From NCBI RefSeq assembly GCF_037975245.1, contig NC_092569.1:19461501-19525500 (forward strand): a stretch of 64,000 bases of DNA, written 5' to 3'. The notes below the pieces were generated by a model. The model had not been told where the DNA came from. It worked only from the letters and a program-made list of their open reading frames with translations, and searched no databases. Below, piece by piece: positions 1 to 64,000 of this stretch. Within the stretch, counting starts at the first letter, position 1, and every line of letters starts with the position of its first letter. The stretch comes from Apostichopus japonicus (Eukaryota > Echinodermata > Holothuroidea > Aspidochirotida > Stichopodidae). The position numbers and the translations under genes are program-made.

Positions 1-440
1 AACGATAGGGTACACTGACGTTACAGACCTAAAACAACGGACAGCACTGAAAGAAGACGAAAAACAGCACAGATTGAACACAAAAACATGCAGAATGACA
101 GGAACGGACAAAAAATAACTCCAAATAAACAACTAAACGAATCACTAGGTGTTTTGATGAAAAAAAAAAACGATCCCAGACCCCCAAAAATGAACGAATT
201 GCAAGAGCTCCGAAAAAGTACGTGTGTACGCTTCAACGACCAAAGTCAAGTATTCAAAAAAAATTCAAAAATTTCATCAGCCAACCCTCGACATACAAAT
301 AGTATTGAACCTGTTACGAAACAGCCCGATTTTCTGATGCCATAGTACAGTTACATACGTGACATGTAGCCTCTGTACAGCTGCATAGGTTAGAAGATTT
401 GTTAACCATAGTACCCTTCACAAACATTAAAGATATGAAA
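1..440 (+). repeat. Left edge: end of a preceding paralogous unit
   Basis: From about 281 to 430 the sequence (catcagccaac, cgacatacaaa, acagttacatacgtgacatg) matches the 3' flanks of the units at about 15190-15320, 38580-38740 and 60600-60740. It then changes to the 5' flank type seen at about 43090. Bases 19-280 hold an open, charged reading frame (to 345) with no match elsewhere in the window and no recognised domain. Confidence 0.6.
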
Positions 441-1330
441 GAAAGATTGTGCTGATAAAAATTAATACGTTATAATTTATTTTCTAACTGATTGAGGTAA
501 AGGCCTCAACCTTCACCAGACGTAAACCTTTGTTTTTATAATAGGGTGGGGGGGGGGGGGTGGAGCGTAGCTGCAGTGTGATCTAACCGTTTCATATCAA
601 TTTAGGGGTAATGGGATCATCGGACCCATATTTTGTTTTTGTATTTAATCTTGAAAACTGTTGAGGCATATACTATAAATGCGGTCCACATCAGTAGCCC
701 AATCAAATTTGCATAATGATACTTTGTGTGAGACGGTTAGAAAAAACCCAACCAAACCAGTTTTACCGACTGAAGATCGAAGGTGGTCCCCGCCCCCTTT
801 GCGCACGCCACTGTCCTTCATTGCCCCTACTTGGTGGTGAGCCTCCCCGTTCAGTATACATTCGGAGGAAGCTCATGGTTTATACTTTAAAGAAGACTTT
901 ATGATATTTGAGACGCCGCCGTCTGCTCCTCCCATCATACATGCAAACTAGGCTCGTTTGAAACACCGAAGGGGGATGCTACGTATAAAGACTAGTGACG
1001 TTCACAAGTACCTGAAAAGGGGGACATGGCTCAGTCAGGGACTTATAAAATCAGTGGGGAAAGATTCCGACCATTTCTTCATGTGCACCCCCCCCTCCCC
1101 TGCATAACGACCTCAAACAAATTCCATTACTTCTCATTACATGGTATTGTTTACTCAAGACAAGATATTTTAATTGGAACATATTTAAAAATCAGTTTTT
1201 ATGTTTAAAATATGAACTGGCAACTTCTTTACTTTAAAACTTCGAAGAAACAGTTCAATCTGACATACAATTGGCAGAAAACGTGAAACATCGAAAACCA
1301 TATTACGGTAATTGTTATTATTATAATTAT
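440..1330 (+). repeat. 5' flank repeat of unit A
   Basis: It matches two stretches before gene C (about 42400-42700 and 43090-43740) and part of gene B intron 1 (26150-26390). Shared phrases include ctgaggcatata, caaactaggctcg, aacaccgaag and ctacgtataaagactagt. It contains a G run at 546-560. No gene is seen in it. Confidence 0.6.
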
Positions 1331-1612
1331 AGTTATTCGCTATAAGATCCGGCTAATATTTTCCTCGTGTCTATACAATAGAATGGAACAAACCATTATA
1401 CTGTAGCTTTCAGTAACCATCATTAATTACATGCAAATTACCCTAAATGAAGGTCACAAGATGACAAATTCCATCCTTGCCGGTGACAAATGCTCTCTTG
1501 CTCCCCCGTACTTTTCTTCATTCCCACTAAAATGTTGCCAAAGTGTCCTTCACATCGATTTAGTTTGATTCAGTGTTTCATGGAGAATCAGCAAGAAACG
1601 ATTATTTTCAAA
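1330..1612 (+). promoter_or_regulatory. Conserved 5' region of gene A
   Basis: About 280 bases directly upstream of the start codon are highly similar to the region before gene C (about 44410-44699) and absent before gene B. Shared elements include the octamer ATGCAAAT (1431-1438) and AAGGTCA (about 1449-1455), which resemble POU-factor and nuclear-receptor half sites. No TATA box is obvious. Its role is inferred from position and conservation only. Confidence 0.4.
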
Positions 1613-1696
1613 ATGTGGATTCCAAGAAAGCTACGATTTTTTATACAATTTTGTTTCTTCGTCCTGTCAAGAAATATTGTCTGTTTCCACGGAGAG
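1613..1696 (+). CDS. Gene A exon 1: signal peptide
   Basis: It encodes 28 residues beginning MWIPRKLRFF, with a basic N-region followed by a Phe/Cys/Val-rich hydrophobic core. It ends GAG before gtgagt at phase 0. The same exon with few changes is at 44700-44783 in gene C and has no counterpart in gene B. Confidence 0.8.
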
Positions 1697-4600
1697 GTGA
1701 GTACTTTTTCAATTCTAATATTTCAGACTTTGTGGAATTTATTTTATTATAAATTGTGATTATTGTATAAATAATTTAACAGTAAGTTTTACCTATTTCA
1801 ATAAATTAAATGTTAAATATCATTTTACATACAATGTATAAAATAGTACTAACAATTTTCTTCGGTGAGGTAGATTTTAAATCCTGTTAGTTTTTCTGCC
1901 TTTAGTTGGATTTAAACTTTAACAAATTTCATTAACTATTCTTAACAGGCTTGCTAAAAAAAACAGACAAAAAACAAATGGGTTCCTAAAATTTAAATGT
2001 ATTAGTTTTCATCCCCAACTCTAGGTAATATATTTTATTTTTTTCATTATATATTTTATACATATTTTTTTTTCGATTGATTTCTAGACATGAAAGCTAT
2101 AATTAAAAAGAAACTACTTGTTATTTAAAGTGAAGTGAAAAGTGTAAAGTATTTACTGTTGGCAGTTTTGTAGATAGTTGTCATCTCTCAATAAGGCCAT
2201 GCAAGAGAAATCAAAAACACTTCTACTTTTGTTTTATGGAATTCCAGGAGTAAAAGCTAGACGTTACAAATACATGGCATTTAAATGTTGCCCACTTTTA
2301 ATTAACATTTGTAGGGACTATTGTTCAGAAAACTTTCCTGATTATTCTAAAAATTCCACTCGCGTCACAGGACGTCGTTTAAAACAATATACAGACCATA
2401 GTTATATTTATTTCTCTCAATAAGTTTGTGTGTGTTGTTCCTATCTTGATGTCATATCCCAACAAAGGTCCACACTGGTAACATATGATTCAATGTGTAG
2501 ATCTATTTCAATTGATTTCCAAAAAAGTACAACTAAAACATTGTATGTAAAACTAGCTCTCGTTGGACAAGCAGTTGTACAATCTATCTCCAATAAAACA
2601 GCAAACTCAGTGCTGTTTGATATTCTCGAAAAATGAATTTCTATTCTTTTAAATCAACCGACTGTTCATTAGGCTTTTTAAAGCTATATGATATATCTTT
2701 ATCTTCATTGGAGTTCTGTTTAATACAAGTTAAAGTATATTATTTAGCTGTTTATCAACTCTTATTGAGATTGATCAAACAAAGACATCTATCTAGAGCC
2801 TGCTACTATTTAACATTAAGAGTAAATAAAATCTCATCTCGTCCATTCTGAGAACTTTAAGTGCCTGTCATGATACTAATTTTAAGGTTTACTTCTAACC
2901 AAACTCAGACGAAACTTAATTGAGTGAATCAACTTCAAACGACTTTGACTTCAGTATTATCGTAGTTTGGAATTTAAAAAAAAAATTGTACTAAAAATGT
3001 TGCATTACTTTATAATTAGCGGGCATACATTCCTTCTGAACCAGTTAGGATCAGCTTTACAAAATCTCAAATTAAATGTTTCTAAACCTATGTTGTATAT
3101 TATATATATTATAGACAACTATTAAAAATGAAAAAGAAGAAGGGATCAAGAGGAATATAAAATGAGGCAAATTCTGAAAGTATATGTACATTAAAACAGT
3201 CGTGACTATATTTCTCAAACAAATCAATCTAGAATACAATTGTTTAATACAAATTAAATCATATAAAACAAATTAAATACCTTTTTCTTAAGATTTAAAG
3301 TTTTCAACTTCAAGATTGGGACAACTTTATCTAAACTTTTACGCTGTAAACTTTTTCTGTCAAGTGCACAGTTTTGATCTACTCAATATTTTTACTTGCA
3401 TTTGCGTCACCTGAAATTTCTCATACTACTCCTTCATACAACTATAAGTATAAGTTTAGTTTACTGTGTCAAATCATTCTTCATTGTAACGATAATGTAT
3501 CATACAAAATAATTAAATATAATATTAATCCTTTCCCTCCTTAAAAAACAAGAACAATAAGTCAGAGAGGCGGTAGCCTAAAAGCGATGTCGTAGATAAA
3601 ACGGTTTTTAGTACAGTATCAAGATCGCTGATTCAATTCGTGGTAGAAGCATTTTCACATTGGTAATAGTATCTTTACCTTCACACGCTCTTTACCTTAT
3701 TCACAAATCCGACCGAAAAAAGAAACAAAGGCTTTGTGATGATATGTAGCTGCAAATTCTAAGGTAAAGAAATATCGTTTATTTAGATAGTTGTCAATCA
3801 ACTAACAGCGTTAAAAGAGTTTCTGTGTTCAGACTGTCAGAGTGTATCTTACGATAATTGATGCTTAATTCCTCCACCAATGTTCTAGACCTCGGCAAAA
3901 TTCATAGCTTCAAAACACAACACTGAACGTTTAAAGAGAAATCTGTGTAGCGGTTGCGTTGGCATTTGGTTAATGTATAAGGTAAACGGATCCTTAAAAT
4001 GGGCAAATTTATAGAAAGCCTATGTAGATACACTGTAATTCATATCTAGGTATATGTTTAACAGTTCGCGATCATGAGTACAAGAGTTTATTTGTGTGTT
4101 GTAACGGCGTTCTTTAGATTGACAAGTCAAACTTCAGGTGAATGTGAATTAATTTCATTGAAGTAACTTTTCCATTGGGTGATCAAAGGATATTCAAATC
4201 TTAGTTGAAAACGAATCGGCCTCTAAATTTGTCATTATTAAAATTTAGATAATTATCTACAGTTATTAATCCCTGAGAGCAATATAAGAACCTAATGAAA
4301 ACTGTTAAACAATGATCAACATAAAGAAAATTATATGTCTGCAGAACAGAAACTTTTGATCAAATTATTTTTTTCGCGCTTATTTTCGTGTAATTAGTTC
4401 AATGAACACTTAAGCAATTTTAACCCATTCACTGGGTTAAAATGTAAATGTTAAAATGTGTGTGTTGTAACGGCGTTCTTTATATTGAACGGTCAAACTT
4501 CAGATGAATGTGAATTAATTGCATTGAAGTGACGTTTCCATTGGGTGATCAAAGGATATTCAAATCTTAGTTGAAAACGAATCGGCATCTAAATTTGTCA

Positions 4601-7600
4601 TTATTAAATTTAGATAATTATCTACAGTTAGATAACAGTGAGAGCAATATATCTACAGTGAGAGCAATATATCTACAGTGAGAGCAATATAAGAACTTAA
4701 TGAAAACTGTTAAACAATGATCAACATAAAGAAAATTATATGTCTGCAGAACAGAAACTTTTGATCAAATTTTTTTTTCGCGCTTATTTTCGTGTAATTA
4801 GTTCAATGAACACTTAAAGCAATTTTAACCCATTCACTGTAAAATAAATCAATTTCTGCCAATTCTAATAATAATAACATAATCTCTCTGATTGCCCTAC
4901 AACATTTTTCGGAATATACACAAATCAACACAAACCATTCATTGTACTATTTTTTTCTGAAAACAAAAGTTAACAGATTTTTTTTTAATTGGTTTAATGA
5001 TCTCAATGCATTTCAACATGCAACGTTTGAACTCGATTCCAACTCCTATACATTAGCTTTACCTCAATCCTTGCTGTTATTACTCAAGTTAAGTATAGGG
5101 AAGTATTTGCCATTTGCAGGAAACAGGCACAGCCGAGTCAATCTCGTACATGTTGCCCTCATAGTTCACGATTGAAAATAAACTGTAAATAAGTGAATGA
5201 CATTCAAGTAAAATTGAAAATGTTGGGGAAAATATGTTAACTATATTTATCGCTGATAACATATACATGATGCTTTGATTCTCTTTTACTCAGAGTAATC
5301 AACAACTCTTTGTAGGAGCGACTGAAGGAAAAGGTCACAGTGAGTGTTTTTTTCATTTTCTATTAATTAACCCTTTTCTTATTTTTCCTATCCCCTGTTT
5401 ATCGTACACTTTCTCATTGATTGATATTTTCATTCCTCATAATCCATGCCAAACATATGTCACGGCAACATCTGTTAATATAATTATGATCACTAACTCT
5501 CGTGTAATATGAGAAGAGAAATATTTCTTCTACTTATTACTTCCTTCAGTCACAAGCAAGTAAATACATTTTGACAAAAAGAAATAACGAAAGCTTTGAA
5601 AAAATCTTCGACACTGTAGATTTCAAATTTGTAAACAACTTTCATGATAAAGCCTTTCTTTACTTGTCAACATATGGTACGGTACACGTTGTGAAATAGG
5701 AAAATATGCTCGCTGGTCTTACATGTCAGTCAGATAATACGCCCATTTTTATATCAGTATTTATATATCATTTTATATAAAGAACTATTTCAAAGGTCAT
5801 TTACATTTGATTGCTTAACTTGTAGATTATCTAAGCAACCTTGGAAATTATCATCCAAGTTCTTTATTGCGTAAATAGTTGCAATTTGTGTATCAAAATA
5901 TTAAGCTGTTATACATTTATGTCACATATGTTGGCAAGATTATATTCTGTACAAAAGCGAAAACCTGACATAAACTCTTCATGGAAAGGAAGTGATGTCT
6001 GAACTGAGAATAACAATCAAATGCAAATTTAGTAATAGATTTTGTTTTAATATTTTTCAGAATATCCTTTCATTTTGTTATTTTTTTTAATGTATATCTG
6101 ATACTAAAATCTTTATTTTTCATATCTTTCACTAATCTTGAATTTGACCTTTTAGTTCAGATTTGACCGTTTATTTTTTTGTATAACGTTAATGCAACTT
6201 TTTAGAGAAGTGTCTTTGTGACGAAATTTCAGTAATTTGGGTTTCATTTATAACATATCACTGAATATTCAAGACTAATTGTAATAATATTTTGGAAAAA
6301 AAACCTCATTTCTTACTATTGCAACCTTGCTCTTGATGTGTTAAGTTAGCATTAAGTCGAGATGAAATATATGATTGTTTAATTAAACTCCTTTTTGTTT
6401 TAAAAATCTGGCTGATTTACGGATAACCTTCTATCTTTACATTATAACGTAACAATAAATCTTGAAGACAACTGAGTTCTCATGATATCAGAATCACCAC
6501 TTGTTCTCCTTTGACAGACTATTTTTTCCTTTATCAACGTCCTGAATACCCAAGAGATTGTCACGAAGTGTTGCATCGTTGTTCATCTACAAGTTCCAGT
6601 GGTGTTTATCTCATTAAACCAGACGGTTATGCCGAACCTTTTGAAGTCTACTGTGATAACACCGCAGATGATGGCGGATGGACGGTACGTATTTCAAAAT
6701 GAATTATGAACGTCGATGCCAAACATCAGCCGGATATTCAGCTTCTTTCACCTAATCAAGCACAGTTTTATAGTGTTAGCTCTCATGTTCCCTTAAGCCT
6801 TTAAATTCTTTTATGATCATGTTTACTTTTTTATACTTGTTTTCATTTTAAGTTGATCACAATATATATTTCATACTAAACTATAAAAAAAATTCTACAA
6901 TTTACCATGCTAGAACTCGTTTCATCTGTCATCCTTTGCATAATGTATCATAATTTGTATATGAAATACTTCTTAACTCCGATGGTCAACTTCTTAAGAT
7001 CTTCAGATGGGATTACTTCAGTTGTGGTTAACAATCAGCCATGGATTTAAACTTTATGTCACAAAATAAAGAAAAAATGATTTTTGGAAACGTAAATGAA
7101 TGGTTGGTTTTAATAATCTAATTTAACTTAATATCTTGTATGAACTATATTCAAATTACTTGTTTCGTTATGCAGATCATTCAACGTCGGTTTGACGGAA
7201 CGATTAATTTTAATCGCAGCTGGGAAGATTATCAGCTAGGATTTGGTTTTCTTTCGAGTGAATTGTGGATCGGTAATAAGAGGCTTTCATACTTAACCAA
7301 TCAAAAGAGATATCAACTCCGTATTGACTTGACGACAACAGATGGTTCGTCTTTTTATGTGACGTATGACACATTCCGAATAAGCGATGACTTTAGCAAC
7401 TACAAGCTCGTCAAAGCAGATATAACCAACAGAACAGTAGGTAAATATATAGAAAAACTTTCAGATACGTTTATTCATGTCCCAAATAGGTCTTTTCTGG
7501 TCGATAGAAGATTCGATATATCATAGGAAATAAGGATGCAGGATTTCGAAGGATATGACAAATTTCAAGCTGATTTAAATGTTCACTATTAAATATTGTG

Positions 7601-10600
7601 ATGATACCTTTATCAATATTCAAGCTTATAAGTTTTTTGTTTTGTTTACTTCCCTTCACCTTAATTCCTGTTTCTACTACACTGTTTTTGTTGTGTATTA
7701 TGTGAAGAAAAAAATTAACACAATAAACTAAATTGAACTTACTAATTAACTCCCATAGTTACACCCTTCTGTACAGCCTATGTCTACAGCTATATCATCT
7801 CCTAAGCCTAATCTTCAATCTTCATTTTTGTCTAATTTAGCCAACTACCTGTCCAACTGACTTGTTAAAAGTCAGTTTGAATTTTCAATTTTTAAATCTG
7901 TCTTCGTTTCAGTTTGTCTCTGACGAAGATCTAGCTAGGATTGATAAGCCAGGCCCTCTAACTTATTCAGTTTACGAAATTGCATTTGATCATAAGCTAG
8001 ACTAAAGTCAAGTATCATTTCAAAATATTTTCGCATCAACTAGAACGATCTTGAAATGTCACAGTTCCTTCTTGCGTGTTAATACTTTTATACAAAGTGG
8101 TGTCGTTGTGGAGTATAAAAACTCAGACTCGGAACATATTTCGTAATTTATAGAAATTGTCAACCAAACACCAAACCACTGCTTGAAGTTATAACCCTTT
8201 ATTAAGCCAAATTCGTTATGTTTCGTTACAGAGTTCATAATAAGAATAGCTAATTTTAAAGTATATTTTTCTTATTCTCATAGGCTATGTAAATAACTAC
8301 ATTGAATGGTGTCCAACAAATAAAACCTACAATGAGTGTCAACTTTGCGAGGCTACCTGTGCAGATCCTGATAGTTGTGTCAATACTTCCTGCAAAGGAT
8401 CTCATTCGTGTGTCTGTCCTGGGGGATTTTTGATGAACGATGATAACTGCATTAGAATAGAGGACTGCGGATGTTACATCGAAAGTGAAACAGATGGAGA
8501 GAAAGGTGTATTGTTAGAAGTAAGTATTTTCTTTCAGATTGTGATATCTATTACCAACAGTGTAACAATTTAAATGATGCTTTCAAAAACTGGGGTTAGT
8601 GGATCGATTTACATTTGCCTCTGACCTCTTCCAACCCGCACTCTCGTCAACTTTGGATATACACACTTTTGCCAGTAAATTTAGGAAAACTGATATATCT
8701 TGTGCGTGTTTGCAGTATTTCATCTTATCACTACTAAAAGAAACCTTTTCAAATCCCTCAAGTTACTTATGATACGTGTAACGATTTTCTACTTTCCAGG
8801 AAGGAGGAATTTACGTCTCTCCAAACTGTGACAAGAAATGTTCTTGTACGGATAATCATCTTTCGTGTGACGATAGTTATCAATGCGATTCTAACGCAGA
8901 TTGTGAAGAAAGGAACGGTATTTTACAATGTTACTGTCCGCCTGGGTTTAGCGGAGACGGCACACAGTGTAGGCCTACAGGCGGCACATTCCCTTCTGAC
9001 TGTAAAGAACTGTACAACAATGGCGAGAGAACTAGTGGCGTCTATGAAATCAAACCCACCATTTGGCCTGACTCTCCGTTTGAAGTTTACTGTAATATGT
9101 CTGACGGGGGAGGCTGGACGGTAAGTGTGACAGTTTTTCTTAAACCAGTGATCCGCAAGCTTTTAGGTAGACGACACACAAGTCATCCATGAATACCAAA
9201 CCACGACCCACCAGAGCCCAATCCCTCATAACGGACGTTCAAAATACATAAAAGCTAGTTTGGATTGTGAATATGATGTTCGATTTGATACCCGTAAGCT
9301 AGTTTAAACAACGTTGCCGTATGTAGAACACGGGATTAGGCTGCCCTTTAGACGGAGAAAGTTGAATGCCTAATTTATTGCCACTAGGAGCGCATTCCCT
9401 AAGATGAAGCATTCTCTGTGTTGTGTTAGTACTTTCAGGAATTTATTATTAGAAACTTCACGAATCTTTACATATTGGTTGTTCTTTGGATAAGGGTTGA
9501 TTTTTTTTTGTAATTGTTATATTAACGGGCAATATTTATGGCATCAAAATATTGGTGGTGAGAACCACTTCTAAATGACTGTAATGATGTAATACATGTA
9601 TGTTCCTTAAGAACTGAATATTTACGTTGATTTTTTTAGGTATTCCAGCGTCGCGTTGATGATTCACAAGACTTTTATCTTTATTGGGATGACTACAAGA
9701 TTGGCTTTGGTAATCGAAGTCGGAACTTTTGGCTCGGAAATGAAAAGATATATAGCTTGACGAACCAAAGACAATATGAACTCCGGATCGACTTAGTTGG
9801 CCGTTACGGTGCCCCTTACTACGCCAAATACGAGTTCTTTCGTATCAGTGACGAGAACGATTACTTCAGGCTAGATGTTGGAAATTATTCTGACGGAGAT
9901 GCAGGTAGGTTAATATCTCCCGAATTATCAATCCTATCATGTTATTTTCTTGTCAGTTTGACATAATATATATTGTTTATTTAAGAACGAAGTATTTACA
10001 AAGAATTATGTAGTACTATTTGTATGATATAATTCACTATCCAATCACTTACTAGTTTATACACAATGTTTTGTCTTTGCTGAAAATAACGAGATTAACT
10101 CGACGGCAGGTCCTGGTGATTAACTGTGGTAATAGTTTGTTGATCCAAGGAAGGTGCATATATCTAGTAGGTAGAAATCTCTGGACAAATAGCTGGACCT
10201 TTGGACCTACGAACACTCAAAATCAAGACACTTCAGTTAGTATCATATAAACCCGCCATATCATACAGTACCTAATTATGTTTATACTTCTTTGCATAAG
10301 GCACATACATAGGGAAAAGATTAGCAATTTATATTCGACAAGATAGACCGAACACTAGCAGTAATTGTTAATGTAATCAGACATGTAATGTAACGACCAA
10401 ATATTACAAAGCCATACTCAAAAGGAAAATATGGAAATATCACAGGGTAAGATGATTATGTACCCTACGCAAATCTTCACGCACACGTACAGACACACAC
10501 GCGTGCGCACAAGCACAAACTTAAATATGCATATTGTATCATTGTACGGTGCTGGACTCCCGAGTAGCTCGTGTTTAGAGGGTACGATAACAGATCTTGC

Positions 10601-11819
10601 CAATTGGGGTTGTTTTAAGTGGTAGGCTAACAATTCTAGAAATGAACGATTCGTTAAAGTTGATCTATATTGATTGATTTATTTACTCCTTCTTCTATCA
10701 AATTTATGTCAGCAATAAGTGCTGTAAGCAAAGATATCACATTTATTCATACCGCCAGCATGCTCGATAAAAGGAACGATGATGAGATTATTCTCGTTCG
10801 AATACAAAACAGCTGCAGTCGACATGCGTGCTCGCCTAGAACAGCTACGTCATAAAATATCATTGTAGGTCATGTTAAAAAAGCGGAGCTTCAACAGCTG
10901 ACAGCATCAATTAAATATATTCTTAACTATTACATAACAACAATAAACCAAATACACCGTAGCTGTTCTTGTAAAGGAAAGCCGGATCACTTGTAATATT
11001 ACACTGAAATAGAACTGTTGTGTATGACAATTGTCCTCTATTCCAGTCTTGAAAACTTATATAAAAATGAAAACAGATAAATAGATGACAAAACAAACTT
11101 ATTAAAAATGAGGACACATGAATGAACTCCCTTTAATTTACAAACGGCAAGATCGGGGAAGTACTTATGAATATTACGATGAAAGTAGTGCATACTTCGA
11201 CCATGTCGGAATTTTTTTTTATTGATTTCATCATGAAAGAAAATTCGTTACAAAAAAAACAAAAACAAAACTAAACGCTTTCACAATATGAACAATAGTT
11301 CAACAACATAACAAGCCAAACATAATATTTGACAACCCCTTTCCCTTCCCCTTCCCTTTCCACATATTTTCGTGTTTAATAATCATAGATAATACACGAC
11401 GTTTAGTTTAACACACGTTAATCAAAATCAAAATCACATGTAATATATAATTATTGGAATAACATGTTGCTAAGTATACTGAATCGATGCAATGAACTAA
11501 TTTTTGAATTTCTTTCTGTTTCTTCTTCTATTGTTTTTATTTAACAGGTGATTCGCTGACCTACCATGATGACCAACAGTTCACTACACGAGACAACGAT
11601 AACGATGACTACGACTATAGTAATCTTAGCTCTGAAAATAACAACTTAGCCCGTTATTATGATGGTGCATGGTGGTACATTGATTATTATTATGATTATT
11701 CATCTCTAAACAGTCCCTATGGGAGTTATTACTTTTATTGGTATAGCCTTCCAGGTTATTATTATTATTATATGCAATTTTCAGAGATGAAAGTTCGCGC
11801 AATCGATGAAGAACAATAA
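1613..11819 (+). CDS. Gene A: secreted half-FReD / TIL / EGF / FReD protein (8 exons)
   Basis: Exons: 1613-1696, 5294-5339, 6518-6684, 7176-7440, 8284-8519, 8800-9120, 9640-9904, 11548-11819. The sum is 1656 nt, 551 aa plus TAA, with every junction in phase and GT..AG introns. Order seen: signal peptide (1-28), short linker (29-43), N-terminal and middle parts of a first FReD (about 44-187), TIL module (about 193-250), Cys-rich/EGF-like region (about 267-323), complete second FReD (about 333-546). FReDs of secreted animal proteins usually bind sugars or acetyl groups or self-assemble; TIL modules occur in protease inhibitors and VWF-type proteins. A role as a secreted recognition, clotting or matrix protein is inference. 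The first FReD lacks its C-terminal third and the second lacks the usual last Cys pair. The model rests on agreement with copies B and C, with no transcript evidence. The start is the first ATG of a hydrophobic exon shared with gene C. Confidence 0.85.
4092..4840 (+). repeat. Direct tandem duplication inside gene A intron 1
   Basis: Two copies of about 350-370 bases lie 366 bases apart (gtaacggcgttctttaga at 4101, and again at 4467). The second copy also has a 20-base unit with gtgagagcaatata repeated three times (about 4640-4693). Gene C has a single copy at about 47270-47600. Confidence 0.8.
5294..5339 (+). CDS. Gene A exon 2: short linker
   Basis: This 46-nt exon lies between a tttactcag acceptor and a gtgagtg donor. 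It encodes SNQQLFVGATEGKGH plus one base and changes the phase from 0 to 1. It is conserved at 29030-29075 and 48088-48133. No known domain is recognised in this short Gln/Gly-containing linker just after the signal peptide. Confidence 0.75.
6518..6684 (+). CDS. Gene A exon 3: N-terminal part of FReD 1
   Basis: It contains YPRDCHEVLHRC, SSGVYLIKPDG, PFEVYCD and ends DDGGWT at the splice site, the classic start of a fibrinogen C-terminal domain (Cys, SGVY.I.P, EVYCD, GGWT). It has one Cys (HRC) more than the usual pair. Acceptor ttgacag, donor gtacgt, incoming phase 1, outgoing phase 0. Confidence 0.85.
7176..7440 (+). CDS. Gene A exon 4: middle part of FReD 1
   Basis: It starts IIQRRFDGTINFNRSWEDY and includes GFGFLSSELWIGNKRLSYLT, YQLRIDLTT and FRISDDFSNYKL, matching the QRR.DG...F.W..Y..GFG....E.WLGN core of FReDs. 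It is 265 nt long, outgoing phase 1. In an ordinary FReD a third exon with the calcium site and ligand pocket follows; here the next exon is the TIL module. Confidence 0.85.
8284..8519 (+). CDS. Gene A exon 5: TIL (trypsin-inhibitor-like Cys-rich) module
   Basis: It reads NYIEWCP, NECQLCEATC, DPDSCVNTSCKG, HSCVCPGGFL and CIRIEDCGC, giving the ten-Cys spacing of a TIL module plus the CGCY tail usual in VWF-type TIL proteins. Acceptor ctcatag at phase 1, donor gtaagt at phase 0. The exon is present in gene B and missing from gene C. Confidence 0.8.
8800..9120 (+). CDS. Gene A exon 6: Cys-rich/EGF-like module fused to start of FReD 2
   Basis: The first part (GGIYVSPNCDKKCSC, DDSYQC) resembles the E region that follows TIL modules in zonadhesin-like proteins. 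Next is an EGF-like stretch (CDSNADCEE, CYCPPGFSGDGTQC). Without an intron it runs into FReD 2 (SDCKELYNNGERTSGVYEIK, FEVYCNMSDGGGWT). The site ctacag/gcggcac inside the exon, near 8969, looks like a fossil acceptor; the matching sequence is a real-looking acceptor in gene C. Confidence 0.8.
9640..9904 (+). CDS. Gene A exon 7: middle part of FReD 2
   Basis: It encodes VFQRRVDDSQDFYLYWDDYK, GFGNRSRNFWLGNEKIYSL, QYELRIDLV and YYAKYEFFRISDENDYFRL, a well-conserved FReD core. The acceptor tttttttag opens at phase 0; the exon ends GDAG before gtaggt at phase 1, the same length (265 nt) as exon 4. Confidence 0.85.
11548..11819 (+). CDS. Gene A exon 8: tyrosine-rich C-terminal part of FReD 2 and stop
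   Basis: It begins GDSLTYHDDQQFTTRDNDND, which aligns with the GDSL.YH....F.T.D.DND calcium-site segment of FReDs, and ends FSEMKVRAIDEEQ then TAA. GAWWY is present, but neither Cys of the usual C-terminal pair is. About 20 of 89 residues are Tyr, many from runs of tat codons. AATAAA at 11815-11820 overlaps the stop codon. Confidence 0.85.
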
Positions 11820-12324
11820 AGACCTACAACGGCATGTATGAAACTATAGCACAAGAACAGTTAACAACAGTTAAATATATTGATGTATTGCTTCTATGTT
11901 TTGTGTATCGTAATGGCAATGCTTTTATCAATAATTATGTTACAAAACATGCTGACTTCTTTTCTTTTCTTTTTAGTTTAGTTCGACAGAACTTCCATTC
12001 CATGTAAACGATTGGTAACTATGCACTATGGATTGTGTATTGCTTACAAAATTTGACCTCTTCCCCCCCCCCCACCCTAATGTTCTCAATGTTTCAACTT
12101 TTGAGTTCTCTTAAATTTCCAAACTCAGAAATGAATATGAGAGACAGTTGCTGTATAAAAAATAAACGAAAAGCCAATATATAAGCAAACATGGCGAGAC
12201 CTTTCGGAGCTTGTGGTTTGCAGAATTCTATCGAAATTAGACCATTATGTCTGATGCATTCATTGTATTTATTTAGTCTTCCCCAATCTTCAATCGTAAC
12301 ACGTTGATAGTAGTTTATAAACAT

Positions 12325-12690
12325 GCCTAACCCTACCTTTTTTATAGTAGATATAAAGTACACCTTACCGTTATGTGTTTTTAAATACACCATGCCCTAA
12401 CATGTTTTAAAATACGCCTAACTCTCACATGTTTATATAAGTTTGTAAATACGCTTACTCCCAAACTTATGTATAGTAGTTATGTAATGCACCTTACCCT
12501 AGCATATTCTTAAATACACCTTACCCTAACATGTTTTAAAATACGCCTAACTCTAACATGTTTATATGTTTTTAAATACGCCTACTCACAAACTTATTTA
12601 TAAGTAGTTATGAAATGCACCTTACCCTAGCATGTTCTTAAATACACTTTACCCTGACATGTTTTTAAATACGCCTAACCCTAATGTATT
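12325..12690 (+). repeat. Telomere-like minisatellite after gene A
   Basis: Degenerate units of roughly 27-40 bases alternate ttaccctaacatgtt and aaatacgcctaaccctaa. CCCTAA resembles the animal telomere motif, but here it is interspersed with other sequence. Matching arrays follow genes B and C at similar distances. Confidence 0.7.
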
Positions 12691-12699
12691 ACTTTAATA

Positions 12700-15480
12700 A
12701 TTGCAACTGGAACTTACTAATAGGCGATATCTTTCTTAGGGTAAAAAATGATGTCCCGCTTACTTTATACAAAAAACATTTAACTTAATTGATACAGACT
12801 ATATCACTGGGGAGGGAATTCACAATTTCCCGTTTGCTCTATTTCTATTTTTTCTTTCACCACTATAAAGTCTCGAACGAAGTCAGTGGAGCGCCCCCCT
12901 TTAACTTTTCCTCATTACTCAAACCCGTATGGTGGAATAAGTGTTATATAGTGTAGTTCCGAACGCTCCAATCTCCAGAACAAGCGGCTGGTTTGAAGAT
13001 AGGTCAAAGATAGAAACGGGAACACGCACGCCCCTAGGTGGTGACGTAGGTTTCCGGCTCTCAGCAGGAATGGTCGAATAAAATATAAAGATTCCAACCA
13101 TGTTCTAATACATTTTCCAGGTTGTAAATATGTAAATATAACCTTACAGATGTGATATTAAACACATTTTTGCAACGAAAACAATATGTACCAACATTCA
13201 TTATGGCTATAATAATTCCCCTGTCATAGTATGGTAACAACACATTAATTATTTACAAACACAAAATTTAACACTTTATAAGTTCTTAATTCTTGGTTAC
13301 CGTCTTCCTTGATCAACGATGATATTCCACTTCAAAATGTCTTCATGACTTATCTCTTATACGTTTCTTTTTACGTACCAACTCAATTAAATGCTTTCTC
13401 GAAATCCTCCCGAGGGTTTGCTATAGAAGATGAAGAAATGTTTAATGTTGGCTTCACTTTTTCTTTTCTTTAAACCAAAATTGCAGTTCAGATTATTCCA
13501 TGCCCTACAAAGTATATTTATTGTATACTCTGGCAAATAGATCCCAGCCATCTAGAGAAATAGCATAAAAATGTACTTACATGGTAAGGACTCTTAATTA
13601 GTTTAACGACATCGTCCTGAGCTCTCTTTTCATGACACCCGGTCTCCCAACACGATGCGACGACGATAGACGTTAGCATCCAAACAGTGAAAAACAAGAA
13701 AACACTAATAAATAACTGCCTTTATACAAACGGCCCAGCTACTAGATTACTATCTCGTGGCGATTTCTGGTGAAATAAGTAACAATAATATTGAGCTTCT
13801 TTAAGATGTATCTCCTCTGTATGGAAACTAATTTCGGAGTGTCTTCCAAAATATCCCTAATTTCGCCTTCCGAAAATAAGAAAGGACATTTTAATTAACA
13901 AAGCCAAACCCGCTTAAGCTGCTTATTTACGTGACCAATTCCGGTCATCAGGACATTTTGAGAAGCTGGTGTATAAAAAAAAGGTTTTTATACAAATACT
14001 CTACATATTAAATAAATCCAAACAAAGCATAACCTGGCGCTTAAATCCAGTCTTTCATGAAATTTCTTTAGGGAATACGGGGTTAACCAAATACCTGAAC
14101 ATCTCTAGCCGCGGTTAGGCTATCAATATATCCAAATTTTTTTTTTAATCGCATGAATTACAGCCTCTAAGATTATTTACTTGTTTATAGGTACGTAATA
14201 TATATACATATAAATCGTATATTGAATTAATTTAACTAATGAGACATCCCTGTCGGTGAGAATCTACAATGACATCCGTTCAGCATAAAAATCAATCCCA
14301 AATCATATTACTGTATCGCGTACTCAAACTCAGTTTCAATCAACGACGTACATATGATTTCAAAGGAGGCGCTGTGTGATTCTGATTTCTCTCGACTCGG
14401 GGCATTTTTGAAGATTTTGGGACGGGCGTCCTGAGCCCCGGTGAGGTGGTCTCATATTTCGTGAATGCAATGGAAATAATGCCCACACTGAGATTTACAC
14501 ATCCACTTTGACCGGGGTTCTAGTAGCCAATGTTGTTATTAGTTTTGTTTTACATTTGACCCTGTGACGTTATCACTGACGAATGTACTACAAGACAACG
14601 CCAGTACACATCCTACAAGTTCATCGGCTTCAGGTTAAGGAGGAGCAGACTGCCTGGTACACTTTTTGTTCATACACAGACACATAAAATCTCACACACT
14701 CATCACCATGACAGATAAATTTTAGACCACTATGTCCCAAATGGTAAATCTACCCCATTTTATTGTATCACACTTAGGAATCCCTTCTCCAATGTCCACC
14801 AGTTTCAGTTACAAGTTCTGCTACAACTTTTATTTAGCCACTTTCCAAAATCCCTTTTCCGACAAAATGGGATGAAGGCTCTGCCTGCATGGCTCATAAT
14901 ATAGATAGTCTACAATCCTGATCCCCCTCTTTTCCCACACCTCGCACCCCTTTCCCTTCCCTTATGTCCCTCTCGCTCTTCCCTCTCCCCTCTTTCAGTA
15001 CCCACTCTTCTCCCATTTCCCCCTCCCTTCCTCACGATAGCCTATGAAGTTGCTGAAGAATCAGAAACTGTCTATACATATAGTCAACCAGGGCAATATT
15101 GGCTGATTATACGACTGGAAGTCAAGAAACGTGCTATAGGCTGTAACTATATATTATCGCTTGGCGATTGATGCACATCGCCCCTATTCCATCTGCCAAC
15201 GCTCGACATACAAAAACAGCTACATACGTACGTGCATGTAGCCTTTGTACAGCTGCATATGTTATGGAGATTTGCTTACCATAGTATCCTAACCCAATCA
15301 CACTTCACGGGCAGTAAAGATATGACAGAAACCGTTTACAGTAATTAAAATAATAGTAAGTGTTAAATTGAGATCGAAATGGCCGCTCTAACAAAACCAT
15401 GGGAGAAAATGGGTCAGAACAACAGAGGGTGTTGTCAACAAGCTGGAAGCAGCATGTAAGTGCCTAACCTCGAAATCCTA
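12700..15480 (+). repeat. 3' flank of unit A
   Basis: There is no convincing gene here. It is paralogous to 55330-61040 in unit C (apart from the insertion there) and from about 14130 partly to 36800-38900 in unit B. It holds a pyrimidine-rich tract (14920-15040) and the exon-like ATGGCC segment near 15378. Relative to C it lacks about 380 bases near 14530, between gtagccaatg and ttgttat. Confidence 0.6.
15378..15452 (+). pseudogene. Exon-like ATGGCC segment, copy A (frameshifted)
   Basis: It matches 38785-38861 in unit B but lacks one base after about codon 10. The frame therefore ends at the codon overlapping the donor-like gcatgtaagtgc. The B copy is open up to that donor. Either a broken first exon of an unknown neighbour gene or chance. 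Confidence 0.35.
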
Positions 15481-17569
15481 GGCTTTCGCTAGCCTAACAA
15501 CAAATTAGGCAGGCCCAATACAAATATTATGTATCATTTGGTATGTCTATCATAGGCTTATACTAAGTATATTCTCCTAGGATTTAACTTTTAGTGATGC
15601 GTTACTTATAGTCATACTTCAGCCATAAGACTGCATTTGAAAATCCGCCCTTTAGTGGTACGGACATAAGGATTTTCGCGGAAAATTTGATCTTCCGTAG
15701 CTATTGCCTATGCTCCATTCCTTTCCTATCCGACAGACGAAACTCGATTTTGGTATTTAAGATGCCAAAATTTGAAATGCTCGAACGATTTAGTACGAAA
15801 TTGCACCCTTAAAACGAAAAAATAGTCGTCTATAAAGCATTTTTCACGAAAACTTGTAATCCGGTTTACAATTCAAAACAGATATTCTTCACGGCAAACT
15901 TCCTCCCCATCTTTATTTTCGCTTGAATCTCGTCCGTTTCAACTTGGACTGTACCATTATCTTTTGGTGTTGAGAATATACATTGTTATTAATTGAAATA
16001 TGACAAAGCCATTGAAGAGATTGATATGATTCTAAGCTCCCCTTTTTTAATGATTTATAAGTGATTGACATTAATTTATGTAATGATTTAAACGCATTAC
16101 AGTTTATAAAAGGATGATCTAAAACCACTCTCCCCCATCGTTTATCAACATCGAACATGCCAAAAGTAAATGTTACATCATATTGTATAGAACATTCGTG
16201 CGTCAGCGGGGAAAATTTAAAGAGCTAACTTGCGTTAGCAGTAATAGTGGAACCCATACCTATCCATGAATCATACCATACTGTGCAACGATATACCCCT
16301 ATCGTGATTTGCGAAGTGTGGCTCAAAGGCGAAAACTTCTATCATTTAATATATAGCATAAGTGGATGCTTGATGTTGCATTTTTTCCTAAATTATCATT
16401 ATAGGCTAGTTGTACAGTGACTTTGCTTAAACTACGTCACTAGTAATATTATAGCATCAGCCATAGATTTAATAAAATGATCTATTTCATGCTACAATAA
16501 GAGGGTTTGCTTGCTTTAAATGATCCTATTATTATGTACAGCAACAATCATTTTATCCATACATCGCCCATCATGCTTTTTTTCTTAGGACATCATTCCA
16601 GATATTCAATCTCACCATGACTGTACTGTAATAATGTCAAATAAATATGTAGAAATCAGCAATTGATTTTACCCAAAAATTATTCTTTGTTAGTTAGTGG
16701 GTTCACTGGATTTTTTAAATACCAGCTTGGGGAGGGGTATTGTTGCTTTAAGAAGGGGTGGTTTTTTTTTTCAAATTAATTTGCTATTGTCTCCTAGGAA
16801 GCTTGTAGAAGTCGATTACAAAAGCACATCTGGTCTTTGTTTGAGTAGGAGAAGGGAGACAATGGAAAAAAATTAAAAGGGTTTGTGACTGGAAATGTCA
16901 TGTGAAAGGTCAAAAAATATTTTTATACACAATTAATAAGTCCCACATGAAAACATGGGGGCGGGGGAGGTGGGGGAGAGTGGAACATTGCCAGGCTCTG
17001 ACTAGTAGTATGTGATGAACCTTAGCAGTGTCATTAGTTCCCTCTTACATGCAGTCAGGGTGGGTGGAGAGGGACACTGTTTGGTACAATCAAATAATGA
17101 AAAGCACAAAGAAAAGGATAACAAACAAGATTTTATCACTGTTAAGTTCTTTTTATTGTGTCCTGTCACAGTGAACAGCAGAAGAAGTCAAGGTATAAGG
17201 GTTTTCAGCATAAACATCAAGCTTCCTTTGGGTAGGATTTGTTCATGGGAGGGGCACAACTTTTATTATGGTGGGGGGGGGGTCTGATTGACTCTAGCGT
17301 TGCTTTGAAACATCACAGATAGCATCATTGACATCTTTTGTAGCGCTTTTTAAAACTGCTGAAGAGTTCATCAGTTTCCATTTGATAGGTCACTGGAACT
17401 CAAATTGTTGCTCTGTGTGAGAGCCTCTAGATGTAAACACATTCACTGCACTTATGTACAGTAAATACCAAAAGTTTGCAAAGCAAATTGTTCTGAAATC
17501 GATTTTACACGATTTTGGAAAATCTATGTTTAACAATGACAACTACTAAAAACTGCATATTATAGGCTC

Positions 17570-19240
17570 ACAGAGTAAACAATATTCACCACGCAATATG
17601 GTGTGTGCTGCCTTCACACTCTCACTTATTCCAGTTGCATGACAATACCTTAGGCCAACCGCCTATCATATACAGTATAGTCTACTGATCTATTGGATAT
17701 ATGCCCCCAGTGTAGACCTTAGGTAATACAAAGTATTATTAAGCAACTAACAGAAACAGTAATGAGTATGTGGCAAAGCTTCACACCAAGCAATATGGTG
17801 TGAGCTGCCTTCACACTCTCACTTATTCCAGTTGCATGACAATACCCTAGGCCAACCGCCTATCATATACAGTATAGTCTACTGATCTATTAGATATATG
17901 CCCCCAGTGTAGACCTTAAGTATTACAAAGTATTATTAAGCCACTAACAGAAACAGTAAAGAGTATGTGGCAAAGCTTCACACCAAGCAATATGGTGTGT
18001 GCTGCCTTCACACTCTCACTTACTCCAGTTGCATGACAATACCTTAGGCCAATTGCCTATCCTATACAGTATATAGTCTACTGATCTATTAGATATATGC
18101 CCCAAGTGTAGACGTTAAGTACTACAAAGTATATTAAGCCACTAACAGAAACAGTAAAGAGAATGTGGCAAAGCTTCACACCAAGCAATATGGTGTGTGC
18201 TGCCTTCACACTCTCACTTATTCCAGTTGCATGACAATACCTTAGGCCAATTGCCTATTATATACAGTATAGTCTACTGATCTATTAGAAATATGCCCCC
18301 AGTGTTGACCTTAAGTGTTATAAAGTATTATTAAGCCACTAACAAAAAACAGTAAAGAGTATGTGGCAAAGCTTCACACCACGCAATATGGTGTGTGCTG
18401 CCTTCACACTCTCACTTATTCCAGTTGCATGACAATACCTTACGCCAATTGCCTATCATATACAGTATAGTCTACTGATCTATTAGATATATGCCCCCAG
18501 TGTAGACCTTAAGTATTACAAAGTATTATTAAGCCACTAACAGAAACAGTAAAGAGTATGTGGCAAAGCTTCACACCACGCAATATGGTGTGTGCTGCCT
18601 TCACACTCTCACTTATTCCAGTTGCATGACAATACCTTACGCCAATTGCCTATCATATACAGTATAGTCTACTGATCTATTAGATATATGCCCCCAGTGT
18701 AGACCTTAAGTATTACAAAGTATTATTAAGCCACTAACAGAAACAGTAAAGAGTATGTGGCAAAGCTTCACACCAAGCAATATGGTGTGTGCTGCCTTCA
18801 CACTCTCACTTACTCCAGTTGCATGACAATACCTTAGGCCAATTGCCTATCCTATACAGTATATAGTCTACTGATCTATTAGATATATGCCCCAAGTGTA
18901 GACGTTAAGTACTACAAAGTATATTAAGCCACTAACAGAAACAGTAAAGAGAATGTGGCAAAGCTTCACACCAAGCAATATGGTGTGTGCTGCCTTCACA
19001 CTCTCACTTATTCCAGTTGCATGACAATACCTTAGGCCAATTGCCTATTATATACAGTATAGTCTACTGATCTATTAGAAATATGCCCCCAGTGTTGACC
19101 TTAAGTGTTATAAAGTATTATTAAGCCACTAACAAAAAACAGTAAAGAGTACGTGGCAAAGCTTCACACCACGCAATATGGTGTGTGCTGCCTTCACACT
19201 CTCACTTATTCCAGTTGCATGACAATACCTTAGGCAAACC
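17570..19240. repeat. 197-198-bp satellite array, nine units with four-unit higher-order period
   Basis: The landmark caatatggtgtg occurs at 17594, 17791, 17988, 18186, 18384, 18581, 18778, 18976 and 19174. Unit variants repeat exactly four units (790 bases) later: for example cctatcctatacag with gacgttaagtac at about 18055 and 18845, and gtgttgacc at about 18303 and 19093. Each unit has an inverted repeat CACACCA/TGGTGTG around agcaata. The unit length and lack of spacers rule out CRISPR. Confidence 0.9.
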
Positions 19241-20834
19241 ATATTAACTTAACTACTAAACATACATAGACCTATCTTGGGATAAACCTACAGACATTAG
19301 TGTCATTCAATGAGATTCAATGTAGACTAATCTTGATAACATACTTGTACTGTAGCTATGGGTTTGTGGGTTTGGGGAGGGTTGGGGCAACTTGACTTGA
19401 CTTGGAGAATTGCCATACCTTCAGTGTGAAAAAGGGCAACCAGACCTACTTCACAATGATACAGTATTCAGCGATTGACTGCAAAAACGAAAAGCATGTG
19501 ACCATGTGGTTTCTGCTGCCTCAAAGCTCTCACACATAACAGTCTCCTTATGCAAACGGCATTTGAATTTTATATTAGACTATTTGTTGGATAGTCCTGC
19601 CAATAGTTGTATAATCCAATAACACTAAAGCAGCCTATTTTTAGGGTATTTAAACTTAAGAGGAAAGGAAGGTGTTGGTGGTTGACTGCTGGTAAATAAA
19701 ATGAAAGCCATGATCCTCACACTGCACGAGATGGTAAGTACTATCTTCATTGTCTCAATAAAATGGGTCACATGCAAATGAAAATATTAGTTTCCACGAC
19801 TCCATAAACCCATCCAAAAGTTTACCCTCAATGTTGTTTTGTTTTTTAATATTACATCTGCACCTTGTATTTGAAGGAGTGCCATCACCTGTACTTTTGT
19901 CAGGCAGTTTCTGCGCTGGTAGTTTAAGCCTTCCAACCACTTTGTTGGCTTTTCAAGCTCTGGCTACTACCGGGAAATGGAGAACGACAGGACATTATTC
20001 CAAGTAGTTTTCTGCCATCCATGACAGAACTTTTCTGTCACAACTTACTTCTTCAGAAGCGGAGCGTCTATTTTTTTTCTTGATTTGCTTAGCTTTGCTC
20101 CTTTTTACTTTCTCCTTCTCTATTCCTCTCAAGGCCAGCAGTTAGTTCTACAAGAAAAACAAGCAATAAATGAACAGTGGGTAAAGATCATAATCTGTGA
20201 CTTGACTTTTAGTTTCAAAGTTTTCTTTTGTATGGGCCCAATTCAATTAGGTTGGTAGGGGTGGGATTGTAATGATTTGCCTGAAGGTTTTTGTGGTACT
20301 CAACTGTGCCAACTGTGTAGTTCTCAACTGTGCCATGTGAAAAGTAAAAGTCAATATGGTGTCTCATTAATGAATGGGTTCTATTTGACCCTACCAGAGA
20401 TAACAATACATTGCCCATGTTTTCATTGAAATATCCCCCCCCCCTTTTTGCAATCCACCTGTCCTGCTGCACCTATGGTCACAAGATACAATCCTTTTTC
20501 AAAAGTGGAGAATGGAGAGGTGGGGTGTGCGACGTCATGCATTAATTCAAAGGGATTTGAGCCCAAAATTTAAAATTATACACGGTACAATAGAGTACAG
20601 TGGTAGTCACAAGCCTCCTCCTCCTGTAAATTGATCATTGTTATTAAACAGAACAATTAGTTTATCTGCAATGTGGCAGGCAGTACCACCAGAATATACA
20701 GTAGGGACTTCAGAACAAAGTTTCTACTAATTATCGTCAGGTAAAAAATATGTCAGCCCAACTTAAACTCTTATGATAAGCAAAGTGCTTTTTCCTGTAG
20801 GTCTATACAAACGGTCTTACAAGCCATAAAGACT

Positions 20835-21221
20835 AAAAACTGACCTGGCACATGGAACTAGGCTTAGCCTAGTCAGAGCCTAGAGTTTACTAGGATGGAT
20901 GCACTCATTTTGTGCATGCATCAAAATGGCATTGGCCCTATATATGCCAGATATTCAAATATGGTCACCTTTGGTCAATTTACCTCAGCTCTAGAAATCA
21001 GTCACCTTGATTGTTCATTGATAATGACTGAGAACAATTGGAAAGTACCGAATTTTAAGTGAATACTGATTTTAATTAGGCTCCACCTTGGCTAGGTCAC
21101 GGCTAGTAAGACCCGGCCTAGCCTCGTAAGTTTAGACAAGTTATTTTTTTGTTTAACTTGTAATAAACTAATAATAGTAGAAAAACTGACCTGGCACATG
21201 GAACTAGGCTTAGCCTAGTCA
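20835..21221. repeat. Two 41-base direct repeats, 346 bases apart
   Basis: A stretch starting aaaaactgacctggcacatg and ending ttagcctagtca is identical at 20835-20875 and 21181-21221, inside the 6.69-kb element. The stretch between holds nothing recognisable. The meaning is unknown. Confidence 0.6.
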
Positions 21222-22320
21222 AAAGAAAGCATCAGGAGGGACAGTCAAATACACATCAATGACCCTATGGCAGAGAAAAGAAACCTGAAGGCACAAAAGA
21301 TCAGAACCGATTATTATGATTATTATGCTTAAAGTACTTGTCCAAACATTGTTTAACTCATTCACACTACTTGTAGTTCTAGACTAAGCTCGTACTGTAG
21401 TTCTTGCAACACAACTACAAGTATAGGCCTCGGCTAGTGTTCTCAGTAGTATTACTATTAGGCTAGGCCTATGCTATAATACACAAAAAATACTGTGATG
21501 CGCATGGCTACAAACTTCGCGGATACAAAACATAAACAAAGGCATAGAACCTAGCCTATATCTAAGCTTCCTTAGCATTTGAATCGTTTAGGCCTAACAT
21601 TTTAGTTAATCTTAACTAACGTTTCGACTATGCTTCGCCTAGTATTAGTAAGTTTGTCAAACCTGAAACGAAACAAGGATTGGAGTGATGTGAATGTGAT
21701 ACAGGGCAAGCCTAGGCTAGATAGCGTAGCCCAGTTCTAACTAGAAGTTCTAGGCTACAAAGCGTAGTACTCACCTCTTCAATCAAAGTCTTTTCTGTAC
21801 CATTTTACTTGATCAAAGGGCCGAGACACAAATAAGGGCATTTAATTCCAATTTTAACTTGATAGCGACCAAATTTTTTAGACCAAGGCAAAGTGTTCAC
21901 AACGCTATAGTGCATCAGATTCACGATCGCCGGGTTTCGCTGGTCGCGCCGGAACTGAAATACGCGGGTTTTTCTTCTAGGGAGGGTGCACGCTGAGAGA
22001 TCGGCACAATCTGAACGTTCAGATCAGAATTAAACTTCTCAAACTTACCTATTTTGATGAATACTGCATCAAATTGGTTAATTCAACCACTAAATAGGGT
22101 ATAAATGATCCAGCTAAGACTCTTAAAATATTAAAACAATCATCAAACGTAACAATTATGTTTAATTTGCATGCATGGTTAAGGTGAATCACGCTACTTG
22201 AGAGGGAAATAGTTACGTAATATACAAGCTCACTTTCCAAACTAATAACCTTGAATGGTGCAGAGACGGCCAGTGTCCATCAGTGAACGTCCGTGCTACT
22301 AAAGGGCGGATTCTCACATG

Positions 22321-23471
22321 GACTGTTGGTATTATTGTAGCGCGCTTGCGCCCCACAATGTTGGATGCTAGCTGAACATAAACTCTTCATAGCAATCTCA
22401 AATTCACAGGTTGGCTACACCAGGAAAAAAATCCCGACTGAGATTTGCAAAGAATTGTGGCGCCGAAGACTTAATTATGCACACGTAAATAAAATAGATC
22501 TCATTGAGTAGCATACTTCTTCAAAACAATACGTAAACTTCTCTACTTTGGTTAGTTATTCTCGAATTAAACAAGATAGGTAACATTTATTCGCATTTGA
22601 GTCAACAACATCGTGAAATAAATGTAAACCATACTTATCCGCAACGAGTCGGCGTTATCTGTAATACGTCAGCTCTTGCAATATAGGCACTTGAAACGTT
22701 CGTATTGTGGTAGCACACTATAATGGCAGTTTATGGCATATATTACTTGCTTTGGATGATGATTAAAGAGGGCCAGGAATCAATTAAGAAGTTTTTAATA
22801 GACCAGAAGGTGTTACATTTGCAATGATAGACTAAAGGCCTACATGTATTCGTTAGATTAATCGTCCATCAGGCCTTCGGTGCAAAGCACCGTATGTCCG
22901 TAAAGTTCGTCAACTAGGCGAGGTTAGAGTAACGTGAACATGTTGTGTGCAATTTGACCAATCAGTGTCCAGGACTATGTGTATTCTTTGACACGTCACA
23001 AACAGGCGTGATTCGTGATCGACAGTTATGGTTGTAATGGTTTTAGTCATCATTTCTTCGTTTATTTTGCAGACGCATGCTGGCTAGAGTACTGTTTATA
23101 AATAGTAAACAATGTACCCTAGCTTTGGTCTAGTTTAAAGGACCAAACGCCGAACTGGCTTATCCGTGACCGAAATAACATCAAAAGGGTTGCAGTAACA
23201 ATTAAAGTCCTCTCCATTGAATATCAACAACTGACTATCTTTGACCTTCACCACGCACTACAATGACACGTGTTTGTATACAAAAACAGTTGTTCTACTT
23301 GTGCTTGTAATTTGTGGCCTTGTACTTTCTAGTTTGTCTTATAGAAAAGGAGTGTTGGTATGGAACAGCCGTAATATACGCAAAACTGGCCCAAAGTTAG
23401 AAGCCACTATTGCCACGTTAAAAGTGTATTGAGTTTCAAAGATTAAAAATTATTTTAATATTTTTATTATT
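22321..23471 (+). repeat. Continuation of unit A 3' flank (paralogous to 61042-62330)
   Basis: It aligns with the segment after gene C (ctgaacataaactcttcata, catgctggctagagtactg, ggaccaaacgc). It includes a hydrophobic reading frame near 23290 (VVLLVLVICGLVLSS). The counterpart near 61755 also reads as hydrophobic but shifts frame afterwards. No gene is supported. Confidence 0.5.
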
Positions 23472-24780
23472 CGTTACCGTGAAGAGAACGACAACGACAG
23501 GCTAGATGTTGGAATGACGGAAACGTAGCTAGGTATTTACTTCCCGAATTATCAGTCCTACCGTCAAAGGTGCATCATATATTATGTTTATTGAAAAACG
23601 CAATGATAACAATAAATAAATCAATATATATATATTTATATTCTGTTTTGTCTCTGTGGAATATGAACTTATCAAGAAACTGATTGTAGATTCTGGTAAT
23701 TTGCACTTTGGTAATATTTTTTTGATCCAGATAAGGAGATACCTGTTGTGCAAGAAGACTAATTTATACCTGTTACGAAGATCTCTCCGGCCAAATAGCT
23801 AGTAGACCATTGCACCTATCAAAAATTCAGGCTTTCAAAGTTAAGGCACTTCAGTTAGTAACATATAAACCCGCCATATTATACAGAACCAAATTAATGA
23901 TTTTATTCTTGGCATAATGCACAAACAAAGTGTAAAGATTAGTATCCACATGGATTCGAAAGATAGATGGAATATTCATAGTCATTTTGAATGCAATCAG
24001 ACATGTAATTTAAGAACCAATCATTTTACAAATCTCTTACCCAAAAGAAGATACGGAAGTATCACAGTGCAGAATGATATGTACCATACGCAAATCGTCA
24101 CACACACGCATACGCATACGCACTCCCAAAACCATGCGAGCATGCAACTACTTACATGCTTGACTAGAAAACGTCGTTTTAAAATATCATTGTATTGGAA
24201 GGATTAAACTTTTGTCATGTAAGAAAAGAGGGCTTAAATGTGCCCATATCGTGAATTAAATATATTACAGACTATAACATGACAATGGGCATAGGCAAAT
24301 ATGCCGTAAATGTTCTTGTATAGGAAAGCCGAATCGCTTGTAGCTTAACAGTGGAAAATTTTCTTCTGTTTCCCGTTTTTAAAAACGTATAGATAAAATA
24401 AATAAAGGCTAAATTAAAAACAATATAGATCACAAACTAACCTGTTGAAAACTTCCTTTAATTTACAACAGACCAGATCAGGGGGTCTCTAACGTTACTT
24501 ATGAATATTATTTTGTAAATAGCGCATACCTCGATCATGTAGGTGATTAACTTAAGACTTAAACAATATTAGCAATAGTTCAGCAGCATGACAAAATATA
24601 CATATGTCTACATACATACAGGAGTTGATAACCATTTTCCATTTCTTGTATTTCAGTTTAGTAACGAGAAAAATAAATAACACTGACATTATTCTGATAC
24701 TTGTCAATAAACATTTGTAATAAAAAAAAAATTATTGCGATGGTGCATGGTAGTGCATTAACTATTTTTGTTGTTCAGTG
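23472..24780 (+). pseudogene. Decayed FReD gene fragment (relic 1)
   Basis: About 60 bases (gaagagaacgacaacgacag, gctagatgttgga) match the 3' end of exon 7 of gene A and the start of the following intron (cttcccgaattatcag). The intron-like part shares aatcagacatgtaa and acgcaaatc with gene A. Near 24732 gatggtgcatggtagtgcat matches the last exon. Deletions and frameshifts leave no usable coding sequence. Confidence 0.6.
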
Positions 24781-24789
24781 ACGATAAGT

Positions 24790-25720
24790 AGTGTAATAGG
24801 TAGAAAAGTAAAAAAAAGAGTAAATTTCCTATTCCTTATGAAAGTGTGCAGAAACGTCACGGCTGGATTGTAAAATAAACCGGAGCTCTATGTTTGTTTT
24901 ACAAATTCGTACGTCGGGTACACTCTCATATTTAGTGATATGATTAAGGAAGCACTTGCAAACAAGATTGAGCTGTTTAAACCTTCCGTATGTATCTATC
25001 ATCACCAATGAAACGGAGTACGACATGATAGGCAGCGGCATTGAATGCCAGATCGGGGCCCTGTAGGGGAAACATGCCATAAGTTTGTGTTCCATATGTA
25101 CCATGCCAATATCCAAAAACACCGACATTGTAACCCAATGGTCAAGTAATCATATGCACCCAGTTATACCCGACCATAACAATCTGCAATGTTTGACCAA
25201 TACTTTTAACTTCTTGAAGCATCTTAATTAATTTCCTTTGATATCCGTAAACTAAAACAAGACATAACAATAGGATACGTGTATACCTTGAGGTAGCACG
25301 TATTCCTTAAAGTCTTTCCTCAAACAGTTGGATGTTCTCGGAATCTATTTATTTCCGGAAACAGGGTTACCTGGCATTTAATATATATACTAGCAAGACG
25401 GAAACTTCCTTATTGATTATCACAATATTCCGCCAATTGACCTTTAAACATACATGTATTCTGTTGGTTACAGTCTTCAGCTTCAGGTTAATCTAGATCT
25501 AAATTTCCTGGTATACTGATACCTTTGTTCAATATCTACTGACCAAGTAGAGGAAGTGTATTGATGACAAAAGCACCAAAGGTGATTTTTCTGTAAGTCA
25601 GCAATGTGTGACAACTTTAGATCATCCGTTGTTGTAAAAAAATCGATGCTATTTCTAACCTCTTAATTAAAATACATTTCATTCGTGTTTTCATTCATAT
25701 TTTAACCATCATTCATAAGA
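24790..25720. other. Stretch between relic 1 and gene B
   Basis: No supported gene. Its first 300 bases are repeated at 63720-64000, but a two-base insertion in that copy breaks the minus-strand reading frame, which argues against coding. The last part is the upstream region of gene B exon 1 and is unlike those of A and C. Confidence 0.4.
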
Positions 25721-25801
25721 ATGGACTGCCTCCTTGTCCGAGCAGTGCTGGTATCTTTCCTAGGTTCAGTGACGATCGGTTTCACTTTGGCAGACGAAAC
25801 G
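25721..25801 (+). CDS. Gene B exon 1: alternative signal peptide
   Basis: It encodes 27 residues starting MDCLLVRAVLVSFLGSVTIG and ending LADET, a good secretion signal, followed directly by the strong donor gtgagt at phase 0 as exon 2 requires. It does not resemble exon 1 of A or C. Part of the A/C-type 5' flank lies downstream of it at about 26150-26390, inside intron 1. Confidence 0.6.
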
Positions 25802-28800
25802 GTGAGTTCAACATGTTATGATCCTTGTTCTTGTTGTATCGAAGAATTCTTAATTTTTAAGAATTTACTTTCCATCTGTGTGGAAATGAATATCTAATTT
25901 AAACATTTGAAAGGCTTATTTTTCTATAAGTTTAATATCTTCTTTTTCTTTCTTTATAAATATGAATAACATGTTATCATACAACTATGGTTGCCATGTA
26001 GTAGGCCCACAAAATGTTGTGATACGTAACACATTTGCTTCAGGCATGTAAGTGTAAAAGGTAAAGATTGAATTTCATTGTATATAAAACTATAAATTTA
26101 AGATTCCTTATAGTTTCTAACATTTTATCAAGCCATTTTGAAGACCATAACAATGGAGGGAATAGCTGCACTGGGGTCATTGATACCGTTTTAAATCAAT
26201 TTAGGGGGTATGTGGTCATCGGTCCCAAATTCTTTTAATTTAGACGTCAAGTGGTCTGAGGCATATGCAATAAATGCGGTCTACATAAGAAGCCCATAAC
26301 GCATGTTACTTATGAATACTTTTGCGAGGCTATTTATCCCCCGTTGAAGATCGGAAGTGTTCCTACCATCAGTCATGCAAATATATATATTAATACGTCA
26401 TATATTTCAAAACGGAAATCCCTTTCATTTGATACCAGAAATGAAAGCTATATATATGAAAAACACGTGGTATTTAAAGTGATGTGAAAAGTGTAAAGTA
26501 TTTACTGTTGGCAGTTTTGTAGATAGTTGTCATATCTCAATATAGGCCATGCACGAGAAATCAAAAACACTTCTACTTTTGTTTTATGGAATTCCAGAAG
26601 TAAAAGCTACACGTTGCAAATACATGGCATTTAAATTTCGTCTTCTTTGAATATACATTTGTAGGAACTATTGCTCAGAAAAGTTTCCTGATTATTCTCA
26701 ACAAAATTTTGTATAATAAAAGAGACTGTAAAATTTCACTCGCGCTTCATTAGAGTTCTGTAACAAACAAGTTAATATATAGTATTTAGCGTTTATCGTA
26801 AGATTTTGAAGTCATTTTAAAGATCTTTCAATTTTTTTTTCAAATTTTATTGCGATTTGATCAAAGAATGACATCTGTCTAGAGCTGCTATTTTAAATAA
26901 ATACTTTGATTTAAGTTTTATCATAATTTGAAGAAAAAACATGTTGTAATCAAAACATTGCATTTATATATACATGCACCCGATACACATAGAGAACAAA
27001 GTTACTACTGTAAATCTTACAGTTTTGTACCACAGTAAAAACTAGATCGTGCTATAATTCGGTAGCATGTGTTATTAGGATTGCAGTAAAAACTGAGGAT
27101 ATGTGTAATTCCTACAAATCCAGTTGTTTGGGATTTGTTGGAATTACAAATATCCTCAGTATTTACTGTAAACTTAAAAGCATATGCTAACGATTTATCA
27201 GATTTGTCAGCACGATCCAGTTTTTACTGTGGTACAAAACTTTAAGATTTACAGTAGTTACTGTAATCTCTGTGTAAATCGGCTGATACATCATACGCAC
27301 GCATGTATTCTTTCTGAAGCATTTCTGAAAAACATTCACATTAAATGTTCCTGATCATATTTTGTATTTATAATCCAAAACTGACGTGATTTTTCTGCAA
27401 GTGACGACATCCTACAAATTGGTCTATTACGACCACAAATGGACAAAGACCGTAATATTAAGAATTTCTAAGAATGACCAAAAGAGATAAAGAAGGGATC
27501 GAGAGGGATGAATAACGACAATTTTACGTTTATGGTGATAGCTTTGTTTTCATAGTAAACACCCCGTATAATGAGATTCTTTCTCATCAATTTAGTCAAG
27601 TCTAATTTCAGATGATGGATCAAAGGTAAAAAGTTATGTTTTCGAATCTTCTTTCATTTCTAATTTGCTGTTTTACATGGACTGACTTTAATACGACAAA
27701 GTTGAAAACGAAAGTTAGAGAATCAAATTAAATTCATTATAGTACTCACTCGTTTAATTATGCCATACTTCTTTGCGAGATATATACCTTTTTTCCACAT
27801 AAATTTTGAGTCAATTTTATCTAATTATTTATTTTCGTAAAATTCTTTTTGTTGAGTTTGCAGTGACATATTGTTTGTCGACTAATATTTTTACTCGAAT
27901 TGCCGTTACTTGATATTCCTCTTTTTCATACTACTGTAAATTTAAGTATAACCTAACTTTTTACATCATTCTTCATTACAACGATAATGAAATCTGCAAA
28001 ATATGTAAACGTAAATTTATCACAAATAATAATAAAATAATTAAATAAAGAGAGGAGGTAGCTTGTTACCGATTTACTTGCTTAAAGTGATATCGTAGAA
28101 AGAACGGTATTCAGTACAGTAACAAATCGCTGATTCAATCTGTTGGAGACACTATTTTAACATTGATAAAGTTTTCCCCAAAAATCCAACCGAAAAGAAA
28201 CAATAGCTTAATGGTACTATTTAGCTACATATACATATATATTTTTAGATTTTTGTGAATCAATAAACAGCGTTGAAGTAGTTTCTGTGCTTAGATTTTC
28301 ATAGTGTTTCTTACGATAATTAATGCTTATTTCCCCCATTAAGGCAGTAAACCTCGACTTTATTCAAAACTTCAAAAACAAAACTGAAAATTTGAAGAGA
28401 AAGACGGTCTAGTGGTTACGTTTGGTTAATGTATAAGGTACGCGGATATTTATAATTGGCAAATTTAAAAGACAATATAGAACACTGCAAGTCATATATA
28501 GATCTATTTTCGTTTGTTCGTTAGATTTAAATGTGTAAACCTTCGGGTGAATGTCAATTTATTGCATTGAAGTAACGTTTCCAATGTGTAATCAAAGTTT
28601 ATTCAAACATTAGTTGAAAACGAATCCCCATTTTTAGATTGTCATAATTCGAATTTGGATACTGGCCCTTCTAGATTTTCAGAATATACACAAAACAACC
28701 AAAGTATATTTAATGATCCCAACCCATTTCAATATGCAAAAATTTAAGACTTTTAGACAATTTATGACTGGACTCGATTCAAACTCCAACACAATAAGCT

Positions 28801-31800
28801 TAACTCAAACCTAGCTGTTATTACCCAAGTAAAGTATAGGAAAGTATTCGCCATTTCCAGGAAACAGGCACCGCAGATTCATGTAGTACATATGCCTTCA
28901 TAGTTCACGACTTAATATAACATGTAAATAAGTTAAGCACGAGTGTTACTGATAATTTAGGGGGAAATATGTTTACTATATTTTTCGCTGATAACATATG
29001 CATAAAGACTTTGATTTTCCTTTACTTAGAGTAATCAACAACTCTTTGTCGGAGCAACTGAAGGAAAAGTTCACGGTGAGGTTTTATTCAATTTCTATTA
29101 AAGACGTTTTTTTTTCAATCTCCTGTTCATCGTACAATTTATCATTGATGGAGGCTTATATTCCTCATAATCCATGTCAAACATTTGTCACGGCAACATC
29201 CGTTAATATTATTATGATCACTGACTCTCGTGTAATATAAGAAGAGATATATTTTTAATTTTACTTATTACTTCCTTCAGTCACAAGCAAGTCAATACAT
29301 TTCGACCGTAGGAATTAACGACAGTTTGAACAAATCTTCGACATTATATATTTGAAATTTTTACACAAATAGCATGAGAAGGCTATATGTCAACATATGG
29401 TACGTACGTTAGGATGCTCGGTGGTCTTAAATATTTGTCGATTCATGGTTTCATATTTTTTCTCAGTATTTTAATCAATTAATATGAAAAGCTAAAAGGT
29501 TATTTATATGTTGCATATGTTATATATATATATGTTGCAATTTGTGTACTAAACATTAAGCTAGCATACATATACATCACACATGTTCCATGATTATTTT
29601 CAGAACAAAGTAAAAACCTTAAAAGAACTTTCTTGAAAAAGTTGTAATGTCTGAATTGAGTGTTACGTTCAAAAGCAAATTAGTAATAGATTATGTTGTT
29701 ATGTTTTTCAGAAAGTAATTTCATTTTGTTATTGCTTTGTAGTATATATATATCATACTCAAATCTTTATTTTCATAACTTTCACTAAACTTGAATTTTC
29801 CCGTTCAGTTCAAAACTGACCATTTATTAATACAGCTATTTGGAAAGTGTCTTTGTGAATAAATTTCAGTTATATGTTGATTTATAAAATATCACTGAAT
29901 ATTCAAGACTAGTGGAAGAATACCAGGCTATCTTTTATAATATCAATTGTAATAATATTTTGCAAAAAAAAAAAAAAACACTCATTTCTTACTATTGCAG
30001 TCTCGCTTTTGATTTGTTAATTAATCTTGCATAAAGTCAAGATGAAATATATGACTATTTAATTAACTCATTTTGAGTTTACAAATTTGGATGATTCATG
30101 GATAAACTTCTGTCGTTACATGATAACCTAATGACAAATCTTGAAGACAACTGTGTTCTCAATATATCAGAGTCACCCCTTGTTCTCCTTTTACAGACCT
30201 TTTTTTCCTTTATCAACGTCCTAAATACCCAAGAGATTGTCAAGAAGTGTTGCATCGGTGTTCATCTACAAGTTCCAGTGGTGTTAATCTCATTAAACCA
30301 GATGGCTATGCCGAACCTTTCGAAGCCTACTGTGATAACAGCGTAGATGATGGTGGATGGATGGTACGTAGTTCAAATTGAATTTGAATGTTGATGCAAA
30401 ACATCAATCTCATATTCTGATTCTTTCGCCTAAACGAGCAAAGTTTTTTAATGTTAGCTTCCATATTTCCCAAGTCATTGACGCTCTTTTTAGACCAAAC
30501 GATTAGCAGAATATGCTTCAATAATATTACAATGTTGGTATTTCACATGTGAGAAATTACAAGCAGGTCTATCAAAAAAGTCCTTGATCGAAAGCTCAGC
30601 TGATGATATTAATATGATCCCAATGTATATTTCATATTAAAATACGACGAAATTGTACTATTTACCCTGCTAGAATTCATTTCACTTGTTATCCTTTGCA
30701 GAATTTATCTTAATATGCATATCAAATACTACTTGTATTCATCCCGATGGTCAGCTTCTAAATATCTTCAAATGGGATAGCTCCGTTGATGTTGAATAAT
30801 CATCATAACAAAAAAAAGAATTTAACTTAATACGGTACCTCCTAACTTATGTTCAAATTACTTGTTCTGTTATGCAGATCATACAACGTCGGTTTGACGG
30901 GACAATCAATTTTACTCGCAGCTGGGAAGACTATCAGCTAGGATTTGGATTTCTTTCGAGTGAATTATGGATCGGTAATAAGAAGCTTTCATACTTAACC
31001 AATCACAAGCGATATCAACTCCGTATTGACTTGACGACAACAGATGGTTCAACTTTCAATGTGACGTATGATGCATTCCGAATAAGCGATGACTCCAACA
31101 ACTACAAGATCGTCAAAGCAGAAATAACCAACAGAACAGTAGGTAAATATGTAGAAATCCTTTTGTAGTGCGTTTATTCGTTTCTCCAAAAAGTCTTGTC
31201 TTGTCAAAAGAACTTTCGATTTATATGAGGAAATATGATTTCAATGGATATCAAAAACTTCAAGATGACTAAAATGTCACTATTAAAGATAATATTCAAG
31301 CCCGAACGGGTTTTTAAGTTTACTTCCCTCCGTCTTATTTCCTGTTTCTACAACACTGTGTTTGTTGTGTACAGTGTGAATACGACTAACACACTGAACT
31401 GAACTTACTAATTATTCCCCATTGGTACATCCTTCTGTGCAGTGTATCTGTTTAGCTATATCATCTCCTAAGTCAGATCTTCAACTCATTTAGGTTTGCT
31501 TTATTCATTGTTGTTTATCTAATTTAGTGAACTTTGGCGATAATATCTTTATGGGAACGTAACATAGTTTTATCAGTTACATTCACATTTGGAGTAATGC
31601 TGTCAGAATTGTCAATCAAACACAAAACCACTGCTTGAGGTTCTCACTCCCTACTGGCATTTAGCAAAACTCATTATGTTTCGTTGCGAAGTTCACTAAA
31701 TCAATAGCTAATGGTTTTTGTATTTTTTATTCTGCTAGTCTTTGTAGATAACTACATCGAGTGGTGTCCAACAAATACAATCTACAATGAATTTGAACTC

Positions 31801-34800
31801 TGCGATGCTACCTGTGCTGATCCTGATAGTTTTGTCAACACTTCCTGCAAAGGATCTCATTCGTGTGTCTGTCCTGGAGGATTTTTGATGAACGGTGATA
31901 ACTGCATTAGAATAGAGGACTGCGGATGTTACATCGAAAGTGAAACAAATGGAGTGAGAGGTGTAGTGTTAAATGTAGGTATTTTCTTTCACATTGTGAT
32001 ATCTACTACCAACAGTGTACCAATTCAAATGATGCTTTATACTGGGTTAGTGGATCGATTGGCATTTTCTCCCGAACCCTCCCAGCCAGCACCCTTTTCA
32101 ACTTTGGATATACGCAGTTTTGCAATTAAAGTTGTGTTTGTTTGCAGTATTTCATAAAATCACTAATCGGAGAAACCTTTTCAGATCCCTAAAGTGACTT
32201 ATGATGCATGTAATGGTTTCTTAATTCCAGGAAGGAGGAGTTTGCGTCTCTCCATTCCGTAGCACAAAATGTTCTTGTACGGATAATCATCTTTCGTGTG
32301 ACGATAGTTATCAATGCGATCCTAACGCAGATTGTGAAGAAAGGAACGGTCTCTTACAATGTTACTGTCCACCAGGATATAGCGGATACGGCACACAATG
32401 TAGGCCTACGGACTGTAACGCACTGTATAACAATGGCGTGAGAACAAGTGGCGTCTATGAAATCAAACCCACAATTTGGCCTGACTCTCTGTTTGAAGTT
32501 TACTGTAACATGTCCGACTTGGGAGGCTGGACGGTAAGTGTGACAGTTTTTCTTAAACCAGTGATCCGCAAGCTTTTAGGCCGACGACACACAAGTCATC
32601 CATGAGGACCAAACCACGAACCACCAGAGCCCAATCCCTCAGAACGGACGTTCAAAATACATGAAAGCTAGCTTGGATTGTGAATATGATGTGAAAAAAA
32701 TAACTTGAAGATAATCAAACTCCATCAACATATATCTGTAAACTCCACCAAAATATTTTGCGACACATGTTCGATTTGAGACCCGTAAGCTAGTTTAAAC
32801 AACATTGCCGTAGTGTAGAGCACTGGAATAGGCTTCCCATTAGACGGAGAAAGTTGAATGCCTAATTTATTGCGACTGTGAGCGCATTCCTAAGAGGAAG
32901 TATTCTCTGTGTTGTGTTAGTACTTTCAGGAATTTAGTTTTAGAAACTTCATAACATGTTATCTATTGGTTGTTCCTTTGGATAAGGGTTGATGTTTTAT
33001 TTTTTATTTTTTAACAAGGTATTCCAGCGTCGCGTTGATGCTTCACAAGACTTTTATGTCTATTGGGATGACTACAAGATTGGCTTTGGTAATCGAAGTC
33101 GGAACTTCTGGCTCGGAAATGAAAAGATATATAGCTTGACGAACCAAAGACAATATGAACTCCGGATCGACTTTGTTGAAAAAGGTGGTGCTCCTTACTA
33201 CGCCAAATACGATTTCTTTCGTATCAGTGACGAGAACGATAACTTCAGGCTAGATGTTGGAAATTATTCTGACGGAGATGCAGGTAGGTTAATATCTGCC
33301 GAATTATCAAACCTACCCTGTTTATAAAGAAGTATTTAGTACTATTTGTATGATATATTTCACTAGCTAATCATCTACTAGCCTATACAAACCGTTCTGC
33401 ATTTGTTGAAAATAAGCTTATTAACTCGATGGCAGATCCTGGTGATTTACTTGGTAATAGTTTGTTGATCCAACTAATGGGCAAATATCTATTAGGTAAA
33501 AATTTCTGGACAATTAGCTGGACATTTGTACCCACAAACACTTACAATCAAGACACATCAGTTAGTAACATATAAACCCGTCATTTTATACTGTACCTAA
33601 TTATATCTAAACTTCTTTGCACAAGGCACACACATAGTGAACAGATGAGTCACTTATATTCGACAAGATATACCGAAAGCTGACAGTAATTGCTAATGCA
33701 ATCACACATGTAACGTATCGACCACATATGTTTACAAATCCATCAGTCAAAAGATGAAAGAGGAAAATATCCCAGTGCAACATGATTATGTACCCTTAAC
33801 AAATCTTTACGTATACGAAAACAACCACGCGTGTGCGCACAAACACAAACTTAAATATGCTTATCGTATCATTTCACGGGGCTGAGCTCCTGGGTAGCTC
33901 GTGTTAGAGAGTACGATAACAGCTCTTGCCTTTGGAGTTGGTTTAAGTTGATCTCTTTTGACTTTACTTACTTACTCCTTCTATCAAAGTTATGTAAACT
34001 TCAAGTGGTGTAAAACTTGATATCGCATTGGTTGCTAGATAAAAGTAACGATGAGGAGACTATTCTTGCTGGAATAAAATCAAGCTCCGGCCTATATGGA
34101 GACCAGCGTGCTCGCCTAGAATAGCTACATCATGAAATTATATTGTGTTGGAAGAATGAAATGTAGGTCATGTAAAGAAAAAGGGAGCTTCTTAAATTAA
34201 ATATTTTCCATCCTATTACATGACAATAGGAAACCAAATAAACCGTAGCTGTTCTTGTAAATGAAAGCCGAATCTCCTGTAAAACTACACTGAAACAGAA
34301 CTGTTGTGTACGACAATTGTCCTCTATTTCCAGTTTTTAAAAACTTATTGATAAAATAATATGAGATAAACAGATAAACTAAACAAACTTATAAAAATTG
34401 AGCACACATGAATGAACTTGTTTTAATTTGCAAAGAGCCAGATCGAGGAACTCTTGTGGTACTTATGAATATCATAATGAAAGTTGCGCATACCTCGACC
34501 ATGTAGCAATCTTTCTTTCTGTGATGTCATCATGAAAGAAAATGTTACAACAAACAAATCAGAATTACCTAAGCGCTTACACAATATTAACAATAGTTCA
34601 ACAGCATAATGAGCCATACAAAGGAGTTGATGACCTATTTCCCTTCTTTTTTCCTATCTACATATTTTCGTTTGTAATAATCAAAATCACAGGTAATAGG
34701 AAACATCTACTTATTGGAATAACTATAAGTATACTGATCGATGCAATGAACTAATTTTTGAATTTCTTTCTGTTACTTCTTCTATTGTTTTTATTAAACA

Positions 34801-35079
34801 GGTGATTCGCTGACCTATCATGATGACCAACCGTTCACTACACGAGACAACGATAACGATGATTATGACTATAGTGCTTACAGCTCTGAAACGGACAATG
34901 TAGCGCATTATTTTGATGGTGCATGGTTGTACATGAATTTTTATGATAATTATGATAATGATTCATCTCTAAACAGTCCCTATGATAGTGATAACTTTTA
35001 TTGGGATACCATTCCAGGTGATTATAATCACATTAAATTTACAGAGATGAAAGTTCGCGCAATCGACGTAGAACCATAA
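25721..35079 (+). CDS. Gene B: secreted half-FReD / TIL / EGF / FReD protein with a different first exon (8 exons)
   Basis: Exons: 25721-25801, 29030-29075, 30197-30363, 30878-31142, 31739-31974, 32231-32533, 33019-33283, 34802-35079. Total 1641 nt, 546 aa plus TAA, all phases consistent. The layout matches gene A except that exon 1 is unrelated and the EGF/FReD exon is 18 nt shorter. Differences at usually conserved sites: GGWM in place of GGWT at the end of exon 3, EAYC in place of EVYC, and two TIL cysteines changed to Phe. The frame stays open throughout, so the gene may work, or may be an early relic with drifting domains. The first-exon link is the weakest part of the model. Confidence 0.75.
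26150..26390 (+). repeat. Displaced 5' flank segment inside gene B intron 1
   Basis: It matches 580-800 in front of gene A (gaggcatatgcaataaatgc, gtagcccataacgcat-like text). It sits downstream of gene B exon 1, and the following sequence joins directly to the intron 1 type seen at about 2090 and 45180. The A/C-type first exon and promoter that should lie between are missing. Confidence 0.6.
26981..27281. mobile_element. About 300-bp palindromic MITE in gene B intron 1
   Basis: The two arms are long inverted repeats. gtaaatcttacagttttgta and ccacagtaaaaactagatcg on the left pair with the right arm ending near 27276. The inner part (ctgaggatatgtgtaattcc / ggaattacaaatatcctcag) also pairs. It is absent from the same intron of genes A and C. 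Confidence 0.7.
29030..29075 (+). CDS. Gene B exon 2: short linker
   Basis: This 46-nt exon reads SNQQLFVGATEGKVH plus one base, with acceptor tttacttag and donor gtgagg. It is nearly identical to exon 2 of genes A and C. Confidence 0.7.
30197..30363 (+). CDS. Gene B exon 3: N-terminal part of FReD 1
   Basis: It reads YPRDCQEVLHRC, SSGVNLIKPDG, FEAYCD and DDGGWM. Compared with gene A, GVY is GVN, EVYC is EAYC and the end GGWT is GGWM. All are changes at positions normally conserved in FReDs, which suggests relaxed constraint on this partial domain. Confidence 0.8.
30878..31142 (+). CDS. Gene B exon 4: middle part of FReD 1
   Basis: It starts IIQRRFDGTINFTRSWEDY and keeps GFGFLSSELWIGNKKLSYLT and YQLRIDLTT. 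Acceptor ttatgcag, donor gtaaat, 265 nt as in the paralogues. Confidence 0.8.
31739..31974 (+). CDS. Gene B exon 5: TIL module lacking two cysteines
   Basis: It aligns with the gene A TIL exon along its full 236 nt but reads NEFELCDATC and DPDSFVNTSCKG, so the second and fifth Cys of the module are Phe. The other eight remain. The acceptor is ctgctag and the donor gtaggt. Confidence 0.75.
32231..32533 (+). CDS. Gene B exon 6: EGF-like module fused to start of FReD 2
   Basis: It contains KCSCTDNHLSCDDSYQC, CEERNGLLQCYCPPGYSGYG and then DCNALYNNGVRTSGVYEIK, FEVYCNMSDLGGWT. It lacks six codons (18 nt) between the EGF and FReD parts that gene A has (GGTFPS). One Cys of the gene A segment SPNC is gone and VCVSP gains one, a likely swap of position. 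Confidence 0.8.
33019..33283 (+). CDS. Gene B exon 7: middle part of FReD 2
   Basis: VFQRRVDASQDFYVYWDDYK, GFGNRSRNFWLGNEKIYSL and FRISDENDNFRLDVG form an intact FReD core of 265 nt. The acceptor here is aacaag rather than the ttttag of the other copies. Confidence 0.8.
34802..35079 (+). CDS. Gene B exon 8: C-terminal part of FReD 2 and stop
   Basis: It begins GDSLTYHDDQPFTTRDNDND and ends FTEMKVRAIDVEP, TAA. In the middle, acidic and Asn residues replace many Tyr of gene A (about 11 Tyr among 91 residues). The usual Cys pair is again absent. Confidence 0.85.
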
Positions 35080-35290
35080 AGACCCACAACGGAGTGTATT
35101 AAAATATATCACAAGAAAAGTTAACAACAGTTAAAATATAATGATGTATTGGTCCTATGTGTTGTGTATCGTCATGACAATGCATTTATCAATTATTATG
35201 TTACAAAACATGCTGACTCCTTTTCTATAGTTTTTAGTTTAGTGTAAACTTACACAGAATTTCTATTCCATGCAAATGATTGATTACTAT

Positions 35291-35967
35291 AGCGAAATGT
35301 ATTTTGTGTGTTTCCGTATTGTTGTCTGTTACATAATATTTGGTGTAACTTTGTTTGACCATACTTCAAATTGTTCAGATTCAGCTGCATAATATTCGCC
35401 CATGTTTGAACGTAGTCCTTGCTTGATTGGCTTGTTTAACCCTCGTGATTTGTGTTACGTAATTAGTCCTTTTCAATGTCCATTGGTATATATACATATA
35501 TTGGGCGCACGCGGAAAAGGGACTTCTGGCGTTGGTTGCGTCTAGCCAGGATACAGTATTTTACATGCCAGATATTCAGCCACTTGATTACTTGCGAAAT
35601 GGTTGGAAAGTGATGCCACGTAATATAATGCTGTTTGTAAATAGGGACCAGTGTTTTCTTGATGTTCTCGATGTTAAAGGGCTAAAGAGGTATTTTATTG
35701 CTTATATATTATAAGTTAAATGCTTTCTTCGTGTGTGTTTGCTGGTTGATGTTTGTGAAATAGTGAAATTTGTCTAGTTTTATTTGTACCCAAAAACAAA
35801 CTATAAAATGATAAAATGTTGTTTTCAGTACTCTAAGTTTTCTATTTTTGTATTTCGATAGTTTTACGGAGCCATGGAGTCTATGTGCGACTGCGAGTAG
35901 AATAAATTGCGATATATCCAACTTTTGTACAAAACCGTCCTTATTTTCGTCTTGCTACGACCGCTAC
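35291..35967. mobile_element. 677-bp insertion downstream of gene B
   Basis: It is flanked by the perfect 9-base duplication gattactat (35282-35290 and 35968-35976). Genes A and C have one corresponding site (ggtaactatgcactatgg). Clear inverted ends and coding motifs are not seen, so the class is unknown; a 9-base duplication fits Mutator-like elements or retroposition. Confidence 0.55.
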
Positions 35968-36214
35968 GATTACTATTTACTATGGTTTGTGAATTGCCAA
36001 CAAAATGTATCCCCCCCCTGTTCTCAATGTTTTAGCTTTTGAGTTATATTCAAAAATCAAAAATGAAAAAAGAGACCGTCGTGAGTTTAAATCATAAACG
36101 AAAAGCCAGTGTATAAGGAAACATGTCGAGACCTGTCAAAGCTTGTGGTTTGCAAAATTCTATCGAAATAAGACCATTATGTCTGTACACCTTTCTGTTC
36201 ATTAAATTGATATA

Positions 36215-36790
36215 GCCTTTAGTTTTTAAATACGCTTAACCCTAAAATATTTATTATTTATATTAGTAGTTATAGAATAAACATTACCCAAACATGTTTC
36301 CAAATACCCCTTACCCTAACATGTATTAAATTACGCCTAACCCTAAAATGTATATATATGTTTCTAACTACTAACCCTTACATGGTTATATAAATATATA
36401 TTTTTAAATACGCCTAACCCTGATTTATTTATAGTAGTTATAAAATACACCTTGCCCTAACATTTTCCTCAATACATCTTACCACATGATAAATATACCT
36501 AACCCTAACATGTTTGGAAATACGCCCAACTCTAACTTGTTTTTATATACACCTTACCCTAACATGTTTATAAGTACACCTTACCCTAACATTTATTTAA
36601 GAGACGTCTAACTCTAACATGTTTTTATATGCTTTTAAATACGCCTAACCCTTACTTATTGATAGAAGTTACAAAATACGAATAATCCTAACGTGTTTTA
36701 AAATGCGCCTAACCCTATTATGTTTTCAACTACGCCTAACCTTAACATTTTTAACAAATATCCTTACTAGATCAATTGTATAACCATAAC
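36215..36790 (+). repeat. Telomere-like minisatellite after gene B
   Basis: It has the same cgcctaaccctaacatg and caccttaccctaacatg units as after gene A, in a longer and more varied array of about 570 bases. Confidence 0.7.
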
Positions 36791-36799
36791 ATGTTTTGA

Positions 36800-38900
36800 G
36801 CGAATGTGCTTTAAAATGAAGAAATACAATTTGTTTCCGCGATTTTTAAAACATTTTTATACGTACATAATGCACATAACTCGGATATCGCCTTCATTTT
36901 AACTAATGCGATATCTATACACCCCTGTTGGTGAGAATCTACAATGACATCCGTCCAGCATAAAAATGAATCTCAAATCATAATACTGCACCGCGTACAT
37001 AAACTCAGCTTTAATCAACGACGTGCATATGATTTCAAAGGACATGCTGTGTGATTCTTATTTCTTTCGACTCGAGGCATTTGGTGGGGGGGGGGGGGGT
37101 GGGATTTGGGGACGGGCGTCCTAGGCTCTGGTGAGGTGGTCTAATTTTTACTCGACTGAATGCAAGAAAGAAATCCCGACTGAGATTTACACCAGATATA
37201 ATGTTATCCCTCAATAAAGAGTAATATTTTCAACTGAGAAATTGTAAAGTAAGATATAATGTTACCTTCGGGGACGCACAGTATTATCAAACCACATTGA
37301 ATTTCTCTAAACTTACGAATAGTCGAACTTAATTGCTATCAGTAGATAAAAAAGCGTACTTTAAACCAGTGTGAAAATCGACGAGGTTTGGTAAGATGTA
37401 GAGGACAGTTCATTATACAGCGTTAAGAAAGACACATACCAAACCATCATTACTAGTCTACATGATAGAAAAATTCTTATTCTTGTTTAGGGAGATCTCA
37501 TAGATTTAGGGTTTCCCTAGCAACAAAGATAGCGCATTGATGCCGTCTAACTATGACATTTGCGTGCATCAGTTAATCATGTGTTTTGTTTGTTTACTAC
37601 AATATTTTCTGTAATGGAAATGGGTTTTTCGAATGCCGGATCTAAAATATTGAGCCTAGTATAACGTAGTGATGAAATAATTGTACGGCTTTAGTGATCT
37701 TGACTTTATGATCTTATAACGTCATCAGCTACAGCAGGCTCAACCTACTCTATGCACAGGCAATACGCCCACTCGATGATTTTACGTCCATCGGCCTAAC
37801 GGTTTAGTTTTTGTTTTTGTCGCAAAAATCTGGCGGCCATTTAACCTCTATCGATATCATGACCATTGTGGTATTTTACATAAAATAGTACGAGTGAAAC
37901 GTTGGTTAGAAAGTTTGTGCCTGTTTTTACAGAATTCCCAAAAATGCTGTTATTATTAACAGTTTTACCTCTGACCATGTGACGTCATCACTGAAGAAGA
38001 TACTACAAGACATGCCCAGGTGCACTTCCACTAAGCTTTAGTTCATCGGCTTCAGGTTAAGGAGAAGCAGTCTAAGTGATACACAAACAGTTAAAACTCG
38101 CACACGCATCACCAACACATCACTTTTCGTCCTTTACCCCCAAAATGGTAAATCCACTTCATTTGATTGTGTCACACTGATGTGTCCCTCTTCTAATGCC
38201 CACCAAGTTTCAGCTACCAGTCCTGCTACAATTTGATTTCGGCACCCTTCAAAATCCACCTTTTCCGACAAAATGGGACAAAAAGCTCTGTCGTGGATCA
38301 CAATAAAGCTAGTATACCCTCCTGAACTCCCTCTCCCCCCCCCCTCGTGCCCCTTTCTCTCTTCCTCCTCTCCTTTCCCTCTTCCCCTTCTCATCTTGTA
38401 GTCCCCCTCTTCTCCCTTTCCCCTCCCTTCCTGTAACCTAAACGAGTAGATGAAGAATCCGAAACTGTCCATATAGTCAACCAGGGAAATATTGGCTGAC
38501 TCTTCGACTAAAGTCAAAAAACGTGCTGTAGGCTGCGACAATAACGTATCGCTTAATGATTGCTGCACAGCGCCCCTATTTCATCAGCCAACCATCGACA
38601 TTGTATTGAACCTGTTACAAATCAGCATGATTCTATGATTTCATAGTACAGTTACATACGTGACATGTAGCCTTTGTACAGCTTCATAGGTTATGGAGAT
38701 TTGTTAACCATCCCTTCCCAAACAGTAAAGATATGCCAGAAACCGTTATCAGTAATTGGTAGTAAGAGTTCAATGGGGATCGAAATGGCCGCTCCAGCCA
38801 AACCGTGTGAGCAAATTGAGTCAGAACAACAAAGAGTGTTGTCAACAAGCTGGAAGCAGCATGTAAGTGCCTAACCTCAAAGTCTTAGGTCTACGCTAGC
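36800..38900 (+). repeat. 3' flank of unit B
   Basis: It is paralogous to 14130-15480 and 59160-60890. It includes a G run (37084-37100), a segment around 37500-37950 shared with unit C only, and a pyrimidine-rich tract (38330-38450) that creates a spurious Glu/Gly-rich minus-strand frame. Apart from the ATGGCC segment near 38785 no gene is seen. Confidence 0.55.
38785..38862 (+). CDS. Exon-like ATGGCC segment, copy B (open, possible first exon)
   Basis: It reads MAAPAKPCEQIESEQQRVLS then TSWKQH, followed by the strong donor gtaagt. The start context (gatcgaaATGG) is favourable. No family is recognised. Copies in units A and C carry a one-base loss, so this may be the remaining intact first exon of a gene once next to the cluster. 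No matching later exons were found in 38863-42100. Confidence 0.35.
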
Positions 38901-39571
38901 CTAACAACAACTTAGGCAGGCACAAAGCCCAATGCCTAGTGCCCAATTTCTTTGCTTATATCTTATTCAAACAAGATCATTTGCTATCGATATTTGGCAA
39001 CGGGAATGAGGAAAACGAAATAAGGAACCCGATAAAACCTTGTAGGCGGTTAAAAAAATTGAAGACTCAAGACCGTCTCATTTCATAACTGTTGTAAACA
39101 GAACCGTTCGGTCATCATACATTTATGAATTCATAATATTGGTATATCTGTACATTTAGTTACAATAAGGTTTTTGACGGTATACCACACAACAATTCAC
39201 TCCCGGCAGCGATGGAAGCTGTTATTGTAACATACAGCGTGGCTGTTTCTTCAAAAGTATAACCTTTGACTGTTTATCTTCAAATCATAAGAATTGGGTA
39301 CTTTTATATTGATATTATTAACTGATCCGCTTTTAACCTCAGTCCCATTGCACCAATACTGTGAGATGATCGTCAGGTGTGCATTACGATTCCCCTAGAG
39401 GGAAACATAATGCAGCACGTGCTCTATGCAAGACAAAAGGCTGAGATCTTTGTGTGTAATAAACAATACATGTTGCTGTCGTCAGTCCCGAGTTGATGAT
39501 GAATAAACCAAACTATGTTGTCACGAGGCATCTCTCACATATAATGTAACACAAAATTAGCTTACTGAGAA
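38880..39571. other. Unassigned stretch right of unit B
   Basis: It has no match to units A or C, and no gene or repeat family is recognised. Confidence 0.3.
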
Positions 39572-39604
39572 AAACGGTAGTAGTAGTAGTAAGTTGAGTC
39601 TCGT

Positions 39605-40020
39605 CTATCCGACATGCTCAGTGATTAACCTCCGCCATGTATCACGATCTTGCGCAAGGTTTATTGCTTCCTCGAAATTGTTAATATTAATGTCCTTAAA
39701 TTGCGACTTTATTTTTCCAAGCAAGGTAGTCACGGGCCTTCCTACTGGTTTAGCAGTATGTCTCAGGGCTTCTCTTAAAGCAACTTTTGCTGGAGCGTCC
39801 TCCTGGAGTCTTGCTACATGACCGAAAAATCTCAATCTTCTATGTGCGACTATGGATGACCAAGGTGTTTGGTTGGTTTCGTTGTAGAGCTCATCATTTG
39901 ATAACCAATTATTATTGGTCCATCTAATGTTGAGAATATTTCGAAGTAGTCTCCTTCGAAAAGTGTCAATTTTGCGATCAAGATCCTTCGTTGTGCCCCA
40001 CAGTTCGCAATTGTATAAAA
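39605..40020 (-). pseudogene. C-terminal fragment of the LINE ORF2
   Basis: It contains YNCELWGTTKDLD, RRLLRNILNIRWTNNNWLS, RRLRFFGHVARLQED and AQDRDTWRRLITEHVG, then a stop. It is separated from the RT part by in-frame stops and a frameshift. Confidence 0.7.
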
Positions 40021-40191
40021 AAAACTCTTTAATAAAGTCTCAAAAATCCTAGCTTAATGTTCCGGCTTATGTTTTTGCTTTTAAAAATGCTTGACAGTGT
40101 GTTGAAAGCATCGTTGGTTATACCAATTCTTTGGTTAACGTCTTCTTCGGTCCCCAGCATGCTTCCAACATATTTACACTTCTTCCAACTT

Positions 40192-40590
40192 TCATTTCCT
40201 TCTTGTGATTGAAAATTTCTCAGTTTTTGTGCAATTGATTTTCAGATTTCTTCCTGCCAGTTTGCCAGAAACTCGTTTTTCGATATCTTGCAGTATATGC
40301 TGACCAGTTGATGCCCAAGAGATATCATCAGCGTATTGTTGGTCTACTGTGAAAAAAGAATTAGTGGTGGTAGTACTGTAATCATGATCAACTAACTGCG
40401 ATGGCAGGATAACTGCATCAATATCATTATCATCTGATTTCAAAGAGTTGGCTAAATAAGTAATAAAAAATAGTGCGCTTGCACTATCTCCTTGTGGTGA
40501 ACCAATGTTAGTGATAAAAGGAAGTCCGAGTTTGCCCTCTAATTTGACGGCGTAGGAGACGTTATCGATTAGTAGTGATATCAGGTGAAG
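40192..40590 (-). pseudogene. Reverse-transcriptase fragment of the LINE
   Basis: It is open from about 40590 down to 40192 and includes GLPFITNIGSPQGD, the YADD catalytic motif and KINCTKTE. The N-terminal half of the RT and any endonuclease are missing through 5' truncation. Confidence 0.75.
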
Positions 40591-40599
40591 TTAAACGGT

Positions 40600-42100
40600 A
40601 AGTGCAAGTTAATTTGATTTAATGCCAGGATTTTGGTCAAATATTAAAATTCTGAAATAACATTAATTTAGATATCAGACGGACTATAGGTGTTACTTAT
40701 CTCTCACAAAACGCAGCTCAGATACGTGATAGATTGACTCCTATTGATTGGTTAACTATCGGAAATAGAATAGCTAAAATGACCTAATGTTGTGCTTTTT
40801 TTATAATAATTATTATCAGTTATCATCATTGCTTTTTCTGCCTTAATGTGGAAGCATAATTTAAAATACAGATGGTGTGAAATAAGTAGGATTGCAGGTG
40901 ATATAAACCATTCTAGAAAGTATTTGGATCTATGTTTATATTACTCCGTGTTAGCTGTCTCTGTTGACATATAAATAGATGGCAGTATTTACATTTACAG
41001 TACTATCAGAATACCGGTGCATACGTTTCGTTCCTGTTGATGTTTGTGGTGATTGTAAGACATTACAAATACTTCAGCTATCATGTGCGGTTTGTAGGAT
41101 ATTCCAGTTGAAAACTTCTATCTATGCTTTTTTTTTTTTGGGGGGGGGGGTTGAAAGTGACTAGTTTAGTGTGTAAGTCAATTGAACGATTAATTGGTTC
41201 CACTACGCACTGTTTGTCGGTCTACTACGTATCTTTATAAACCGTATATAGTTTAACTGTTTGTGGACCTTCCTGTCGAGCTAATGATCAAAGCCACTGG
41301 TATCTGGAGGAAGTACACAAAAGCTGCTGCAACTATAGTTTCAGCAGACGTATTAGATATGATATTTAATCATTGTAGTGTACGCATATACTATGTACAT
41401 CTGAGATATATCAAGCAACCCGATCGTCTTTCCGGTAAAAGATACTACACGTAATTATTATACTTTGTGTTGAGTATTTCAGTTATGAAACATAACCTGA
41501 AGCAAAACATGATTAAAAAAAAATACACTTAATCTGAAACTCTAAATGTTTGGAAATCAAGTTTAATATATATACTTGAACTTATCAGGCACAAGATATG
41601 GTTAGCTCACTTTAAAGAATGCTTGTGCCTTGGTTAGTTCTTTACGATTTTACGTCAATCGAAAGTCTGAGACATGTAAAACAACGAATTCGTTCTACGC
41701 GGTAAAAAGTAAACACACATAACCTGAAGATAAAATGATCGGAAAATGTTTATTCTATTATCTTGACATTTATCAGACAGTAGATACGTTTTGTTGTTGT
41801 GGTAAAGAATGGACCAGCCATGTTTTTTGCTTTCGATTTTAAGTCATTAACACATGGTTCATTTTTGGTATATATATCCCCCTGTAAGTTTTGCAAAGCC
41901 CTGATGTGAAATTTTGATCATTATTGTAAATCGTTGCTTAATGATTTTCAGTATTTATGTTACATATACCCTTTCTGCAGTTACTAAATGTAGCACAGTA
42001 TGACACTTGCCCTTTACCTTTTAGAGTATACAGACAAGTCTACTTTTGATATACTCTTTGAATTCAGTAAAATTTAAATGAATTATATATAATAATGTTT
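40600..42100. other. Unassigned stretch between units B and C
   Basis: AT-rich, with a T/G run at 41127-41150. I see no exon, repeat family or inverted repeat that I can support. Confidence 0.3.
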
Positions 42101-43770
42101 TAACTATTACCATATATGGATCCCATTCTCCAGGGACGTATTATGGTGGACTTTAAAGGTGAAGTGGGGGGGGGGGGGGAGGAATTCCGACTGATTTATA
42201 AATCTGAACTTTTATGGAAAGGCCAAAGGCGAACAAATAATTTCATAAAGGAGGAGGACTGCCCTGGGGTCATTGAAACTGACTCCTACGTAGAGAGGGG
42301 GTGGGGGGAGGGTCTGGAGGTCCTCCCCACTTTCTGTTTTTAAGTATAGACGTCAAAAGGCACATCATCTACCTGACATAAAAGCGTTTCATCTAATACA
42401 TCGTAACGTTTACTCATCAGAAATGCAAACTGGGCTCGTTTAAAACACCGAAAGGGAAATGCTACGTATAAAGACTAGTAACGTGCACAAGTGAGTGAAG
42501 GAGGGGGGACACCGTTCGGTCGGAGATTCCTAAAATCAGTGGGGTTAGAATCCGTCCAATCCTCTATTTGCGGACCCCCCCCCCCCCCTGCGCATTTCTA
42601 TCTCACATAAAAGCGTTTCATCCAATACATCGTAACGTTTACTCACCTAAAAGATATTTGAATAGGAACATGTCGACAAATAAGTTCAGTTTCATCTTTC
42701 AAAAATTACCTGGGAATATTTTTACTTTCTAACTTCAACGTAACAGTTCAATCTGACGTGCAATTGGCAGAAAACGTGACGCATGTACAGAAACATCAAG
42801 AAGCATCATATTAATTATTTTTATAATTGTAGTTATTCGTTATAAAATCCGGGTAAAATTAGAAGTAGCACTATAAACGAAAGGTTGTGCTGATAAAAAG
42901 TAACAATGAACTCAAATGACCCCCCCTCCCCACTGATTGAGGTAGTCACCTGAATCTAGGGGGAAGGGTGAGGGGGCATGTAGTGGTGTCTTCCAAACCC
43001 TAGAAGAATTTAAGAAAATGGTTCATTCTGAGGCATAACTACATTTATATAGGTCTATATAATGTAGGTCTATGACGAAGCTCTAAAAGGAACATGGTGC
43101 TAATAAAATGTAATGATTTACAATTTATTTTCTAACTGATTTAGGTAGGGGCCTCAACCGTCACCAGACGTACCAATGTGTTTGTGATGGAGGGAGTAAC
43201 TGCAGGTCATTGAAACCGTTTTATATCAAGTTACGGGATATGGGGTCATAGAACCCAGATTTATTTTAAATTTAGATGTGAAATTGTCTGAGGCATATAC
43301 CATAAATGTGGTCCAAATAGGTAGCCCATAACGCATTTTTATTGATACTCTGTATGAGATTGTTATAAAATTAGAAGAAAAAAACATTCTTCCCCGGCTG
43401 ACGATCTGAGGTGGTCCCCAGCTCAGTTTTGCACACCGTTGCCCTCCATTGCCCCTGTATTGGTGGTGAAACTCCCCCTCCAGTGTACATTTGAGAGAAG
43501 CTTAGGATTTTAACTCCAGAGAAGACTTTATAATATCGGAGACACCACCTTCAGCTCCTCCCATCAGACATACAAACTGGGCTCATGTGAAACACCGAAG
43601 GAGAGACGTTTAAATAGAAGTGAAGTGCACAAGTGGGTGAGGGAGTGAAACATAGTTCAATCGGAGATTTCTAGATTCAGTGTGCACAGAATTTGACCAC
43701 CCGTGTCCCCCTCCCTATTTCAACACCCGAGCCGAAAAGGTGTGAGCTTATATTTGTTCTTAACATATTA
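42100..43770 (+). repeat. Duplicated 5' flank of unit C
   Basis: Two related versions of the unit 5' flank follow each other: aaactgggctcgtttaaaac at about 42428 and aaactgggctcatgtgaaac at about 43566, each followed by accgaag and gtgcacaagtg. Unit A has one version. Several G and C runs (for example 42166-42179, 42576-42590) are present, and no gene. Confidence 0.6.
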
Positions 43771-43772
43771 GC

Positions 43773-44091
43773 ATATTATGCATTTATATGCCAGGGTGTT
43801 ATAACACACTAACACGTGTTATGTTTTGGGAGCATGCGAGAGCTAGATAGGTTAAAGATACAATACAGTAAATCGTAGTGGTATTAAATATATATATTTT
43901 TTAATTTTTTTAAAATTTTTTTTTATATTTTTATATATATTTTATTTTTATTTTTATATAATATAAAATATTTTATATTTTATATTTTTTATATTTTATC
44001 TATTTTTTTAACACAGGCCGCAATAAAATGTGCCTCTAGCATAACACGTGTTATCATGTTATAACACAGATGCATATAAATGCGCAATATA
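43773..44091. mobile_element. MITE with about 50-bp inverted ends and AT-rich core
   Basis: The left end (gcatttatatgccagggtg, ttataacacactaacacgtg) pairs with the right end near 44035-44083 (cataacacgtgttatcatg, ttataacacagatgcatata). The core at 43889-44010 is almost pure A/T. The palindrome aacacgtgtt occurs in both ends. It lies upstream of gene C and is not seen near A or B. Confidence 0.7.
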
Positions 44092-44409
44092 TTCAAGTCG
44101 AAAACGCTATTATAAGCAACTGTACAATTCGGTTCGGGTGATTTCAACCCCCCACACAATCCATGTCGTCTTAATACATGTCAATGGGTCCTCACGACAA
44201 GATATTTGAATAGGAACATGCTGACAAAAATAATCGTTCAGTCTGAGATTACTAAAAAAGAATCCGACCAACCGTCCGTCTGCTGCCCCCCACCCCTCAC
44301 CCCCGCATATCAACCCTCACATAAAACCATTTCATCGTAACGGAACAGCTCAATATGACGTGCAATTAATAGAAAGCGTGACGCATGTACAGACACATCA
44401 AGAAGCATC

Positions 44410-44699
44410 ATAATAATAACTATTATATTTGTAGTTATTCGTCATAAGATCCGGGTAATATTTTCCCCGTGTTTATACAATATATTGGAACAAACCATTA
44501 TACTGTAGCTTTCAGAAACCATCTTTAATTACATGCAAATGACCCTAAAGGAAGGTCACAAGATGAAAAATTCCATTCTTGCCGGTGACAAATGCTCCTC
44601 CGTACTTTTATTTATTCCCGCTTTGCCAAAGTGTGCTTTACATCGATTTAGTTTGAATCAGTGTTTCATAGAGAATCAGCCAGAAAATATTATTTCATA
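44410..44699 (+). promoter_or_regulatory. Conserved 5' region of gene C
   Basis: This is the counterpart of the gene A upstream region, with the octamer ATGCAAAT at 44533-44540 and AAGGTCA shortly after it. The spacing to the start codon is about 160 bases, against about 175 in gene A. Confidence 0.4.
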
Positions 44700-44783
44700 A
44701 TGTGGATCCCAAGAAAGCTACGATTTCTTGTACAAATTTGTTTCTTTGTCCTGTCAAGAAATATAATCTGTTTCCACGGAGAG
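44700..44783 (+). CDS. Gene C exon 1: signal peptide
   Basis: It encodes 28 residues, MWIPRKLRFLVQICFFVLSR and onward to FHGE, then gtgagt. It is a close paralogue of gene A exon 1, including the upstream 300 bases. Confidence 0.8.
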
Positions 44784-47700
44784 GTGAGTACATTTTTTCC
44801 ATTCTAATATTTCAGACTTTGTGGAATTTAATTTACTATAAAACTGTGATTATTATATAACTAATTTAACGGTAATTTTACCTATTTCAATAAATAAAAT
44901 GTTAAATATCATTTTAAATATCCCAATTTATAAAATAGTACAAACATTTCCATCGGTTAGGTAGATTTTAAATCCCGTTAGTTTTTCTGTCTTTAGTTGG
45001 ATTTTAACTTAAACAAATTTCAATAACTATTCTCAACAGGCTTGCTAAAAAGACTCAAAAGCAAACAAAAAACAAATGGGTTCTTAAATGTTAAACCACA
45101 GCTGTGTGTGTAGTTTTTATTAGTTGTCATCCCAAATAAAGGTCATACATTTCAAAACAGAATTCGTTTTTATTTGATTTCCAGAAATGAAGCTATATGT
45201 ATGAAAAATACGTGATATTTAAAGTGATGTGAAAAGTGTAAAGTATTTTGTAATGACAGTTTTGCATATAGTTGTCATCTCTCAGTGTAGGCCATGCACG
45301 AGAAATCAATATTAATTTCATTTTTGAATGAAATTCCATAAGTTAAACCTAGTCGTGACAAATACATGGCATTTAAATTTCGTCCTCTTTGAATATACAT
45401 TTGTAGGAACTTTTGCTCAGAAAACGTTCCTGATTATTCTAAACAAAAGTTTGTATAATAAAGAGACTGTAATATTTCACTCGCGTCACAGGCCGTCATT
45501 TAAAACAATGTATAGACAGTATTATATAATGTATTTGTCTCAATAGGTTTGTGTGTTTCTATATTGTTGTCATCTCCCAATAAAGGTCCACCTTGTTCAA
45601 AAGGGATTTAATTTTTTAGATCTATTTCAATTGATTTCCAGAAGTCAAATCTAAGTACAACAAAAAACATGGTATATAAACCTCGCTCTCGTTGGACAAG
45701 CAGTTGTACAATCTATCTCTCATAAAACAGCAAACTCAGTGCTGTTTGATATTCTCGAAAAATGAATTTCTATTCTTTCAAATTAACCGACTGTTCACTT
45801 GTCTTTATAAAGCTACATCATATATCTTTAGTTTCATTATAGTTCTTTTAAAAACAAGTTAAAGTATATTATTCAGCGTTGATTGTTGGATTTTGAAGTC
45901 AATTTAAAGATCTTTAATGATTTATCAAATCTGATTGCGATTGATCAAACAAAGACATCTGTCTAGAGCCTGCTGCTATTTTACATTAAGAGTAAATAAC
46001 ATCTCATCTCGTCCATTCTGAGAACTTTAAGTGCCTGTCATGTTACTATTGTTTCTAACCACACCAAACTCAGACGAAACTTGATTGAGTGAATCAAGTT
46101 CAAACGACTTTGACTTCAGTATTATCGTAGTTTATAATAAAAAAAATGTATTCAAAATGTTGCATTACTTTATAATTGAGGGCATACATTTTTTGAACCA
46201 GTTAGGATCAACTTTACAAAATTTCAAATTAAATGTCCCTGAACTATGTTGTATATATATTCAATATATATTCTAGACTACTATTAAAATGTCTAGGAAT
46301 GACCCCAAAAAATTAAGAAAAAGATGGAGTCGAGAGGAATGTATAATGATCAAATTCTGAAAGTGAATGTAAATTAAGACAGTCATGACTATATTTCTCA
46401 AACAGATCAATCTAGGATACAATTATTTTATAAAAATTAAATCAAATCAAATCAAACAAATTCAATACTTTTATTTTTAAGATCTAAATTTGTTCAAATT
46501 TAGGTTCGGGCCAACTTTATTTAAACATTTACTCTGTTAATAGTTTTCGTTGAGTGCACAGTTTGTCTACTCAATAATTTTACTTGCATTTTCGTCACTT
46601 GAAATGCCTCATACAATTCCGTCAAACATCTGCAGCTTTAAGAATAACTTACATTGTCAATTCATTCTTCATTGTTACGATAAAGTAATCTACAAAATAT
46701 TGAAATATTTTTCCCCTCCCCCCTAAAATGAAGAGAAGAAAAATAAGAAAGAGAGGCGGTAGCCTAAAAGCGATGTCGTAGATAAAACGGTTTTTAGTAC
46801 AGTAACAAGATTGCTGATTCAATCTGTTGTAGACGCTATTTTCACATTGATAATGGTATATTTATCTTTAGACGATCTTTACCTTATTTCTAAATCCAAC
46901 CGAACAAAAAACGCACGCTTAATGGTACTATGTATATAGCTATAAATTATAAGGTTAAGAACTATATATTATTTAGATTGTTGTCAATCAACTAACAGCG
47001 TTAAGAGAGTTTCTGTGTTAAGATTGTCAGAGTGTATCTTACGATAATTAATGCTTTATTCCCCCATCAAGGTAGTAGAACTCGGCTTAATTCATAGCTT
47101 CAAAACACAAATTTGAAGAGAAATCTGTCTAGCGGTTGCGTTTGCATTTGGTTAATGTATAAGGTAAACGAATCTTATCATCGGCAAATTTAAAAAGACA
47201 ATGTAGAAACACTGTAATTCATATCTAGGTCTATTTTTAACAGTTCGAGATAATGAGTACAAGAGTTTATTTGTGTGTTGTAACGGTGTTCTTTAGATTG
47301 AAAAGTAAAACTTCATTGTATTGAAGTAACGTTTCCAATGGCTTATCAAAGGATATTCAAATCTTAGTTGAAAACGAATCGGCACTCTTAATTTTTCATT
47401 ATTGAAATTTGGATAATTTTCTACAGTTATTAATCCTTGAGATCAATATAAGAACTTAATGTAAACTGTTAAACGCTGATCAGCATATAGAAAATTATAT
47501 GTCTGAAGAACAGAAACTATGGTATATTGATAAACAAAATTCTCGTTAATTTTCGTGTACTTAGTTCAATGAAATACTTAAAGAAAAATTTAACCCATTC
47601 ATTCACTGTCAAATATATAATTTTTTTTTTTCAAGAAGAAGAATAAAATAAACTCTCTCTGACTGGCCCTTCAACATTTTCGGTATATACACAAATCAAC

Positions 47701-50700
47701 ACAAATCATTCATTGTACTATTTTCTGAAAACAAAACTTAACAGATTTCTTTTTAATTGGTTTAATGATCTCAACGCATTTCAACATGCAACATTTTATG
47801 ACTTTTACAACATTTATGACCGAACTCGATTCAAGCTCCTATACACTAACTTTACATCAATCCTCGCTGTTATTACTCAAGTAAAGTATATGAAAGTATT
47901 CGCCATTGCAGAAAATAGGCACAGACGACTCAATATCGTACATATACCCTCATATAGTTCACGACTGAATGTAAACTGTAAATAAATTAAGGACATTCAA
48001 GTCAAATTGAACATATTGGGGAAAATATGTTTACTTTATTTATCGCTGATAACATATGCATGATTCTTTTGATTCTCTTTTACTCAGAGTAATCAACAAC
48101 TCTTCGTAGGAGCGACTGAAGGCAAAGTTCACAGTGAGTGTTTATTCATTTTCTATTAATTAACCTTTTTTTTCTATCTCCTGTTTATCGTACAATTTCT
48201 CATTGATTGATATTTTCATTTCTCATAACTCATGCCAAACATTTGTCACAGCAACATCCGTTAAAATTATTATGATCACTAACTCTCGTGTAATATGAGA
48301 AGGGATATATTTTCTGCTTATTACTTCCTTCAGTCACAAGCAAGTAAATACACTTTGAAAAAAGAAATAGAGATAGTTTTGCAAAAATCTTCGACACTAT
48401 AGATTTGAACTTTGTACACAAATTGCATGATAAAGCCATTCCTTATTTGTCAACATATGGTACGGTACACGTTGTGAATTAGTAAAGGATGTGTTAAATA
48501 TTTGTCGATGAATGCGCCCATTTTTTTATAGCCGTATTTTATCACTTTTGTATCACATTTGATTGCAAAACCTGTATATTATCTAAGCAACCTTGTGAAA
48601 TTATCATTCAAGTTCATTATTGCGTAAATAAGTTGCAGTTTGTTTACCAAATATTAAGCTTTCATACATTTACGTCACATATGTTCCAAGATTATATTCT
48701 GTACAAAAGTAAGAAACCTGAAGTAAACTTTTCTTGGAAAGGAAGTGATTTCTGAATTGAGTTTAACGTTAAAAAGCAAATTATTAATAGATTATGTTTT
48801 TCAGAATATCCTTTCATTTTGTTATTGTTTTTTTTATAGTTTATCCGATACTAAAAACTTTGATTTTCATATCTTTCACTAACCTTGAATTTTACCGTTT
48901 AGTTGAAATTTGACCATTTATATTTTGTATAACGTTACTGCAACTATTTAGAGAAGTGTCTTTGAGACGAAATTTTCAGTAATTTGTGTTTCATTTATAA
49001 CATATCACTGAATATCCAAGACTAGTGAAGGCATACCATGCTATCTTTTATTAGATCAATTGTAATATTATTTTGGAAAAAAAATTCTTACTATTGCATT
49101 CTTGCACTTGATGTGTTAAGCTAGCATTAAGTTGAGATGAAATACATGATTGTTTAATTAAACTTCTATATTTACATGATAACCTAATAATACATCTTGA
49201 AGACAACTGAGTTCTCATGATATCAGAGTCACCACTTGTTCTCCTTTTACAGACTATTTTTTCCTTTATCAACGTCAAGAATACCCAAGAGATTGTCACG
49301 AAGTGTTGCATCGGTGTTCATCTACAAGTTCCAGTGGTGTTTATCTCATTAAACCAGACGGCTATGCCGAACCTTTCGAAGTCTACTGTGATAACAGCGT
49401 AGATGATGGCGGATGGACGGTACGTAGTTCAAAATGTATTATGAATGTTGATGCCAAACATCAGCCGGATATTCAGCTAATTTCACCTAACTGAGCAAAT
49501 TTGTATATTATTAGCTCTCATGTTCTCCTAATCCTTTAAATAATTTTATGATCATGTTTACTTTTTTATACTTTCTCCATAAAACTCATGTTAAGTTGAT
49601 TACAATATACATTTCCTACTGAAATACAAAGAAATATGTACAATTTACCATGCTAGAACTCGTTTTATTTGTCATCCTTTCCATAATGTATCATAATTTG
49701 AATATGAAATACATCTTCGCTCCGGTTGTCAGCCTTTTAAGATCTTCAAATGGGATTGCTTCTGTAGTGGTTCACAATCAGCCTTGGATTTAAACTTTAT
49801 GTCACAAAATAAAGGAAAAAGGGAAAAAAAGTTAATGAATGGTAAGCTTTAATAATAATTCTAATTTAACTCAGTATCTCCTATGAATTATGTTCAAATT
49901 ATGTGTTCTGTTATGCAGATCATACAACGTCGGTTTGATGGATCGATAAATTTTAATCGCAGCTGGGAAGATTATCAGCTAGGATTTGGTTTTCTTTCGA
50001 GTGAATTGTGGATCGGTAATAAGAGGCTTTCATACTTAACCAATCAAAAGAGATATCAACTCCGTATTGACTTGACGACAACAAATGGTTCATCTTTTTA
50101 TGTGACGTATGACAAATTCCGGATAAGCGATGTCTTCAGCAACTACAAGCTCGTCAAAGCAGAAATAACCAACAGAACAGTAGGTAAATATATAGAAAAC
50201 CTTGCAGATACGTTTATTTATGTCTCAATTGAGTCTTATATGAGAAAATAAGGATGCAGGATTTCGAGGGATATGACGAGTTTCGAGATGACTAAAATGC
50301 TCACTATTAAGAAGTTTGGTGATACCTCTATCAATATTCCCATAAAGGTTTACTTCCATTTGCCTTACTTTCTACTAGACTGTGTCTGTTGTGTTGTATT
50401 TATGATTTTGTTTGTCAAATTTGGTTAACTTCTTGTCCAACTGTCTTGTTTAAAAGTGTCCTTAATTTTTCTTCGTTTCAGTTTGTCTCTGACGAAGATC
50501 CAGCTAGGATTGATAAGCCAGGCACTGTAACTTATTCAGTTTACGAAATTGTTTTCATCATAAGTTAAACTAAAGTCAAGTATCATATTAAGGTATTTTG
50601 GCAAAAGCTAGAACGATTTTTAAAGGCGGCAGTTCCTTCTTGCGTATTAATACTTTTATACAAAGTAGTTTCGTTGTGGAGTAGTAAAACTCAGACTCTT

Positions 50701-53700
50701 TTCTTTTCCGAAATTTATAGAAAATGTCAACCAAACACCAAACCAATGCTTGAAGTTCTAACCCTTTATTTAGTCAAATTAGTTATGTTTCGTTACAGAG
50801 TTCATGATATGAATAGCTAATTTTAAAGTATTTTTTTTTGACAGGCGGCACAGTTCCTTCTGACTGTAAAGAACTGTACAACAATGGCGAGAGAACAAGT
50901 GGCGTCTATGAAATCAAACCCACAATTTGGCCTGACTCTCCGTTTGAAGTTTACTGTAATATGTCTGACGGGGGAGGCTGGACGGTAAGTGTGACAGTTT
51001 TTCTTAAACCAGTTACCCGCAAGCTTTTAGGTAGACGACACACAAGTCATCCATGAATACCAAACCACGACCCACCAACGCCCAATCCCTCATAACGGAC
51101 GTTCAAAATACATAAAAGCTAGTTTGGATTGTGAATATGATGTTCGATTTGATACAAGCTAGTTTAAACAACGTTGCCGTATGTAGAACACGGGATTAGG
51201 CTGCCCTTAAGGACGGAGAAAGTTGAATGCCTAATTTATTGCCACTAGGAGCGCATTCCCTAAGAGGAGGCATTCTCTATGTTGTGTTAGTACTTTCAGG
51301 AATTTATTATTAGAAACTTTACATATTGGTTGTTCTTTGGATGAGGGTTGATTTTTGTTGTTTCATTATATTAACGGGCAATAGTTATGGCATCAATATA
51401 TAAAAATATTGGTGGTAAGAACCACTTCTAAATGACTGTAATGATGTAATACATGTATGTTCCTTAATAACTGAATATTTACTTTGATTGTTTTAGGTAT
51501 TCCAGCGTCGCGTTGATGATTCACAAGACTTTTATCTTTATTGGGATGACTACAAGATTGGCTTTGGTAATCGAAGTCGGAACTTTTGGCTCGGAAATGA
51601 AAAGATATATAGCTTGACAAACCAAAGACAATATGAACTCCGGATCGACTTTGTTGACTACGGTGGTGCTCCTTACTACGCCAAATACGAGTTCTTTCGT
51701 ATCAGTGACGAGAACGATAACTTCAGGCTAGATGTTGGAGATTATTCTGACGGAGATGCAGGTAGGTTAATATCTCCCGAATTATCAAACCTATCATGTT
51801 ATTTTCGTCAGTTTAACATTATATATCATGTTTATTTTATAACGAAGTGTTTATTAAGAAGTATGTAGAACTATTTGTATGATATAATTCACTATCCAAT
51901 CACTTACTAGTTTATACACAATGTTTTGTCTTTGCTGAAAATAACGAGATTAACTCGACGGCAGATCCTGGTGACTTACTGTGGTAATAGTTTGTTGGTC
52001 CAAGGAAAAAGCATATATCTATTAGGAAGGAATCTCTGGCCACATAGCTGGACCTTTGGACCTAAGAACACTCAAAATCAAGACACTTCAGTTAGTAACA
52101 TATAAACCCGCCATATCATACAGTACCTAATTATGTCTATACTTCTTTGCATAACTTATATTTGACGAGATAGACCGAATACTAGCAGTAATTGTTAATG
52201 TAATTAGACATGTAATGTAACGACCAAATAGTTTTACAAATCCATTAATCAAAGGAAAATATGGAAATATCACAGGGTATGATGATTATGGACCCTACGC
52301 AAATCTTCACGCAAATGTACGCGCATATAATTTAATTTCACTGGGCTGGACTCCCGGGTAGCTCGTTTTAGAGAGTACGATAACAGATCTTGCACTTTGA
52401 GTTGGTTTAAGTGGTAGGCTAACAATTCTAGAAATGAACGATTCGTTTAAGTTGATCTTTATTGATTGATTTATTTACTCCTTCTTCTATCAAATTTATG
52501 TTAGCAGTAAGTGATGTAAGCAAAGATATCACATTTATTCATACCGCCAGCATGCTAGGTGAAAGTAACGATGATGAGATTATTCTCGTTCGAATACAAA
52601 ACAACTGCAGTCGACATGCGTGCTCGCCTAGAATAGCTATACGTCATGAAATATCATTGTATTTATTATTATTATTATTATTATTTAGGTTTTACAGTCT
52701 TGTTCAGGGCTATGACCCTCTTTCACGACTTTACAACTTAACCCAACTTAACCCATTGGTAAGTTGTCATACCTACACACCAAAGTGTGCACAATGCAAT
52801 CAACCTTTCTTGGGGCACCACAGTGCACCACAAACACGTGTCCCCCGGGGGACTTCCCATAGGGTGCAGCCACAAACCGGCGCACGCAACTATATTTAAA
52901 AGTTACCTCGCAAGTCCCCATTTATACACCTGGGCAGTGGCGTAGGAAGGTACTTTTGAGTGGGGGGCTGAAAACTGATGGCCGGCCTGGGGGAGGGGTC
53001 TAAGGGGAGGGGGTGTCCCCCTCCCCTTTGGAATTTTTTTGCATTTCCAGGTGGCCTCAGATGCAATTTGGTGCAATATAGCACACTTCAACACCCACTC
53101 CATTTTGTAAAGAATTTTGCATTTTCACCTGGCCTTAGATGCAATTTGGTGCTTCAAATGAGATTTTTTTCTCATTTGGAAATGAAAGAGGGGTTTTCTG
53201 ACTTGCGGAGCGGGGGGGGGGCGGAACGATACTTCCGCCCCCATATTTTTCACGGGGGGGGGGGGCTGGCGCCCCCAGCCCCCCGGTTCCTACGCCCTTG
53301 CACCTGGGTGAAGAGAGGCAATTTAGATAAAGCGCTTTGCCTTAGAACACAACGCAATGAGCTGGCCAGGACTCGAACCTGTAATCATAAGATCAAAAGT
53401 CCACTGCCTTAACCACTTGACCACAACGCCCTCGTAAGTGATATAAAAAAAGGGGGTGCTTCAAGGAGCTCACAGCATAAATTAAATACATTCTAAACTA
53501 TTATATATCAAAAAGTAAACCAAATACACCGTAGCCAGCGCTGTTGTAAAGGAAAGCCGGATCATTTGTAATGTTACACTGAAATAGAACTGTTGCGCAT
53601 GACAATTGTCCTCTATTTCCAGTTTTTAAAAACTTATAGATAAAAATCAAATCAGATAAAAAGATGACAAAAAAAAAACATAAACAATTAGGACACATGA

Positions 53701-54366
53701 ATGAACTTGGTTTAATTATGAATATTACCATGACAGTAGCGCATACCTCTACCATGTAGGATTTTTTGGTTTTTGTGATGTCGTCATGAAAGAAAATTCG
53801 TTACAAAAAACAAAACAAAAAGAAAACTAAACGCTTTCACAATATTAACAATAGTTCAGCAACATAATAAGTCAAACATAATATTTGATAACCCCTTTTC
53901 CTTCCCCCTTCCCTTTCTACATATTTTCGTTTTTAATAATCATAGATAATACACGAAGTTTAGTTTAACACACGTTAATCCAAACCACATATAATATGAA
54001 ATATCGTAATTATTGGAATAACATTTTGCTAAGTATACTGAATCGATACAATGATTACATTTTTAAATTTCTTACTGTCTCTTCTCATTTTATTTTTATT
54101 CAACAGGTGATTCGCTGACCTACCATGATGACCAACCGTTCACTACACGAGACAACGATAACGATGACTATGACTATACTTTCTTTAGCTCTGAAAATAA
54201 CAACATAGCCCGTTATTATGATGGTGCATGGTGGTACGGTTATTATTATTATTCATCTCTAAACAGTCCCTATGGGGGTTATTACTTTTATTGGGGTACC
54301 CTTCCAGTTTATAATTACATTAAATTTACAGAGATGAAAGTTCGCGCAATCGATGAAGAACCATGA
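44700..54366 (+). CDS. Gene C: secreted protein with two directly joined FReD pieces (7 exons)
   Basis: Exons: 44700-44783, 48088-48133, 49253-49419, 49919-50183, 50845-50984, 51497-51761, 54107-54366. Total 1227 nt, 408 aa plus TGA, all phases consistent. It has the same signal peptide exon as gene A and the same two-exon partial FReD. FReD 2 then follows directly, because the TIL exon and the EGF half of the next exon are missing. The junction reads NRTVG/GGTVPSDC. The shortened fifth exon uses a tract of nine T followed by gacag as acceptor, at the phase needed. The last exon is Tyr-rich and lacks the usual Cys pair. Expression cannot be judged from sequence. Confidence 0.8.
48088..48133 (+). 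CDS. Gene C exon 2: short linker
   Basis: SNQQLFVGATEGKVH plus one base, 46 nt, between tttactcag and gtgagtg. Confidence 0.75.
49253..49419 (+). CDS. Gene C exon 3: N-terminal part of FReD 1
   Basis: It reads YPRDCHEVLHRC, SSGVYLIKPDG, PFEVYCDNSVDDGGWT, 167 nt, with acceptor tttacag and donor gtacgt. All expected FReD start motifs are intact. Confidence 0.85.
49919..50183 (+). CDS. Gene C exon 4: middle part of FReD 1
   Basis: IIQRRFDGSINFNRSWEDYQ, GFGFLSSELWIGNKRLSYLT and YQLRIDLTTTNGSSFYVTYD, 265 nt, ending at phase 1 before gtaaat. It is almost identical to gene A exon 4. Confidence 0.85.
50845..50984 (+). CDS. Gene C exon 5: shortened exon holding only the start of FReD 2
   Basis: It starts at gcggcac after a T-rich acceptor and reads GGTVPSDCKELYNN, RTSGVYEIKPT, FEVYCNMSDGGGWT, 140 nt (phase 1 in, phase 0 out). 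It corresponds to the last 140-150 nt of gene A exon 6. The intron sequence just upstream matches that before the TIL exon of gene A, so roughly 700 bp present in A are absent here. Confidence 0.8.
51497..51761 (+). CDS. Gene C exon 6: middle part of FReD 2
   Basis: VFQRRVDDSQDFYLYWDDYK, GFGNRSRNFWLGNEKIYSL and FRISDENDNFRLDVGDYSD, 265 nt, from ttttag to gtaggt. Confidence 0.85.
52660..53434 (-). mobile_element. tRNA-derived SINE in the last intron of gene C
   Basis: On the minus strand the head (about 53434-53350) has box A (tggtcaagtgg) and box B (ggttcgagtcc) with a degenerate tRNA fold. It is followed by gcaaagcgctttatctaaa, and the tail ends in aat repeats at 52664-52686. The paralogous site in gene A (about 10865) lacks it. 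The target duplication is not clear. Confidence 0.75.
52935..53300. mobile_element. 366-bp hAT-like MITE nested in the SINE
   Basis: The ends CAGTGGCGTAGGAA and CAAGGGCGTAGGAA (reverse complement of the right end) are inverted repeats. The 8-base duplication cacctggg flanks it at 52927-52934 and 53301-53308. Eight-base duplications and CAGNGGCGTAG-type ends are typical of hAT elements. It has no coding content. Confidence 0.85.
54107..54366 (+). CDS. Gene C exon 7: tyrosine-rich C-terminal part of FReD 2 and stop
   Basis: It starts GDSLTYHDDQPFTTRDNDND, contains GAWWYGYYYYSSLNSPYG and ends FTEMKVRAIDEEP, TGA. About 16 of 85 residues are Tyr, and no Cys is present in the exon. It is shorter than exon 8 of A (89 codons) and B (91 codons) through indels in the Tyr-rich loop segments. 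Confidence 0.85.
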
Positions 54367-54834
54367 AGACCCACAACGGAGTGTATGGAACTATAGCACA
54401 AGAACAGTTAACAACAGTTCAAATATATTGATGAATTGGCTCTATGTTTGTGTATCGCCATGACAATGATTTTATCATAAATTATGTTACAAAACATGCT
54501 GACTCCTTTTTTTCTCTTTTAGTTTAGTGTAAAATTAGACAGAATTTCCATTCCATGCAAATGATTGGTAACTATGCACTATGGTTTGTGAATTGCTTAC
54601 AAAATGTGTCCCCCCCTAATGTTCTCAATGTTTCTACTTTTAAGTTCTGTTAATTTTTGAAACACAGAAATCAAAAGAGAGACAGTTGTTAGTTTAAAAT
54701 AATAAACGAAAGGCCATTATATAAGCAAACATGGTGATACCTTTCAGAGCTTGTGGTTTGCAGAATTCTATCGAAATTAGACCATTGTGTCTTCTGTTCA
54801 CCTTTCTGTTTAATGTATTTATATAACACCCCTC

Positions 54835-55320
54835 AAATCGTCACACGTTCATAGTAGTTATAAATACGCCTACTACTCTAACTCTAACATGTTTATAGTC
54901 GATTTTTTTTTAAATACACCTAACCCTAACATGTTTATATATGTTTTTAAATACGCCTACTCCTAACTTATTTATAGTAGTTATAACGTACACCTTACCC
55001 TTACATGTTTTTAAAAACACCTTAACCTAACATGTTTTAAAATACGCCTAACTCTAACATGTATAGATATGTTTTTAAATACGCCTACTCCTAAACTTAT
55101 TTATAGTAGATATGAAATGCACCTTACCCTAGCATGTTCTTAAATATACCTTACCCTAACATGTTTTAAAATTCGCCTAACCCTAACCTGTTTATATATG
55201 TTTTTAAATACGCCTACTCCCAAACTTATTTATAGTAGATATGGAATGCACCTTACCCTATCATGTTCTTAAATACAGCTTACCCTAACATGTTTTTAAA
55301 TACGCCTTACACTAACTTAT
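54835..55320 (+). repeat. Telomere-like minisatellite after gene C
   Basis: It holds units such as aaatacgcctactcctaac and caccttaccctaacatg, aligned with the array after gene A. Confidence 0.7.
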
Positions 55321-55784
55321 TACTTTAATACTTTCAACTGAAACTTTCTAATCGGCGATATTTTTCTTAAGGTACAAAATGAATTTCTAGCTTACTTTAT
55401 ACGTAAAACATTTAACTTAATTGATAGACTATCTCACTGGGGAGGGAATTCACAACTTCCCGTTTGCTTTATTTTCTATGTTTTTCTTTCACCACTATTA
55501 AAGTCTCGAACAAATTCAATGGAGCGCCCCCTTTAAATATTGTTAATTACTCAAACCCGTATGGTGGCATAAGTGTTATATAGTGTAGTTCCTAACGCTC
55601 TAATCTCCAGAACAAGCGGCTGGTTTGAAGATAAGTCGAAGATAGAAACGGGAACACACACGCCCCTAGGAGGTGAAGTAGGCATCCGGCTCTTAAAAGA
55701 TTCCAACCATTTTCTAGGTTGTAAATATGTAAATATAACCTTAAAGATGTGATATTAAATACATTTTTGCAACTAAAACAATAC

Positions 55785-57918
55785 CAGGTGCGTATCCAGG
55801 GGGGGCGTTGGGGGCGCGCGCCCCCCGGGTAAGAAAAAGAGAAGAGAAAAAAAGAGAAGAAAAAAGGAAAAAGAGGGGAAAAAAGAGGAGGAGGAGAGGA
55901 AGGAAGGGAAAAGAAAAAGAAGAAAGAGAGAAAAAGGAGAAAAAGAGGGAGCAAAAGCAAAACGCGAAGACATCGGGAAGAGAAAGAAGAACAGTGACAT
56001 CATTACAGCGCTGAAGGGTAGCCAGTGACGGATCAATGATTTCGTAAAAGTGTGACTCACCCTACCCCTTACACCGACAACTCCATTTTTTGACGTTGAA
56101 CTTTCCATTTTCCTCTCTCACTAATGATCTATATATATACTATATATGGTCTATCATAACGCGTGTGTAGAATTGTGCTATGAAACCAACTGTGGCTGGT
56201 CTCGAACTCGACCGTGTCGTCGGGGAACATGACTCATTTTGGGATGGGGGCGACCGCCCGCCCGCCCCCCCCCCCATTTAGCATTTTTTTAAATGATATC
56301 GCTAAGTAATTTCAAAATAGAAAGTGCTTAGAGGCAACTTATAAGGCCTGGGAAGTGTCATTTCCAGCGATCTGGGAGACATTTTCGGCCAAAATTTGCT
56401 TGTACGCTTCGCGCCAACCTATGGTGGCGCTACGCTTAGATAATTTGCCTACAGGCTTCGCCCCTCCCTTGGCAAATTCCTCGCTACGCGCCTGTTCGAA
56501 TTTGTAACGCAAACAGCAGATATCACATCATATCAGTGAGCATGAAAATGGCGTTCCAGGATGAAAAGCCTCAAAATTGTCCGACTTGCCTGAAAAAATA
56601 ACCAAAAATTTTCGCGCGCGAAGCGCGCGTTCAACGTGTTCATGTCAATATCATATAAGCAAGCATTGGTTATTACATCGCATGCAATCATGTACCGTAC
56701 GGTCCGTTCAAATGGCGCAGTATACCGCGGGATGCTAATGTAAACAACGACATGTCTCATGTAGATGTATAAAAAGCACCGAGGTCCAATTATGTCAAAA
56801 CTCTCTTTTACATTAGTAATGGCGAATTAGGGCCTGCACCCCCGCCGCGCAGTGGCGGAGCGTCCATATGGTCAGGGGGGGGCGGATGCCCCCCTGACGG
56901 ACTCAAATGGACTGCTGGCGCCTTTTTCAGCTCTTTACCACTTTTTACTTATCTAGATAATTGACTTTTTTTATTGCGCTCTTACCTACTTATTGACATT
57001 TGTCACATTTTGTTGGTGTAATTTGGCGATAACACCTTATTCTTCGTTTATCTGCAAATTAGCCAGGCCCGGAAAGGGTCATTTCCGGCGATCTAGGGAG
57101 TATCTTTACTAAAAAAATTTCTGTACGCTACGCGCCAACCAGTGGTGGCGCTCCGCTTAGATAGTGTCGAAAGCGCCCCTTCAGACCATTCTCGCCACTC
57201 CTGACCAATACCCCTAGCTCCGCCACTGCCGCCGCGCCTCCTACGCCTATGTGTGTAGTGTTCGGTTGAAGGAAATATCTGCTATTTTTTCATTTCCTTC
57301 AACCAAGTTTTATAATAGCCGTTATAACAGGTTTTAATATTTGTACAACAATAAATTAACTGTGTCTGAATTTTCGAAAATTTCTGACCAACAGTCTACA
57401 TCACACTTCCCTCTCCTCGTGCAATTTTGACCGGTCTGTTAGGGGTTGAAGGAAGTTTTTTCTATATTGGTTGTCCATAGATGAAATTTTGTATAACATT
57501 ATGGGTATGTTTTGAAGTGAGTTTATTCACGAGAAATGTGAATTTTCAAATTCTGAACAAATATGGGGCTTAAAACCTTGAAAAGTGGGGCTGACGGGTA
57601 TTGTGGGCCGCGACGTAGAATCACCTACAAAAGCAAAGACCCACAGGAGATGCGATCAGGTCGAACATGATGTGTGCCGGGTTGACAATCTTCAAAAAGG
57701 TTATGGATGGAAAAAAAAACTATTAGGAAATACTTGGTTCTCAGGCAAAAAATGTACATCTGGTTGGTCATTTCAAGCCCGAGAAGTGCCGTTTCCGGTG
57801 ATCTGGGGGGTTTCAAAACAAGAAATTTTCTTGTACGCTGCGCGCCAACCGATGGTGGCGCTCCGCTTAGATAGTAATTCGCGTCCCCCCGGGTTTGAAA
57901 ATCCTGGATACGCGCCTG
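55785..57918. mobile_element. 2.1-kb composite hAT-like element downstream of gene C
   Basis: The ends CAGGTGCGTATCCAGG and CAGGCGCGTATCCAGG (reverse complement of the right end) match at 15 of 16 bases. The duplication aatac flanks it (55780-55784, 57919-57923), and unit A shows the empty site at about 13187. Inside are a purine-rich tract (55826-55960) and three related copies of a segment with cgccaacc..ggtggcgct (about 56340-56480, 57065-57165, 57770-57880), indicating nested related elements. A further hAT-like end (cgctacgcgcctg) is near 56488. No transposase is seen. Confidence 0.7.
56850..57228. mobile_element. 379-bp hAT-like MITE nested in the composite element
   Basis: The ends CAGTGGCGGAGC are perfect inverted repeats over 12 bases. 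The 8-base duplication ccgccgcg flanks it at 56842-56849 and 57229-57236. Confidence 0.85.
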
Positions 57919-57929
57919 AATACGTACCA

Positions 57930-60900
57930 ACATTCATCACGACTATAATAATTCCCCTGTCATAGTACGGTAACAACACATTAATTATTTACTGACGAAA
58001 CATTGTAACACTTTATAAGATTGGTAACTTCTCAAATCTTGGTTACCGTATTCCTCCATCAACGATGATATTCCATTACAAAATGTCTTCATGACTAATC
58101 TCTTATACGTTTCTTTATACGTACCAACTCAATTAAATGGTTTCTCGAAATCCTCCCGAGGGTTTGCTTAAAAGATAAAGAAATGTTTAATTATGGCTTC
58201 ACCTTTTCTTTTCTTTTAACCAAAGTTGCAGTTCAGATTATTCCATGCCCTATGGTATGAATATTGAATACAATTCACGACAAAGTATATTTATTGTATA
58301 CTCTGGCAAATAGATCCCAGCCATCTAGAGAAATAGCATAAAAATGTACTTACATGGAAAAGACTCTTAATTAGTTTCACGACAGCATCCGGAGCTTTCT
58401 CTCCTGACACCTGTCTCCCAACACGATGCGACGACGATAGACCTAAGCACCCAGACAGTGGAAACAAAAATGTACTTTCACAAATTATCTGCTGCCCCAC
58501 ACACTAATAAATAAATGACTTTATACAAACGGCCCAGCTACTAGATTATTATCTCGTGGCTATTTCTGGTGAATAAAGTTACAATCATATGGAGCTTCTT
58601 TAAGATGTATCTCCTCTGTATGGAAACTAATTCGGAGTGACTTCCAAAATATCCCTAATTTCGCCTTCCGAAATAAGAAAGGAAAATTTAAATAACAATG
58701 CCGCACCCGCTTAAGCTGCTTATTTACGTGACCAATTCCGGTCATCAGGATATTTTGAGAACTGGTGTGTATAAAAAAGGTTTTACGCCAATACTCTACA
58801 GATTAAAAAGATGCAAACAAAGCATAACGTGGCGCTTAAATCCAGTCTTTTTATGAAATTTCTTTAGGGAAAACGAAATTAACCAAATACCTGAACATAT
58901 CTAGTCGCGGTATCAATATATCCATTTGTTTTTAATCGCATGAATTACAGCCCATAAGAATACCCGTAACAATGTTAATATATATTATTTTAAATACGAC
59001 TTACCTAGTAGTCGTTATATAAAATGCGCCTTACCCTAACAAGTTTTGTCAAATAGCCTTACCCGATCATGTGTTTAAAAATACCATAACATTTTTTCAG
59101 CGAATGTGTTTAATTAAGCATGAAGAAATACAACTTGTGTCCGCGATTTTTTCAAACTTGTTTATACGAACGTAGTATATATAAATCGTATATCGCATTC
59201 ATTTAACTAATGAGATAGCTATACAGCCCTGTTGATGAGAATCTACAATGACATCTGGTCAGCATAAAAATGATTCCAAAATCATATTACTGTGCCTTGT
59301 ACTCAAACTCAGTTTTAATCAACGACGTATACATATTATTTCAAAGGAGGTGCTTTGTTATTCTAATTTCTCTCGACTCGGGGACTTGTTCTAGATTTTG
59401 CGACGGGTGTCCTGGGCCCCGTTGAGGTGGTCTCAGTTTTACTCGACTGAATGCATCTGAATAATGCCCACACTGAGATTTACACCATCCTCTTCGACCA
59501 GGGTTCTACTAGCCAATGAGATGGGGTGGACATGGAGGCACACATCTGCCAACGATCGACGCTGAATGTTACAATATCTATTTTCTGTAATGGAAATGAG
59601 TTTTCAAATACCGAGTCTAAAACATTGAACCATTGATAACGTACTGATGAAACAACTGTACGGCTTTAATTATCTTTGACTTTATGACCCCATAACGTCA
59701 TCGGGCTCAACCTACTTTATGTACAGGCAATAAACCTCACTCGATGATATCACGTCCATCGGCATTACTGTTTCCTAGCAAGTCAGTTTATTCGCAACAA
59801 TCTGGCAATCCTTTGAACCCCACTGATTGCATGACTATTATGGGTATTTTACATTAATGAGTACTTGTGAAACGTTTAAAGTTTGATATCTCAATCATTG
59901 GTTTGAGAGTTTGTGCCCATTCTTATAGAATTCCCCAAAATGTTGTTATAAGTTTTGTTTTACCTTTGACCCTGTGACGTCATCACTGACAAAGTTACTA
60001 CAAGACATCGCCAGGTACACATCCTACAGGTTCATCGGCTTTAGGTTAAGGAGAAGCAGACTGCCTGGTACACCTTTTTGTTCATACACACACACATAAA
60101 ATCTCGCACACTCATCCCCAATGGCATATCAATTTTAGACGTCTATCTCCCAAATGGTAAATCCACCCCATTTGATGGCATCACACTAAGGAATCCCTCC
60201 TCCAATGTCCACCAGTTTCAGTTACAAGTTCTGCTACAACTTTTATTTAGCCACCTTCCAAAATCCCTTTTCCAACAAAATGGGATGAAGGCTCTGCCTG
60301 CATGGCTCATAATATAGATAGTCTACAATCCTGATCTCCCTCTTTTCCCACACCTCGCACCCCTTTCCTTCCCTTATGTTCCTCACGCTCTTCCCTCTCC
60401 CCTTTCAGTAAAAACTGTTTTCCCATTTCCCCCTCCCTTTCTCACGGTAGCCTATGTAAGTTGCTGAAGAATCAGAAACTGTCTATACATATAGTCAACC
60501 AGGGCAATATTGGCTGATTATACGACTGGAAGTCAAGAAACGTGCTATAGGCTGTAACTATATATTGTCGCTTGGCGATTGATGCACAGCGCCCCTATTC
60601 CATCAGCCAACGCTCGACATACAAAAACAGCTACATACGTACGTGCATGTAGCCTTTGTACAGCTGCATATGTTATTGCGATTTGCTTACCATAGTATCC
60701 TAACCCAATCACACCTCACGGACAGTAAAGATATGACAGAAACCGTTAACAGTAATTAAAATACTATTAAGAGTTAAATTGGGATCAGAATGGCCGCTCT
60801 AGCAAAACCATGGGAGAAAATGGGTCAGAACAACAGAGAGTGTTGTCAACAAGCTGGAAGCAGCATGTAACTGCCTAACCTCGAAATCCTTGGCTTACGT

Positions 60901-61041
60901 TAGCCTAACAACAACTCAATCAGGCCCAATACAAATATACTGTATCATTTGCTATGTTTAGCATAGGCTTATACTAAGTATCGTTTCCTAGGATTTAACT
61001 TTAAGTGATGCGTGAATGATTTAGTCACACTTCAGCCATAA
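57930..61041 (+). repeat. 3' flank of unit C
   Basis: It aligns with 13190-15630 (unit A) and partly with unit B. It includes a CCCTAA-type remnant (58990-59060), pyrimidine-rich tract (60330-60450) and the ATGGCC segment. No convincing gene is present. Confidence 0.55.
60790..60867 (+). pseudogene. Exon-like ATGGCC segment, copy C (frameshifted)
   Basis: Same segment as at 15378 with the one-base loss. The donor is also changed to gtaact, which would weaken splicing. Confidence 0.35.
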
Positions 61042-61984
61042 GACTGACTGGTGGTAATTATTGTAGTGCGCATGCGCGCCACAATATTGGATACCAGCTG
61101 AACATACACTCTTCATAGCAATCTCAAATTCACAGCATGGCTACGCGAACAGTTAATTGTGCACACGTATATATAATCTGTTTTTACCTCCATGATATAA
61201 TAGATCTCCTTGAGTAGCATACTTCTTCAAAACAATACGTAAAATTCTCTACTTTGGTTCGTTATTTTCGAATTGAACCATGGAGGTAAAAACTTACCTC
61301 CATGATTGAACAGACAGGTTACATTTAATCGCATTGGGGTTAACAACATCCTGCAAGAACGTTGCAAGCAACAAATGTTAACCGTTTTTATTCGCAACGA
61401 ATCTGCGTCATCTGTAGTACTTCAGCTCTTGGAACATAGGCACTTGTAACGTTCTTATTGTGGTATGTCAGGTCCGAAACAGGCTTGATTCGTAATCAAC
61501 AGCTTTAGTGGTAATGGTTTTAGTCATAATTTCTTCGTTTGTATTGCAGACGCATGCTGGCTAGAGTACTGTTTATTAACATTAAACAATATAACCTAGC
61601 TTTGGTCCACGTTAAAGGACCAAACGCTAAACTGGCTTCTTTGTGACCGAAAAAACTACAAAAGGGTTGCAGTAACAATTAAAGACTCCTCTATTGAATA
61701 TCAACAACTGCTTACTTTACCTTCACCGCGCACTATGTGACATGTGTTTGTATACAAATACAGTTATTCTAGTAGTGCTTGTAATTGGTGGCCTTGTACT
61801 TTCTATTTGGTCTTATAGAAAAACAGTGTTGAAAGGAACAGCCGTAATATACTCAAAACTGGCCCAACGTTAGTAGGCCTAGGCCTATAGTTGTAGTATC
61901 TGCAGTATTCTAACTACAGTACACTGTACAGTAAGCTAGACATAACAGACTTCATTGGTTATCTTTTTGTTCAAAGAGTTTCAA

Positions 61985-62300
61985 ATTGTTGTTGTTAGTT
62001 GATAAAGCCTTTCATGGCCTAGCCCCGCCCTATTTATGTGAACTGGTTCAGTGGTAAGTTCCTGTTAGAAACCTTCGATCAGGCTATATATACTAGCGAA
62101 AAAGAAGTATGTCACAGAGTCTAAGAGTAACAGAAAATTTCTCAGTTTTTATATAAACATCTTGCTCTTGAAAATTTAGGTCCAGACGTTTCAACGCTCT
62201 TCCTCCAAAGTTTCGTTCTAGTCAATCTCTTAACGTCTTTAAAAGTCTATTCAAAACACATTTATTCAAAACTGCTTTTAAACTCGATTTTGCGTAGTTT
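61985..62300 (+). mobile_element. LINE 3' fragment (L2/CR1-like C-terminal ORF2 piece)
   Basis: It reads KAFHGLAPPYLCELVQW, then after frameshifts RRFNALPPKFRSSQSLNVFK and SLFKTHLFKTAFKLDFA followed by a stop. This is the familiar K.LHGLAPPYL...NSLP...SL..FK..LKTHLF pattern at the end of such LINEs. The paralogous segment before relic 1 (about 23405-23440) lacks it. Confidence 0.7.
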
Positions 62301-62361
62301 TTGTATGTTAAAAGTTTTATAAGTTTCAAAGATTCAACATTATTTTATTATTTGTATTATT

Positions 62362-63705
62362 CGTAGCAGTGACGAGAACGACAACGACAGGCTAGATATT
62401 GGAATGACAGAAATGGTATTTACTTCACGAATTATCAGTCCTTACCGTCAATGTTGCATCATATATTATGTTTATTGAAAAACAATGATAACAATAAATA
62501 TATATATATTTATATTCTGTTTTGTCCGGGTGGAATATGAGCTTATTAAGAAATTGAATGTAGATTCTGGTAATTTGTACTTTAGTAATTTTCTGTGGAT
62601 CTAGATAAGGAGATACCTGTTGTGCAAGAAGACCAATTTATACCTGTTACGAATATCTCTCCGGCCAAATATCTAGTAGACCATTGCACCTATCAAAAAT
62701 TCAGGCTTTCAAAATTAAGTCACTTCAGTTAGTAACATAAAAACCCATCATATTATTCATAACCAAATTATTTATTTTATTCTTGGCAAAATGCACAAAC
62801 AAAGTGAAAAGATTAGTAACCACACGCATTCGAAAGAAAGATGGAATATTCATAGTTATTTTGAATGCAATCAGACATGTAATTTGAGAGCCAATCATTT
62901 TACAAATCTCTTACCCAAAAGGAAGATACTGAAGTACCACAGTGCAGAATGATATGTACCATACGCAAATCATCACACACACGCATACGCATACGAACAC
63001 CCAAAACCATGCGTGTGGTATACCGTACCTGTTCTTGCAGAGGAAAGCCGAATCGCTTGTAAGCAACTACTTACATGCTTGACTAGAAAAACGTCGTCTT
63101 AAAATATCATTGTATTGGAAGGATTAAACTTTTGTCATGTAAGAAAAGAGGGCGTAAAGGTGTCCACATCGTAAATTAAATATATTACAGACTATAACAT
63201 GACAATGGGCATAGGCAAATATACCGTACCTGGTCTTGTACAGGAAAGCCGAAAGTGGAAATTTTTTTTCTACTCCCCGTTTTTAAAGAAACGTATAAAT
63301 AAAATAAATAAAGGCTATATAAAACACAATATAGATCACAAACTAACCTGCTGAAAATGAGCACACATGAATGCACTTCCTTTAATTTACAACAGACCAG
63401 ATCAAGTGTCTCTAACGTTACTTATGAATATTATTTTGTAAATAGCGTATACCTCGATCATGTAGGTAATTAACTACAGAATTAAACAATATTAGCAATA
63501 GTTCAGTAGCATAACAAAAGATACATATGTCTACATACAAACAGGAGTTGATAATCCCTTCCGATTTCTTGTATTTCCGTTTAGTAATGATAAAATAAAT
63601 AACACAAACATTATTCTAACACATGTCAATTAACATTTGTAATAAAACCATTTTTTTATTGCGATGGTGCATGGTAGTGCATTAACCATTTTTGTTGTTC
63701 AGTGA
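62362..63705 (+). pseudogene. Decayed FReD gene fragment (relic 2)
   Basis: This is a close paralogue of relic 1, placed at the same position after unit C. It keeps gtgacgagaacgacaacg from exon 7 and gatggtgcatggtagtgc from the last exon. A LINE fragment lies just upstream. Confidence 0.6.
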
Positions 63706-63719
63706 CGATAAGTAGTGTA

Positions 63720-64000
63720 ATAGGTAGAAAAGTTAATCGATTTCCTATTCCTAATGAAAGTGTGCAGAAACGTCACGGCTGGATTGTAAAGTAAACCGGA
63801 GCTCTATGTTTGTTTTACAAACTCGTACGTCGGGTACACTCTCATATTTAGTGATATGATTGAGGAAACACGTGCAAACAGGATTGAGCTGTTTAAACCT
63901 TCCGTATATGTATCTATTATCACCAATAAAACGGAGTACGACATGATAGGCACTGGCATTGAATGTCAGATCGGTGCCCAGCAGGGGAAACATGCCAACG
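63720..64000. repeat. Right edge: sequence shared with 24790-25090
   Basis: It is nearly identical to the stretch following relic 1 (gtgtgcagaaacgtcacggc, gggtacactctcatatttag). It continues beyond the window. No coding conservation. Confidence 0.6.

Follow-up and report, generated by a model that had tools for sequence, protein, structure and literature searches.

What kind of protein do the multiplied FReD genes of a sea cucumber encode? Among the foremost candidates for germline recognition repertoires in invertebrates are the FReD families. Their expansion as FREPs in Apostichopus japonicus is already published: in the accessible part of that source, FReD genes are the most expanded family of the species, lie mainly on LG02 and include a tandem cluster of 21 genes on Scaffold75 (PMC5638244). 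The expansion has been linked to regeneration, and no published architecture for it was found. We analysed a window of 64,000 nucleotides of A. japonicus DNA in which an earlier note, made from the sequence alone, had placed three paralogous genes in tandem. All three are present on the + strand, as are all features given below, and the outer limits proposed for them hold: gene 1 has its start codon at position 1613 and gene 3 its stop codon at 54366.

Results

Gene 1 begins with a signal peptide-like exon (1613–1696; MWIPRKLRFFIQFCFFVLSRNIVCFHGE), for which eight genome matches were among those listed, all within the array to which the window belongs. The exon chain first proposed for this gene missed a 46-nt second exon (5294–5339, phase 0 to 1; SNQQLFVGATEGKGH). 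This exon is needed because the signal-peptide exon ends in a canonical phase-0 donor and cannot otherwise join the A subdomain of the first FReD, which is in phase 1; a phase-1 donor inside exon 1 had been weighed before exon 2 came to light. Exon 2 is bounded by AG/GT and open in all six aligned copies, and was recovered with 0–6 substitutions in each of the ten sequences searched. Exons 3 (6518–6684, with an extra cysteine) and 4 (7176–7440, phase 0 to 1) encode the A and B subdomains of the half-FReD, exon 5 (8284–8519, phase 1 to 0) the TIL module, and exon 6 (8800–9120, phase 0 to 0) TILa, EGF and the A subdomain of the second FReD (FReD2). The B subdomain of FReD2 follows in exon 7 (9640–9904) and its P subdomain, with the stop codon, in exon 8 (11548–11819). 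A segment near 7926–8000 (FVSDED...), conserved in genes 1 and 3, was weighed as a possible exon; the DNA comparison gave no match for it in gene 2.

The candidate signal peptide of gene 2 (25721–25801; MDCLLVRAVLVSFLGSVTIGFTLADET) belongs to a second type and is encoded by a different exon from the one first assigned; a similar exon is present in loci L028 and L029, and none was found in L030. Its exon 2 (29030–29075, donor GTGAGG) differs from that of gene 1 by five substitutions in 54 bases. The half-FReD A (30197–30363) and B (30878–31142) exons are followed by a TIL exon lacking two of the cysteines present in gene 1 (31739–31974), by the exon for TILa, EGF and FReD2 A (32231–32533), and by FReD2 B (33019–33283) and P with the stop codon (34802–35079). 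Gene 3 opens with a signal peptide-like exon (44700–44783; MWIPRKLRFLVQICFFVLSRNIICFHGE), exon 2 (48088–48133) and half-FReD A (49253–49419) and B (49919–50183), and continues directly into FReD2 A (50845–50984), B (51497–51761) and P with the stop codon (54107–54366). It is without TIL, TILa and EGF: gene-1 bases 8271–8976 (~700 bp) have no counterpart in gene 3 in the DNA comparison, and an acceptor at the breakpoint, before 50845, joins the half-FReD to FReD2 in frame.

Genes 1 and 2 thus encode, in order, a putative signal peptide, a half-FReD (A + B), TIL, TILa, EGF and a complete FReD. The order half-FReD, TIL, EGF, FReD that had been ascribed to all three genes applies to these two, with a TILa between TIL and EGF that had gone unnamed, and gene 3 consists of half-FReD and FReD only. 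In all three, as had been proposed, a truncated first FReD, made of A and B exons without P, accompanies a full second one. Pfam found two Fibrinogen_C stretches per gene (297.1, 283.5 and 304.1 bits for genes 1, 2 and 3). For gene 1 TILa scored above its cut-off (32.2 bits; cut-off 27), and EGF_3 (27.4; 28.5) and TIL (24.0; 24.5) slightly below theirs; for gene 2 every one of the three scores fell below cut-off (EGF_3 26.9, TIL 21.1, TILa 19.7). The half-FReD matches Angiopoietin-2 over query positions 13–148, and the best PDB match of FReD2 is ficolin-2, at full length (1.5e-46). Hydrophobic N-terminal exons were read in all three genes. The extra cysteine occurs in the N-terminal A exons and is missing from A2; from the counts we infer that it is unpaired.

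The TIL module had been described as protease-inhibitor-like. A role as protease inhibitors, with TIL acting on a protease and the FReDs directing it to surfaces, draws on the similarity to TIL and on the 11 cysteines in the TIL exon of gene 1; the TIL protease-inhibitor fold has ten. This role is nevertheless quite improbable, as TILa directly follows TIL, the TIL exon has nine cysteines in gene 2 and in ten of 20 non-array loci, and gene 3 is open although it has no TIL module. The label finds no support as the best description of the module: TILa comes next, as in VWF-type proteins, and two of the gene 1 cysteines are missing from TIL in gene 2.

The window sits within a tandem array of at least 16 copies on contig C9, so that the tandem arrangement stands and the family size of three does not. 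The exon models of the array members, which impose the phase pattern and include some weak sites (the TIL donor of L005) and one B1 exon cut short (L012), place lesions in five of the 16. Among the best 150 TIL-exon matches in the genome, 141 fall on C9. Family searches of the genome score about 150 candidates, so these totals are lower bounds; copies were mapped with 136 of 150 matches, the 14 that had an A-exon match only being left out. The family is very large in the sea cucumber genome, and its members are probably secreted.

Could the half-FReD instead be a separate or decaying gene lying upstream of a TIL-EGF-FReD gene, so that two genes have been read as one? The gene models were built from genomic DNA. 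We read 20 further loci, picked non-randomly to spread over clusters, 13 of which had a prior half-FReD-B match. The order A1-B1-TIL-TILa/EGF-A2-B2 was found in 18 (17 on C9, one on C20), with lesions in two of these (L009 and L015), and five of the seven loci without a prior match had a half-FReD-B when read. The remaining two, L006 and L023, carry TIL-EGF-FReD with no half-FReD found within ~3.5 kb upstream, as separate genes would allow. Chance is excluded as the source of the order, because exon order and cysteines recur in loci whose exons are only ~27–74% identical to those of gene 1. A search for a P exon between half-FReD B1 and the next exon was negative in 34 of 34 intervals, apart from one match in L034 (19.2 bits, 17 residues, E 0.58), and the same search found 15 of 15 positive controls; a diverged P exon overlooked between B1 and TIL is thus unsupported. 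In addition, eight places around C9:10.0 Mb, four of which were read, have half-FReD-B and TIL within a single open frame. At the DNA level, then, the separation of FReD1 and FReD2 exons into different genes that the earlier note had entertained is not what we found: the phases fit, and the conserved exon 2 connects the signal peptide. We regard two genes read as one as highly improbable.

Judged by exon order and not by a spliced model, some genes on C9 may further carry the half-FReD-TIL-TILa-EGF cassette two or three times. The end of the three-cassette gene, in L059, was not seen, as the 6.2 kb examined yielded no P exon.

For the open modules of the array, dN/dS (pooled pairwise Nei–Gojobori with a codon bootstrap, without phylogeny) was 0.29 for A1, 0.24 for B1, 0.43 for TIL, 0.31 for TILa-EGF-A2, 0.49 for B2 and 0.70 for P2. 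The half-FReDs are under purifying selection: their values of 0.22–0.29, with bootstrap upper ends of 0.41–0.64, rule out a decaying relic and speak against a separate upstream gene. Within P2 the conserved ends gave 0.21 and the middle 0.94, with a bootstrap interval of 0.52–1.76 for the middle and values >1 in 40% of resamples; the intervals of P2 (0.42–1.28), B2 (0.26–0.88) and TIL (0.24–0.88) overlap. Divergence thus peaks in the P subdomain of the last FReD, and falls short of proof of positive selection. Subfamilies also differ strongly in P-loop length and cysteine content.

For the trees, 12 of the 16 array members were dropped, as were lesion-bearing modules. Without an outgroup, 23 N-terminal and 24 C-terminal A+B halves were separated with a support of 0.999. 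When 11 FReD-B exons from other contigs were added to the B-exon tree, the half-FReD B exons remained one clade (23 of 23, support 0.861), which supports a single origin of the half-FReD and again argues against two genes; the C-terminal FReD B exons mixed with the added exons and formed no clade of their own. Descent of both halves from one old fusion, considered after the 0.999 split obtained without an outgroup, is therefore no more than possible, since the C-terminal exons mix once the others are added. The n = 0 forms, L006 and L023, are placed among C-terminal exons from genes with n = 1; they may be losses or may have been joined in another way.

Discussion

We propose that the window belongs to a family of probably secreted FREPs of the form (half-FReD-TIL-TILa-EGF)n-FReD, with n = 1 in genes 1 and 2, and give an even chance to a role in recognition, with a C-terminal head that varies in the germline and is carried on a stalk rich in disulfide bonds. 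In tachylectin 5A, ficolins and FIBCD1 the ligand pocket lies in P; the half-FReD, which lacks P, would thus be a structural or oligomerising head, and the extra cysteine of its A exon may form a bond between chains. The TIL-TILa-EGF part would be a stiff disulfide-bonded stalk, and the C-terminal FReD, retaining its Ca2+-site motif, would present the variable P loop as a recognition surface. Germline duplication and P-loop change could then yield a repertoire of soluble proteins that recognise or agglutinate in the coelomic fluid or at wound surfaces. The diversified recognition role first suggested for these genes is thus plausible, as the P subdomain varies most and loop length and cysteines differ between subfamilies. 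Published FREP responses also fit it, namely a rise during visceral regeneration in A. japonicus (PMC5638244) and the LPS induction of one FREP EST in Holothuria glaberrima (PMC2702171).

The same modules could serve a matrix, clot or regeneration scaffold, in which half-FReD, TIL-TILa and EGF assemble extracellular material and copy number reflects dosage and not recognition diversity. VWF-type assembling proteins typically contain TIL-TILa pairs; in VWF-type proteins such as zonadhesin, FCGBP and tectorin, TILa comes after TIL and an EGF-like module is present, as in genes 1 and 2. Pfam detected neither VWD nor C8 in genes 1 and 2, which counts against a scaffold. In the accessible parts of the sources, expression of A. 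japonicus FREPs is raised in the early and middle stages of visceral regeneration (PMC5638244) and fibrinogens belong to the predicted ECM glycoproteins that were detected in the body wall (PMC7599334), although neither group is linked there to the half-FReD architecture. Dosage also does not predict that P should change most, with such large differences in loop length and cysteines. We consider a scaffold possible but rather unlikely.

A broader version of the recognition reading can be put forward tentatively, as something we would not yet expect to hold in full. The repertoire may be germline-encoded and chromosome-scale. Its unit would be a so far undescribed cassette, in which a FReD is truncated between its B and P exons and fused to TIL-TILa-EGF; one to three of these phase-0 modules would precede an end FReD with a variable P loop. 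Cassette number would set reach and valency, and the P loop specificity. The arrangement seems a clear example of domain shuffling driven by exon phase. With a defined modular plan, selection that preserves a truncated FReD and one subdomain that changes most, 'FREP expansion' becomes a design that can be tested, in the ligand of each copy, oligomerisation by the half-FReD and the role of cassette number.

How do these genes compare with known FReD proteins? No description of the half-FReD/TIL/TILa/EGF/FReD architecture was found among the open-licence papers listed. Fibrinogen-like protein A, or FREP-A, of sea cucumbers differs from it in being, presumably, a single-FReD protein. It is likewise a holothurian FReD protein (P19477; cited in the accessible part of PMC2702171), and the same source reports one FREP EST induced by LPS in the intestine of Holothuria glaberrima. 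In the accessible text of PMC8476170, FREPs are mentioned only in a legend and TIL only in a table. Set beside the published A. japonicus clusters by description, the window genes are likewise FReD-bearing by Pfam, and their plan is not in the accessible description of the expanded FREPs (PMC5638244).

With ficolins, tachylectin 5A (TL5A) and FIBCD1 the window genes share, by alignment only, the aspartates of the Ca2+ site in FReD2 P: the motif RDNDNDD occurs in 14 of 15 aligned array P exons, including genes 1–3, and RDKDNDD in L037. Site residues, both for Ca2+ and for the acetyl pocket, follow the accessible part of PMC3908420. The pocket pair with its cis peptide (Cys206–Cys219 in TL5A, Cys401–Cys414 in FIBCD1), the S1-site pair missing from gene 1 exon 8, has no equivalent, as the P exons of genes 1–3 contain no cysteine; FReD2 thus lacks the pair that connects Ca2+ site and acetyl pocket, and the best-known FReD ligand is not expected here. 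Cysteines do occur in this part of P in array members L033, L038 and L041. Ficolins, tachylectin 5A and FIBCD1 are without the half-FReD and stalk, and Pfam found no ficolin-type collagen region in the three genes; a single COLFI match, in gene 3, stayed below threshold (16.8 of 26.2 bits). The molluscan FREPs, which combine IgSF with FReD, are also large germline-diversified FReD families. Pfam detected no IgSF domain upstream of the FReD in the three genes; in its place the window genes have a half-FReD, joined in genes 1 and 2 by TIL-TILa-EGF.

Exon structure of the window genes

The window spans C9:19,461,501-19,525,500 in forward orientation. Genes 1, 2 and 3, neighbouring paralogues on the forward strand, each have a hydrophobic N-terminal exon and a 46-nt exon 2, followed by the A1 and B1 exons of a half-FReD and by A2, B2 and P2 of a complete C-terminal FReD2. 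Between the two FReDs, genes 1 and 2 additionally have one exon for TIL and another for TILa-EGF-FReD2A. Phases were compatible along the chain (exon 1, 0; exon 2, 0-1; A1, 1-0; B1, 0-1; TIL, 1-0; TILa-EGF-A2, 0-0; B2, 0-1; P2, 1-stop). By Pfam, all three genes have two Fibrinogen_C matches; genes 1 and 2 also match TILa, EGF_3 and TIL, several of these with scores just below the curated cut-off. FReD2 aligned with ficolin-2 over its whole length, and alignment of the half-FReD with Angiopoietin-2 (query residues 13-148) stopped about where P would start. A phase-1 intron joins the B exon to the P exon in the complete FReD of the window; in the half-FReD, the TIL exon occupies the position of that intron.

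The earlier note had assigned the order half-FReD, TIL, EGF, FReD to all three genes. This order was confirmed for genes 1 and 2, but TIL, TILa and EGF are missing from gene 3. DNA comparison showed that gene 3 is without a counterpart of 8271-8976 in gene 1, and at the breakpoint its FReD2A exon has an in-frame acceptor. As the TIL exon is present in 15 of the 16 copies of the surrounding tandem array, deletion of the TIL region from gene 3 is the simplest reading of these sequences.

The TIL exon of gene 2 (31739-31974) lacks two of the cysteines of gene 1 (NEFEL and DSFVN), presumably leaving their partners free to pair together. The candidate signal-peptide exon of gene 2 (25721-25801) is unlike the gene 1 type. 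The array contains two dissimilar types of this exon: the first gave eight matches, and the second occurs in gene 2 and in loci L028 and L029, and was searched for in L030 and not found there.

The half-FReD and its cassette

With the P exons identified to date as queries, a search of 34 intervals between B1 and the following exon detected a P exon in none of them, apart from a single 19.2-bit match covering 17 residues. As a positive control, the same approach recovered the P exon in all 15 intervals, with each interval's own query excluded. At eight places in C9:9.999-10.081 Mb, of which four were read, a query of B1, TIL and TILa-EGF identified half-FReD-B and TIL as a single uninterrupted open frame of 179-184 residues.

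Exon order suggests that the half-FReD-TIL-TILa-EGF cassette is also repeated in some genes. At C9 10.03 Mb, an A exon precedes three pairs, each a B-TIL frame and then a TILa-EGF-A exon, and the series closes with a B exon; the 5 kb fetched beyond it showed no P exon. At 29.757 Mb, two cassettes are followed by a B exon and a P exon. Where phases were modelled, the cassette from B to TILa-EGF-A starts and ends in phase 0, and can therefore multiply without a frame shift.

Family size and ancestry

The array comprises 16 copies at C9:19.349-19.657 Mb, marked by FReD1-B matches of 88-99% identity. Five of the 16 (L032, L033, L038, L040 and L042) carry a lesion between A1 and B2, and the P exon of L040 is likewise broken. 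The best 150 of 589 TIL-exon matches were on C9 (141, array included), C15 (4), C20 (4) and C14 (1). Within 2.5 kb on the expected side, at least 72 of these 150 had FReD-B, at least 68 had TILa-EGF-FReD and at least 54 had both; no opposite-strand partner of either kind was listed for them within that distance. We fetched 20 further loci, chosen from different clusters on C9 (18), C15 (1) and C20 (1). The order A1-B1-TIL-EGF-A2-B2 was present in 18 (17 on C9, one on C20); of these, L009 carries a stop in P, and L015 is interrupted by stops in both B2 and P. The half-FReD was not found within the stretches fetched for L006 (C9) and L023 (C15).

In an A+B tree without outgroup, a branch with support of 0.999 split 23 N-terminal from 24 C-terminal halves. 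Of the internal modules, the two from L057 grouped with the N-terminal halves and the one from L018 with the C-terminal halves. When 11 FReD-B exons from other contigs were included in a B-exon tree, a single clade (0.861) still comprised all 23 N-terminal exons together with both L057 modules, but the C-terminal exons intermingled with those from other contigs. That the N-terminal B exons stay together indicates that the half-FReD has a single origin, older than its spread over C9 and C20. In the B-exon tree, a FReD-B exon on C2 (L068, C2:13,339,840) was the nearest relative of the B exon of the TIL-EGF-FReD gene L023 on C15; there are therefore relatives on further chromosomes.

An expansion of A. 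japonicus FREPs, clustered on LG02, has already been published, as has their increase during visceral regeneration (PMC5638244), and in Holothuria glaberrima a FREP EST is induced by LPS (PMC2702171). No description of the half-FReD/TIL/TILa/EGF/FReD architecture was found in the parts of the open-licence literature searched.

Neighbouring features

Window positions 62307-63997 are similar to 23417-25079. Between genes 1 and 2 (17587-19235), a 197-bp unit, alternatively read as 395 bp, is tandemly repeated 8.4 times, and 27-bp minisatellites with units of CCTAACCCTAACATG or similar lie 3' of genes 1, 2 and 3 (12297-12684, 36286-36754 and 54878-55331, respectively). Between genes 2 and 3, two reverse-strand open frames (39608-40039 and 40195-40590), which by eye and by motif we take to be reverse transcriptase-like, are probably a retroelement remnant. 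A short open frame resembling a FReD-B fragment, SSDENDNDRLDI (62323-62475), is perhaps the remnant of a further copy. Elsewhere in the genome, COX1 on contig C35 stays open when translated with the echinoderm mitochondrial code and is followed by an ND4L-like frame, judged by eye. Contig C29 has five COX1 matches (14745-31219), and may therefore represent either a fragmented second copy of the mitochondrial genome or a mitochondrial DNA insertion.

Variability and the ligand site

Pooled dN/dS ratios in the array, whose bootstrap intervals overlap, were 0.29 (A1), 0.24 (B1), 0.43 (TIL), 0.31 (TILa-EGF-A2), 0.49 (B2) and 0.70 (P2) for open modules, and 0.29, 0.22, 0.43, 0.33, 0.54 and 0.71, respectively, for lesion-free members only. 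The dN of the P exon was 0.12, compared to 0.03-0.05 in the other modules. Within P, dN/dS was 0.21 at the ends and 0.94 (0.52-1.76) in the middle, which appears relaxed or diversifying, short of proven positive selection. The subfamilies differ in the length of the P loop that separates GAWWY from the LN motif: it spans a few residues in some and tens in others, and is partly cysteine rich.

All 32 lesion-free N-terminal A exons have an additional, third cysteine after the first one of the A subdomain, and all 34 A2 segments have exactly two cysteines. This suggests the extra A1 cysteine as a candidate for an inter-chain bond. The product would, we propose, have a head-stalk-head layout, in which the variable tip at the C terminus may recognise microbial or host surface ligands.

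In FIBCD1, the Cys401-Cys414 bond connects the Ca2+ site with the S1 acetyl pocket, and Cys206-Cys219 is its equivalent in tachylectin 5A (PMC3908420). In our alignment these positions fall in the P exon, so that the half-FReD, having no P, should not bind ligand in the manner of FIBCD1 or tachylectin 5A. The window FReD2 keeps the Ca2+ aspartates but has neither cysteine of the pair, which makes a classical acetyl pocket unlikely and implies a different ligand specificity.
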